Below are positions 1-64,000 of a stretch of 64,000 bases of DNA, piece after piece. Made by a program: the position numbers and the translations under genes. The DNA comes from Allacma fusca (Eukaryota > Arthropoda > Collembola > Symphypleona > Sminthuridae), in contig OX359246.1 of NCBI GenBank assembly GCA_947179485.1, positions 29,388,001-29,452,000 of the forward strand, written 5' to 3'. The stretch's first letter is position 1. Every line of letters starts with the position of its first letter. The notes beneath the pieces were generated by a model, which worked only from the letters and a program-made list of their open reading frames with translations, made no database searches and was not told the origin of the DNA.

Positions 1-963
1 AGTTGGGGATAGTCAGTAAGGATTTTCGATGCTGAAGTCGTTATTAAAACGTACGAATTCATACGAGATTTTATGGTTTGATTTTATTATTTTATTTTAG
101 AGTGATCGGGTTAAATAGAGCGGAAAATGATGTCATGTTGTGAAGACAGGGCTGACTGAGTACATCATGTTAAATCATACGCGGACAATATGAATGACTA
201 ACTGACGTCATTTGTGGCATATCCCTTATTTCGGAGGGCATGAAGACTTATACTGGCGTCTATGCACACAAATTGAAAACGTTTGCACTGCGTCAAGTAA
301 ACAAAAGGAAAAAAACCTTGTGAAAGAAAATATAGACGGGGCTTTTATTCAGAGCGATTTGGAATACCGAAGGTTTGAACATATGTATCTACGTTTTCAT
401 GCCTAAGTTCATACCTTTTTTTCTGTATCTACATACTGATTATTCCCAGCATGCACAAACTGCAAAATGTTTTCCTCGAAATATGCAGCCTACATACAAT
501 TGGCTTCAAAAGTCAGTAAACACTTCGTCTCTTGGTGACCTTAGTTCTAGCCAAAAATAATTTTGAATGGGGCAATTTTAAAATTCTGCGGAGCGAGAAT
601 CTGTGAATTCATTTTGGCTCCTGTGTATATGAAAATAACCCTTTTGATTGTAACTTTTTCGTAGATGCTGGCTTCCACCACTAAATATTTTAATCATTTC
701 TACCATTTCTTTTTTATTGTCTGATGAAGAGCGTGGGATATAATACTGTTACTGTGGCCATACCGCGGAGTAAATTATACGTTAATCTGCATAATTACCA
801 TAAAAATTTATGGGGAAGTTCAGCCATAGCACCGGCATAACGTATTTGTGTAGCATTCTAAAAAATAAGTTCAAGATCTGGGCATTTTAAACGAACTGAA
901 TTATCTCCTTTAGAGACGGAACGTTCAATTTTGAATAACTTGTACTTGTAATAACCCTACGTA
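1..963. other. No gene seen
   Basis: AT-rich sequence. The longest open frames are about 60 codons, lack splice-supported continuation and have no recognisable motif. I see no RNA gene or clear element boundary here. Confidence 0.5.
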
Positions 964-967
964 GAGA

Positions 968-1180
968 TACAGTGTTCTCTCGCTATAAGAGGTCTCCGTA
1001 TATAAGAACATGATCTGCATAAGAGCACTCCCAGGTCCTCCCAATGGGATTGCAGTACTGTAATTGTTCCGTATAAGAGCACCGTTTAAAAGAGCATTTT
1101 CGATGTAAGAGATGGCATTTTACTACCTCATGTTACAAAAATCCTTATAAGAGCATATCGTCGGCTACACTTCCTAACCG
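968..1180. repeat. Pogo/Tc1-like terminal fragment (left end)
   Basis: The stretch opens with TACAGTGTTCTCTCGCTATA and continues with repeated ATAAGAGCA-type words (near 1018, 1075, 1090 and 1146). Similar termini in the opposite orientation occur near 36884-36912 (GCTCTTATAGCGAGAGTGCA followed by CTGTA) and near 55668-55703. The TA-CAG start is typical of pogo/Tc1-type elements. No transposase reading frame is present, so this is a remnant or non-autonomous copy, and its right end is not resolved. Confidence 0.45.
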
Positions 1181-1279
1181 GCTATACTTTAAAAGGCCTA
1201 AAGTGAAAACCGGCTATAGCGCTCCCGCTGGACACTCTAAAGTGAAACCCGGCCATAATTCCTCTTTGCAGTATATCAT

Positions 1280-1430
1280 GTAAGTGGAGTGGAGTTCACC
1301 TCCACTACCCCATAATTCCCCTCCACTTCCAGTCCACTTCGAAAACACTACCATTACCTTCCCTCCACTTCCCCTCCACTTCCCCCCACTTCTCCCCCCA
1401 CTTCCCCCCACTTCCCCTCCACAAATATTC
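1280..1430. repeat. CCTCCACTTCC degenerate tandem array
   Basis: About 150 bp of reiterated CCTCCACTTCC-like words, densest at 1318-1422, with one opposite-strand start (GTGGAGTGGAG) at 1285. Period is roughly 11-13 bp with frequent substitutions. It resembles the word-built arms of the hAT-type elements elsewhere in the window, but no target duplication was found, so it may be simple-sequence DNA. Confidence 0.55.
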
Positions 1431-2260
1431 TTCCAATTTTTACAATAGTTTACAAAATCATGCCCTTAAACCGAAAATATGTTTTTTTGTTGTAGAGCTA
1501 ACATTCTGATTGTGGGAAGGTGGGAATATTTGTCAAGAGGTCAAGACGTCCATGTTTTTGAATATCGCGCCAAAATTCATCTGTGGCAGAAGTTTTGTTT
1601 TTTCAATGATTATTAAATTTTCGTGAAAACTAGCTCTTAACACACTGTGGAAAAATTATTTAAAAATATTTTAGCCAAAACGTTTTCAAAATTTCATATC
1701 TCGTTAAAATTTTGACAAGAATTTCAATATTTCCGCTGACATTATTTTACCATGTAGGGCACTAAGCAGTTTTCAAATACCGTCTCATTCAAAAGTTATT
1801 GGGATTTTGGAGTGGCAAATTGCTCAAAAACAAGTTTAAAAAAATCTGAACACAAGTTGATGTGATCAAAAATATATTAATGTTTTTAACAACTTCTTCC
1901 AAACACAATTCTTGAAAATTATTTAATTACTCCATCATCAGAAAATTTGCCTGAACCCAGGTATCAGATGATTGCTTCTAAATAAAAAAATATTTCAATT
2001 CAAATACCTTCTTCTCTGTGGCCTACTGCAACTACAAAATAAAAATGCAATTTTGAACTTCGGAAAATTTAAAAAATCTAAGTACCTGAAACTGAAAGTT
2101 AAAAGGCAATTAAGATACACATCGACGCCACTTGAATTATGATTTCGCAGAATAGTTAAATGCAAGTTCAATCCACCATTTTCTCTTTAAGTGGTCTCAT
2201 AAATATTTGTCCTCATTACTTATTTAACATATTATCAGTAATTTAGATGGTAGTTGAGTT
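1431..2260. other. No gene seen
   Basis: AT-rich sequence without an open frame of note, RNA gene or recognisable repeat boundary. Confidence 0.5.
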
Positions 2261-2271
2261 CATGAAATTTT

Positions 2272-2321
2272 GAGCCAACCAAGCACGGGTATAGGTAGTA
2301 CCCATACCCGTGCCGAGCACT
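2272..2321. mobile_element. Very short GGGTA-word element, possible hAT relic
   Basis: About 50 bp that fold on themselves: GCACGGGTATAGGTA faces TACCCATACCCGTGC and the right end reads GCCGAGCACTG. The reverse complement (CAGTGCTCGGCACGGGTA) resembles a left end at 61588 (CAGTGCTCGGATTGGGTA) and one at 30068 (CAGCGCTGGCACGGGTAC). Flanks TTTTGAGC and TTTTGAAT could be a degenerate 8-bp duplication. It would be a nearly interior-free deletion copy of that family. Confidence 0.35.
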
Positions 2322-2579
2322 GTTTTGAATTTATTTATCTTGACCAAAGGGCTCCAGAGCAGAAGTGGTTCCTTAATAATTATTATTATTTCTATCTCGT
2401 AACCACTCTAGCAATCTTCCAAATGGTTTACCTATTTCAAGAATGGATTGATAAAGTTAACAGGTATTAGGGACAAGAAAAACATTTCGACACTGTTCGG
2501 GGACAAATTTCGACAATGTTACCTTTGAAACTTGTCCATAGACTTAAAATTACCACCTCCTCCCAAATTTTTCCTTCCC

Positions 2580-3072
2580 GACATATTTAAAGTAGTACAA
2601 TAGTTAAAATTTGCTAAATTTTAGAAAACAAATCAATAGAGGATTTTCAAACTGTGAAGCGAACATCGAGAAATAAGTAAAAAGTGGAATACTTGCGGGT
2701 AAAACCAATTATTACAGTTTTTAAGTCTCACCGGAATTAAGCTCGTGGATATAATGGATCGAACTAAACAACTACGAATTCTGAACTGGAGAAATTCACC
2801 TAAATGTAACTGATAAGACGGCTGATATATCCGCGGTAATTTTTCTCATTAGCACATGAAATATATAAAGTGGCGTTTAAGCTCAACGGTTCAATTTAAT
2901 GTCTCTGACAACGGTAACATGTCGGTATTAAATTCCGACTGCTACACAATGCTGTACAATAATTTATTGTCCCTTTCAAATTAGCTCTAACGAGTTGGGG
3001 TGGTGGGGTTGGCCAATTTTCTGTGAATAAAATAGACACTTAATACAATTTTTAATTTGAAAATATCTTGAA
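2580..3072 (+). repeat. Dispersed repeat, copy A (left)
   Basis: This block of about 490 bp reappears in inverted orientation at 5448-5936 with high identity. Shared landmarks are the GGTGGTGGGGTTGGCC stretch near 3000, TTTAATGTCTCTGACAACGG near 2895 and GCTCAACGGTTC near 2881. No coding frame is shared. Immediately to the right, the block at 3073-3285 has its own inverted match at 7175-7398. Confidence 0.85.
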
Positions 3073-3285
3073 ATTGATAATAAGACTGAAATTTCTTTCT
3101 TCTCATTCCGATGATGCATTTTGAAATTTTATTTCTGGGGATTCATTTGTATGCAGATAGAAATACCTTATCCAAATCCTGCAGTTACAAAAGAGGCTTT
3201 CATGCGACAACCTGGAAATTTCAATCTAGAATAAGACAGTGCAAAGCTTACGTATTTAAAACAAAAGTCCATTCCATTACCTACT
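3073..3285 (+). repeat. Dispersed repeat, copy B (left)
   Basis: About 210 bp matching the reverse complement of 7175-7398, including the TTCATGCGACAA, CCAAATCCTGCAGTTACAAA and GATGATGCATTTTGAAAT landmarks. It directly abuts copy A here, whereas the matching A and B copies are separated by more than 1.2 kb further right, and in rearranged order. Confidence 0.8.
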
Positions 3286-3299
3286 CTCGAAAATTACCA

Positions 3300-5440
3300 T
3301 GACAGCAAAAATTTAAATTTATCTAGAAAAATCACTTCATTTTTGGGCTGAGGAGCAACGTAGGCTCCTAATAATAGCTATTAAATTAAATTTACATTAA
3401 GTTACCTTTGTCAGCGATGCTCCTCAATATTTTAGATTTTAAACTCCACATTTCACACAGGAGCAGGAGACTACAAGTATGGAGTATTAAAACCAGCTTT
3501 TAGAAGGAAGAAATCTAAAATGGAACTTCTTTCGTAACTCAGGGAACAATAATGAAAGTTTGAGAGAATTAATCTTCCTTTATCAAATCCAAGCCTGTCT
3601 GTACACATTTGAAACTACCCGCTCGAATCATCATAGAGAGCAAGTAACTCAATGCTGTCGACGCCATGGGGTTTCTGTCTGACGTCGGCGTCTTAAGACT
3701 AAACGAGATAGCGACATGTCCTAGGTCTATGCCTTGCTAAACTATACCATACAAGCCACCAGCCAATTGATTAATCACACCATATCACACCAGTTATAAG
3801 AGATAGCATAGAGCTTATGACTCTCAATGGCGCAATCCTAACCGTACGCTTACGGTGTAGTTGATACAGTATACTGCTCATTGTTAGTGTAGTTGCCAAT
3901 CTCTCAAAATCTCTCCAAAAATTAACTGTAGTTTTCTATTGTAATGTAATAATAAACTACACTGATGAAAAACTATCCTCCAGACCATAAATCATTTGAT
4001 TATACGCAACATAGAGTTCAAGTGCTACTACTATAAGTACTTTATTGGGCTTTCAATGCACTTCCCAACTTCCCCATTTCATTTTTCCTCTATTAATTCC
4101 AAACCGACGTGTCTCTCTATGCGTTCATATTCCTACCACAACTACGACGAGTACTGTACTCCGTACAATACCCAATAAGTATGAATGTGATTGTGTAAGG
4201 GCAAACTACGTGATCTTTATTTGCTTAAGTTGGCAACACGCACGTGACGGGACAATTTCGGAACAAATATTAATCCCACATTTTGCCAAATTATTGCAGG
4301 ACTGGATGGGACAAATATTTTTGCCCCCAGTTACTTCAGGTCGGGATCGGCAAAAAAATATTTGTGCCTCGAGATATTTCAGGACGTGATCGGGACAAAT
4401 ATTTTTTCACCGAGTTACTTCAGGTCATGATCGGGACAAACTAATTTGTTTTTCGGGAATCATCTGCGGGACAAATAGTTTTCCAAGGTTTTCGGGACTG
4501 GGCAGAATATCCTGCGGGACCAATTTTTTGCTCCAAGGATTTCAGAATCGGACGGAATTTTCTGCTGGAGAAATAGAAACACAAAAACATGCCGTATAAA
4601 CAACAAATTTGAAGCTGCTCCAAATCAGTTTTGTGATGACAGTTAATAAAAGTCAAGGACAAAAATTTGATCGCCTTGGAATTTGTTTGTCATCACCAGT
4701 TTTCACACATTGTTAGTTGTATGTGGCATTTGCTGGAGCTACATAGGTCGGGGAAAAATAAATTTCAAAATTGCTGATATCGACCAGCAAGGTAAATTAA
4801 TTGAGGAGAGTAACTCAATATTTACTACCAACGTTATTTTAAGGAGGTTTTCAGCGGTTAAGTTAAATGAATTAACTTCACGCGGAAATAATAAACTACC
4901 TCCATCCATAAATAAAACATTGGGCATGGGCAGGGCCTTTGGACATTTTTCAAGAGCGATCAACCATGATTTTTTGGTGTAATGTAATGTAAACTATTGG
5001 AAATGAGTTGTACTACTGGAATACTTCTCTTATACTAGACGGGCACTGCACAGCCACCAATTGATGGCTCAGCAAAGCAAATGGAAATTTGGGTGGTAGT
5101 AAATAGTTGCATGCAATCGCTGGGTGTGCAGCGCTATTGTCGTGGTTGTATCTAAGCCGCGTTGAATAACTGAATAAATTTGAATATCAAATCCGTATTA
5201 TTCCAAGACGTAGACGGCCCACCGGGCCCACTCTTTCAAATTAGAAGACACGATTACATTGACCAGCGAAGCGGGCTACCTTTCTAGTCTTAATACTATA
5301 ATTTGAAGATGACAGAGGGGCATTTTTAAATCTTCGCACTCTCCTGCGCGTGCACAATATGTTCGCCAGTACACACTACCATAAAGGATAAATGGCTTTA
5401 CCCTCTAAGGGTTTTTAAACCGCTTTTCCAGCAAAACTGC
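3300..5440. other. Repeat-derived region without a gene
   Basis: No supported gene. The sequence from about 3600 to 3960 ends in TAATGTAATAATAAACTACA and has the look of LTR or repeat DNA, but I found no matching ends or target duplication. A degenerate tandem array occupies about 4240-4570. The 99- and 114-codon open frames here have no motif and overlap antisense frames. Confidence 0.45.
4240..4570. repeat. Degenerate tandem array with GGGACAAATATTTTT
   Basis: Five to six imperfect units of roughly 50-55 bp, each containing TTCAGG or TTCGGGA followed by GATCGGGACAAATA or a close variant (near 4250, 4310, 4335, 4388, 4432, 4472 and 4524). The GGGACAA word recalls the GTCCCC element at 56996-57891 read on the other strand. 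This could be an old relative or the arm of a lost element. Confidence 0.55.
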
Positions 5441-5447
5441 CAAGATA

Positions 5448-5936
5448 TTTTCAAATTAAAAATTGTATTAAGTGTCTATTTTATTCACAGAAAATTGGCC
5501 AACCCCACCACCCCAACTCGTTAGAGCTAATTTGAAAGGGACAATAAATTATTGCACAGCATTGTGTAGCAGTCGGAATTTAATACCGACATGTTACCGT
5601 TGTCAGAGACATTAAATTGAACCGTTGAGCTTAAACGCCACTTTATATATTTCATGCGCTAATGAGAAAACTTATAGCAGACGTATAAGCCGGTTATTAG
5701 TTACATTCAGGTGAATTTCTCCAGTTCAGAATTCGTAGTTGTTTAGTTCGATCCATTATATTCACGAGCTTAATTCCGGTGAGACTTGAAAACTGTAATT
5801 GGTTTTACCCGCAAGTATTCCACTTTTTACTTATTTCTCGATGTTCGCTTCACAGTTTGAAAATCCTCTATTGATTTGTTTTCTAAAATTTAGCAAATTT
5901 TAACTATGTTACTACTTTAAATATGTCTGGCAGGAA
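5448..5936 (-). repeat. Dispersed repeat, copy A (right, inverted)
   Basis: Reverse-complement copy of 2580-3072. The match runs from GATATTTTCAAATTAAAAAT to AGTTTGAAAATCCTCTATTG and beyond, with scattered substitutions, for example GCACAGCATTGTGTAGCAG against its counterpart with GTACAGCATTG. It ends next to a perfect hairpin at 5919-5956. Confidence 0.85.
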
Positions 5937-5956
5937 AAATCCTGCCAGACATATTT
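5919..5956. repeat. Perfect 16-bp stem hairpin
   Basis: AAATATGTCTGGCAGG, then a loop AAAAAT, then the exact complement CCTGCCAGACATATTT. It sits at the outer edge of the inverted copy A and may be a terminus of that repeat meeting a second copy. No U-tract makes it a clear transcription terminator. Confidence 0.8.
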
Positions 5957-7174
5957 GTATAAAGGGTTTGTATTTTGCAAGCGGATTTTTAAAGTTCGTT
6001 AAATTTTTTTTAGGAATTTTAAAATTTGTTGGCGTATTTTAAAGATATTTGTTAAACAAACAGGGATTTTTAGATTGGTTGACTTTATTTGGAAAGGGTT
6101 TGACGTCTTGTAGGAAAATGATTTTTACCAACAAGGATTTTGAAAATCGTTGACATTTTCTCAGCAGGGATTCTTGAATTCGTTGAAGATCTCCCTGCAG
6201 GGGCATAAGATTCAGCAGGGAATTTAAGAAAGGATTTTCCAGGGAGATTTACAAAAATCCGACTTTTGCTATCATGCCAAAAATTCTGAACGTCGAGAAA
6301 TGTCAAATACCTGCCCGGAAAGCCATGAAAGTTTCTAGAAACGAGTGTCAAAATATTTTCTTAAATTAATTGTGAACAAGAATGCAACAAATTTATAAAC
6401 TGATATTAAAAAAAATATGATTTTGCTCAAAATCCGGTACAATAATTTTTTTTCCTAAAAAGAGTCTTTCCCTTGTGTGTGCTAGAGATGAAAAGAAATG
6501 CTTTTGTTTACCTTGTAATTCAATTAAACAAAACGAATTATTTCATGCTCTGAATTTCAGTTTGAAATGTACTGTTGGTTTAGTAATTGTTTCATCATTA
6601 ATATTTATTTTATAATTACATTTAAATATGTTATTAATGTTCGAATGTGCTAAATAATTATTGTGAAGAGAAATATGTGGTGTAATGAAATAATTGTATT
6701 TTTTACTTAAATACGTTTCACTTTTAAAAAATTTCGTTTCCCCGATAATACTAATTATCAAGGCAAAACCTTATATTAAAGTGGCTTTCAGCTAACAAGT
6801 AACCCTCGCCCCATGCCCACTCGGGATCGGAATGAAATTTTGTGGGAGCTTAGGTATCTGGCCCAATGTCCCAGCGACACCAAAATTTGGTGCCATCTCG
6901 CCCTGGTTTGCGCGGGAAATCGCACAGAAGTTTTAAATTTTAATTCGTGAGCAGAGGGTCGCCCTTGTCCAACTTAAATTTTCCAATGTTAAATCCCAGA
7001 AGGAAACTTCATTTTCAAATTTCACACAAAAAATTTAATTGCTGCACCCTGTAGTTGCTTAATCGTCGCAGTGCAAAACAAGTATTGAAAAATTGTTAAA
7101 CAAAATTTATTGTTTCAATATATCCAACAGACTGGTCTCCATGCAACAACGATTGGGTAGCCGTTTGCTTTGGT
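5957..7174. other. No gene seen; AT-rich with AGGGATTT-type words
   Basis: From 5957 to about 6330 the words GGATTTT, CAGGGATTT and CAGCAGGGA recur in a degenerate way, as in the word-built arms of other elements, but no ends were found. The rest is plain AT-rich DNA; the 72- and 88-codon minus-strand frames have no features of a protein. Confidence 0.4.
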
Positions 7175-7398
7175 AATTGGGATAGATAATGGAATGGACT
7201 TTTGTTTTAAATACGTAAACTTTGCACTGTCTTATTCTAGATTGGATTTCTAGCTTGTCGCATGAAAGCCTCTTTTGTAACTGTAGGATTTGGATAAGGT
7301 ATTTCTATCTGCATAAAAATGAATCCCCAGAAATAAAATTTCAAAATGCATCATCGGAATGAGAAGAAAGAAATTTCAGTCTTATTATCAATTTAACA
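7175..7398 (-). repeat. Dispersed repeat, copy B (right, inverted)
   Basis: Reverse-complement copy of 3073-3285. Landmarks: AATGGAATGGACTTTTGTTT, TTGTCGCATGAAAGCCTC and AATGCATCATCGGAATGAGA. Together with copy A it shows an inverted duplication whose internal order differs between the two sides. Confidence 0.8.
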
Positions 7399-9740
7399 CC
7401 AACGACAGAAGAAATAATTTTAGTAATCGATACTTTAATCGCAAGTACAAATTGTGGAGGGGCACAAATTTACTATCTCAGAATATAGGCTGCAAATTGA
7501 CCAAATATTGGAAGAAGTGGAGGACGGGAATGATTTAGAGCCTATCCTTTTCATACGCAAGTTATAAAACAAATTACGACGCTAACATTTCTACCTCGAC
7601 GTAAATAAAAACCATTAAAGTTACCAGGATTTTTAAAGGTAATGTTAAGTTCGCTTTTGGTAAAGGTCGTCACTTATGTTTACGTTTCAAGAAATTTTGA
7701 ATACAATTCTACTTACAGGTAGAAATATTGAATACATCTTCGAAAATGCTGCACCTGTTTTTTGATGGCCCTGACAAGCAAATCGGAAACAACAGGGGTA
7801 AAATGACAGGGTTCTTAAAAGAAAAAAGCAATTCTAAAATATTCACCAGAATTTTCATTTTTGGGTTGTTTTTAAATATTGTACGTATGTAATTATGTTG
7901 ACTCCTAGAAGTAATTGTTCAAATTATATTTCATCCTTGTCTTTGTCTATGAAACATGTAGATTTTAGTTTTAAGTACTTTATGCCAGACCAGTTTTTTT
8001 GAACGACAAGTGACAATAAATTGTAAATGGTGACTTGAAACAATGAGTTACCATTGAATTTTATAAAAACGTACTCTTCCAACAAGGAATAAAAGTAACA
8101 TCAATACTATATATTTTGCGATCTTGAAATATTTTCCCAGTTGGATCTTCAGAAAATAGTCCAATTGTGTTCTGTACAATTTGATTTCAAAATTCTTCGA
8201 TAAAATTTTTGTCTGTGTTCCGTTTTGCTCTTGTAATGCAACACTGATCTGGTTAATATTTTCTAATTTCCGGACGATGTCACCACAAAAAATTTAAAAC
8301 AATAAGGAGTTTTGATTGGTAGGAGCTGGAACTCATTTTCTGAGTTTTAAATGTAAATTACAAAATTTGAGCACAAATTATGGTTTAACATTTAATAACC
8401 ACTGAAAATCTTTGAAAAACAAAATGAGGGAAAATGGAGTATTTATTAAACTACAGTTTCCACTCCTCTTTAAACAATTTTAGATTCTCCCATGAAAATA
8501 CTCCTGCTATGTTCCCATAAAAAATCCAAACTATGTTGGAGTGAGCAAAATCGTTTGGACTGTGTAAAAATTAGAATAATAAAACAATGATTTATAAATT
8601 TCCCGATTTTGCCCTATCGTTTATTTGACAAATGTGTTTATCGAAATAAGGTTTAGGCACGGGTCTTACTACGGTCATAAAAATGCAAGAGTAAAGAGTC
8701 AGTTCCAGGAAACTATAGTAATTAGAATATACCCTGGAGTTTTTTCGTATTATAAGAAATTGGGAAATAAAATTGCCCACTTGATACTTTAAACATATTC
8801 CAGCGTTAACGCCGTTTTCAGTATCACCCATGTTTTCAATACCTGAATAATAGGTATTTGAAAAAAGTCCTGATTCTGATTATGGATCTTGTAACGATAC
8901 GATCCTTATACAAATACTTCCGAAACTCAATGAATTATCGGAGAATATTTCCACGAATTATTGTTCAAAGAAAATGCCCATACAAAATCACCCAGGAACG
9001 AACACCTAAGTCGTACGTGAGCTGCTGGAAATAATTGTTCAAAAAGTCCTCCCAAAAAATCCTATTTTAAGAAAAGTCTTTAAAAATGTTTTTGTAACTT
9101 TTGAGCACCTAAATTTTAAAACAACTTATTTTCAGTAACATCTTAAAATAATATAAATACAAAGTAATTGACAAGTGCGCGCTTATTACTCATCCTGTAA
9201 ACAGCTGAGGTTTTTAGACTTAAATTTTTATCAGTGGTCATCACTACATGTAACTTTTATCAACACTTAATTATGTGACAAAAATCAAAACCAGAGCAAT
9301 GAAAATACAATCAAAGGAATTTCGAATCCTTTTGTACCAATAAGACGTTTGTCCAAAGGGATGACTTTTATTTCTTTAGTTACGATAATTGGGTTTCTGG
9401 AGAAAATTCTCTTCAGCCCGATTTTAATTTTGAAGAATTTTCTTATTTGCAGGTACAACTAAATGCTGATTGAGAATAAATTTGTACACGATCCGATAAA
9501 ATGCAGTTTCTGATCGTGCAATCTTTCCATGGAGAGTACACTTGTAAATTCAAAATATTCAGAATTACGTAATATTTATAGAAAATATCAAGGGATTTTG
9601 AGCATAAAATCAACTTTCTAATTCAAAAATTGTGGTGCGACTTGACGCAGGGAAAAGGAAATTGAAAAACTATATGAAATCTTCAAAACAATTTAACCAT
9701 ACTTTAAACACAAGTTGAAAATCTTATCTCAAATGTCTAA
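7399..9740. other. No gene seen
   Basis: AT-rich, with no open frame above about 80 codons and no RNA gene. Short stretches recall 14.9-15.1 kb (for example around TGTTGACTCCTAGAAGTAAT and ACAAAGTAATTGAC), suggesting a diffuse old repeat. I cannot define its boundaries. Confidence 0.4.
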
Positions 9741-9743
9741 TTC

Positions 9744-11836
9744 CTGCTACGTTATTTATCGTATCCTATCCATATCCTATCCCACAATTCCAAGATAAGA
9801 ATAAAATTTATCCTAACCGATCTTTTTTTACCGGATAAAAATAAAAGATCATCCGATCCTATCCGCGAACACTCGGATATCCGAAAATTATATCCGCATT
9901 AATCGGATAAAAATTTCAGTTTATCCGACTTTATCCGATACCATCCGCGAGATAACCTCAACTAAAATTTTGGGCGCAAAGTTTAATTATTTTGGGGAAT
10001 TTATTGCGTAGGAATCACATCAACAATTCTCAGCAACATAAATTTATTAAGTAAAAACGCAAACACCAAAACTTTCAAAGTTATCAACGCGTATTTATAA
10101 ACAGAAATGAGGCTATGACAGTATTAATTGACTATTGATAATTATTACACAAAACAACGCGAATCTGTTACTTTTTATTAATTTTGTTGTTTACATTTTT
10201 GAATATCAAATGAATCGGAAACGACGGAAACCTTCAATGATTCTACTTAAGCTTTACAGCTCTGAATATCATCATGATTAGGGGTGAGTATAACGAGACA
10301 ACGAGACGAGAATCTCGTTTTTTATGCATCAACGAGACAGTACGAGACATCTCGCTTTATTTAAAGAGAATATCGTTTGCAATTAAATCTTGTTTATACC
10401 CATCTCAAACTGAAAAATGAGGTGTTTTGATATGCCATTTTTCCAATTAGGACATTTTGCAGTTCTTGGTGCCAGCGTTTGCGGCACAAGAACGATTGCG
10501 GTAGGTCTTCATTAATTTTTTCAAGGCTTTCATGTTTTCTAATTTTATGGTCCAAACCTAAAAATAAATATTTTGCGCCTTGGGATTTTTCTAATTCGTG
10601 ATTCCTGGAGGGTGCGCCTTGAAGAGTAGATCATTTTTGATAATGGCTTTCATTAGACATATATTAAAGGTGTGCCGAGTTTGGTTCCAGTTTGTGACAC
10701 GATGACCAAGCTGTGACCTCCGAGGTCAATACCATACCCATACCGGATTTGGTGCCTAAAAATCATTTGAATTTCCCGCAAATATACTAGAACGTTTAGG
10801 TTAAGCCCAGATAAGTTGCCTGTCACGTTTGGTTCCATTTGGTGACACGATGACCAAGCTGTGTAATCCGAGGTCAATACTATACCCATACCGGATTTGG
10901 TGCCTATTAATATGTCTAATGAAAGCCTTAGTTCTAATCTGGGCCAGTTTCATCATCGTTAAGAATAGAAAACCTGTATCGACGTTCTTTGACCTCTTGA
11001 GGTCAGTATCGTAGAAATCTGAGGTCATATTTCGCTGAAAACGTTTTCGCACGTTATTTAAATTTTATTCTTGCCATTTTTGAAGTTATATTGCTAATTT
11101 TCACGGTTTGAATTTTTTGGTACCCCATGAGCCCCCCCCCTCATTTTTCGGTAACTTTAACCCGGGATATCTCCGAATCCTGCATTACGATTTCTTTGGG
11201 CCAATTATCAAAAATGATCTACTCTTCAAGGCGCTCCCTCCAGGAATTTTCTTATCGAGATCGAACAGGGGGCATGTTCTCATAAGGATTGTGCGGTGTC
11301 CTTTGTGCAGGCTACAATTAAATTGCATATATTTCAACACAAATACCATGTTTTTGCCCTGTCTCGTTTGTCTCGTGCGTTGCTTACTCTCGCTACTCTC
11401 GTTATCAAAATATCTCGTTCTCTTATTTTTTTCAGAAACGTGAACAAGATAAACGAGAATTTTAAAACCAACGAGATACTCACCCCTAATCATGATATAC
11501 TCACGCTTTTTAAACCAATTACGTTCGTAAAGTTGAATCATGCCGTGATTATCACATTTGTGACGTTACAGTCGAGAACCGCTGCAAGCAGTAGATGGTG
11601 GTATTATCGTCGGATATCCGCGGATGTCTGATAGGTTATCCGATTCACTCACATCTATTATCCTATCCGCACGGATAACACCTTGAGCTAAATCCTATCA
11701 TATCCGCTAAAATATTTCGGATAAATTTTGTATATCTTATCCGTTCGGATAATATTCGGTTAAAAATTTTAATTATCGTAACTTATCCTAACCGTTATTT
11801 ATCCGATTTAACCTATCCGATGCGAGCTTTAGGTAT
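9744..11836. mobile_element. ATCCG-word element interrupted by a hAT insertion
   Basis: Two arms built from degenerate TATCCGATCC-type words: 9760-9955 on the left and about 11605-11825 on the right. The same word makes up the element at 42578-43500, which has clean ends and an 8-bp duplication. Here the ends are less clear and no target duplication was found. The interior is occupied by the separate element 10279-11488. No transposase frame remains. Confidence 0.6.
10279..11488. mobile_element. CGAGACAA-word hAT-type element, TSD ATCATGAT
   Basis: The ends are inverted: TAGGGGTGAGTAT on the left, and the right end reads ATACTCACCCCTA. Both are flanked by a perfect 8-bp duplication ATCATGAT (10271-10278 and 11489-11496), the size used by hAT transposases. 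The arms repeat CGAGACAA and CGAGAATCTCG words (10290-10360, 11360-11478). The interior holds a second inverted pair (about 10590-10640 against 11200-11250) and an approximate direct duplication (10680-10763 and 10829-10912). No hAT transposase frame is visible, so the element is non-autonomous. Confidence 0.85.
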
Positions 11837-11839
11837 ACA

Positions 11840-12411
11840 GCTGTTACAGCCTCAGATTGGTGTAAAATAAAAGTTGGGATCACTCAAGTCTCACCCCGGG
11901 GTAAGATGTCTTATTTCGAAGGACCAGCGCCGCTACCAGCGCACGTTTAATATTTATTCAATAATCTCACCCACATTCAACTACCCTTTTATGAGTGGTA
12001 GCCTTTGCTACCCAGTGTAAGGGAAAATAAAAGGGTTTTTGTAGGTAAAATGTAGAGAAAATGAAAACTGATTCTTTATTACAGTCAAACACGTCGTTCT
12101 TTCCTCACACCAGAAAATATCATCCTCCTTCCATTCCACAATCACTTTTTCCATAGCATTACACTAACATTACATTACAATTCATACAACTACCAATCAA
12201 TTCACATTATATTCATATTAAATTAGAATCAACAATATGCACAAATGCACTACAACACCGAGTGAGTGTGAGTAACAGAGGCGAGCCGCTCCGCAGACAA
12301 GCTACGCTCTCCTCTCTACGTCTCACCTAGTACGCATAAAGTTCATTGCTCCTCGCGAACTCCTCTCCTCTGCATTCGGTTTTCTCTCCGTTCCCTCTCT
12401 CGTGAGTAAAT
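11840..12411. other. No gene seen
   Basis: Mixed sequence, locally less AT-rich (12260-12400), without a supported exon. It contains TTACAATTCATACAAC-like A/T-rich runs and CTCTCCTC-rich tracts only. Confidence 0.4.
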
Positions 12412-12745
12412 CAGAAGTAGAAATAAATCACTGATTTAAATCAAGGTAATGACTTCAAATTTCGCTGTTAATTAAAGAGCCTTTTGAATAAATGAAACAT
12501 TGTAAAACGTGTATTTGTCGTTCATGCATCATCAATGCAACCCGATCCCTCCAGCAGGGTAAAATTATTCGCTCCGTGAACAATAAAAAAAGAGCACATG
12601 GCCGCTTCTACACTTACATACAGCACAATAACTCCAACACTTGTATTAGATCAGTTCAAGTAAACACCGAAGCAAAGTATTAAAAACGGCAGGAAGAAAG
12701 CGAGATATTATTTGGTTAAAATTTCAAGAAGTCGGAATAGACAAT

Positions 12746-12901
12746 ATGAAAGGAAAGAGGGCAAAATGTAACGACTGTGGAATCGAAATGGAAGGACTAA
12801 TCAAGCGGATGAAAAAACATCTCGAGAAATGTGAACCCGAGATAGAGGAAGTCTTTGCCTTGGAAAATTTAGCTGCAGAGCCAGGTAATAATATATATTA
12901 A
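12746..12901 (+). CDS. hAT transposase N-terminal part (BED-like zinc finger)
   Basis: Short open frame starting at ATG 12746 and ending at TAA 12899-12901. It encodes a lysine-rich segment with C-x2-C (residues 8 and 11) and H-x3-C spacing (CNDCG, then KKHLEKC), consistent with the BED finger that begins many hAT transposases and binds the element ends. An acidic stretch (EPEIEEVFALEN) follows. The body of the transposase starts 20 bp later in another frame. A small intron with donor GTAATA at 12885 is possible, but no acceptor keeps the phase, so a small indel is equally likely. Confidence 0.55.
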   Translation: MKGKRAKCNDCGIEMEGLIKRMKKHLEKCEPEIEEVFALENLAAEPGNNIY

Positions 12902-12921
12902 TTTATTGTTTCGCCATTCAA

Positions 12922-14412
12922 ATGCTAAACAAATGGGCCAGATACGGTAATTATTCACCTATTGAAGATCCATGTCCTCTGAGAAAGTTCATCACGAAAA
13001 CTAGCAATAATGAAAAGAAAGTATTTGACGAACAAGTTGCAAGGTTCGTGTTCTCATCTAACTCGGCATTTAGAATTGTTAGTGACCCGGAGTTCGTAAA
13101 CCTTGTGACAATGTTACGGCCTGGCTATATTCCACCTTCAAGAGAATCAGCTGGAGAAGAACTTTTAAATCAGGTTTACGAAAAGGAACGTCAAATGTCT
13201 ACTACAGTCATCAAAGGTAGTATTGTTAGCCTTAACCTAGATGGATGGAGTAACGTCACAAACGATCCGATTATATGTTCATCGATTACAACATGCGAAG
13301 GCAAGTGCATGTTACTTGAAACGATTGACACCTCAGGTCATCCCAACAATGCGGAATATTTACTTGAGTTAGTTGAAAGGTACATTAATGTAGTTAAAAC
13401 TCAGTACGATGCTACAGTTGGGAGTGTTGTTACTGATAATGCAGCAAATGTAGCCCGGATGAGAAGACTGCTGGAAGAAAAAGATCATTCGATTCTAACT
13501 TATGGCTGCTCAGCTCACTTGTTGAATCTTTTATCAAAAGATGTTCAACTGGCCAATGTGAAGACCCAGGTGACTAAAGTAGTGAAGTATTTTCGAAACA
13601 ATCATTTTGCTTCTTCAAAATATAAAGCAACAAAGAAGAACAAACTGGTTTTGCCATCCGATGTGCTCTGGAGTTCCTTATCAGATTGCTTGGAGACCTA
13701 TCTAAATTCCTGGCCAACATTATTTACAATATGTGAAGAGAATCGCTTAGAAATCGCCGAAGATATTCAAGGTTTAATTTCAAATGTTGCACTCAAACGA
13801 AATGCTGAGATTTTACTATCGAGATTAAAGCCCATCTCCATCGCTCTGGACAAGCTGCAGAAAACTTCAGAGTCTATTACCGACTCTACAGAAGTGTGGA
13901 AAACTTTGGAAGAAGAATTCCACGCTGAGCAGTTTCCACGTACTGTGGTGACTAGCATGCAGGATCGAATGAAGCAAGCTTTAACTCCAGCTCACTTCTT
14001 AGCAAATATTTTGCATCCTTTGTATTTAGGGAAAAAATTGTCCGAAGATGAAATAGGCATTGCAATGGATTATGCCTTGAAAAAAACTGAGACTTGTCCT
14101 TCATTTATGCCCATGTTGGTAAAATACAGAGCCCAGTCAGGACCATTTGTCCCACCACTATTTCAACATTCTTTACTAAACGAAGTTACTGCTGTAGAAT
14201 GGTGAAAGTCCTTAACACATCAAATAGCTAAAGATGCTCAAGCAATAGCTATCCAACTTATTTCAGCATCCGCTTCCAACACTGGTTTGGAGAGAATTTT
14301 TTCGTTATTTGGTCTCGTACATACGGAAATTCGAAATCGACTTGGAAATGAGAAAGCTGGCAAGCTGGTATTTGTGCTACAAAGTTTAAAATCGAAACCC
14401 AGTGCTAAATGA
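12922..14412 (+). pseudogene. hAT transposase body with one in-frame TGA
   Basis: A 427-codon open frame ends at TGA 14203-14205, and the same frame continues to TGA 14410-14412 with clear hAT sequence, so the stop splits one protein of about 496 codons. Recognisable parts are the catalytic-core start with SLNLDGWSN and VVTDNAANV (first Asp regions), CSAHLLNLLSKDV (the conserved C-x2-H region), and the C-terminal dimerisation domain after the stop (SASASNTGLERIFS, then EIRNRLGNEKAGKLVFVLQS). The codon before the stop is TGG, so a single TGG-to-TGA change of a second Trp is plausible. It acts in the nucleus, cutting and pasting its own element. It is recent enough to lack other lesions in this segment, but probably inactive unless the stop is read through. 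Confidence 0.8.
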
Positions 14413-14738
14413 CCATTATTATTTATAGTAAAGGGAAAAATTCATATTGGTTTAAAACATTTCTTAATAGTTATAGCCTTCAAGTTGCTTATTTTAGTTG
14501 CTTTTACTTGGCATCTCAATTATTTTGCACAATATTTCTAAATTTTGTTAAATGTTTGTTGGACCGATAATGCATAAAATCGTATAGCAAAATTAAAATC
14601 CAGCTTAACCTTTTAAAATGTTACCTGATGATTTAATCTACAATTTAAATCAGAAAAGTTGATTTAAATAAAAAAATCCGATTTAAATCAAATAAATCGG
14701 ATTTTTTTGATTTTTTTTCAAAAAAATCAGCAACCCTG

Positions 14739-15910
14739 GTCATCTACCATTGCAGATATTTTAAATACACCCTCAAAATTGTTTTATATATAAATAATGA
14801 TAAATATAAATATAAAATATTGCTACAATGAGTCATAAGACACGGATCATGAAAGAATTATTCTGTAAAAACAAATTCCGAACAATTTATTTTGGGTTTG
14901 AGTTTGATAAATGTTGGCTCCTGGATGTAATTTTTCAAATTGTGTCATTTTTGTATTAAAAAAATGAAGTTATTATTTCTTTTGATCGCCTTAAATTCAA
15001 ACGGGTTCTGTTTTACCTTTGAGGTTAAAATAATGTACATACAAAGTAATCATTGACGAAAATTTAAGAAAAGCACATTAAAAAATTTGTGAATTTATAC
15101 GTCACACCAACTATTTTCAAGGAAAATGACGAAGCTATTGTGTACGATAGAAAATTAGATTTTTTCGATAGAGTGGATATTGGTATTAGATAAAGTTAAG
15201 TAACTTTGTTTGACCAGGGAAACTATCCATTATCAGGGGAGCACTGTCACATAAGTAGCATTATTCTAATTTATTTCATAAACTCGAGATAATTATGTCT
15301 TGAGATGTGGTTCTATAGGAAATGGTCATATAGTACTGTAAAATCCCAAGGTTACGACTTCATTCCTTATCAAGTATGTCCTCATCAAGTCCTTATGACA
15401 ATAACCAAGCCTTCCATAGCAACTTGTGTGTTATTTTCAATTAGGCATGTTATAGCATATGTAGTTAGAAATATGTACATTGTTATACTCAGACTTGAAA
15501 TGCTTGAGGCCATTAAAAATTGTGAGAGATTGAAACGAAATAATTTAAAATCCTTAAGCTTTTACGTTGTCTATTTATTATTTCGACTGTTTGCTTGAAT
15601 TAAGAAATAATTTTTGTACAAAATTTTATTGTTAAACACTTTTTCAAATTCTTATGGAAAAATATCCCAACTGTAGTTTCAGCTGGACAGGGGCAACTAA
15701 CAATAAGTCATATTCACGTGACAGTAGGAAATAAATACGGACACGCTCACCGGCCTCTCCCCAAACAGATTAAATACTAATTTACTTAGCTTATATTTTC
15801 TGAAACATGTTCTGTGTGAGAATAAAAATAACTAAAAGGTTGCCATTCTAAAGATATCCTAATTTTGCCTCACATCCCTCATCACGATGATCTTAAATCT
15901 TGGTCCAGTT
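14739..15910. other. No gene seen
   Basis: AT-rich. A 97-codon plus-strand frame at 15305-15598 has no motif and is flanked by no convincing splice or polyadenylation context. Sections around 14900-15060 loosely resemble 7.9-9.2 kb. Confidence 0.4.
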
Positions 15911-15913
15911 AAA

Positions 15914-17964
15914 TTAATAATAATAATAATAATAATGTTTATTAGCCATTAAAAGCATACACACAACTAGCACCTTTACAAATGATATGGTCATAAGGTA
16001 GCTAGCATGAAGATAGCAATGACGTACTATTAAAATCTTGAATATTAAATTAACCTACGACAAAAAGAACTTAATTCATACCTCATATTCAGAAAATCTT
16101 TTTCAATCAGATCTAGTTTGTTTAGTTCCCTAGTCAGATAAGGAACAGTTGAGTCAAAATATCTTACATTTTTGCAACTTTTTTCAACTAACAGACAATT
16201 TTTCCTAGTTTTTTTAATTTCAATCACATGTGGCCTAAGGATATACCTAAATCTAGGGGATTTGAACAATGATTTCCCAAACTTTAAACATTGATTTTTC
16301 ATACGGGTTAAAATAGGTTCTAGTTTTAATGTATGAATGGTATGGCTGTAGTTGTGCCTATTTACAATTTTGCCAGTGATTATGCTTAAGCATCTCTTTT
16401 CGAAACGAGTTATTCTAGTTTTTTCCTTATTTTTGAGACCAGAGTACCATACCGGAGAGCCATATTCTACAATGACTCTTATGTAGGCCTTATACACAAT
16501 TATTAATTCTCTTTGGTTGAAATTAAAGTACTTTAATTTCCTTAACATGAACAACCGTTTACTTGCTTTTTGAAGGGATAGATTAATATGGGTATTCCAT
16601 TTGACATTTTTGGATATATGTACACCAAGTAGTTTACTATCGTCACATTTCGGTATAATTTCATCATTAATAGTAAAATCTTGATTGGAGAATTTCTTGT
16701 TTCTACTTAAGTCTATAGTTAACTGTACACACTTTTTGGGATTCAGTACCATTTTGGATTCATTAAACCATTTATTTACCTCATCAAGCAAGCTTTGCAT
16801 TTTGGGAACACTGCCATATTTAACAACTTCAGCAAGTGCCACATCATCAACGAATATTGTAGTCAAGTTCGATGTGCTTTCATTGAATTTCGAATTAATT
16901 TTTTGGAGGATTGAATTTATCGAAATTACAAATAGTAACGGCGCTAATTTGGTACCTTGTGGGGTACCATTAAAAATTGGATACTTATTAGAAAGAACTT
17001 TGCCATCACGACAACATTGTTGTCTTTCTCTGAGAAACTCACATATCCATAAAATGTCATGACTATTTACATTGAGTTTAACAAGTTCATTAATCAATAT
17101 ATTGTGGTCAACCAAATCAAATGCCTTTTTAAGGTCTAAAAGCACAATTATTACGTATTGGTTTTGCTTATCCAAACCCCTATAAATGAAATCTAGTAAA
17201 CTGACTAGGTAATGACTTGTGGAGGCTTCTTTGATAGTCCCATATTGATTTACCTCAAGATTATTTATAATTTGACTATACAGTCTATTGAATATAAAAT
17301 TCTCAAGTGTTTTGATAAATAAATTAGTTTGAGTGATTGGCCTCACATCATTAAAACTAGTAATTTCGGTTGATTTGGGAACTGGAGTAATGAATCCAAC
17401 TTTCCAATCAGAAGGAATTACATAATTTGCCAGAGAAAAATTGAAAATAAACGTTAGTGGTTCTGTTATTAAACAGGCAAATTCTTTGAGTATTCTGGTC
17501 GGTAGGGAGTTAGGTACATTTGATTTGGTTGGTGGTAATGATTCGAGAGCTTTTAGGACCTGGAGGTTATTGAGTTCAAGTTGCTTTACGCCTTTCGCGA
17601 TTGGAGCCAAGCAAAAGTTTGATATTGGACTATAGGCCCTATTAATATCGGAGAAAAAACTGTTCATATCATCTAATAAATTACTTGTACTTTTCGCATT
17701 CAATTCATCGATTAAAATCTCAGTGCACGATTTTCTCTTTAAGTTACATATTGATCTTACTGCAGTATACCAATCTAGAGTCCCTATACGAACTTGAGAA
17801 GTAATCTTTTCCTTAAATTGTATTTTTGCGTAGTGAATTTTCCTTTTTAATCCCGATTTCATTTTTATGTATTCATTTTTGTCTCTATAGTTTCGATTTT
17901 TGAGTTTCCTAGCTAATTTAATGATTTTATCATTTAACCAAGGAGCCTGATTAATGTACTTTAA
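15914..17964 (-). mobile_element. 5'-truncated non-LTR retrotransposon
   Basis: A minus-strand element whose 3' end is an (ATT)n tract (15914-15935 on the plus strand as AATAATAAT), as in several LINE clades. It retains the reverse transcriptase and a C-terminal region but no endonuclease. The frame upstream of the RT stops at about 17964, consistent with incomplete reverse transcription. The clade could be CR1/Jockey/I-like; I cannot decide without a tree. No clear target duplication was found. Confidence 0.8.
16045..17964 (-). pseudogene. Non-LTR reverse transcriptase, N-terminally truncated ORF
   Basis: The frame is open from about 17964 to the stop at 16045-16047; its first ATG is at 17862, but protein similarity starts upstream (INQAPWLNDKIIKLARKLKN, typical of the linker between endonuclease and RT). 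RT landmarks in order: PVPKS and the RPIT region (about residues 155-180 from the first ATG), LLDLKKAFDLVDH (first catalytic Asp), NGTPQGTKLAPLLF (nucleotide-binding loop) and FVDD (catalytic pair, near 16840). After these come KLLGVHISKNVKW and a thumb/C-terminal region with VIVEYGSPVWY. The RT domain itself is uninterrupted over about 600 residues, but the endonuclease half is missing, so this copy cannot retrotranspose alone. The antisense 125-codon frame at 16685-17062 is a shadow. Confidence 0.88.
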
Positions 17965-17974
17965 TTAAATAAAT

Positions 17975-20900
17975 TTGAGCAAATCTGGAACAAAAAATGG
18001 AACAAAAACTGGCATTTATTTGAAATACAGCACCAGGTTAAACCTTTTAAAAGTTGCTACTAGCCTTTTTTTATTTGGGCTCGTGATACCCCATTTCCAA
18101 AACTTTAGAAACGTCTTCGCTTTTGTTTCTGAAGCCAAATTCCTGAAAATCTCATTCTGTACTCTTACAATTACAAGTCAACAATAATATCCAGTAAAAG
18201 TGTATTCAATTAGAACTCATGCCTGCACTTTTGCTGTAAAAGATTGGATTTAAGATAAGTACCGACAGTGACATCAGTTATTTTTAATGTCTAAGCTTCC
18301 ACGCCGGTTAATAATTTATACCTTGTTTGAATTGGCTGTACTGTGGGTCCCAAGATTGTAACCGCAAAGTATACTACCATATTTATATAAAAGTGAAAAA
18401 TAAGGTATTGACAAGTCAAATACTTCAATTAATGTGTATAAATATTAGATAATCGGATATTTGATATCACGTTTCCCATCACCATAAGACCTAGATTAGT
18501 TAAATATTTTCCTTATTTTATTTGAAAAATGCGGGTGTATCAGTGTTAACAGTTGTAGCGTAAACTTCATTTTTATCAATATTTTGAAATCAAGGAATTT
18601 ATAATGTACATCTTGAAAACAATGTTTTAGAATGAAATCCTCTTTGCAAAATTTGCAAAAAACTTTTCACGCCCCTACAATTTTTGTATTTAAAATTTGT
18701 CCGAATAAAGTGAAAGATTCAAGTAAACGTTTGGAGACTTGATTTTCATTCTTAGTCAAATGAAATGGATTGTAGTAAATTTTTTAGGTTACTTTGAATT
18801 TCTTCCTAATTTATGTGTATTTAAAGTTGCTTATTTTAAAAATAAATTTGTTCAAACGATTCAAAGGGTGATTCCATTGATGATATTATTTTCAAGTTTT
18901 GTTTTAAACATCCCTCCTTTAGTTTCCAAATTCAATTGTAAAAATATCCCAATTAATTTTAGCTAGACAGTCATTATATTTAGGACAATTATTGTACTAG
19001 GATTTCCTGCAGATCATTCCTCCAAAACACTTAAAAATTTTTTGTAGTGACACTTTTAGTTAACATCCGGAGGTATTTATACGTAACCTTTAAATCATCA
19101 GCAATGGTGATTTAAAGGATGTGAAGGAATACCAATCTTTGTTAAGACTTGAGTGTGACCTTGAACTTGTATATTGTCATTCACTTAAACTTGAAATTCG
19201 AGTGCATATTTCCATTATACATTCAAATTTTGAACTCATTATTAAATCACGCATATGATCACTTAAACTCGAACTGAAAATAAAACCATACTTTCAAAAA
19301 TCAATCATTCTTGAGTCTAGTATGAAAATTTGAGTTTGAGTCGTTGGGCGTGTTCACAATTGTGAGATTTAACTCCTTTGAATATAAAACTCTAATTTTG
19401 GTTTAATGAGTCAAGTTAAGCTTTGAGTGCATTTTCCTTTTCTAAAGTTCAGGTGTTTAGAAATTGAATTCATTCGTAATATTGTAATAAACGTTTCAAT
19501 TACAACCCAAAATCACAAATTGATATCCTTTGAAGTAATTAAGGACTGGCTTTAACTTGATATTCAAATGAAAATCTCATTAATTGACACTTGTGAGGAG
19601 CTGGAGTAGGTAGAAGTATAATGGTAGGATTTATAAATAATACAGGATGTTAAAATAGTCTCCATAATATTGTCCACAAAAAACATCGCAAATATGAGTA
19701 GCTACTCGTTTTTTCACCCATACAGTGGAATGCATAGCGTCACTCCATTTCCACAAAGTTCAATTATAATGTCATGTATGTCAGATGGTAATATAATGTA
19801 CAAAGATGCCCTATGACATTTATTATTTCGAACACGATCTTAAAATTTCACATATCCGTTACAAGCGCTCATTGAAAATATGTTTTGAATATACCTTACT
19901 AAAATGTTACCTTAGAAATTTTGAAAAATTTTGTCTTTAATGCCCCTTGAATTTTTGTTACCTAAACTGTGTGTACTAAAACTTTTAATCCAAAGTTTTG
20001 TAAAGAAAATTAAATTTTTGTTTTAAGGAAACAAATAATTCACAAATCTTTTTCGTCCTAATTTCAATTCTCCCTAGTTTCCTAGAAATTAATTTTCTGC
20101 TTCGAGAAGCACGCTCACTAATTTTTGGACGCTCACTCTGAGCGTACAATTGTTTTTTAAAAGTTACTATCACATTTACAAATTTTTAAAATAAAGATGA
20201 CTTGTTTGTATTTAAATTTCTTTCTAACTAAACTTTAATTTCAAATCCAATCAACGAAGTTGCAAACAAAGGGGAGCGGAAGTGCATCTATTTGTATTAA
20301 ATCATGACTTATATACTACTTAATTAATTTCGGCTCCACCTGTTCACCAAAAAAATGTTCTGTAAATTTAATAAATTGTCCCGATATTATTTCAAAAATA
20401 TTTCAGAATTGTCGCCACACGAGTTATTGTACCGAGCAAATTAGAAGTAATTTTAAACGTTGTATGGTTTGAAATAACTGTTATGACTTTGAAAGTATTT
20501 AAAGGTGTAATTAAGACTTATACTATAATATAATTGTACACACAAATTGAATGCTAGTGTCTGTTCCCTTTGATTAGTTTTATGTAATTTAAGCATTTAA
20601 TCTGCAAATCTTTAACCGTACGTGAAAATTTAGTTTGCCTTTATTCAAATTTCTTAAATTTGTTATTTTCATTAACTTATGTATCAATATAGAATTATTC
20701 GCTAAGTTTTGGATTTTTGAGAATTTGAAAATAAATGTTTGGAAATGTTATAATAATGCAAAATTTAATTTTTATAATTTTAATAACTCAAAAATCAAAA
20801 TCTGCTCAACTTTTCAAATTGCTGGGGGAATTCAGTGTTTTTCAATAAAAACCGGTTTATATAAAAAAATTTCAAGGAATTGTTTTTATCTCCGTCGTTC

Positions 20901-21004
20901 AAAATTTACCAAAGCCATCAAAGCTACCTAAAAAACTGTGAACTGTGTTTTACTCAAATACATTTGAAATTCAGGAATTGATAATGGACGTCTTGAAAAA
21001 ATTA
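17975..21004. other. No gene seen
   Basis: Three kilobases of very AT-rich DNA. Plus-strand frames of 70-98 codons consist mostly of F/I/K/N/L residues as expected of AT-rich noise. No tRNA, no splice-linked exons and no clear repeat ends. Confidence 0.45.
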
Positions 21005-21012
21005 TTCGGGAA

Positions 21013-22099
21013 CAGGGTTACTGATTTTTGTGATTTTTTTGAAAAAAATCAAAAAACTCGGATTTATTTGATTTTAATCGGATTTTTTTTTTTTTAAATC
21101 AATATTTTCTGATTTAAATTCAAAATTTTATCGTACGATATAATTCCCTTACAAATTTTTCAATTTTAATTTTTTAAATAATATTATACACGTTAGAACT
21201 AATGAAACTTGAACAATTAATAAAACCTGTTGACAGAAAATTACATAGGAAAGTCAACTATATAATATGAAATAAAAAGCTGGTTAAAGTCTGATTCCAA
21301 ATATCAACACTATTTTTTTAAAACTAGCAATTTCGAATTGAGTTTTGTCTTTGAAGCCAAACACTATGTAGGACAATTACCAGCTGTCTCATTTGGATCT
21401 TTTTTGTAATATGTAAATACACATTATGCACATTATATATATCTATAAATATATATAATTGTATAAAATGTGTAGTGTGTACATATATAGTGTTTCGGGA
21501 CAGGATGGTAGGGTATGTCGGGACCGAAAAATTATTTGCAAATTGAGAATATTAAGTTTAAACAAGTGTGAGTCCGTTCGATAATATGGCGTTTAAAAAA
21601 TGCTAAATTCCTACAGTCAAATCTTACCATTTTAAATAGATAGTACTCTTTTAGAAAGATTGGATGTTGGGATGTTTTTGTAGAGGCTGCGTTTCTGCTA
21701 GGGACGAGACATATCAGGACATAAGTATTGCCCCGTGTTATTTCGGGACAGGATCGGAATACATACTTATTTTTGTCACTGGATTTCGAAACGAAACGGA
21801 ATCGTCTGTGGGACAGAACAATTGTCCCCAGCAGAAGCTCTAGTAATATAATTACAATATTTTAAAACACTCATATCCAAATTTTATGGGACCGTGACAG
21901 CTTGACAGATATTTAATTTGAAACGCTTTCAAATCATCAAAGTCCAGAATAGTCTCATGCCCGAAATTCATAAAAACACAAAAATGCACGTTTTACAACA
22001 TTTCGAGACGTAAAATTACATGTTACCTAAACGTGAAAGTTCAATAGTCAAGTGATTTAAATCTTGATTTAAATCAGTGATTTAAATCAAGCCACCCTG
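21013..22099 (-). mobile_element. Non-autonomous hAT MITE related to the 12.4-14.7 kb element
   Basis: Left end CAGGGTTACTGATTTTTGTG matches the complement of the right end of the hAT element at 14738 (CAGGGTTGCTGATTTTTTTG). The right end carries GATTTAAATC repeats (22060-22090) and finishes in CCACCCTG. The orientation is therefore inverted relative to the coding element. Flanks TTCGGGAA (21005-21012) and ATTGGGAA (22100-22107) agree at 6 of 8 positions, a likely decayed target duplication. The interior has no transposase frame and includes a small GTCCC-type element remnant near 21680-21842. Confidence 0.7.
21678..21842. mobile_element. Short relic of the GTCCCC-word family
   Basis: The right end CAGCAGAAGCTCTA and left end TAGAGGCTGCGTTTCTGC resemble the ends of the element 56996-57891 (CAGAGCTTCTG and its complement), and the interior has GGGACGAGAC, CGGGACAGGATCGG and TTGTCCCC words. 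The flanks do not show a convincing 8-bp duplication. Confidence 0.45.
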
Positions 22100-22109
22100 A
22101 TTGGGAATG

Positions 22110-23125
22110 AAGTGTTGTTTATAAAAATTCAGAACTTTGACGCCCTTATAATTTTTTTGGAAAAATCGGTGATATAGGCCCAGTCATTTTAAATAGATTA
22201 ATAATGATTTAAATAAATTAATTTTGTCGTCCCTTTGAACACCTTCCGAATTTGTGTGTATTTGAATTTGTTTATTTAAAGAACAAATGTTCGCGTGGGA
22301 ATCCATTTGGAATTTCATGTCAAATTTAGATTAAAATATTCTTCCTTCAGGTTTAAAATTTGATTGGGAAAATATGGGAATTGTTTTTTCTAGAAAGGAA
22401 GAGTGATATGAAATCCCGTTGAAAAATCCCCCTGATGATTTCACTCTACTTAAGCAAACGCGCAATAGTGTTAAGACCAACTCGTAATAATCCTCTTTAA
22501 AAGCTATATTTGAAATACTTGTCATTGCAAGTCTATACTGCATACTGAACATATGAACATGATACGCGGTATAAAATCAACGCTGAAGAAACGGAAATGA
22601 ACCGATCCGCAACCTGAAACCAAACCAATAATTTGAGTTTAGACTTTTTGCGGCCCTGTTCCAACAGATGCGACAGCGAAAAAGCGAACCCGGAACCAGG
22701 ACCCAATTATATTTCTGGTTTTCGTCCCAATCCTGCACCCAAACACGAACCTCAATGTTGAAAATATCGGGATCCGCACCCCGTACCTTTTGGTCAGTTC
22801 AATTTTCGCCATCTAAAACATATAGTAAGCATATTAAAGAGCATACTTAACTGCCAAATTATTTTCTGTTTTAGTATACTACTTTATCTACCCGTGTAAT
22901 AGTTTTTAATACCATGATAATTGTGCACTTATTGTTAGTGTTAATCACGAATGATTCTTTAGCACGAGATGCTTGGGCTTTATATGTTTGCCTGTATTTC
23001 TGTTAAATTACAGTTATTAAATATTATGGTAATAAGTTTGGATCCATAAAATATCTGATGATATTTTGTCCATATTTATTTTTTGGTTCTGTTTCGAATC
23101 TGATGAAAAATATCTGTACAGTAAC
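22110..23125. other. No gene seen
   Basis: AT-rich. Around 22590-22790 CCGATCCGCAACC and CCCGGAACC words recur in a degenerate fashion, possibly another decayed word-built element, but no ends were recognised. Confidence 0.4.
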
Positions 23126-23129
23126 AAAA

Positions 23130-23201
23130 GGGGATATAGCTCAGTGGTAGAGCATTCGACTGCAGATCGAGAGGTCCCCGGTTCAAACCCGGGTGTCCCC
23201 T
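23130..23201 (+). tRNA. tRNA-Cys (GCA)
   Basis: A full cloverleaf of 72 nt. The acceptor GGGGATA pairs with TGTCCCC (one G-T), followed by a discriminator T. The D stem is GCTC/GAGC with the GGT loop. The anticodon stem TTCGA/TCGAG encloses CTGCAGA with anticodon GCA at its centre. The T arm is CCCGG-TTCAAAC-CCGGG. The A-box-like TAGCTCAGTGGT and B-box GGTTCAAACC are present and there is no intron. A TTTT run at 23209-23212 fits a Pol III terminator. It delivers cysteine for UGC/UGU codons in the cytosol. Confidence 0.95.
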
Positions 23202-23617
23202 ACAAATGTTTTGTCAAAATTTTAAAATATTTACACTGAACAATCGCGCATCATTTGTTATGTTTCAACACTCTCGGAAAAAAATCTTTTAGAAAACATT
23301 TTAATTTTCTTTTTGGAGACGTGGTTTTAGCTTAGCGTGTACTCACAAAAGCATATTTTGTCCGTACACGTAATATTTGTCTCCGTTACGGAGAGACATG
23401 TTATACGGAATAATATTAAGTTATAACACATAAGTTACATTAAGTACTATGTACTAAGTTATATACCATATAGTACACTTATGCTTTGAGTGATTGTGAA
23501 CATTGAGAGTTGAAATAAAGAATTGAATGAAATTTTTAATAAAAAATACATTTACTACATTTTGCTTCTTCATCAACGTTCTAAATATGTCTGTTAAATA
23601 TTGCAGTAAAAACTTAC

Positions 23618-23696
23618 GATTTGCAACCACCCAATGACTCTTGTATTGATCTTGGGGGTGCTGCAGCAAGTTGTCCACTTACGTTTGTTTAGTCAT
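23618..23696 (-). pseudogene. Broken first exon of a four-TM family gene
   Basis: Aligns with exon 1 of the gene at 38602-39838. Read on the minus strand, the exon end (NTRVIGWLQI followed by GTAAGTTTTT) is conserved. From ATG 23696 to the donor it is 79 nt against 75 nt in the intact gene. The net +1 shift puts the ATG out of frame with the conserved part, and a TAA follows five codons after the ATG. No matching exons 2-4 were found downstream, where the tRNA gene lies instead. Either a relic of a duplicated gene or, less likely, an exon with a different start. Confidence 0.6.
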
Positions 23697-24383
23697 TTTC
23701 ATGGGAAAAAAGCCTAAAGTTTTACTACTGTAAATTTTGGATATGAACTTGAGCGTAAATATAACTTTAACGACCAAACGGTTGGAAATGACACGGTATA
23801 CATAATATTGGCAGTTCCCTTTTGTAGAGTTACAGTTAAAGAGCATAGATGCAAATTGGAAGTCTATTTTTGTCGAAAATAACGTGATAATTATTATGCA
23901 CTTCTGATCAAGGGTCACTCATAAATATTGAATTTTTAGTTTGAAGCTGAAGATACCGATTTCTGTATAGTCAAGAGTATAATAATTATTTTGTCTCAAA
24001 TTTAAAAAAAACATATTGTATGTAGTCCAGTTTGAAATAAAAACGGGCATTTTAATTCTCATTGAAATGCTACATTTCTGGGAGTTGTAAGGTAAAAGTA
24101 TAGATTTGACGCTATAGCAATTAAAATTGCTAGAAAATTGTGTGTAATTTCCAACCAATTTCAAATGACATTTTTTTAATTCCCCTGTGTTATTCAGATA
24201 TATTAACTTCATGGGATTTGCATCCTTACTCTTAGTATGTATCTCAGTGTGAACACTAGCTAGTCTGACTAAAAGAGAGTGGTCCGTAATGAAACACATC
24301 TGAAAATAAATAGGTTGCATTTTATCTTGGTCTAGTTGAACATCTTTACATACAGTACATCATACATATGTACATATGTATAC

Positions 24384-24408
24384 TCACAACAGGTTATTAG
24401 CGACGAAC
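24384..24408 (+). promoter_or_regulatory. Conserved upstream motif, copy 1
   Basis: Reads CACAACAGGTTATTAGCGAC. Near-identical motifs lie at 40653-40679 and 55433-55460, two of them with a full AACCGGTT core, which is the consensus of Grainyhead-type factors. In copies 1 and 2 it is 0.7-0.9 kb upstream of a first exon of the four-TM family. Function is inference from conservation within the window. Confidence 0.4.
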
Positions 24409-24880
24409 TAAGAACCCTTAAAGTATGATAGGGCAACATAATTCATATAAATTGCCAAAAACACCGGCACCAACAACTACTAACAATAAGTACTCTCCTC
24501 ATAGTGTCTAGTACAGACTAATTCTTTTAAATTAGTATACACAATTTGTTTCCTTGTAAGAGAATTCCAATTCAAATGCAAAACAGAGCTGCTAAAAGCA
24601 GCTCTCTGATCAAGAAAAATGACTCTGATTTATCATTGTAAGCAAACTGGTTTTTATTTAAGCGCGTAAAATTGCTTCCAAATTAATATAAATCATCTGT
24701 AAATCTTATTGACCTCCGGGACAAAAATTTGTTTAGTGTCTCCTCCAGATTTCCAATTTTTTTTAAATACAGGTTCGTCCATAAGCAGAATTGGATATTG
24801 AAAGTGTTTAAAATTGACAAAAACTATCTAGAACTTTTGGCGGGATTCTTTTGTAACTACCTGATTTAAGGGCACCTTAG

Positions 24881-25232
24881 GAAAACCCTTTATAATTTCA
24901 ATTTCCAAATGTATCCCATTTACTACCCCACTTAAGATAATGACAACTGAGGGTCAACCGACATGGTTGGCAAAATTTATTACACGTACACTTGTACCCT
25001 TATTGCTCATCCTGGTGGTTTCGTCTCTTCTTATGGGAATTTTTCTGCTTCTTGGATGTCATAATGTAAGTTGAAGAGCTGCGTTTTACGATGTATTTGA
25101 ATTAATTCAATTTATTTAATAAGGGTGATTTCGGGGAGCTTCGAGAATGTTTTTTAAATGATTTTTATATTCACAGCGAAACATTCATCAAATTCATGCT
25201 TGTTTTTTTACTACTATCTGCTTGACCCTTTA
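24881..25232 (+). pseudogene. Truncated four-TM family gene on the plus strand
   Basis: Two exons are recognisable. The exon ending at 25069 (probable start 24881 after CCTTAG) encodes a membrane segment, LVPLLLILVVSSLLMGIFLL then LGCHN, followed by donor GTAAGT. It matches the second-TM exons of the intact genes (ending LLHGSYC and LLCGAYN). The next exon starts at 25177 after TATTCACAG and encodes RNIHQIHACFFTTICLTL, matching RNTCQLQAWMIFDVICIVV at 62224 and RIPGQLKAWIVYV at 38859. It then hits a TAA, exactly where a 75-85 bp foldback element begins (about 25233), and a second element follows at 25338. The first two exons were not found. It reads as a gene lost by insertion. Confidence 0.55.
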
Positions 25233-25316
25233 AACTCGCTGAAGAGGTAAGATGGTCTACGTGCGCATGCTTTTGTACAGCACTTTGACCATTTTGCCTC
25301 TACAGCGACGATATAC
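25233..25316. mobile_element. Mini foldback element, copy 1
   Basis: Ends CGCTGAAGAGGTAAGATGG and CCATTTTGCCTCTACAGCGA are inverted copies of each other. The centre GCGCATGCTTTTGTACAGCA is the exact reverse complement of the centre of the copy at 37576-37660 (TGCTGTACAAAAGCATGCGC). It is too short to encode anything and sits in an exon relic of the four-TM family. Confidence 0.75.
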
Positions 25317-25337
25317 AATATGAACAATAAATGCATA

Positions 25338-26631
25338 CAGAGGGCGGGCCTTCCTATTTAGACCACTTAGTAACAATTAATTTAGAGCACTTATAACGGT
25401 GATGAATATCTGTCGAATTTTTTAATGATGACCACTGTTCTTAACAATTGGAATCAAAAGGAATTTTGAAGATTTTTTGACGTTGTTGAACACGGCCAGC
25501 GTTGCAGTATTTCACACACCGCGAAGTATTTTCCACGTTCCATTTCCTGACCGCGGGCGCTTCAGGAAGATCTTCTGTTTGAGGAAGCCAAACCCGAATA
25601 AGTCCATGGGGCATTAATCGGGTCACTGTATGGGTGTTTGCCTATTGATAAAAAATGTTACTACCACTGACTTTCTATCCTGCTCTGCATACGCCTGGGA
25701 TTTATTTATAGTGTCGGGCGATGCGGCGTCATTATGAGTAGTCACCTTCGACATCTCACCTGGGTAGAATTTCGGAAGAAATCTCCCGATGTTTTGTCTT
25801 CATCGCGTACTTTATATAGTACTCTAAATTCTCATCTACTTTTTTCGGCAATTTGATGAGTGGTGGGGTTCCTATTCCAAATAACCCGGCAATCCCAAGG
25901 AAGGTGTCAAAAAAGTTTTCGCGGACCACTATCCATTCTTCCGGATTTTTTCCTGCTTTCTTGATATAGTAATATACTATTTTCTCGTTGGTTTTGTGGA
26001 CCTCAGGCATTGTTTAATCTAATGTGGCAACTAATTCTTGTTTCACGCACACCAGATAGTGCTCATAAAATTGTTTATAATTAGTTGTTCCGATTTGATT
26101 TCGCTTCAGGGACAACATGTGAACGAGGGTTTTGTACAGAAATATACGGAATTTTAAAATTATTTTTCGTACAGGTGTTGTACCAATACTGATCTTCTCG
26201 TAACTTCAGTTTGATTTGGCAGATTTTCTTTGGAAGGCAGGGAATTAATTTTTTGCCGGAATGCCAGAGTCACTGCACTTTTTGGTTGATGCTTAATCGG
26301 CTACGGAAACCCAACCGCTTTGGCAATCCGACTTTTTTCTTTGTAATTAATTGTATGAACCACACAAGTTTTAGAAATGATCATTTTCTGTTTTTTAAAT
26401 TCACTCACTAAAGAAATTTACAACATTTTAGCTTTGGAAAGTCCCAAAACGAGTCCTTCGACTTTCGGGTCGGTTTTTTGGACTTAATGTTGAAGGAAAT
26501 GAATGAAACTTTTTTGACATGTTCAACAACGTATAGTGACTAATTATAACTTTCCCGCTAATTCATTCGCGCCTTAGCTTCGTTGAAATTAAGGGACATT
26601 GAGTGGTCTAAATAGGAAGGCCCATCCTCTG
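25338..26631. mobile_element. TA-flanked inverted-repeat element (mariner-like ends)
   Basis: Left end CAGAGGGCGGGCCTTCCTAT preceded by TA (25336-25337); the right end is the inverted counterpart (complement CAGAGGATGGGCCTTCCTAT) followed by TA (26632-26633). The arms continue with TTAGACCACT on both sides, about 33 bp with three or so mismatches. TA duplications and a CAG start are typical of the Tc1/mariner superfamily. There is no mariner transposase frame inside; instead the interior holds the spliced 104-aa gene on the minus strand. Confidence 0.65.
25562..26010 (-). CDS. Unrecognised two-exon protein of 104 aa
   Basis: Exon 1 runs from ATG 26010 to 25760 with donor GTGAGA. Exon 2 runs from 25625 (after CCATACAG) to the stop TGA at 25562-25564. 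The joined length is 315 nt, in phase. The protein is charged, with a hydrophobic middle (NFFDTFLGIAGLFGIGTPPL) that may be one membrane or buried segment, and a C-terminus PWTYSGLASSNRRSS. Residues KKAGKNPEEWIVVREN precede the hydrophobic part. I do not recognise a family; the size and single hydrophobic segment would suit a small mitochondrial or membrane protein, but that is conjecture. The gene lies wholly between TA-flanked inverted repeats (25338-26631) and 0.7 kb downstream of the SLC3A-type gene on the same strand. It could be a captured host gene or chance. Confidence 0.5.
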
Positions 26632-26702
26632 TACATACCACTTAAATTGTACAAGTTACCAGGATTTATAAAATGTATACAGAATTACTTCAAAAAATAT
26701 TT

Positions 26703-29700
26703 CTAAGCATTTCTGACTTCAAGCGCTACAGCACTGTTAGTTGGGAGTTGAATTTCCCAGGCAGTCACAGTTTTTCTAGAAAAATAATTTAAAAGCCAAA
26801 TCTGGAAAATTGATATTTTTTAACATATTCTTAACCAATTGTTTTGATACGAGAGCTTTTGTAACCGAATAATAAAGCCTCATTTTTATAAACAACTTAC
26901 TCAACAGCAGAATTTGGCGTGGCAACTACAACGTTTGCGCTATCCTTGAAGCTCTCTAACGAAAATGAAGCCTGTTCTGCACCGAAATTAACAGCGACAA
27001 TAAAGGCATTTTCTGCAAAATATCTTTGAAAAATTAAAATTGGTTAACAGTGGTTCCAACAATTATTTTGATTTTAAAAAACCATTCTAAACAAATTCTG
27101 GGGTAAATATCAAGTCATTATTAAATTACTGAACTAACCTCTTCATTAAAAACATACCAGGATTGCTTTTCGTAGTCACGACTTGAGAAGTACCACTTCC
27201 ATGTCGGGTTTGTGCAATAGAAGCTTTAAGCGTCTGTCTGAAAAATTGTACGGATGGATCGTCTGCACAAAATATGAAAAGAAAGTGGAACTATGATTTG
27301 AATAGGAATATTTTTGGGGGAAACCAAATACTAGATCAGCGCAATGTATGTACATAATAGTCCCACAGCTAGACATACCGACGCCGGACTTGTTTCATTT
27401 ACCGAGATTCAGCTCCTGGTAACTTCCACCAGCTGAGAGTCCGATTTCATCCCCATAGTTGAGAACCAACTGTCCAGGAAGTAGTGCAGCAACGAGAGTC
27501 AGGGCCTGAGACCGTTCCTTGCCGAATTTTGTACTAGGGCGAGAGGTTAAACTGCCAACCTGAAATGCATTATTATTCAACTTTAAAAAGCTAATTGCAA
27601 TTAAATCGCTTGTCCAGATCAATTCCCCAGGTTGCTTTCATTTTTTAATTGCTTATGTACCCTTAGTACTTAAATTGACCAGGTTTACTCTATTAAAGCA
27701 ATTGCAGCTTACCTGCCAATGAACAGGATTGCGAGGTGCGACGGACATAGTATTTTCTATAGCCTTTCTCAAATCTTGTGCTGTAAAATTTGCATCCAGA
27801 TCAGCCAAGCTGTTGGATACTACCGCGGTGGTTTCACTGTAGAAAGTTGGGGTTTGTTGGAGATCAATTCCTGAGAGTTCTGTAAGTGCAAATGGGGGAT
27901 TCCGTTCTTCACCATTACTTCCATTGAAATTCCTAAAAGTTAAAAGTCCGCCTATACTATTGGCTATATATGTATGTTTATCACTACTCCTAATAGGTTT
28001 CAGGATGAATAGTTATAAGGTGTTTCAAATGGTCTAAATCTTTTTAGTTTAATATATTAATACAATAATAACCTAATAATTTTAATCTTTCTTTAAAATA
28101 AAAAAATCTCAGTTACATTAAACCGAAAAATCCTCTCCCAAATTTCTGTAAAGGCTGCAAATGAAATTAAAATCTTTTAAAATATTTCGAGAAAAAATAA
28201 TTTGGCTTCTATGTATTCTAGAAAAAAAAATCCCAACGTGATTTACAGATAGATCGATAGATGATGTACATACACTATGACATTTGTGAGGAAACGAGTT
28301 TTTACCAAGACGTCGAAATCCTGAGGGAACATTGCGAAATTTTGTTAGACCTGATATTCTGGGTACACCTAACTCATTGTAAGCCTCACTGCGATATTGA
28401 ATTATTCTTACCAGTTGGAGGAATCCAAGATCTCCTTCACAACAATAGCATTGGAAGGTTGATTAACCATAGCACTCTGATTATTAAGCTCATTCAAATC
28501 CTCAATGAGGTGGGAGACTTTCGATAAGAGGAATCCGTCCACACCGAGACTGTACCAGAACTCCAGTGCACCCTAACAACACCATGTTGGAATTCGTTAG
28601 TTATTGGAACTGCTTTAGCCTAATGGGTAGAGATTTATTGACTCTTTATTTTTTGTGCAGCACTATTGATATATTTGAAATGACATTAATTTCCCGGATG
28701 ACATCTGGACTTCTAAAGTTAAGGTCGGGTTCCATAGTAGTAAACTGGTGTAAAAATGTCACATTTTCATTGGCAGGGTCCTCCGTCCAGGCAGAACCCA
28801 CATTATTGGGTGTGGCATGACTAGCCCAAGAACTATTTTGTGACGCGTTTATCGTCACATAGTAGTTATCTCGGATCGATCTATTTGCGAACCAATCATG
28901 CTGAATACTGGAGTGGTTCGGGATGAACTGCAGGATAACTTTCATTCCTGCAATGCCATATAATAATAATTTTCTTACTTTGGATGATTAAATCAGTTAA
29001 ATTTGTACGATTACCATTTTCTATTGGAAGATTTTATGCAAAAGCTGAGCAAGCAGTTGGGTTACCTAATTACAAATTACAAGGTTGCGTACCTACCTTT
29101 TTCCTTCAGACGACTAACAAGGTCAGTAAACGTACTTTGGTCGCCATATTCCACATCAACCTTCTTAAAGTTCATCACGCCTTTAGCGCTAGAGTCATCA
29201 AATTCCAGTATTTGTGAAATGATCACCGATTTTACTCCCAGAACCTCCAAATAAGTGATGTATTTATTACTGATTCCTGCAAGATTGAGACAGCCAAACA
29301 TAAAAATCGGTCTTAACACATAGTTTTTAAAATTTCGACTTAAACAGCAGGGAATAAAATCTCAGGGCTTCATTTGCACTGAAATAGTGCATGTACATAA
29401 TACTTTGTGACACGGTGAAATGTTCAGGCCGGTACCTGATCCAAATCCATCAAAAATCAAAATATGAGACGCGGGCAGGAAACGTTTTTGAAGACGCTGT
29501 TAGTAAATTACGAAGGTCAATAAGCTAACAACGTTTACCTTGAAGCTTCCCGCCGAAGCCCGAGAGATCAATGTGGTAGTAAGGACCGGCTGTAGGTCCG
29601 ATGAGTTCATTGACGACAAAATTGGTGACGGTTTCCGTGTTTTTTGAAAAATTTAGAAGGATGACGGTCACAATCATCGCCGTTATGACCAGCAGGAAAA

Positions 29701-29917
29701 TTATAAACAGGATCCAATGATATTTTAAGTAACAGGGATCATTTGCAGACTTCCCCGTTTCAGGCTGATCATCGATTTTAAAATTGTCATTCACCTTGGA
29801 AGGATTCGAGCACGGGATGAGCTGAGATAGTAGCACTTCCTCAGGATTTTGGACTTCGCTAATATCTTCAGGTTTCGCTAACGGGGCTGAACCGTTCCCT
29901 CCTCGTGTCATACCCAT
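26703..29917 (-). CDS. SLC3A-type heavy chain of amino-acid transporter (CD98hc/4F2hc-like)
   Basis: Nine exons join in phase to 550 codons: 29917-29539, 29276-29097, 28947-28685, 28572-28412, 27932-27713, 27559-27403, 27262-27158, 27012-26901 and 26775-26703. All junctions have GT-AG; the donor after exon 3 (GTCATT) is weak but gives the expected spacing. An N-terminal cytoplasmic tail with PEDISEVQNPEEVL precedes one TM helix (about residues 68-89). A GH13-like ectodomain follows: YYHIDLSGFGGKLQG, then FIPNHSS, EPDLNFRSPDVIREI, LGVDGFLLSKV, LPGQLVLNYGDEIGL and a beta-rich end. The nucleophile position after GVDGF is Ser rather than Asp, and the usual NHD motif is absent, so it should not hydrolyse glycosides. 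That is the pattern of SLC3A subunits, which carry light-chain antiporters to the plasma membrane. Several N-x-S/T sites fit a glycosylated ectodomain. The exon is open to ATG 29974, which would add 19 residues; an AG acceptor at about 29928 suggests the later start. No clear AATAAA follows the stop. Confidence 0.88.
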
Positions 29918-30057
29918 TAATTGTCCCCTAATGAGATGTAACAGGAAATAGTGAATTAAATTTAATATGTCCATTTGACTTCCTTTTCACAACTCACAGG
30001 AGAGTTTCATAATTATTGTGGAAGTTTTCTTCTGAATTTTCGTTCGATTAGTACATA

Positions 30058-30312
30058 CAGCGCTGGCACGGGTACGCAAAATCCGTATCCATATCAAAGT
30101 GTCAGTATTGTTAAATCTGCTATCTTTACTCGTGCGCGTACCCGCATGCATCCCGGTAGAAATATTTTACACCAGTAGCTACATCTAATCCAAAACTATG
30201 TACCCGCAGCCGCCTTGTACCCTTGTACCATATTCCAAGAATATTCCAGACTTGTGCCCTTACTTGGGTGTTCCAGTCTGGTGCCTGTACTATTATTCGG
30301 GTACTCATGCAA
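30058..30312. repeat. GGGTAC/GTACCC-word sequence, possible element relic
   Basis: Begins CAGCGCTGGCACGGGTACG, similar to the GGGTA family ends at 2321 (complement) and 61588, and contains repeated GTACCC and GTGCCTGTAC words up to about 30305. No matching right terminus or duplication was found. Confidence 0.4.
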
Positions 30313-30624
30313 ATTGAAGGGCAAAATAAACTGGACGCGTTTTTTATTAGAAGCAAAATTGTTGAATGACTACTGAAAATGAGATCATGAACTACTGAAC
30401 TGTGGTTGATTGGTGGAAATTACTTCTTATTTGTACCTTACAAGTAGTTCAAAATACCATTTCAAATATTGTACCTTTACAGATTTTTCAGGTGGCAGTA
30501 TTAGATATAATTACTCTTGGTATGAACAAACTTGTTTGCAGAAATTTTGATGGAAGGGACTCAAACATACAGTAAAGATCAGCACTATGCTGTAATCGCA
30601 AGCCACTGACAATGAAGGCCGAAG

Positions 30625-31233
30625 CAGTGATGTGATGGGCAAGTGGATCGCCTATCCTTCAGCCTTCCCTATAAAATATTTGAAAAACAGCCCTACCTAC
30701 TGGGCTATAGGGATGCCCATTCCCTACAGCCCAAAATTAGGCAGATACATCGCCTACCTTTTCCTTACCTATTTTTCTCGGACCGCCTAGGTAACACCTT
30801 GCCTAGTTTTGCAGTGGATTTGTGCTACATAAGTTCTATTTATTTATCAACGGTAGTACAAAATACTTCTGTTCCTTATTCTGTATTTGCCAACAACCCC
30901 AAAACCAGATTCCAATAAAACGTTTAATGCGGTCCAATCGTACGTTTAGTCAGCGTATGCATTGATGCATGCATGCTCTTACTCATTGCCTTGTAAAATC
31001 ACCGATAGGTACCCTTCAACATAATATTCGGACATGATCGGCAACGCCTGACACCCTTCCTTTTCCTAGCCTATATAATTGGTGTTATATTTGCCTTCCT
31101 ATCCCCTAGCCTAGTATTTATACAATGCCTACCCTTTTTTGTCAACCTCGCCTACATACTTTCAGCATTTTCCAGCCCGCCTATACTATCGCCTATTTAT
31201 AGGGCCTATATATAGGTGAGGTGCCCATCACTG
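30625..31233. mobile_element. CCTA-word hAT-type element, TSD GGYCGAAG
   Basis: Left end CAGTGATGTGATGGGCA and right end TGCCCATCACTG are inverted. The flanks GGCCGAAG (30617-30624) and GGTCGAAG (31234-31241) differ at one of eight positions. The arms are made of CGCCTA, TGCCTACC and CCTAGCC words (30648-30800, 31050-31220). No coding frame of note; non-autonomous. Confidence 0.85.
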
Positions 31234-31269
31234 GGTCGAAGCACTAAATTTGATTTTACAATACGACCT

Positions 31270-32818
31270 AGTATACTGTAACTAGTAAAAGCCCTGTGCT
31301 TCACAGGGACAATTACTTGAAGAGTTGGTAGTGTGATTGTAGAAATTAAAAGCCAAACGGTTTACGATCAAGCCCTGTCGTAGAGACTTGTTGTATGCCT
31401 AAATCGTGCGCGGTAGTGCCCCGCATGGGTACAAAAATGTTGTACCTGGACCTGAACCTGTACCTGAATCATGGGTACATGGATTTTTTGAACCTATACC
31501 CGTACCTGTACCTGAATACCTGGGTTCAATTTTCCTGAACCTGTACCTGTACTTAAACTAAATCAGGAGTACCTGTACCTGAAAATTACCTGTACCCAAA
31601 AAGTACCCAAAAAAGTACCTGTACCCGGGTATATTTTAAAAGTACCTGAAACTACCCGGGTATTTTCCATTGTACTAATTTAAAGGATTAATAAAATATA
31701 TTACGCGAAATAAAAATTAAAATATCTGGACCAAAACATTTTGACTTATTGTTAGTAGATTTATTTATCAGATTAGATTTATTTATATTTTTTATTCTTC
31801 GAAAGCATGACTAAGTACTAGAATTATCAGTAGCTATAAATGATTATCTGTACATAAAGGTTGAAAAGGTAATAGATAGCAAAATCTACGGTATGAATAA
31901 GTTCAATCCAACAATGCAAATGCAGTGTAATATTTTCTAAACTTTCAATAATGCCGAGAAATTAAACTATTAAGAATTTGGTTTGCACCTTGCAGTTGCT
32001 TTCGCAATGGAAAACATTTTTTTGAATTCAAACTCCTCAGATTTTAACTTCAGCCAAGCAGAGACAAAAACATTTCCTAACGTAACTCCACTCTTATATA
32101 AACGTTTATGCGTCAGAAGATCTGGACCATTGGAGAAGGCTTGCTCTATCTGTAGATCTCTGTTCTTTAGCAGTTCCAGGAAAAAAATCTAAAAAATCTC
32201 TGGTCATTCCAGCTAATGCAGGGTAACTAGTCACGTGTTCCTATACGGTGGAATTCTGGAATTTCCTGACTAAGCTTATACTTATAAATTTTAATGTAAA
32301 ATATTTCAAGGTCAAAAATTGGGAGGAGTTTTTAAAGCTCAACAACACCTATACAGGCGTTACTTGGACATTATTACTGACTGTGAAGTACCTGAAAGTT
32401 CAGGTATTTTACATTCAGGTTCAGGTATTTACCCAGTGCGTACCCGTACCTGATGGGTTTATACCCAACGATTGGTTTTTGAACCTGTACCCATACCTGA
32501 ACCTGAACCTGAATTTTCAGGTATCTAACGACTGAACCTGAACCTGTACCCAAATTGGATGGGTACAAGAAATATGTACCTGATACGTACCTGTACCTGA
32601 ACCTGTACCCAAATACCCGGGTAAAACCTGTACCCATGAGGGGCACTAGTGCGCGGTTATATTAACAGTAGCGCTGTAAAGAAACTGACAGGTAGTGCTC
32701 GTTAATTATAAGGAGTGCTTGACATGCCACCTTTTGGGCGTTTTGTAAGGCCATTGAATTAAGATCGCGCGAAACTTTAAATAAAAGGACAGAAAGTGCT
32801 CTTTAATAATAAAGGATG
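31270..32818 (+). repeat. Dispersed repeat split by a hAT insertion (copy 1)
   Basis: The two halves 31270-31413 and 32657-32818 together match, on the opposite strand, the continuous copy at 54268-54590. Shared landmarks: GTGTGATTGTAGAAATTAAA, CCCTGTCGTAGA, TATGCCTAAA-CGTGCGCG, GACAGGTAGTGCTCG and AGGAGTGCTTG-CATGCCACC. The element 31414-32648 separates the halves, with one copy of its target duplication restored on removal. Confidence 0.85.
31414..32648. mobile_element. GTACCTG-word hAT-type element, TSD GTGCGCGG
   Basis: Left end TAGTGCCCCGCATGGGTAC and right end GTACCCATGAGGGGCACTA are inverted, with perfect 8-bp duplications GTGCGCGG at 31406-31413 and 32649-32656. Both arms (31425-31665, 32380-32640) consist of degenerate GTACCTGAACCTG words. 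On the minus strand the interior (about 32220-31975) shows fragments like a hAT C-terminal dimerisation domain (PALAGMTRDFLDF, PGTAKEQRS), interrupted by stops. This supports descent from an autonomous hAT. Confidence 0.88.
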
Positions 32819-32828
32819 GCATGTGCAC

Positions 32829-33958
32829 CAGTGCTGCCCTATTCTATTCCGAATAGAATAGGAAACTGGGGAATTGAATAGAATAGCAGGGTATTCGGGC
32901 GAAAATGAGTAGAATAGGCTTGAATAGCCGTTGACCTAATACCAATGGACTAGAATAGAATAGAATATGCAAACTTCTAAAAACACAAGAATAGATTAGA
33001 ATAGAATAGGAAATTCGGATCAGGCCCTATTCAAAGATCCAGCATTCCCACCAACTTGTTGAAGAGTTGCGACGACAGCATAACACATGAAAGTCTCTGC
33101 AGAACTTCCCATCCCAGGATCATGCTTGATTCTACTAAATAATGAAGCTTTTTTCGCATTACTTTACTGTGTCAAATCGAATAATCGTAACATCATATCG
33201 GCCATACCATTATTGGCAGTGCTACAGCTCGTGCGACATTTTTTCAGCTTTATTTGTTGAAGTTTCGTATTTTAGAACTATCTTATAAGTTATGAGTGCG
33301 AAATATATAATCTACAACTAACTTTGTAGCAAAAAACTAGATTTTTGTTATTAAGTGTGAAATGGGTGGAGGTGAGAGGAAAACTCGATATAAAACCTAC
33401 AAAAACTTAAACAGTTAATAATTCTGATTCCAGTTCACCGAGCACAAACTTTAACTCCGGCGGCTCTTTAGGTTTTATATTTAAAAACCGTTCGCAGGTT
33501 GATCAACATCCCCGTTGTTGGTAAAACGCAAAAAAACAATACGAAAATCCCACAAAATATAAAGCGAAAGTTCTCGATTTTAAAATCAAAGTACTTGCCC
33601 TCAGCCCCGATGATCAAATATGCCTTTTTACACAACAGCCCAAAAACTAAAGTCCGAAAAGTAATGCAATACTGACTGAATTTAAATCCCGAGAATTTTG
33701 AAGCACACAACACTCTCGTCCTTCCTCTCAGCTTCAGTAACAATCGTATTCTACGACGCGGTTTAAAACACCGGTGGCCACGAAGGAACAGGTGAGTAGA
33801 ATAGGAATAGAATAGGTTTCTGGAGAAAATTTGGGAATAGGAATTGACGTGAATAGTCTTGCCACCACAAGCTGTGAATAGAATATGAATAGAGTAGCCA
33901 CGCATACGCTATGTAGTGAATAGAATTGAATAGAATATAAAACTTTTGGGAAGCACTT
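32829..33958. mobile_element. GAATAGAATAG-word hAT-type element, TSD ATGTGCAC
   Basis: Left end CAGTGCTGCCC and right end GGGAAGCACTT are imperfect inverted repeats; perfect 8-bp duplications ATGTGCAC lie at 32821-32828 and 33959-33966. The arms (32840-33030, 33795-33945) are runs of GAATAGAATAG variants. The interior has no recognisable transposase; the 145-codon minus frame at 33468-33905 runs into the arm and has no family motif. Confidence 0.87.
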
Positions 33959-33966
33959 ATGTGCAC

Positions 33967-35700
33967 CCTAAAACGTTGACTTTCAGCTTTGCTTCGCACC
34001 AAAGATGATTCGCAATTGAAATTAAATGCACGAGTTTACAAATATATGCATTTGTTGTTTATACATTATCCCATTTAATTTTCTGAGGTCATAGGCTGAC
34101 ACAATCTGCTTCAAAAACAATAGGCTTCTTTTACTTTTTATCCAACCTGCCTCTACAAAAAATATTAATTACCTGGTACCATTGGTTCGGCCGTCCGGAG
34201 AGGAAGCCCAACACTGCGACATTCGTATTAGGGACTTTTGGATTCGATCCGCCCCTCAAATGTGCAATTGTCAGTAACAAATTCCCGCCACAAATGATCA
34301 ATTAAATTCTATTAAGTAATTATTTACATCATAAATACGCTTAAAAATTACAATTACCGGTGTTAGTATACTTATTTATTTTGCAACATATAATCGACTA
34401 CAACCGTCTTATCTTCATGGGCAAACTTCAGATATAATTTTTCCGTACTTTGCGACAATCTTCTTGATGTCAGCCACCAGGGAAGATTATTAACTTACAA
34501 TTAGAACCGAATATTTGGAGATAAACTTGTACTTGAATCCCAAATGTCAACCTGTCACAACGATCTACTATCAGTGCGCTGTCACAATTTTAAATGTTCC
34601 TGACCTTCCAGCTAAAAATGTAACACGCAAGGAAGTTTCAAATAAGCAACGAGTAATACTCACAGCCAGTGCCGACTGGTCCAGCTCTGTTACNNNNNNN
34701 NNNNNNNNNNNNNNNNNNNNNNNNNNNNNNNNNNNNNNNNNNNNNNNNNNNNNNNNNNNNNNNNNNNNNNNNNNNNNNNNNNNNNNNNNNNNNNNNNNNN
34801 NNNNNNNNNNNNNNNNNNNNNNNNNNNNNNNNNNNNNNNNNNNNNNNNNNNNNNNNNNNNNNNNNNNNNNNNNNNNNNNNNNNNNNNNNNNNNTGAATTT
34901 AATTTTTGCCTTAAAAGTGTAATGTTACTCTCCTTATTTCGGCGACCGTAAATGTATCACATTCAATTTGTTTATTAATTGGTCTCGGCACTTTTGGATC
35001 AACATTTTCTTTTCATGATCACATTTTCGTGGCAGTACCAAAAATCAAAAATCTCTGGAATTTTTTAGACGGTTTGTTCCAGTAGACACTATTTGGTTTC
35101 GCAAGTCCTACCGGGAGAATTATTTAAGATTTTTGAGGACTAAACTAATTGTAGTAGTACACACAATAAAATACTAGTTTCTGTAGTGCGATTAACATGT
35201 TACTTTTTGTCACAAAGTGGCTCACTTACTGTTAGTTGCAATTTGTTTGCCGTACTCATTTTAAAATTATATTAAATTAAATCACTTAAATGTTAAAGCC
35301 AATGTAAACGATCGGTCGTCTAATTTACATGGTACGTACATAGTGCCGTCAAATTCGCGCTGTATAATACAAAACATTCATTCCGGAATAACGAGCCAAT
35401 GAGGGCCGGGAAGGCGTGCCAGCACACCTGGATGGCTAATTGGCTAGGGTCCATTTCTATGTGATTCCACAGTACACAACCTCTCCTATGTAGGTTACAA
35501 TGCCCATGTATAACCTTGACATCTGCATCGTAGTCTCGTACAAGCACTACAAGCTCCATATATGTACACCGAAATGCAACAATTACTTGATGTACATAAA
35601 ACAAGCAATTTGTTTCACATTTTAGTTTGCAACTGCGGGTACTGAAATGGATCAGAATACTGTGTCACGTTTATTCATACAGTAATGAGTCAGTTGTAAT
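33967..35700. other. No gene seen; contains the assembly gap
   Basis: Unique-looking AT-rich DNA around a run of N. Open frames crossing the gap are artefacts. A 94-codon minus-strand frame at 35320-35604 has no features I can tie to a protein family. Confidence 0.4.
34694..34893. other. Assembly gap (200 N)
   Basis: Exactly 200 unknown bases, probably a scaffold gap of arbitrary size. Distances across it should not be trusted. Confidence 0.98.
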
Positions 35701-35708
35701 TCCTCATA

Positions 35709-36693
35709 AAGGGAAACTCGATATAACGGATGGCTATCTCTCAAGCTTAAATGCTCTATTATCATCCACAGTGAATGATATTGTTAGGTATGTATATAGA
35801 AATTACATAAATTAGTTAAGTCTCACATGAATAAATAATTAAGTTGTGAAAGACACAACCTTAGGTTAAGTCAGTTCAAAGTAACTTCAACACTTATTGT
35901 AAAGGTGCAAAGTAAGCACTTCCCATCGGCTAAAGCCGACGAGTGTCAACGTCCGGTTACATCCATTATGATGTAACGTCTAGACTTAAGATTGTAAAAA
36001 TAGGCTCAAGTAGCCACTTGTTAAGTTTAAGATTCTTCCAGACTCTTCAGTGAATAACTGAGAGTCATTCCAGTAACACCTATTTTTAGTTGTTAATCTT
36101 CGTTTCCTTTTCCTTTTAATTTCAATTATTAAATAAAAGCAATTAGTCTTCGGATTAATAGAAAATCACAATCAATCGTTTACTCATAATCATTCCTTCC
36201 ATCAGCACGATTTCCAATTATTTACAATTTCTCGACAATTACATAAGTAAATAATCCAGGAGTTAGGATTTCATGGTATAACCATAACCTACTCTTTCAA
36301 TATTTTGAAGAAATTTTTTAAGTCATCCACTAAAAATTGACCCAAATGCTAGAATAGTACGGTTATGTGAATTTACGAACAGTCGACGAACTCTCTGCGA
36401 TAGTTCAGCAACCTATCACTAATTTTAAGTTTCTGCGTGTCGAAGTATAGTACAGTTTTTGCGCTTCTTGATTTAACCAATTCGATGTTTCTACTTGATT
36501 AATTATTGTATTATTAGTCAGGTGTTTCCATGTTGTAATTCGAAGAAATTAAATCAGTATGCATAATCAGACTTGTTTGTAATTTAGGAAATTATATAAC
36601 GGATTTTATCCGTTATATGCATACAACGGACATTTTTTAGAGCGAACAAATTTTACCGGTCCCCTGGAAATCCGTCATATCGAGTTTTCCCTG
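35709..36693. mobile_element. Pogo-like MITE interrupted by a solo LTR
   Basis: The right end, read inward, is CAGGGAAAACTCGATATGAC, preceded on that strand by TA (36694-36695). The left end AAGGGAAACTCGATATAACG follows TA at 35707-35708. Such GAAAACTCGATATAACGGA ends are common in pogo/Tigger-type elements, and further ATAACGGATTTTATCCGTTA text lies near 36598. No transposase frame. The 399-bp LTR at 35845 is inserted inside. Confidence 0.65.
35845..36243 (+). mobile_element. Solo LTR, TSD TAAGT
   Basis: Starts TGTGAAAGACACAACC and ends TTTCTCGACAATTACA, i.e. TG...CA, with a perfect 5-bp duplication TAAGT at 35840-35844 and 36244-36248. It contains an ATTAAATAAAAGCAATTAG stretch (polyadenylation-signal-like) near 36128. 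Length 399 bp. No internal retroelement genes flank it, so it is most likely the product of LTR-LTR recombination. A gypsy or BEL type cannot be decided. Confidence 0.75.
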
Positions 36694-36699
36694 TATTAT

Positions 36700-37570
36700 A
36701 TCCTAATTGTATAATAAATGATTATTTATCAATAAAAATTGATTTACCATGGAATCTTATGTATTCTTTAGTGATGTCTTATTTACCACACTTCTTATAA
36801 TGCATAACCAGTATTGTAATGTATTTTGATACATGTTCCTTATAATAGCATACCGTTATAAGAGAACTTTTGAAGTGCTTTTAGGGGTGCTCTTATAGCG
36901 AGAGTGCACTGTATTTCTTATTGTATCTAGTTTGTGAATTCGTAGTGTTAAATGCCTTATGAAAAACGTTGTAAAACACTTTCTGCACAATTTCTGAGGC
37001 AACTGTCCTGCTCTTAGGACCAAAGTAAATAAACTCAAACTATATTTTATTCCGATAACATACACCCGCAATTTGAAACAGGGTTTCTAATTATTGGATA
37101 ATCACAGAATGCAATTAAGTGTCTGTGGCATATGTATAATATGTAGAAAGGGTGTGGAATAAATTGATCCATGGTGACAAAAAATGTAGGACTATTCATA
37201 GGTTAGGCTCCCCACATACAGGAAGAATGTAGGATTGGCTGATCAATTTGGGCGTTAAAGTGTCGGCATATTTTCAGGCTTGGTTCACATTTTAAATGTA
37301 TGAAGGGTATAGCCTAGGCTGACAATGAGTCATTTGTTCACCTTTGGCGTGATAATAGTTAGTCTTGAATATCTTAAGTACGATAAGCAAGTGTAATATT
37401 TACATTGTAGTAAATTTACCTGACAATGACATATACATTAAATACCGAACTTGTAGTCTGACAAATCCCTTCCTTAAAGAATTTGTCCTCAATACGATAG
37501 AGCAGGAGTAACATTTTTTGAGTAAAAGTTGCAACACGGAATTTCTCGGCCTCTGTTAAAAAACCTTATT
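36700..37570. other. No gene seen; pogo-like end near 36912
   Basis: At 36884-36912 the sequence GCTCTTATAGCGAGAGTGCA followed by CTGTA mirrors the element end at 968. Otherwise no coding or RNA feature. Confidence 0.4.
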
Positions 37571-37575
37571 TCGCG

Positions 37576-37660
37576 GCTGACGAGGCAAAATGGTCTAATA
37601 AGTGCTGTACAAAAGCATGCGCACATATTCCATTTTGACTCTTCAGCGACGATTTGTAAT
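37576..37660. mobile_element. Mini foldback element, copy 2
   Basis: Ends GGCTGACGAGGCAAAATGG and CCATTTTGACTCTTCAGCGA are inverted. The centre TGCTGTACAAAAGCATGCGC is the exact reverse complement of copy 1 at 25233. About 80 bp long and non-coding. Confidence 0.72.
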
Positions 37661-38600
37661 ATTAATTTTTATCTGTACAACGAACGTGCGTTGTCAGACT
37701 CCCGAATCATGTGTAAGGGGATTACAAATTAGTAATGCCATTATGAGCAATAATAACTTTTGTTACTGACAGGATGGCAGCTGGAGTGGTTCATTTCTAT
37801 AGAAAATTAAATGCAAGTAAGTCACGGTTTCATGGCTTACAAGGATGTCGGATACAATACATGAATTGCATACATTGTATTTTGTCCAGTAGCTTTTCCC
37901 TTTACATTTTTAATAAATATGTTGTTATTTTATTTACAAACTGGCCTAAACTCCTGACTCATTTCAAATAAGTACAAAATTTGAGAAACAAGTACAAAGT
38001 AATAATTACTTCTAAATTGTCCAAGTATACAGACCTCAAAAATAGTACTCGGAAACTTATTGACACAATGAAATAAAATTGACCGGGTAGCAAGAAACAG
38101 TCTGTTGTAGGTGTGAATGTAAAACAAAAATCATCAGTAACGTTGATTTGATCATATTGCGGATCTGCAGGTTGTTAATTGAATATGCTCAAGTTCTGGG
38201 CTCATATGTAAATAAATGTAGGTCGCCAAAATATTAATTAATATTTTTACTCTTAAATACATTCAATCATTTTTACATTTACAGGGTTTATAAATTATTT
38301 TGTATTTAAGCGAATATGAATTAAGACTATATCCTTGAAATCACCGACATACACTTCTAAGTAAAATGATTATTTACCCAGATCAATCTTTGAGACAACA
38401 TCCGTCGGAAAGAAAATATACAGAAATGTTTTTCCTTTTGTCACAGCATCTTGAGGATCACTCTTGCTCGAATCTCAGAACAAGATGTGTATCTTGCTCC
38501 TTGCCCTACGATCATTGAGCCAATTAAATCGGACTTTGACAATGAGGGGAAACGACGTAAACAATTATACCCATAACTCGAATAAAAATACGAGCGACAA
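37661..38600. other. No gene seen
   Basis: AT-rich DNA downstream of the minus-strand four-TM gene. Sixty-codon frames only. Confidence 0.4.
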
Positions 38601-38601
38601 T

Positions 38602-39838
38602 TTATGATTTATCCTTAACACTTTTCACGTTTTCACACTCTTCTTTGTAGACTGATGCTTCAATTTCTTTCTTGTGGTCGTTCACAGTCTTCATGAAGCA
38701 AAGTGTAAGAGGAATTGCAACCAACGCGCGGAGGATAATGAGATTGCGTATAAATTCCGGAAGGGATGAAGAAAATACAATTATAGCATCCCCGAGTGTC
38801 AAAAAAATCAAAAGGGCACATACGTAGACTATCCAGGCTTTAAGTTGACCAGGAATTCTCTATAAACGTGACAAAAGGAATGCAAACTTTGTCATTCATC
38901 ATTCGTTCTCAAACCTTTGTTTACAATGCTATACTTATGCACTTAAACTGACAGACAAACTCTGTTTCACTCACACAATAGGATCCATGGAGCAACATAA
39001 TTCCCATTCCAAAATCCGAGAAGAGTATTACAGTTACAATAGTCAGCATGGTTGCAGCATCTAACGGAAACCCACCTGTGGATTACACATACAGCATGAG
39101 ATACCCATATATTGAATGAATACAAATAATAATGTTTATCTGTCCATACAAATACATTATAAGGATAAATTTATTGTTTTCAGGAAAAGAACATCAGGCA
39201 AGAAAATACATACAACGTACTCAGTTCTTGACTGTGACCATCCAAGTGTGAGTTATTCAAAGAGAGAACCCTTGTAACTGTTTGTATTATGCCAACTATA
39301 GACCCAACCTAAAATATTTGCAAAAATTGTGGTTTACTAACCATGCAGTCTGGAAGCACAGTATTTTTCAATATGTCGGAATAGAATTTCATAATAATTC
39401 AATCCATCAGAGAAATTTCTTCTTACAGGGATTTCCAGTTTGGGATTATATCAGGCAGGGAAAAATGAATACAACTACGTATAAATACTCACTTCTACTC
39501 ATGGGACATTTCCTTCCAATGATCATCGGTGAGTAGGCAAAACGAGTTTGAGGCATTTTTGATTAAATGTAAAATTAACTCCAATATATGTAATATTGCA
39601 CGAAAATGTCTTCATGAATCCTTCATGAACAATTTTGTTCATCTTGCTTTTATTGTAACAACTAAATGTGGAAAATTTTACTTTTAATCAAAAATACAAT
39701 TATCTCATTTTGCTTCGTTATAGACGATCTAAAAATGACTAAATATTACAGTTAAAAACTTACGATTTGCAACCACCCAATAACTCTTGTATTGGTCTTT
39801 GGCGTGTTGCAGCAAAATGCCCAGTCACTTTTAGTCAT
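38602..39838 (-). CDS. Four-TM membrane protein, 173 aa (family gene 1)
   Basis: Four exons: 39838-39764, 39308-39221, 39075-38975 and 38859-38602. Their sum is 522 nt, in phase, with GT-AG junctions throughout. The start ATG opens MTKSDWAFCCNTPKTNTRV; the stop is at 38602-38604. Predicted helices: IGWLQIVGSIVGIIQ (TM1), AATMLTIVTVILFSDFGMGI (TM2), LKAWIVYVCALLIFLTLGDA (TM3) and NLIILRALVAIPLTLCFM (TM4), then a charged cytoplasmic tail. The short N-terminus with a CC pair, the RxxxQLxAW motif after TM2 and the exon phases match the gene at 60756-62457, so they are paralogs. Small four-TM proteins of this layout are common in arthropods (DUF4728-like sets). The function is not known to me; a junction or signalling role would be speculation. 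No AATAAA was noticed close to the stop. Confidence 0.82.
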
Positions 39839-40109
39839 TTTGACTGAAAAGGTCTGAAGATTCTTACAGTGTAAATTCTGGCTATGGAGTTGAGCAACAC
39901 GTAAATACACCTTCAACGACCAAACTGTTAGAAATGACGTTACGCAAGAGTTGCAAATCCTCTTCATAGGGTTTCGATTGAAGAGCATAGATGTAAAATG
40001 GAATAAGTCTAGTTTGAAATAAAAAGGGTAAACATGTTTTTGTCGTCACAGAAAAATCCCATTTCTGGAACTAGATTTGACGCTGTTCAAAAGTACTGTA
40101 AATAAATTG

Positions 40110-40490
40110 TATGTAATTACTGTAATATAATTATGTTACTTTGTCTTAGCCGCTGAAAGAATGATGAATCAAAGTTATTGTTGATTGTTATTTCAATATC
40201 AATTATATAATTGACTTTAAAATTGTGAATGATTTATTGGCCGAAGTTAATTTACCAATCAAATCATAATTCAAAAGGTCAACTGCCAGTTGGAGGAGTC
40301 AGTCTCGCTTCTCGCTGACTTAGGAGTAGCTAGGGTCTCGGATGGGAAGCCCTATCCGATTTATATTTTGTATATTGTATTGAATGAATATATTGAATAA
40401 AATGTTATTGAATATATGTTTCGAGTGAAGTCATAGCCTTAAGCCATGAATTTTTTACAGGTCAAAAACCCCGTTACACATGTTTGAAAT
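40110..40490. repeat. Possible LTR-like sequence
   Basis: A stretch ending CCCCGTTACA with TTGAATAAAATGTTATTGAA (polyadenylation-signal-like) and a GTCTCGGATGGGAAGCCC block resembles the R-U5 part of an LTR. I found neither a matching start nor a target duplication. It interrupts the similarity between the two duplicated blocks. Confidence 0.25.
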
Positions 40491-40652
40491 TCTACTGTAA
40501 TATTCTAAAAAAATAATTTAGCTCAGTTTGAATCTATACTATTCGTATGTAACACTTCTGTTTGACTAAAAGCTTAAGGAAACACGGCTGCTAGTAAATA
40601 CTTTGGATTTTATCTGGGTCTAGTTGATCATCATCACATACAACACAGATAC

Positions 40653-40679
40653 CCACAACCGGTTTTTAGCGACGCACTA
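40653..40679 (+). promoter_or_regulatory. Conserved upstream motif, copy 2
   Basis: CACAACCGGTTTTTAGCGAC followed by GCACT, about 0.8 kb upstream of exon 1 of the minus-strand four-TM gene. Its AACCGGTT core fits a Grainyhead-type site. Its role is inferred only from repetition at 24384 and 55433. Confidence 0.4.
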
Positions 40680-41129
40680 AAATTCCTTGAAATATGAACA
40701 CAGGACATTCAAAGGCATTTCCAAATACACAGGCATCAAGAACTGCATAGAAATCTCCGCATGGAGTTTCTATTATATGTATGATCATTATGTGTATGTA
40801 TTTTCTAAAAGAGCGGTATAACCTATGCGCCTTGAAATTTTAGTCTAAATTTTTTTTACAGTTAAGCATGTAAATCCTATTGAACTCAATAGAAAAAAAT
40901 GCTCTTTGGGGGTCTCTTCCAGATTTTAAAAATTCTTTCAATACAAGTTTGCACATGCGTAGACTATAGTTACGGAGGATATTCAAACCAAGCAAACATT
41001 TTTAGGCAAATTGCGTGGGAACTACCGAATTTAAGGAGCCGGAAGATATAGATTTCCGAATTCAGCAATTGTTAATGTCATAAGGGCAATTGATCTTCAA
41101 CCTAGTTAGCAAAATTTCTATGAAGTGGT

Positions 41130-42560
41130 TATCATAAAAGATGCTATATTTGTCAGTAATAATTTCCCGGCAGAAATCCAAATTCTTTTGCGTTACAGTG
41201 GCTTAATCCCGAAGGGATGATACATAGGGTACATTCATTCATAGATACCTGAGGGAGTATGAGCATAAAATGGCACCCCCCACCCAAGGAAAATTGGTAC
41301 CATCATAGTCATAGATGACAGGAATTGAACTTGCACTAATGTATGTAAAATAGCAGTTGGATGTAATCAGAAGTAAAAACAAGTTTTATTCTTATATTTT
41401 CAAAGTGCCAAAAGTACAACAATTGTTTTACTTGTAAAATTCTCTACTCTACAGATGATTTCGTCCACTTCCATTTTCAAGTAAATTATTCAAGACTGTG
41501 GACTCATCTGTGAGGATTTAAAATTTTGAAATCAGTGCTGACAATGTTTTTGCAGGGTTGTAAAGAATTCTTCGAATTAAACTGGCAGGAAAAAAATATT
41601 TGATACATTTCAATTAAATTTTAATCACATGTAGATATACCTACATGAAATAAATTTTAATGCCGTGATGCTTAATGAGCTTTGCATTAATGTTGTAATT
41701 TGTTTTTAAAATATACAAGACAATATTGCTACATTCCTATTAATTCATTCTGCATGTTCTTAACTGCCATTATTTTGATTAACCCCTGGTACAGTTTGCG
41801 TGCTGGAGCATATGATTACATACGTGTGTAAAACTTAATTGTTGATATAAACACATGATGTACGTAAACTTGTCGACCACTTACAATTAGAGATGTATTA
41901 GTTACTTTCTGAAGTACGTTCATCCAAGTAAATACAACTGCTAAATGACAAATTGTACATCCCTCTAATTATTTGTAAATCCCTGGATTACGAATAAACA
42001 GTAAAACCAGTCAATCAGTACCTCATCGACTCAACAGTATTTAATGCGAAAAAAAATAAAACCTGTTTTTTGTTTTTTAGTACAAGGAATTTCAAGGAAA
42101 CATAGAAGCGAGCAAGTAAAACGTTCTGCAATAGTTTTGCTCATTTGTAATACAGTGCATATGTTTTATTTAATTTGAATCCAATCGATTTAGTTATTTT
42201 GTGCACATACCTGTTTGCTTTGGTCAGTTTACTGAAATGTAGTTGAGATGTGCTACTCAAGTATCATTACCGCTGTGACCGTGGCGGGATTGTTGAAGTG
42301 CGTATTCCTAGAAATAGATCACTTCCTTGTTCCTTTTCCCTTGTTAAACCTTCACATCATATCGCTTGTATGCGTCAGATTGGGATACGATTTACCCACC
42401 ATCTATCAACCTTATTACAAATATCCCCTTTGAGACTCTATATACGTTTTGTCAGTTAGTAGTTCGCAATGAGAGAGCTAGTGAGAGGGTTTGCTTTCTG
42501 CAATACAAGCAAATTGGTTTGGTTTATTAGTGAAACGTAGATCCTCGCGGTTGTCATTGT
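41130..42560. other. No gene seen
   Basis: AT-rich, without supported exons. Two overlapping 60-70 codon frames at 42248-42459 lack motifs. Confidence 0.4.
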
Positions 42561-42577
42561 TTTTAGGGTGGCGTCAG

Positions 42578-43500
42578 TAAGGTTCTCAACGGATAGGATA
42601 ATTCCCTTATCCTATCCGTATCCTATCCGATCCGAATTTTTACCGATAAAACTGAAGCTTATCCGATCCTATCCGCTTCCATCGGATTAAAAATTATCTT
42701 ATCCGAAGCTTATCCTTAAATTTTCGGATGACGTATTTATCCTATCCGAAGCCGTCGGATACGAAAAAGGAGCTATCCGATCCTATCCGCGGATATCCGA
42801 TCCTATCTGCGGATACACGAATTAATTGTAGAAGGTGAAATTGATCCTGGAGTTTTGATTTTAGCTTTAAATACAATATGCTGTTTGCGTATAACGTATT
42901 GTAATGATAGAAGAAACCGTGCATATATGTTTTCTTGGAAAAACATTTAATATAAATAATTTAAGAATTGAGAGTTTTCTGTTTCGCATATCAGATATTC
43001 TCAAAAATTAATTTAACTTACTGAAAACCTTTAACAATTTGAAGCCTTTAAGAATAGGTAACTAGAATAAGCAGCTGAAATTCAAAATATGACTGAATTT
43101 CTGGTCATAACATAAATACTTAAATACGGCATGCTTATATTTGTGAGGTTCGGTTTTAGGCTTGCTACAAAAGCTACACGAACTGAAAAATGTACAAGGT
43201 TTTGAGAAATTGCCGAGTTAATGTCCTGTCGATGATTGCAGAAGATAGTAATTATTCGTGGTCGTTATAGTGGTCGTCATGTTTTCAAAAATTCGTTTAT
43301 CCGCGGATATCCTCGGATATCCGTCGGATTATCCGTAAAACAAAAAGTCGCCATCCGATCCTTTCGGATATTTCAGGTAGTAGTAGGGAATGACAAAACC
43401 GATCCGTTCGGATAAATATCGGATCGGATAATCTTCAGTTTTATCCTATCCGTATCCGATCCGTATCCGTTCGGATATATCCGATCCGTTGAGAACCTTA
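42578..43500. mobile_element. ATCCG-word hAT-type element, TSD GGCGTCAG
   Basis: Left end TAAGGTTCTCAACGGATAGG and right end ATCCGTTGAGAACCTTA are inverted and flanked by a perfect GGCGTCAG duplication (42570-42577 and 43501-43508). Both arms (42595-42825, 43300-43490) are degenerate TATCCGATCC/ATCCGCGG words, as in the arms at 9.76 and 11.6 kb. The interior is AT-rich and non-coding. Confidence 0.9.
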
Positions 43501-43616
43501 GGCGTCAGTCCCCTAGTAAAATAGCTTTCTCCGTACGTCTGTGTGTCCCTCCGCACGATAACTCAAAAACCGCTGGTCCGGTTTCAATGAAATGCTTTGT
43601 GGACATTACTCGTGTC

Positions 43617-44797
43617 TAGGGTATGTCGATTTGGAAATGCCCGGCATTTTGGGCAACTTGCCCGCCCAAAATGACAGGGCATTTATGGCATTTTCATTTC
43701 AGGGCGAGGGCGGCATAATAGGGTATATTCAGACAGGGCATTTTGGGCATTTTCATCTAGGACAAATTGGGCAATTTGGGCAGAATCGTGGAATATAATA
43801 GCACAATCTATACAATTTGACAATGGATTTCAAAATTTCTTTGTAATTTTGGAGAAAAATCGTTCGAAATTACCTTGAAAATTTCACTAGATTTGTCATT
43901 ATGTTGTCGAAGTTAATTCAACCGGTGATGAAACACGTTAGGATACCATAGGTCATATTGAACATAACAATTTGTGAAACACCTGTACACGATAAGGCTA
44001 CAAATTAAATTATTCTAGGAACTATTTTTCAAAACTGCAGACGATGTAAAATGAACTTCCACCATCCTGGGAATATTCACATACTCCTATACATGTATTA
44101 CTGCGATCAGAAATGTCTTTTTGGTTAAAATTTGAATCTATACAGTAATTGTTAAGTTACAGTATAAACGCCATAAAGCTAGAAACAACAATATTTGGGG
44201 GACCTGTATGGAGGATGTACATTGGTTTTTACGCGAGCCATTTTTGGCTGATCGTTGAAAACTGCTGACAATAGTGATTTAAAAACAAATGAGTATTAAT
44301 TACCCATTAACATTTTGACTGATCCCTTACCATCAGATTTTTACTTTATGAGTTCGTACTTCAAAAGAAAATAGTATTTCGGCCCGCCCGTCAGTGACGC
44401 ATATGCAAATTTATTTCATATTATTGTTTACATAGAAATTTATTTTCATAGGAGTGATAAATGATGTCACCTCATGTCAATGAAATTTAATTGTTTTGGC
44501 TGTTTTTGCCATTATAATATGTTAACGAACAAGCGAATAACCAGATAGTCACATTTGTAACTTTTCTTTAGCTGCACTTCCATTCATTTGGATGGATATT
44601 CTGAATATATGCTAGTAATTCCATTTTGGTGCCGTGAAAATGCCCAAAATGCCCAACTTTTCCTACCCAAAATGCCCAAAATCAGGGCATTTTTAAAAGC
44701 TGCATACTTGCCCAATTTTGGGCATGTGGGCAGGCATTTTGGGCATTTTCAGCTGGGTGGGCAAATACTGCAGGGCATTTTCAATCGACATACCCTA
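43617..44797. mobile_element. GCCCAAAATG-word hAT-type element, TSD CTYGTGTC
   Basis: Left end TAGGGTATGTCGATTTGGAA and right end (complement TAGGGTATGTCGATTGAAAA) are inverted. Flanks CTCGTGTC (43609-43616) and CTTGTGTC (44798-44805) match at 7 of 8. The arms repeat GCCCAAAATGCCC and GGGCATTTTGGGCA words (43638-43795, 44635-44785). Non-coding interior. Confidence 0.87.
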
Positions 44798-45372
44798 CTT
44801 GTGTCAAAAGTAAGGCTGATTTCGTATTTGGTTGAAATCGTCAGATAGTTCTTGAGAATGAAATTTTTAAAATTTTGAACTTCAAGCCATCTCCAAAACT
44901 ACTGAATCTATTTCAATGATTTTTGATGTAAATCATAGTGGCTATTGCTTGTGTGGTTGATATTGGGCTGATAGTTTTTTCGAAAAAAATTCTTGAAAAC
45001 AAAACTCAAAATTTATCCTACTTTGATGGCCGTAGCTGACGCCACCCTACGCGAAGCCTCAAATTATTGCGTAGCGATGATTTTTACACCCCTGAAATTG
45101 AAGAAAATTGCCGAATTATAAAATAATGCGTTCCCTATGCCCATCTATATATTATTCTTATCACACTACTGCTGGAAAGGATAAATGTAAAGGTGAAGCG
45201 AAAAGTACTAGGTCCGCATCGGTGAAATCAACCGAAACACATCTCATTTCGACTATCGCAGTTGTTTCTTCAATGCGACCCAGGCTATACTTCATGCCGA
45301 TACCAGATATTTTGAATGTTACTGTCACTACATACCATGGTACATATATATCTCTAAGATTTTCTATATCGT

Positions 45373-45700
45373 CGCTGAAGAGGCAAAATGGACTAAGTGC
45401 AATTTCGAATAGAAGCAAAATGGTCTACATGCCTTTTTCCTTAAAGGCAAAACGGAATAGTTGCAAGCTTTCCTGAAAGCAAAATGAACTACATGCAGTT
45501 TTCACTAAAAGCAAAATGGTCTACATGCGTGTATACTTTCATAATGTATGTAGACCATTTTGCTTTTAGACGAAATTGCACTTATTCCATTTTGCTTTTA
45601 AAACTTGATGCATCTATTCCATTTTGCATTTAGTAAAACTGCATGTAGACCATTTTGATTTTAATCCAAAATGCATGTATTCCATTTTGCCTCTTCAGCG
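45373..45700. mobile_element. Large foldback element built from AAGCAAAATGGTCTAC units
   Basis: Ends CGCTGAAGAGGCAAAATGG and its complement at 45682-45700 are perfect inverted repeats, extended outward by ATATCGT/ACGATAT. Each half holds about five degenerate units of roughly 30-35 bp (GCAAAATGGTCTACATGC and GCAAAACGGAATAGTTGC types), in opposite orientation on the two sides of a centre near 45540. It is thus a long hairpin. It shares its ends with the mini elements at 25233 and 37576. Confidence 0.85.
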
Positions 45701-46126
45701 ACGATATGTAGTATGTAGATGACAGAAACATTGAGTGATACAGAGACCAAGATACTGATCGAATTCCCAAATTCTACCGAATTATATTTTCTCATTTAGT
45801 TCGACTACGAAGATAGAGACAGGGACGCTCTATTCTACGATTGTACTGTAACACAGAAGGGTTTATAGATACTATTGAATGGGACAACTATAAGGTTTTT
45901 AGAGGAAGCGCAGTAGATATAATTTGTTAAGTTATAAGGGAAAGGTTTTAGGAAATTTAGACCAATTATTTTACACATCATCTTCACAGTCTAATGTTCT
46001 GTTTCGTCTTTCAAAATTACGTCGCATCAATATTACAACAAAATATTGGTGTATCAAACATGCCATGTATATTGTGGGCTGATCTATAATCGACATGATT
46101 AGAGACGCTATCACTGAATCTCACAG
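45701..46126. other. No gene seen
   Basis: Spacer between the foldback element and the Harbinger element. No supported feature. Confidence 0.4.
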
Positions 46127-46357
46127 TAAGAGAGGATTCCCATGGAGCTACTCTGCGTGTGCGTTTTGCGTTTGACGCAGATATTTTGCGCGCGGGATGA
46201 GAACGTGATTGCTTTGTAACGCAACAAAAGATACGCGCGTACAGACATCTGCGTGTAGACTTCAAAAAGTAGAAGTTGAGAATTTTCAACTTCCATTCCC
46301 ATCGTACTTGCGTTTGACATACGTTTTACACACAAAAATCTCCAAAGATTATTAAAA

Positions 46358-47441
46358 ATGCCAAAAACAAGGCAAAGTAATGATCAGGACGATTCATGGG
46401 AAGAACGACTGATCGAAGCAGTTTATTTGCGAAGTTCTATTTATGATCTAAAAGACCCGGACTACTCAAGAACTAAGAAGAAAAATCAGGCGTGGAAGGA
46501 CGTGGCGGAGGAAGTCATGAAGCCGGGTAAGTACATTGTGCCTTTTTGCATGAGGACGAAAAATACATGTATTCTTTTATTTTCCAAAATATAATTATAC
46601 AAATGTATTCACGCTGCTAAATTGTAAACTTGTTAAAAAATGTATTCATGTGAATTATATTTTGTTACTAAACCATTGTTTTAATTTTAGAGGCGATATG
46701 CCGAACCCGATGGAGAAGCCTTAGGGATCATTTTAAGAAGAAAGAGGCGGACATGAAATCAGGAAAAAGTGGGAAAGGCTTAGAGGAGGGAGAAAACACT
46801 CCTTGTTCCTGGAAATGGTTTTCGCGCCTGTCCTTTCTCCGGGAGAAAACATACCACGGAACGTAAGTGATTACTTTTAGTTTAGCAATCACAATACAGT
46901 CTAACAAATTATAACCAATTTAAACCTGAACAGTTAATGTATATGTAAACAGAGTTAATTTTATTTTGGCCACTGTAACTCAATGTACTAGCACGACAGA
47001 TACTATGGATGATTCAAACGATGCTAATGTTGACGGTGAATGTAACCTGACTGTGAATACTGAACGTCCAGCAGGTGAAATTGTTACTACTCCAAAGGAT
47101 AGCACAAAGAGCATCGCTAAGGTAAACATACATTTAAATCTCTACATAAATTGAATTTCATTCAAATTATCGTGCTATAATTTTGAACAGAATTGAATGT
47201 GGAATGTCTTCGTTTTTAGAAGCGAAAATCAAGCCCGACTCAATGGACAGGAGTCATTGATCAGCTTAAAAGTGTTATGGAAGTTTCAAATTCCCAGATG
47301 ACGGAAACAACTTCCGACTCTTTCGGAGCTTATCTGGCAAAAGAAATGGAAGATATGACTTCTGAAGAAAGGGATGACTTCAAATACGACGTGGCTACTT
47401 TGATTAGAAACATCAAGAGATCCAGAAAAAATGTGTTGTAA
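46358..47441 (+). CDS. Harbinger accessory MADF/Myb-like DNA-binding protein, 243 aa
   Basis: Four exons, 46358-46526, 46691-46862, 46953-47121 and 47220-47441, sum to 732 nt in phase; introns are GT-AG (GTAAGT, GTAAGT, GTAAAC donors). The N-terminal half (about residues 10-110) is a MADF domain: RLIEAVYLRSSIYDLKDPDY, then WKDVAEEVMKP, CRTRWRSLRDHFKKKEADMK and SWKWFSRLSFL. The C-terminus FGAYLAKEMEDMTSEERDDF followed by KYDVATLIRNIK resembles the BESS protein-interaction motif. In Harbinger transposons such a protein partners the transposase, aids its nuclear import and binds the ends. An AATAAA overlaps the stop region (47441-47446). Confidence 0.85.
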
Positions 47442-47515
47442 ATAAATATACAACTAATGCACTTTTTTGAGAAACTTTTGCAACCGAATTATTTTTATTT
47501 TCAAAGTGGTTAAAT

Positions 47516-49177
47516 TTAATAATCAACTACCCTCTCATTCTGCCAACTGACACATCCTTCATTGCTAAAAAATCTGGCGTACATATCGCGAACCACCTTA
47601 GCTCTATTTGGTGGATTATTTGACCCCTGATGAGATACCCGTTCATTATGATGATTTGCTACACGTCTCCAAGATCCAGGTAATATAGCATGACTCACAG
47701 GATCCTCGCTGTCCACAAATCCAGGTGGAAGATACATTCTAATTCAAAAATATGTCATGCGGCCTAAAAAATTAAATTATATAAATAATTATTATTATTG
47801 AGTCAATACATTCTCAGTTGCTGCTTGCTTCGTATCCAATTATGTAAGCATACACAGCATAGAATTGCCCACTTAGCATTCTCGTCTGTTAAATAAACTG
47901 TGTTTAAAAGCAATCTCCAACGGGCAATAAGAATTCCAAAGGAATTTTCGATAATTCGTCGGGCTCGGCTTAACCTGAAATAGCATTAAATATTAGCATA
48001 AATCTTAAAACAATTTCTTAATGAGCTAAGCTTTACCTGTAATTGAAAACTCTTTGTGGCAATGTCAGATTGTCTCCCGGATACGGGCGTAGTAAATTCG
48101 GTAGTAATGGAAATGCTTCATCTCCGACAAAAACATAAGGTGCACTTATGTTGCTATTTGGTAAGAGTGAGGCGGCAGGAAGAGGCAGATTATTTGTCAT
48201 CATCTTCGGAAAGAAAACAAATTATTAATAATTGTTAAATGAAATTCGTTTTTGAACAAGTGAAAGGTTACTTTATCCCCAAATTTGCTGCGCCTGAAGA
48301 TACCACCATCACTTTCGGATCCCACAGCACCGACGTTGGCATATGTAAAATTGTAATTCGCATCACACACAGCTAGCATTATAACCGAGAAGTAACCCTA
48401 TATACATATAATATCATTTAGTATTTAAGTAATCTTATTCACACATTAATTTTTTGAAATGTACAAACTTACTTTGTAATTATGATAAACGCTTGACGAG
48501 TTAGCAGGAGCCGGGATAGCGAAATGTTTGCCATCAATGGCACCAACACAATTAGGAAATTGCCATTGTCGGGAGAATTCCTCTCCAGCTTTTCGCAAGC
48601 CGATTTCATTTAGTGGAGGAAGAACTGCTTCATGTAATGTGTTGTAAATTGCTCGAGTTGTTTCATTGATAATATTACATATGGTACTTTTGCCAACACG
48701 ATAGTCTTTAGCAATCGATTTTTGGGCATCCCCGCTAACCAAGTAAGCTAAGGTCATCATCAATCGCTCCGCGGGCTGTATTGCCTCCCTTCCGAAGTTA
48801 TGCTTGCTAATATGAGGACCCACCATTGTTAGAAGCTCTTCAAATGTTTGTGGAGTCATTCGGAAGGTCTCGAAAAAATACTCTGGGTCATCTCGTATCA
48901 TGTCCGGCACCTAGTATACGTTTTAATGAAGATTTTATACAAATACAAAAATTATTTGTCTAAAATTATATTAAATTATTTAATAGAAATTTACATGACT
49001 TACCCCAACGTAAAAATCTCCTCTTTCTTTTCTCATTTTAAGAAACGGACGTACCCAATATCGCCGTGTGGACTTGTTAATACTTGTCTCCATGTCATCA
49101 TGGAGTGCTTTTAAAACTAATGTCACTAAAATTTTATTTCTTTTCCTCTTAAACAGTATTTTACGATTGCTAGCCAT
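47516..49177 (-). CDS. Harbinger transposase (HARBI1-like DDE nuclease), 430 aa
   Basis: Six exons, 49177-49004, 48910-48473, 48397-48272, 48203-48037, 47974-47810 and 47738-47516, give 1293 nt with all phases consistent and GT-AG junctions. The N-terminus ends in RRYWVRPFLKMRKERGDFYV. A helix-turn-helix-like region follows (KSIAKDYRVGKSTICNIINE). The catalytic acidic residues sit in CVGAIDGKHFAI (first Asp), VGAVGSESDGGIFRRS (second Asp) and RRIIENSFGILIARWRLL (Glu). The C-terminus PPGFVDSEDPVSHAILPGSW is characteristic of the family. ATG 49177 was chosen because the upstream frame lies in the non-coding terminal region. No stop or frameshift was found. It should cut and paste the element into TWA sites together with the MADF protein encoded opposite. 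Confidence 0.88.
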
Positions 49178-49992
49178 TGCAAATTCAGTAAATGGGTTGA
49201 CATGACACGCAAGCATGAGAATCAGTTTCCGTAAGAAATGTTTGCGTGAAACGCAAATATGAACCGCGCGTTTTTTTCCCGCGTTTGGCGCACACGCAGA
49301 CCGCAAGTATTTTTTATCCTTGTGAATAGACCTTAAGTAGGAAGCTTTTGTCTTCAGATCAACATCCCAGTAAACCACGGTATGTTGACCTAACGTTAAA
49401 ACCTGATGCTCCGTTCTTGCCATCAAAAGCTAATGTTGTAGGAGTGCTTGACCAATAGAGTTATGGTACAAACGCTTTGGTAGCATTTGTGCTCAGCTTT
49501 AAGAAATTGTTAAAAATTCGCTTACAAATTGCAATAGTGAAACGTTACGAGAAAGTGATGCAAAACCGTTATTGATGAAATACTAGCATAACGTTAATGC
49601 AGCGCTAGAGTTAACGGACTTGCGCGTGAACTAGTGTTTCTGATCGAGTTCGGGAAACTCGAGGTTTCGAGTTCGAGTCGGGTTCGAGTCGAGTTCGAGC
49701 CTAATATTTTTGGTACCGTTTGCTTTCGAGTCGGTTTCGGGTATCAAGTTTTGGACCCGAAAAAATCGGGTCGAGTTTGCAAAATTAAAAGTAAAAACTT
49801 ATTTTGGAATTATTGATTTATGTTACCTTAACAATAAAAATTGGCCTTCCTGCCACCTCTGATTAATAAAAATATGCAGTTTTTGTGGAAAACATCAAAG
49901 AAAACAAAACAGTCTCTGAATGCAGCAAGTATTTGTACATGACCGTATAACACTCCTCATACCTAAGTTTTATTACCGCACGAAGCTACGCA

Positions 49993-50525
49993 CCCTAATA
50001 TGGCAAGGATTAGTACTCGGAACAGTTCAGTTCGATTCAAAATTTGCAGTTCAGTTCAGTTTGAGCAGTGAACTGAAACGAAAATTCGGTTTCGGTTCAG
50101 TTCAAGCAAAAACAGTTCAGTTCAGTTCAGTTTCACCCGATGAACTGAACTGAATCGGTGAATCAAACAATTCAGTCGCAGTGTTTGGTAAACAAAAATA
50201 ATTGCGGGTGTACACACAAAGATCCGAATTTAGTCATCCGAGTCAATCCCAGAAAAACTGATTTTTTCCCTCTTAACCTGTTCCTAATCGTATTCACCAT
50301 TCACCATTCAGTTCGATTCAAATACTGAATCGAACTGTTCAGTTCAGTTCAACAGCTGAACTGAACTGTGTTTATAATGAATCAAACTGAACTGAACTGA
50401 ACCGAATCGGAATTTTTCGGTTTTGAACTGAACTGGTCCGAGTACTAGCAAGGATGGCGCGTGAATTCTTGGGTGTTCCTGGCATTCCTATCGAGCGTGC
50501 TTTTTCGTTGGCTCCGACATTTTAA
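49993..50525 (+). pseudogene. hAT transposase C-terminal remnant, split by an insertion
   Basis: When the element 50011-50447 and one GCAAGGAT copy are ignored, the flanking sequence reads THPNMARMAREFLGVPGIPI then ERAFSLAP. That is the start of the hAT dimerisation domain (compare the usual A-R-D-x-L-x-x-P ... S-E-R-x-F-S pattern). A stop follows directly (TAA near 50523). It shows that the enclosing element derives from an autonomous hAT. Inactive. Confidence 0.6.
50011..50447. mobile_element. GTTCAGTTC-word hAT-type element, TSD GCAAGGAT
   Basis: Left end TAGTACTCGGAACAGTTCAG and right end GAACTGGTCCGAGTACTA are inverted, with perfect duplications GCAAGGAT at 50003-50010 and 50448-50455. 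Nearly all of its 437 bp is AGTTCAGTTCAG or its complement with substitutions; only about 50170-50300 is different. Non-coding. Confidence 0.92.
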
Positions 50526-50644
50526 CACTGAAATGTTTGGCTACTCAAGGAGATACGATATGGAAGTTTCCGCTTTTAATATCGTGGTTAAAGTTGGCAT
50601 TTAACAAGTTTATCGAAGCAACAATGAAGATCATTACGGAGGTT

Positions 50645-52601
50645 TAAGCATGAGATCGGTTCGGTTTAACGCGGTTATCCGACCATCGGTTAACCGAAAC
50701 CGACGGTTCGGATAGAAAAGCCGTAACCGAATTGAAATAACCGAACGGTTCGGATACGTCAATGCCTAACCGGATATCGGTTTCGGATCGGTTCGGTTTT
50801 AAATATGAATTTATCCGTTCGGTTCGGATTAAGTAAATGTATCCGATCGGTTAAACCGACGGATAACCGATTCTGAATTTCGTTCCTACAATTTTTAGAA
50901 AATCGTAATCGAGAACGGCCGTAGCATGAATTTCTCGAGACAAACGATTGTTTCATTATTTACCGAGCTGCGCACAAGTACAAGTAGACCACGAGTATTT
51001 CAAGTCAAGTTCGCGTTCGGGTCGTGGTCAGGTAAATAATATTAAAACCATGAACGGTTCGGGTCGTGTTCAGGTATTTCATGGACTTGACCATGATTTC
51101 TTACTTTAAGTCAAGTTCGTGGTCAAGTATATTTATTTTACTTGAACCACAGTACCTGGTCATGTTCAAGTAAATATTAAGAAGTACTTGACCATGAACT
51201 TGAGTTTGTGGTGTATAAGTTGAAGTAATTTTGTTAGCGCAAGTCTTCATGGCTGAGAGAATTTTCAATGCACTTACGATTCCCTATACTAAATAATACT
51301 TAAAGCGGCATTTTAGTGCAACTTGTTTAAGAGACCTTTGTTAACTTGTTCTTTGTACGCAAATACAAAACAACGCTCAACACTCATATTGCTACTTAGA
51401 AATTGATTTAAAAACGTTCGTACCCATTTTTACAATAGTATGTGTCAGTTAAACCTAAAAGAGTTCTGTTCCACCGAATATGTCAACTGCGACACCAGGT
51501 ACACGAAATCAGAGTAGATCTCCAGTGTACCATCATTCAACATTCAGTGAAAAGGACCAAAAATACAATTATTATTTTTACAGGCGATTGCTCGCAAAGT
51601 GCTGGGTGAAACCTATTGTGTTAGATACCTATATTCTTTCGTTACAAATATAAATTTTTCTCCAGTAAAATTTAAGATTTTGGTGATCTACAAATTAAGT
51701 TTCTTGTACATGAAAGTTCAAGTTCATGGTCAAGTTCGGGTCATGGTCAAGTCAAGTTGAAGTTGGACCCGAAACACGAGTATAAAATCATGGTCAAGTA
51801 ATCTAGAATTACTTGAAAACCCGAACTTGTTTCATTCAAGTATTACTTGAACTGAAAATGTCAAGTTCGGGTAATCTTGAAATACTTACTTGAAAAGTCG
51901 GGGTCAAGTCAACTTCGTGGCCGGATCTTTATAAATACTTAACCCGAGCGCAGCACTAATTATTTATATGCAATATATTTAAAAAGCACAACACATGGAC
52001 CACGAGCAGGCATTCATTTGTTAATCACTGCGCAATTATTTCTAACACCATTATTAAATTTTTATCTTAAGTTGAATAAGTTCCTTGTTACTAGAACTGA
52101 TATACCATCAGTGGAAACCTCCGACTCCGTAATAAGAGCAGAAACTACCTCTAGCAATGAGCCTTTAAAAGGAGATGAAGAGCTGGGTTTGGGACCATTT
52201 AGTCTTACTGGAGATTTGGTCCTTGGATTTTTAATTGTCATTTGAAATTAAATAATAGGAAAAATTTAATAAAAATTATTGTAATAATTTGTTTTAAGTT
52301 TGAACGACATTTTTATTAAAAAAAAAAAAAATTTCCAAAAAAGATTTTAATAAAAATCTATCTGGTTCGAATGAAGTTTTCACTGGTAAAATGTGCAATA
52401 TTGTTTCGGTTATTCGGATAACCGACAAACGGTTCGGTTTTAAAAATCATCCAAACCGATGCATGGCGGTTCGGTTTCGGATTGGAGTATTTTTTTATCC
52501 GAACAAAACGGTTCGGTTCGGATTTCTCCAAAAAATTAACCGAAAATTCCGGTTCGGTTACGGTTCGGATTTGTGTTTTAACCGAACCGATCTCATGCTT
52601 A
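50645..52601. mobile_element. GGTTCGG-word hAT-type element, TSD CGGAGGTT
   Basis: Left end TAAGCATGAGATCGGTTCGG and right end CCGAACCGATCTCATGCTTA are perfect inverted repeats of at least 20 bp, flanked by CGGAGGTT (50637-50644 and 52602-52609). The arms (50655-50875, 52400-52590) are CGGTTCGGTTAACCGA words. It carries the insertion 50963-51958. A 75-codon plus frame at 52018-52245 has no recognisable motif. Confidence 0.92.
50963..51958. mobile_element. CATGGTCAAGT-word hAT-type element, copy 1, TSD ATTATTTA
   Basis: Left end CCGAGCTGCGCACAAGTACA and right end GAGCGCAGCACTA are imperfect inverted repeats; perfect duplication ATTATTTA at 50955-50962 and 51959-51966. The arms are CAAGTTCGTGGTCAAGT words (50975-51220, 51715-51915). 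The interior has an ATG-started fragment (51480-51620) with SRSPVYHHSTFSEKDQKY, which resembles the opening of a BED finger. That is another hint of hAT descent. Same family as 58911-60136. Confidence 0.88.
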
Positions 52602-52908
52602 CGGAGGTTGCCGGTTGTACCAAATTATAATGAGAATTTGAAATTATATTGAAAAAAATGCTCATTTTTCGGGACTGTGTGATGTTGTATTTTACGTAAA
52701 TTTTGTGTCTGGTTTCGGTTCGAGTTCGAGTCGGTTTCGGGTATAACATTTCTTAACGGTCTCGGTTTCGAGTTTCGGGTATAAAAAAATTTCCCGACTC
52801 GAATGTCCCGAGTTCGAGTTCGAGCCCAAAATTGGAATTTACACCGGGTTTTGTTTCGAGTCGAGTCGAGCCCAACTATTTGTTACCGATAGAAACACTA
52901 GCGTGAAC

Positions 52909-53880
52909 AAAGATGCATCAAATGGTTCTGAGAGGGAAAGGCAGTTTGTCCGTTGCACTCAATGACAGTACGCTATGTATTTGCAGTACTTACAATTAGT
53001 TCAATAAATGTTGGTATTCACATTTTATTTTTTACAACAAATAAACCTATTAAAATTAAATTATTCCAAATCCAATAAATCGTGTTTCCATGCAATATCT
53101 GGGAGTATATTTGAAGTGATCTCATCAAGGATTCACCCTCAGTCTTCATTAAATGTAAGTCCGAAATAATATTGCATAATTGCTCTGTCATACATTTGTG
53201 CCTACACATACAATTAGTTAGTTTACAGTGAAAATTGTTTCTTAAAATTGTCGATTTTTCTTTTGATTTAATTATTTATTAACATTTAACTCGAAACGTG
53301 TACAGATTGTTTTCGTGTAATTTTAGGGGATCGAGTTTCGCTGACATTGACCTTAAAATTGAACTGGGGCTGCATTGGACTATCAAAAAGTAAGTATTGG
53401 TTACTAATGCATGCCAGAATTGGCTGGAATGTGTATTTTATGTTCATATTTCATGAACGTTGCAAAGACAGCTCAAAATAATATGAGATTGTAACTATGT
53501 AATTTTTGTATTCTATTTCGTGTTTTCAGAACTCATTCCTCGGTTTGCATCTACTACCTGTTTGGACTAAATCATTTTAAGACTGCCGACGGAACTCTTT
53601 CTGGTCATGAAGACGAATTTAGTGAAACTATATTTAGAACTTACTGTATTTGTTTGCACATTTTTCATATTTGATTTTGCGTTACTGGTTTGTTTTAATC
53701 TTGTTGTTTCTCTGTAGAACATGGTTTCAATAATAATCATTGTAATAATAAAGACGTCAAAAAATATAATGATGGTAAAAGGTTGAAGTTATTTTAGTTT
53801 TTGTGGTATAATGCAGAGTAGACAGCAGTATAAGCAGGCAATTTTAAGTAATTAGTAACATTTTAGTCGAGTGTTATGCT
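52909..53880. other. No confident gene; possible spliced non-coding exons
   Basis: Splice-like signals frame 53327-53389 (acceptor TAATTTTAG, donor AAAAA-GTAAGT) and 53530 onward (acceptor TGTTTTCAG), with AATAAA near 53746. The joined frame reads only to GLSKKLIPRFASTTCLD and stops. It may be the 3' end of an element transcript. Confidence 0.25.
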
Positions 53881-54267
53881 ACCATTAAACGATTCACGTT
53901 TCATTAGTTAGCTGAACGTTAGAATCTGATGCTACACTAATCATAACCATTAGTGCTTGCGGAGCGCTACGCAAGCGGACATTTGAGCGTTTGAAAAATG
54001 CTAAGATTAACGTTACGCCAACCATGCTAACGTTAGAGTTGTGCATTGGTACAATGGTTCTCCAACGTTCGTGGTTTACTGGGATGCTGCATTTGGCAAT
54101 GAGTAAAACGCTTACTTCAAAAGTACGGATTTCCAAGTAATATCACAGACCGAATTGAATCACGTTACACAATGAGTGTTGTAATAATTACAAATTACCT
54201 GACAAAGGAAGTTCATACATATTGATAGAGGTTAAAAACAAGTGAACTCAATTGCATCAATATTAAA

Positions 54268-54590
54268 CATCCTTTATTACTAAAGATCACTTTCTGTCCG
54301 TTTATTTAAAGTTTCGCACTTTCACAATTCAATGGCTTCACACAATGCCCAAAAGGTGGCATGCCAAGCACTCCTTAGTATTGCCGAGCACTACCTGTCC
54401 GTTTATTTAAAGCGCTTCTCTTAATATAAGCGCGCACGGTTTAGGCATATAACAAAAGCGTCTACGACAGGGATTAAATCGTAAGCCATTTGGATTTTAA
54501 TTTCTACAATCACACTACCACTTCTTCACGTAATTGTTCCTGTAAAACAGAGGGTTTTTACTAGTAAGTATTAAGAAATTTTTCGAAACT
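54268..54590 (-). repeat. Dispersed repeat, uninterrupted copy (empty site)
   Basis: Inverted relative to 31270-32818. At the position where that copy carries the GTACCTG element between two GTGCGCGG duplications, this copy simply reads (complement) CCTAAACCGTGCGCGCTTAT. It therefore represents the pre-insertion state. Confidence 0.85.
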
Positions 54591-56150
54591 CTTATTGTGA
54601 TTATCATATGCATTTAAGTGATATTTCGAGCTCTTCAGGTTTCGGGCCAATCATATTCCGCTTAGACTGGACAAGCGTAGATCAAATGTTCCAAATTAAT
54701 AATCAAACCATTAATATCCGACTGTAGATCATCTGACCATTTAGAAAGCTGGATGAAAAATACAGCTCATGTAATACATATGCCGACGGAATATAAATAT
54801 GGAAGATGTAACATCTTCAGTAAGCAATAAATTACAAATGAATCAATGAAACCTTACGCATCTGACCATTTAGAAAGTTGGGAGTATTAAGCGTCGCCTG
54901 TAATCCCTTAGCCCCAAGAATGTAAATGTGGAATTGTAGTAAAGCCAGAACTGAAACTTTGATACCCTATGAAACAGAAATCAGCAATAATAATAATATG
55001 TAAATACAAAATTAAATGTTACTCATTGTAAATTACCAATAACACTAATCCACAAAAATGAAAAAATCATATTGAGATTAAATATTAGAACTTGATAGTG
55101 AGTTTGCAACTTACTCGTGGACTCCAACGCAAAACTTGAGATTAAGGTCCTCTTAACAGAGAATGCAGACAAGTATTGCATTCTTGGTTTGGATTTAAAA
55201 ATACTTGTCTTTATCCAGTGTAAAATGGTCATACTATCGCGTGTTAGAGTAAATGCAGATTCCATCTATACTCGTCGTCGTACTATGTATGGACATGGAA
55301 TAGTGTAAGTATGTACAAATATACGTGGACGTTGAATCAATAATTATGCATGAATAACGAGAAGTCCTTGATGAAGCACACATATTGGCAAACACATTGC
55401 ATTTTATACTGCTCATCGTCTTGCTCGCATGCACCCACAACCGGTTATTACCGATGCACTTGAATTCCTGGAATTATGAACAGGGCAACATAATTCACAG
55501 AAAGCGGCACTGAAATATCGGCATTAACAATTAGAACTGGTGCTTTTCTCCCTCTCAGAAACGCCTTATAAGAACAGTGTCTAAATAAACCATAAACGCC
55601 TATTTGCTTCCCCATTTAACACATACTTAATGTTTTCCCTTATAAACCTGTTCCACTTTAATGGAGTGCTGGGGCACTCTTACAAGGAGAGTGGACAGCG
55701 GACTGTAACTTTTTGTTGTTAATTAACTATTATTAATTACTATTATAAACTATTATTTTATTATTAATTTTTTTACCCATTTAGTTATGGGGATTTTCCG
55801 CCCCCTTCTTCAACGTACATATATTTAATTGGGGGAATTTTCCTACCCCTTCTTTTACCTATTTAATTAGGAGGATATTGATGCTTGAATACAGGGCAAT
55901 CAAACTGTTTAATCGGAGATCATTGTTTGCGTTTTAGTTGAAGGAACTTTACCGTTGATCTTCTTTCCCGTCCGTTGTACAGTAGTAAACAGTAAATGGA
56001 ATGAATCGACGGCTAACAATCTGTCCAACGACCTTAAGGCTTGAAGTTAGGTTGTGTAAGGGAGTGTGTATTCGGACCCGGGCGTTGTGCGGAGCGCTAG
56101 GCGCTGGTTTTAGCGCTGGTTTAATTATAATTATATTTACTTGTACAATT
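54591..56150. other. No gene seen; degenerate repeats
   Basis: Contains a pogo-like end near 55668-55703 (GGGGCACTCTTACAAGGAGA), a two-unit degenerate tandem at 55774-55870 (GGGGATTTTCCGCCCCCTTC and GGGGAATTTTCCTACCCCTT), and the conserved motif at 55433. No supported exon. Confidence 0.4.
55433..55460 (+). promoter_or_regulatory. Conserved upstream motif, copy 3
   Basis: CACAACCGGTTATTACCGAT followed by GCACT, then AATTCCTGGAATTATGAACA and CAGGGCAACATAATTCA, which also follow copies 1 and 2 in similar form. No first exon was found at the corresponding distance, so the gene it served may be lost. Confidence 0.35.
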
Positions 56151-56164
56151 CAAGCAGGGCTTAC

Positions 56165-56232
56165 AATTTGTAGCCACCCAATAACTTTTGTTTATGCTTC
56201 AGCCCCACAGCATAAGACAACTTTGCTGCCAT
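56165..56232 (-). pseudogene. Broken first exon of a four-TM family gene
   Basis: On the minus strand the fragment encodes SKVVLCCGAEA, a stop, then TKVIGWLQI followed by GTAAGC. It matches exon 1 of the intact genes (CCNTPKTNTRVIGWLQI and CCCGVAPRTKLIGWSQL). The ATG at 56232 is out of frame with this and TAA interrupts it. No later exons were found downstream. Confidence 0.55.
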
Positions 56233-56995
56233 ATTAAAGTTACTTCAAGGCTTCAGGATTCGTACTAAACTTTGCACTAATTGTTCAGCTGTACATAAAT
56301 AGTTAGTGGAAAATTTGAGAAACCTAGAGCTATAAAAATTATCGCAAATATGAAAATGTTAAGTTGTTTCGACGTGTCTAGACTTTTGGGTTTTTTGAGA
56401 TTACATTTCACAAATAACATGTGCTGAATGTATAAATGTGCTTGCGGTTATAACAAAAGAGTGATTGAATTTTATATAAGGTCAGGTAAGTCAGGTCTTG
56501 CAACAAGACAAATTAAGCAACTCTCAAACTTCCCAACAGAAAAGTAAATTGACTTAAAATTAAGTATGCATACACCGTGTGTATGGATACTCACAGACAC
56601 ACGTGTAAAGTCATTTGAATTTAAGGCAAGAATGTATTTACAGGAGCATCTTTTTAGTTTCCAAGATTCCAAGTGTATTGAGACAGAAAGAACGTTTTTT
56701 TAAAGTTTACAATGCTACTTCTAAGGATATTATTTCTTCAAGTAAACAAGTTTGTGAATAATTTCAAGATACTATTTCTCTTGTTAGTCTTTTATTTATG
56801 CATACAAGGGGCCCAGAACGTTTCACCCCTCCCCTTGCCTCCATAAGGAAGAACATTAAAAAAATAAAAATTTCGAAATTTATCATTATTCTTACAAATA
56901 TTGACTTTTAGCGAGGTTGAAAATCCGAATCCGGGGGACATACACGATGGGACAGAATTAACCTCGTCGCATCCTCTTATTTCAACACTCCAGGG

Positions 56996-57891
56996 CAGAG
57001 CTTCTGTTGGGGACAAAATTCTTGTCCCGTCCCCGTCCCGTCCCGTCCCGATATTTTTTCAAAACCTTTGTCCCCAGTCCCGTCCCGACAATCGGGACAC
57101 GGTGACAAAAACCATGTCCCCGTCCCGTCCCCAAAAAATTATAAAAACGTTGTCCCCGGTCCCGTCCCGAAAGTCGGGACATGGGGACAAAAATCTTGTC
57201 CCCGTCCCGTCCCCAAAATTTTTAAAAAACGTTGTCCCCGGTCCCGTCCCCAAAATTTTTAAAAAACGTTGTCCCCGTTCCCGTCCCCAAAATTAAAAAA
57301 AAATATTGTCCCCGGTCCCGAAAATCGTGGCATGTGAACAAAATTCCTGTACCGTCCCGATAATTACTGAAAACAGTTGTCAACATTCTCCTACCGAAAA
57401 TCGGAACATGAGGAAAATTTCGTACAAAAAATATTTGTACCAAAAACATGAAAAACACATTTATAGAATCGTGGCTAAAAGATTCATCCTTAACTTTTTG
57501 AGCAACAAGCCTCATTTTCTACAACCTAAAATCGAATGTCTTACATTCGGTGAAATAGTGTTCACAGAATAGTTTACTCATGAGCATTAAAGCTGAAACG
57601 TTATCCTTGTTCTGCTATGCTTGCTCGTCCCGTCCCGTTATATACACGACCAAAAAGCATGTCCCGTCCCGAATATAATGGGGACAATTGTTTTTGTCCC
57701 CGTCCCGTCCCGAATATAGTGGGGACAATTTGTTTTGTCCCCGTCCCGTCCCTGATATAATGGGGACATTTTTTTTTGTCCCCGTCCCGTCCCGAATACG
57801 ACATGGGGACAATTATTTTGTCCCCGGGGACGTCCCGTCCCGGTCCGTCGAGTGTCCCGACGTCCCGTCCCCGTCCCCGGCAGAAGCTCTG
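56996..57891. mobile_element. GTCCCC-word hAT-type element, TSD CTCCAGGG
   Basis: Left end CAGAGCTTCTGTTGGGGAC and right end GTCCCCGGCAGAAGCTCTG are inverted, with perfect duplications CTCCAGGG at 56988-56995 and 57892-57899. Arms of GTCCCCGTCCCGTCCC words occupy most of 57005-57360 and 57625-57880, with regular phasing (GGGGACAAAAATCTTGTCCC units of roughly 55-60 bp). This array creates many long false reading frames on both strands. Non-coding interior. Confidence 0.92.
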
Positions 57892-57899
57892 CTCCAGGG

Positions 57900-58902
57900 A
57901 CCGCATGTGTATGTAGTTTATATTCACAATTAACCCCAAAACAAATATTTGTCGTAGTTGGCTGTACCTGGGAGTTATACAAAGAGCGGACTAATTTTTT
58001 CAGGCGTAGCGCAAATTACTAGACAATGTTTTCATTCTATCTGCAAACTGTGTTTAACGCATGCAATTTTATTTGGAAATAAATAATTTGTAGGAATTTA
58101 AGCCGATTTTATTTATGCTGCTGATTTCCAAGCCTAAGATTATGTTCAGATAATAAACCCTTTAAGATCAATTTGGAGAACTGTGTGGGCATAAAACAGT
58201 AAACAATTGTATTTTGAAATTGTACGTCAAAATACTGTGCTACGAACATCCTCCGAATATCTATGCGGGTCTGAGTAAGGATTTGATGCTAAAAAATAAT
58301 TTTGTGCCAAAATAAACTGGTATAAATCATTATTATTGAGAGCCATTTGCGGACTGACATGTTGCTTTGTTTACGTTTGAGTCTTTTAAACCCGGCACTG
58401 TCTGTAAAGATAGAGACTATAATCTCTCTCATGTGTAATTTCCCAGGGTACTCAATTACTGCATATACATATGTATTCGCAGTGGGTATTTCCAATGTTT
58501 AGCACCGTATCTTCACAATGGTTCGGCTACATTAAGTTTTTATACAAAGTGGCTCACATTTCCCCCCTCCTACTATGGCCCACATACGGTGATAACAAAA
58601 TTGTTGTGGTACACGTGGGGAGGGTCATATCATATGCAGTTTTTTCTCAAATTTGGGGAAAATCGCTATTTAAATTTGTTTTAAAAATTATTTCATTGGC
58701 CTAAAAAATTGCTGATAATCGAAGTCACAACCTTGAGAAAACTTAAGCACAAGAGGATTTTTGTATTCGATTACCAAGTTGTTTTAGAGCCAAAGAGATT
58801 CCTACAAAGAACGTTAAGGAAATTTTTGAAAATGCTTCGTGCACGAATAAATAATTCCTAATTTTAAAATTCCTTTGAAAAATTCCGTCTTTGCTTTACG
58901 TA
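57900..58902. other. No gene seen
   Basis: AT-rich, with only 68-77 codon frames lacking motifs. Confidence 0.4.
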
Positions 58903-58910
58903 TTTGCAAC

Positions 58911-60136
58911 CAGAGCTGCGCTCAAGTCAAGTAAATCCCAAACTTGACCCTGAACTTGACTTGACCCTGACAGTCAAATAGGTTTTTCAGACGGTCTTGA
59001 ACTTGACGATTCATGGTCAGACAATTACTTGAAAATCCAGGGTCAAGTATTCAAGTATTTTTCGCGTACCTTGAACCTGGTCAAGTATAGCCGGGACAAC
59101 TCTTGACTTGACCATGACTTGACCGTGACCCGAACTTGACTTGAATTGTCAAGTTTTTTAAAAATATAAATATAGAAATAGTATTCACACTTCAAATACA
59201 GCAAGTACGCCATTCATGGTTAAAACATAGCAAATAACAATATTATTCACAACTCACAAGATTCTCCAAGTAAATGAGTTGCTGCTTCAGTTCGATACTA
59301 TATTGTCTTGTGTTTTAGTTTTAGCCAACCTTCAATCTCGAGAAACTACGAATAGTCTCTGCTATTTGAGTAGTCTTTTAGATGTAAGTAAATCATTTTC
59401 CATTGAATTTTACTGTCAATAATAATTAACATTCAAGTTTGGGTTGCTTCACTAAAAATATCCGCAGTTCAGGTTCCCTATTGTTAATTAAACAAACTGA
59501 CTTATGTAGTAGTGTTTAACGTTGTACAAATGCTAAATTATTTAGAATAAAAAGAGTACTTGGATTTAAGTAACTTGATTCATTAACAATGCGTTTATTT
59601 TATACAACAATCGAACATTGAACACTGTTGCTTTCATCGGTGCTGCTCCAAAGTTTTTGTATTCGTGTTCTTTCGTTCACTATTGCAGCTGCGGCTGTGG
59701 CTTCCAAAGCGTATCTAGAGATATTGAATCGTTACGCAAAAATAGGTACATTAGAAGACATTTAAAAGAACGTGCATGTATACGGAGTCTCGGAATTACG
59801 ATAACAACATTATGAAAGAAAGCCTATTGAAATATATGGCGCCACAACCTTGATATGCGTAACGTTTCGTTGCTTGAATAAGTACTTGAAATACTTATGG
59901 TTCATGGCCAAGGATTTATATATTTTTACTTGACCATGAACATGACCTGACTCTCAAGTAGAATATTTTGTCTTGACCATGATAACTACTTGATTTCAAA
60001 TCTCAGGGTCAAGTAGAATAAATAACTTGACCACGACTTGAATGTTCAAGTATCCATTATATTTTACTTGACCATGACCCGAACTTGACCATGACTTGAA
60101 ATACTCATGGTCTACTTGAACTTGAGCGCAGCTCTG
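58911..60136. mobile_element. CATGGTCAAGT-word hAT-type element, copy 2, TSD TTTGCAAC
   Basis: Left end CAGAGCTGCGCTCAAGT and right end ACTTGAGCGCAGCTCTG (spacing differs slightly) are inverted; perfect duplications TTTGCAAC at 58903-58910 and 60137-60144. The arms repeat CTTGACCATGACTTGA words (58925-59155, 59880-60125). It shares ends and arm word with 50963-51958 but its interior differs. A 65-codon plus frame at 59618 has no motif. Confidence 0.9.
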
Positions 60137-60144
60137 TTTGCAAC

Positions 60145-60755
60145 CTGTGATCCTAAATATTAACCCTTACATATATTAAAGAAGCATATGTTGTAGAATC
60201 TCTAACAAAATTGGCTAAGATCTGAGAGAGACAAATAATGTAAGAGTTACTCCCCCAAAGTGAGCTATAAAGAAGAGAGCAAATAGTACACCTCTCCCTG
60301 CAGGTAATGTTTTCTTTATATTGGCCAGAAAATGTTTAGCCAATTTCTCTTCACCTCAACGTTAATTTCCTTTTCATTATAAGAAGAAGAACCGAATTTT
60401 CCTCCATCCACTCATTTTATAAATCCCAGTACCGTTTCCACAATGTTTTCTCACAATAATTTACTGCACTTTAGAAAGTATTCTTTGCCTTCGGTACTTC
60501 CTCATACATATGCAGGTACTTACATACATATGTACATACATACAAAAGTAGATAATTTTACCCCCTGAAAAATCAATCTTTTCAAGGTCCCTCATATGTG
60601 CCTCAATTTTTTGGTCTACAAACACATCCTCATATACATACAATAGTATGTATGTATGTGCACTATCAATCGCCATTTATCTACAACAAGATCTAAAAAT
60701 ACAATGCAGACAAAGCGCGTAGATTTAGGCGAGAAGTGAGACACAGCACCCGTGG
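60145..60755. other. No gene seen; upstream region of the four-TM gene
   Basis: Includes a CATACATATG-rich stretch (60500-60545) with an inverted counterpart (ATAGTATGTATGTATGTGCA) near 60650. It may hold the promoter of the gene starting at 60756, but I see no clear TATA or Inr that decides it. Confidence 0.35.
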
Positions 60756-62457
60756 ATGGCAGACATTGAAATCATGGCAGAGAGAATATTTTGTTGTTGC
60801 GGTGTTGCTCCAAGGACCAAATTAATCGGATGGTCTCAACTAGTAAGTAACAACCTAAAACTATTACCAGTGTTCTTAGCGATAGCAATCATAAAAGCTT
60901 ATTTGAAATGAAAACAGGCGTACGATGTTCGTACCATAAAAAACAAGCGGGGTATCGCTCAGAATTTATAAAGAGGATAAGGGATTTTTCCCGACTTTTA
61001 AAATTGTGCAAATTTTAAATATTAGCCAATATTTTTGTTGTATCGTGGGGAATTTTCTTTAAAAAAATATTTTTCAAGAAAAGAGTATATTCACATATTT
61101 TTGAGCAATTTAGAATTCTGGCAAGATAAATTGAAAAGTTTCCTTCTATCTGCATTTTTGTAGATTTGTTTTGTCGGCGTAATTATTCTAACTGGGGTTG
61201 AATGGGCACACTTAGAAGCGCTACGTACGGATCCTGGGAATGCCAATATATCCTATGGGCATGATTTGACAGCAAATGAAACGCTTATTTTGGAATACAT
61301 AAGTAAGCTTCACTACAATGGTTAACGTCTGGCTCTAAAAAGTGTATTTTATTTTGAAATCTTTTATTTTTTCTTTTAGCACAGATTGCATGGATTGAAT
61401 TCGTTTTGTCTGTTCTGGTGGGATTTCCTTGTATCCTCATGGCTATCATTTTGCTTTGCGGTGCATACAACGTAAGACAGGTGTAATTGATTAATATGCT
61501 CTTCAGGGATGAAATGGATTAGAAAAAATGCGTGTATTATTGTCCAACAGTATGGTTAGAATACTGATGGAGGATTTAATTAACCAGTGCTCGGATTGGG
61601 TATGGGCAATACACGATAAGTTCCTTATAAATATGTTAGATTCGAGTCATATCTGGCTGTTATTGCTACAATGACGCTTGCAATATAATACTCGAATAGG
61701 GGTACATTCAGGTTTTGGGCACATTACTGCTACAAGCACTTCATTTCAATTTCAAGTATGGGTACGTGTGTGGAAAAAAATTACCCGAGTACTCGTAAAG
61801 ATAATTTACTCTGTAGACGTAAAACGTGTGAATCTCTGTGATTCCGATTTTTTTGACACTGGAAAATTCTTTCACATTAATGGATCAATGAATAAAGAAA
61901 TGTTTCCTGGAATTGAGGATTGACAGGAAATTATTTACATTTCGGTTAGAAATACCATCCAAAAATTACCACAACTTGAATTGACTGCACAGTAATAAAT
62001 CCCAGAAATGCTTGTAAATTCGAGATCAAATTACTCCAACTAAGCTATACTTTCCTAAGCCCTTTCATCCCTATGAGAGAAGTTATTGTGAGTGCTTGAG
62101 CATCTCACAAAATCCCATATCATTTCCATTCATAATTAATTATTATTGTTATGGACAAGACAATCCTAGCAGGATCCTCTGGAGGTAAACATGTTTTTTT
62201 TATTTATGTCTTTCTTCTCGCAGAGAAACACTTGTCAACTTCAGGCCTGGATGATCTTTGACGTCATTTGCATTGTTGTTGGTGCAATCTATGCCATAAG
62301 AACATGTTTTCTCTCACCTGGTGGGGAAGCCATGATTACAGTATTCATTCTGATGGTCCTATTTTCCCTCCAAATTCATTTCTTGGACGTTGTGGGCACT
62401 TACAAGAAGGAAATTAAAATGGCTGTCAATAATCCTCGAACTCCTGGAATTGTATAA
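60756..62457 (+). CDS. Four-TM membrane protein, 183 aa (family gene 2)
   Basis: Four exons, 60756-60842, 61164-61302, 61380-61471 and 62224-62457, sum to 552 nt in phase with GT-AG introns. ATG 60756 opens MADIEIMAERIFCCCGVAPR; a second ATG (60774) is also possible. TM1 is WSQLICFVGVIILTGVEW. The first loop carries N-x-S/T sites (NAN-NIS, NET). TM2 ends ILMAIILLCGAYN, TM3 is AWMIFDVICIVVGAIYAI and TM4 is MITVFILMVLFSLQIHF, followed by a short charged tail. The exon phases and the R-x3-QLxAW motif match the gene at 38602-39838 and the relic at 24881. Intron 3 (752 bp) contains a GGGTA-type element relic (61588-61800). The 3' region has AATAAA at 62648 and 62725 and a 24-bp perfect palindrome. 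Function unknown; DUF4728-like is my best family guess. Confidence 0.85.
61588..61800. mobile_element. Possible GGGTA-word element relic in an intron
   Basis: Left end CAGTGCTCGGATTGGGTATG and right end (complement) CGAGTACTCGGGTAA are roughly inverted. The left end is like the complement of the terminus at 2321. No duplication was found. Confidence 0.4.
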
Positions 62458-62521
62458 CATACTATTCTAATTTAAATGAATCTTTACAATACAAGTGATA
62501 TAATTATTCTGTTCTTGGATG

Positions 62522-62545
62522 ACTCACATGTAATTACATGTGAGT
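62522..62545. repeat. Perfect 24-bp palindrome
   Basis: ACTCACATGTAA followed directly by its complement, 64 bp after the stop of the four-TM gene and before its first AATAAA, so probably in the 3' UTR. In RNA it could form a loopless or cruciform-type hairpin; no known element is recognised. Confidence 0.8.
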
Positions 62546-63839
62546 TGAATTTCCAAACTGCGTTTCTATACTGTTTGCAGGAGTGTATGTCATGTATGAT
62601 TAATTACTGGTGCCATTATAGGTATGTTACATTCTTATCGCCTTCAAAATAAATTGTATAGTTTTTGTCACAGTCCATGTAGTAATTATAAATTATATTT
62701 CTTTTACCTATCCTGAAATTCATAAATAAAATTTTAGCTTTAGGCAAAGTTCTTCCAAACGTTTCGTAATGATTTATCATACATATATACCTTTATAGTT
62801 GTATATAGATAATTATGTATGTATGACAAAATCATATACAGCAAATATCAGTGTATACCATTTAGTCATTCTAATGAAAGAGCATTGTTTATCCGAAGCT
62901 AAATTATATGCATAAGTTCTATATGCATTTTCATGTACCATTCCGTACTCTGTCTGTCTCGGGGTGCCCCATAATGGCACGATAATTAAAACAATTGTGA
63001 ATCTTATTTACTCAATCTTGAGTTTCCATGAAATAATTGTGTACTTATTTCCTCCTTTATTTTTAAAAATCCATGTGTATTTACACGACACGCTTTCTAA
63101 AGGGAATTTTATTCAATTATTATTATTACATTAAAATTAATTATTTGAATAGTATAGATAAAAAAATAAGAATTGAAAGTTAAAATACGAATTCGTGTGG
63201 TAAACACAATTGATCCTTTTTGTCACTCTAGGGATGCTGGGACGAATCATGAGGTGAGTGTCCGAGTAATTTTACAACAATAATTTCTTAACTACATTGT
63301 GAATCATTGTTACAATTTTATTTTGAGAGAAAACTGCATACGTAAATATTTATCCTATACTGAATCGTGTTCAAAATTGACACCCTGTAAATGAAACACT
63401 TAAACATATTATAAGTAATTATACGTAATTCCAAATCCGCCCACTATAAATAATTATTTCATTCAGGAAAAACGCTAGTCATAAAATCGCTTGACGCATT
63501 AAATCTACAAACACACATGGAGCATCACATGTGTTAATAACAGAATTAATGCTAATTGCCACTTTGGGGATGTTGGATGGAATCACGGAGTGTTATTCCA
63601 GGGAATTTAGATTTAATGTTCCAAAGAATTGCACTACAATTTTTTTTCTATATAAACACGTGAATCATTTTTCATTTAATGACAAATTGGAAGCACAAAT
63701 GATTCCTGAAATAATTATTCGTTTGCATGCTCAATGATAATGCACTCAGGGGATATAATAATTCAATGCCATGGCTAAAGCTCAAGAGTATATCGCCTTT
63801 ATGCATATTTGTGCTCTCTCATCAAGTACAGCACTGTAA
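62546..63839. other. No gene seen
   Basis: AT-rich. A 68-codon plus frame at 63531-63737 lacks a motif. A short segment 63232-63253 is framed by acceptor-like CACTCTAG and donor-like GTGAGT but has no supported neighbours. Confidence 0.35.
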
Positions 63840-63975
63840 TTACATACAATGAGCGTTCCCTCGCAGGGAAACAATCCTCACTTTGTCCATGAACCATTCC
63901 ACATGGACTCTCTTGCTAGACAGGGAGTACAGAGTAGTTCCAAATGTCAGACCTATTAGTATGAAGATCACTTCA
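63840..63975 (-). CDS. Possible last exon of a membrane protein (window edge)
   Basis: A minus-strand frame with stop TAA at 63840-63842 and an acceptor TTGTTGTCAG ending at 63976. It encodes EVIFILIGLTFGTTLYSL followed by SSKRVHVEWFMDKVR and a short tail. A hydrophobic helix followed by a charged tail fits the last exon of the four-TM family found elsewhere in the window, but sequence identity is weak. The frame also stays open to the window end, so the acceptor is not certain. Confidence 0.4.
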
Positions 63976-64000
63976 CTGACAACAAAAATTTTTAAGGGGA

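Follow-up and report, generated by a model that had tools for sequence, protein, structure and literature searches.

The window analysed here, the whole 64-kb stretch of springtail DNA, carries at least ten elements with inverted ends, 8-bp target site duplications (TSDs) and arms built of one short repeated word, in agreement with the preliminary description (Table 1). TSDs are perfect in nine window elements and match at seven of eight positions in two (30625-31233 and 43617-44797), and two decayed elements occur besides. An exact scan of the window for inverted ends of 10 bp bordered by identical 8-mers yielded eight pairs, seven of which are word-armed elements (marked in Table 1), and the remaining pair, 3017-5494, lies within a long inverted repeat; the control, 100 Markov shuffles, gave three exact pairs in total and at most one in any shuffle. 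A looser scan, with one mismatch allowed in both the terminal inverted repeats (TIRs) and the TSDs, was rejected as too unspecific (28 pairs vs 4-18 in 10 shuffles), and the exact scan was therefore used. The TIRs are short (10-17 bp), with tips of CAG, TAG, TAA, CAT or TAT, and together with the 8-bp TSDs, which window elements share with transposase-bearing elements, they accord with the hAT superfamily, while the ends of some elements, e.g., L010, are imperfect.

Table 1. Word-armed elements of the window.
Positions	Strand	Element	Ends	Target duplication	Remarks
9744..11836	.	Decayed ATCCG-word element		Looked for, not found	Arms 9744-9960 and 11605-11836, split by element 10279-11488; ends approximate, set by eye; CGGATA 8 and 11 per arm; arms align to L031 arms (scores 61.5 and 75.5)
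10279..11488	.	Non-autonomous hAT-type element, word ACGAGAC	TIR TAGGGGTGAGTAT	ATCATGAT	Exact scan; left-end pattern 143+137 in genome vs 6+5 for reversed control
12424..14738	+	hAT-type element, word GATTTAAATC	Left end truncated		Transposase ORF 12892-14205 (Pfam DUF659, E 3.4e-14, over cut-off)
21013..22099	.	Non-autonomous GATTTAAATC-family copy	CAGGGTTACTGATTTT / CAGGGTGGCTTGATTTAAATC	6/8 by eye	
30625..31233	.	hAT-type element, word GCCTA	TIR CAGTGATGGGCAC	7/8	Word signal weakest of ten
31414..32648	.	hAT-type element, word GTACCTG	TIR TAGTGCCCC, one mismatch	GTGCGCGG, perfect	
32829..33958	.	hAT-type element, word GAATA	TIR CAGTGCTGCCC/AAGTGCTTCCC	ATGTGCAC both sides, by eye	CTATTC 14 and 9 per arm
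42578..43500	.	ATCCG-word MITE	TIR TAAGGTTCTCAACGGAT	GGCGTCAG	Exact scan; arms align to L031
43617..44797	.	hAT-type element, word GCCCAAAATG	TIR TAGGGTATGTCGAT	7/8	
49632..52900	.	hAT-type element, word CGAGTTCGAGT	TIR TAGTGTTTCT	GCGTGAAC	Exact scan; nested elements inside
50011..50447	.	E5, AGTTC-word MITE, member of clade with rewritten words	TIR TAGTACTCGG	GCAAGGAT	Exact scan
50645..52601	.	hAT-type element, word GGTTCGG	TIR TAAGCATGAGATCGG	CGGAGGTT	Exact scan
50963..51958	.	E7, decayed CATGGTCAAGT-word element	TIRs poor	Flanks ATTATTTA both sides	Nested in 50645-52601; arms align to arms of 58911-60136 (E8)
56996..57891	.	hAT-type element, word GTCCCC	TIR CAGAGCTTCTG	CTCCAGGG	Exact scan; arms partly tandem
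58911..60136	.	E8, CATGGTCAAGT-word (AAGT family) MITE	TIR CAGAGCTGCGCTC	TTTGCAAC	Exact scan

An unbiased 6-mer test of 15 elements, in which each of the 30 arms was compared with 200 shuffles of itself, gave the same top 6-mer in the left and right arms of eight elements and mostly a shifted or overlapping form in the others, and the top 6-mer of the arms differed from the top word of the interior in all but the 437-bp element, where there is no interior. Singly, 22 of the 30 arms exceeded all but at most 10 of their own 200 shuffles, and the eight arms below this level were the left arms of 10279-11488, 21013-22099, 30625-31233, 43617-44797 and 56996-57891, the right arm of 49632-52900, and both arms of 12424-14738, which are inconspicuous in this test. 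The background of 179 windows outside the elements typically gave 3-4 and at most 9, the latter in a simple repeat. The words mostly differ among families. In correction of the earlier account, several elements belong to the same family, ATCCG and CATGGTCAAGT each being represented by two.

In all of 22 complete elements, of which 10 lie in the window and 12 are transposase-matching hAT elements from other parts of the genome, the commonest 6-mer of the left arm was found again in the right arm, i.e., a short motif is repeated inside both ends as in hAT subterminal repeats, and its mean occurrence was 8.18 in the right arm of its own element vs 0.32 in those of other elements. From right to left, words carried over only weakly in L021 (the observed value was attained by 8 of 300 shuffles) and in 30625-31233 (two found, shuffle maximum three). 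One long inverted repeat as the source of the shared words was rejected, because, when left arms were scored against reverse-complemented right arms, 60 block shuffles spanned the values of 10 of the 12 elements, the other two lying only marginally above (47.5 vs 46.5 and 41.0 vs 40.5). None of the 44 ends of the 22 elements has a word beginning before bp 12, and in 27 of them the first one begins at bp 12-15, a preference with p = 2e-4 against random points of the arm, the ends being not fully independent.

The same words also occur in transposase-bearing relatives. The genome gave 150 scored matches of PF05699, all over the cut-off. Of 24 transposase loci searched for both ends, 12 had them, and the 12 complete elements from elsewhere in the genome combine a Dimer_Tnp_hAT match with identical 8-bp flanks, which were partly a search criterion. 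Both ends were not found at L012, L032, L114 and L022, the transposase of the last being part of an element inserted within an E5-like element, nor at eight clade loci for which the stretch was too short (L107, L108, L109, L112, L113, L115, L116 and L117). An arm of words lies 3' of the gene at 10 of the 12 clade loci, the exceptions being L116 and L117. Word enrichment in copies and autonomous relatives had been named in advance as support: all 21 ATCCG copies examined carry word arrays, and four window families share their word with a transposase-bearing relative, namely ATCCG (L031), E5 (L089), AAGT (L114) and GCCTA (L009). Only one end was seen at L114, where the 3' end has an E8-type arm, and at L009, where the 3' end has, by eye, the TIR and word of 30625-31233. 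Via these relatives a hAT transposase is assigned to the four families, as one is to the GATTTAAATC family. Among the loci examined, in a survey that was not conducted family by family, no transposase relative was found for GTACC, ACGAGA, GCCC, CGAGTT, GGTTCGG, GTCCCC and GAATA.

The hAT dimerisation pieces of L031 and L010 are over the Pfam cut-off, and the RNase-H piece of L031 is below it (E 0.0011). Several N-terminal exons show, by eye, a Cys-Cys then His-His pattern, which is regarded as a putative BED finger; among three N-terminal pieces, Pfam zf-BED gave one match (L031, E 0.09, below the curated cut-off) and none in the other two. In-frame stops occur within the matched transposase stretches in at least L089 and L111.

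Short subterminal repeats that are bound by the transposase, vary from one hAT element to another and confer specificity are already described (PMC10368747, PMC3143072, PMC3260210). In Hermes (hAT, housefly), AAG(T/C) repeats immediately internal to the TIR are reported to be bound by the BED finger, with the first BED contacts in bp 11-27 of the left end, and ~220 bp at either end are required in cells (PMC10368747). Like the present arms, Hermes ends have short repeats inside the TIR at both ends, in mixed orientation and in an arrangement unlike between the ends, and the CAAGT word of the window includes the Hermes AAGT; however, Hermes is described with 17 and 14 sites over ends of ~450 bp (PMC10368747), whereas here words occupy about half of bp 12-100 and differ among many co-resident families. 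The transposase of Herves (hAT, mosquito) is reported to bind CGATTCAT repeats, and both ends, as here, contain one short motif (CG/AATTCAT) with variants, which in Herves is sufficient for transposase binding, but the motif copies are few and the available text compares no sister families with homologous arrays (PMC3143072). The maize Ac transposase (hAT) is reported to bind AAACGG, and Ac/Ds resembles the present elements in its hexamers within 200-bp subterminal regions, its cooperative binding and its non-autonomous copies with the same repeats, but is described as one family with one word, of which only three hexamers are reported as required, and some Ds1 copies are mobile without an exact hexamer (PMC3260210). 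Binding regions are stated to differ in sequence among hAT transposases, ensuring specificity (PMC3143072). The preliminary description had likewise proposed that family words confer specificity between co-resident transposases, and the mostly different words of the present families would be as expected from such a role. In another superfamily, CACTA elements such as En/Spm also have short-motif arms in both orientations with subterminal TNPA-binding motifs, but differ in their 3-bp target duplications and their transposase.

We interpret the elements, with a probability of about 85%, as hAT families and their MITEs, in which the words would be subterminal repeats for the family's own transposase that selection for mobility would maintain and that would be rewritten together upon a change of specificity. 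The repeated word would be read by the putative BED finger of the transposase, which would thus set the word, while the first ~11 bp of each end might serve as a separate word-free tip for the catalytic part. Many words per arm may allow cooperative binding by a multimeric transposase and pairing of both ends. Selection would act at movement, as copies with mismatched words would not be mobilised, and words would consequently stay constant between lineages even though mutations that arise after insertion fall on words as readily as on spacers. In the order of events that we infer, a transposase lineage would shift its preferred word and existing sites would then be converted singly to the new letter, and such site-by-site conversion would leave sister families with the same array layout in a different word.

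A concerted letter change is seen in the clade of E5 (end pattern 237+244 in the genome vs 0+1 in the control; perfect TSD in 7/7 copies). A consensus of its sister family, which gives about 800 matches per strand in the genome, was built from five copies (10 were fetched, six of them with both ends in the stretch). From E5 to the sister, 12 of 12 word Gs in the left arm are now A vs 7/47 changes at other G/C, and in the right arm seven of eight aligned word letters changed, with three more in gaps, vs 14/60 at other G/C. Moreover, word sites are homologous across six families with transposases ~50% identical, and the letter before a TTC core is mostly uniform within a family, being G in one, T in one (L109), A in three and mixed in one (L115); as three of the six share A, the words are not all different. 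The family word is AGTTC for L089 and E5, RATTC for L113 and GTTTC for L109. At 15 homologous sites of the six families, letter homogeneity was 70/90 vs a maximum of 58 in 5000 permutations, and that of the letter one further out was 60/90 (null maximum 60, p = 0.0004). The other arm replicated the pattern in three families and 20 sites (50/60 vs a null maximum of 48), and spacer columns, taken as control, showed no concerted change (p = 0.42). Because word positions are homologous among families whose transposases are only ~50% identical, the sites are old with changing letters rather than freshly multiplied. The earlier interpretation is thus supported in part, its view of the arms as amplified sites finding no support in the one clade tested.

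It seems reasonably likely that these arrays are rewritten in place, i.e., that when a transposase lineage changes its letter, nearly all 15-20 homologous sites per arm follow while the layout and the TTC core, along with much of the spacing, are kept, which would give rise to co-resident families with different words. The mixed-letter array of L115 would be such a rewriting caught midway. A search for a simple code linking the BED helix to the variable letter found none: the helix ends are HLTRRH in L111 and HLDRSH in L107, both with A before TTC, and HLDRSH is also present in L109 with T. Subterminal repeats are already known, whereas for their concerted rewriting we found no report among the papers listed on the coevolution or specificity of such sites; for springtail hAT elements none was found, and the literature search returned annelid work only.

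The letter change might instead have been produced by a context-dependent mutator (e.g., a deaminase) or by gene conversion among words, without selection. Changes at word positions from E5 to the sister are indeed G-C to A-T in 19 of 20 aligned cases, and repeats are known to become homogeneous through gene conversion, but the T in L109 is not explained by a single transition, other G/C changed only at the low rates given above, and the spacer control showed no concerted change; since the spacers between words are diverged, conversion tracts would need to be only a few bases long. We consider this explanation improbable. Slightly less probable still is that the words are bound not by the element's own transposase but by a host factor (a transcription factor, a chromatin protein or silencing machinery). 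Gene-flanking arms could serve as promoters, and in the available text on Hermes the inner end sequence matters, its scrambling leaving little or no activity, yet mutation of some inner putative BED repeats had a modest effect (~70% activity; PMC10368747), so that inner words might work by some route other than BED binding. However, a common host factor would not explain words that mostly differ among co-resident families and change in concert in sisters, and gene-less non-autonomous copies, those of ATCCG included, retain their words.

Selection for mobility, our preferred reading, is consistent with the pattern of substitutions in the ATCCG family (end pattern 285+261 in the genome vs 19+26 in the control; perfect TSD in 14 of 20 copies, no TSD in six). 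Between lineages, words differ at 13/211 positions and spacers at 56/226, whereas private singletons are alike (81/4304 and 83/4718; 2x2 test of between-lineage vs private differences, p = 1e-5), and outside CpG the between-lineage difference persists (3/124 vs 45/209, p = 2e-5). Array-less copies and neutral, microsatellite-like drift had been named beforehand as evidence against the proposal, and the ATCCG copies revealed neither, their word positions being conserved and their private mutations unbiased. In the AAGT (CATGGTCAAGT) family (E8 end pattern 1165+1162 in the genome vs 22+20 in the control; perfect TSD in 10/10 further copies), words also differ less than spacers when compared with a second lineage (L017 copy; 22/117 vs 56/117, p = 3.7e-6). 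The contrast was weaker with E7 (52/184 vs 105/280, p = 0.045) and with L114 (2/86 vs 14/153, p = 0.057), and the 2x2 test against polymorphism, intended as a replicate of the ATCCG result, was not significant (p = 0.47 and 0.19), with copies nearly identical and one chimeric copy inflating the singletons. One AAGT copy, C1:4042380-4043740, has only two words in one arm and a perfect TSD, which indicates that complete arrays in both arms are not a strict requirement.

Neutral satellite growth, in which microsatellite-like arms expand by slippage and homogenise without any role in movement, would suit the partly tandem GTCCCC arms (37-82 bp units), the short tandem runs in several other arms, the GAAGG-type arm of L014, which is an expanded tandem array, and the 6-bp indels between ATCCG copies, but it is very improbable, given that tandem runs are short in most families with GTCCCC as the long exception, that most arms have irregular spacing and mixed orientation, that first words favour bp 12-15, that homologous sites persist across the E5 clade, and that the constraint on ATCCG words between lineages, with new mutations unbiased, contradicts it for that family.

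It is an open question in transposon evolution how a transposase can change along with its binding sites while function is retained, since a single protein has to be followed by many sites. The present genome provides a clade with alignable arms and matching transposases ~50% identical, hundreds of copies in the two families counted, and letter changes site by site, which makes this question testable; two sister families, distinguished by a single constant letter at almost every corresponding word position, allow the evolution of specificity to be watched. In addition, a tip of ~11 bp followed by words, mostly from bp 12-15, is suggested as a rule for finding hAT ends, and the words might be used to pair MITEs with their mobilising enzyme.

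Finally, the word-armed, transposase-carrying GATTTAAATC family (12424-14738 and 21013-22099) had been missed by the earlier reader. In its right end one word starts at bp 11, the family not being among the 44 ends scored. Three genomic copies, L002, L003 and L004, have identical 8-bp flanks and the ends CAGGGTGGCTTGATTTAAATC / CAGGGTTGCTGATTT.

In each complete hAT-type element compared, both arms repeat the same word, as the preliminary description had proposed. Words were not chosen beforehand, and in the 250-bp arms of 15 window elements the commonest 6-mer was the same on the left and right in eight, and in most of the rest the two overlapped or were shifted versions of each other. Tested singly, 22 of the 30 arms were equalled or surpassed by no more than 10 of 200 shuffles of their own sequence. 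When 22 complete elements (10 from the window and 12 with a transposase) were tested together, the best 6-mer of the left arm reappeared on the right more often than in any of 300 shuffles in 22/22, with a mean count of 8.18 in its own right arm vs 0.32 in those of other elements (n=22); the maximum of 15 in another element's right arm presumably reflects the two ATCCG elements. Right-to-left transfer was weak in the element at 30625-31233 and in L021, one of the loci fetched elsewhere in the genome (L-numbers). The interiors of most elements hold less than 1 word per kb, with exceptions in GTCCCC (6.8), AAGT (3.2), L111 (2.1) and L033 (1.3). Comparison of left with right arms ruled out that the two are simple inverted copies of each other.

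The elements carry 8-bp target site duplications (TSDs), perfect in nine window elements and 7/8 in two when one mismatch in the terminal inverted repeat (TIR) or an imperfect TIR is accepted. Eight pairs of exact 10-bp TIRs with exact TSDs are present in the window, compared with three altogether in 100 shuffles; seven are elements described previously, and the single false pair (3017-5494) arises from a long inverted repeat seen by eye at ~2880-5900. The elements at ~9744-11836 and 50963-51958 are decayed. A further transposase-bearing family, absent from the preliminary description, has the word GATTTAAATC and lies at 12424-14738 and 21013-22099; the 8-bp flanks are identical in three copies from the genome, and its arms did not stand out from their own shuffles in the single-arm 6-mer test. 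Other features of the window are listed in the table.

Other features of the window
Feature	Position	Strand	Remark
MITE type, not hAT-like by eye	45377-45695		ends near ATCGTCGCTGAAGAGGCAAAATGG, repeated AGCAAAATGGTCTACATGC; hairpin form
~75-bp forms of the ATCGTCGCTGAAGAGGCAAAATGG/AGCAAAATGGTCTACATGC MITE type	~37582-37655, 25235-25312		
PIF/Harbinger-like element	~46100-49330		by eye; HTH_Tnp_4 match in ORF 48446-48910
Second gene of PIF/Harbinger-like element	near 46360-47440		
LINE-type reverse transcriptase ORF	16045-17964	minus	RVT_1, E 1.9e-31
SLC3A2-like amino-acid transporter gene	27100-29990	minus	SLC3A2_N match below cut-off
tRNA gene	23130-23201		by eye

Across the genome (392.7 Mb, 91 contigs, including the window), end sequences were matched as follows: ATCCG TIR, 285+261 (≤2 mismatches; reversed control 19+26); AAGT, 1165+1162 (≤1; control 22+20); E2, the family of element 10279-11488, 143+137 (≤2; 6+5); E5, the AGTTC-word MITE at 50011-50447, 237+244 (≤2; 0+1); and its sister family (the sister, word RATTC), 810+805 (≤3; 0+3). 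Twenty ATCCG copies were sampled (0.8-1.0 kb pairs with exact TIRs, the first places among matches listed), and all of them, as well as the window copy, contain 11-24 words per 250-bp arm; the TSD is perfect in 14/20 and the window copy, and lacking in 6/20 (5-8 mismatches). One AAGT copy with a perfect TSD (C1:4042380-4043740; L081, L082) had nearly no array on one side when it moved, its right arm being unlike AAGT past bp 29, with two words; GCCTA-like words were seen there by eye.

The same words occur in transposase-bearing relatives of four window families, as had been expected. A genome search for the hAT dimerisation domain (PF05699) gave 860 candidates, and 150/150 of those scored were over the cut-off. 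Of 24 transposase loci chosen by hand and searched for both ends, 12 had a TIR with identical 8-bp flanks. Four window families share their word with a coding relative: ATCCG (L031, with TIR and arms as in the window element), E5 (L089, an E5 element carrying a transposase match), AAGT (L114) and GCCTA (L009), the last two seen at the 3' end only. In-frame stops are present in L089 and L111.

The preliminary description would have been refuted by arrays that drift like neutral microsatellites, which is contradicted for ATCCG. Counting a column as word if it is word in either sequence, the ATCCG MITE consensus differs from L031 in 13/211 word vs 56/226 spacer columns, while private singletons fall on both almost evenly (81/4304 and 83/4718 in the 21 copies; 2x2 table, p 1e-5); outside CpG the divergence is 3/124 vs 45/209 (p 2e-5). 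Low divergence with equal singletons implies that words neither mutate at a reduced rate nor enjoy protection once a copy has inserted, and, judged from sequence, their conservation runs along lineages that continue to move. The more diverged window element 9744 goes in the same direction (35/199 vs 87/242). As a control, every 5-mer represented by enough columns was compared, and the word or its shifted forms were among the lowest in divergence, not always the very lowest. For AAGT, pairwise alignments gave 31/171 vs 94/269 and 46/228 vs 94/284, and MAFFT gave 52/184 vs 105/280 against the decayed E7 (p 0.045) and 22/117 vs 56/117 against a second lineage (the L017 copy; p 3.7e-6); the comparison with L114 gave 2/86 and 14/153 (p 0.057), and the AAGT polymorphism test was without significance.

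In the E5 clade, words have changed in concert. The arms of E5 and its sister are homologous, with left-left alignment at 54.5 vs a block-shuffle maximum of 33 and right-right at 41.5 vs 31.5, and cross-arm comparisons at shuffle level. Between the consensuses (eight and five copies), the word G corresponds to A at 12/12 homologous left-arm sites, with 7/47 other G/C positions changed, and at 7/8 aligned right-arm sites (three in gaps; other G/C 14/60), a comparison that carries no direction of change. Arms of six families (E5, L111, L113, L115, L109, L107) align almost gap-free at 15 homologous sites, picked on their TTC core (94% identical) independently of the letter tested; the L113 arm matches the sister by eye, and the clade transposases are ~50% identical to L108, itself 97% identical to L107. 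The letter preceding TTC is G in E5 (11/15), A in L111 (11/15), L113 (14/15) and L107 (14/15), T in L109 (13/15) and mixed in L115 (G7/A6/T2). Its within-family homogeneity is 70/90; permuting the letter between families, site by site, gives a mean of 48.2 and a maximum of 58 (n=5000). The next letter outward reaches 60/90 (null maximum 60), and 20 sites of the other arm (E5, sister, L111) reach 50/60 (null maximum 48); spacer columns showed no such homogeneity (98/252 vs null mean 97.1, p 0.42). Simple inheritance site by site would make letters follow sites; they follow families instead. No simple relation between BED helix and word letter was found among the clade transposases compared.

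Neutral satellites do not fit this conservation and concerted change. Regarding the earlier view of amplified transposase-binding sites, the arms fit subterminal repeats bound by transposase and are candidate binding sites on sequence grounds, while fresh amplification does not fit the E5 clade. On this probable reading, selection for matching words would act at each round of movement, and existing sites would be converted in concert when transposase specificity changes. Previous studies already report hAT subterminal repeats, BED-finger binding and differences between elements (PMC10368747, PMC3143072, PMC3260210). A limited search of the open literature brought up no paper that describes arms tiled with words in co-resident families, nor one on concerted word change.

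The words keep a distance from the ends. With words learned from bp 46 inward, none starts before bp 12 in 44/44 ends, and the first begins at bp 12-15 in 27/44, where points placed at random in the arms predict 0.34 (binomial p 2e-4, indicative since an element's two ends are not independent of each other); in the GATTTAAATC family, outside these 44, one end has a word at bp 11. Hermes repeats are contacted within bp 11-27 of the left end (PMC10368747). Moreover, in 5/12 transposase-bearing elements (L029, L033, L021, L025, L016) the right end's first word lies ~9-10 bp deeper than the left's (left/right starts 12/21, 12/22, 14/23, 14/24, 17/26), about one helical turn; the others have an offset of 0 or other values.

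As well, several arrays were seen aside from these elements. GGGACA-word stretches at window 4240-4580 and 21480-21841 seem to be related to the GTCCCC element, in decayed form, with a likeness to its end (CAGCAGAAGCTCTAG) near 21825-21841, and a CCACTTCC word array at 1278-1430 has no visible TIRs. In L014 (~1900-2130 in the fetched orientation), a GAAGGAAGG arm has grown into a near-perfect tandem repeat with a ~29-bp unit, a case in which slippage did act on an arm.
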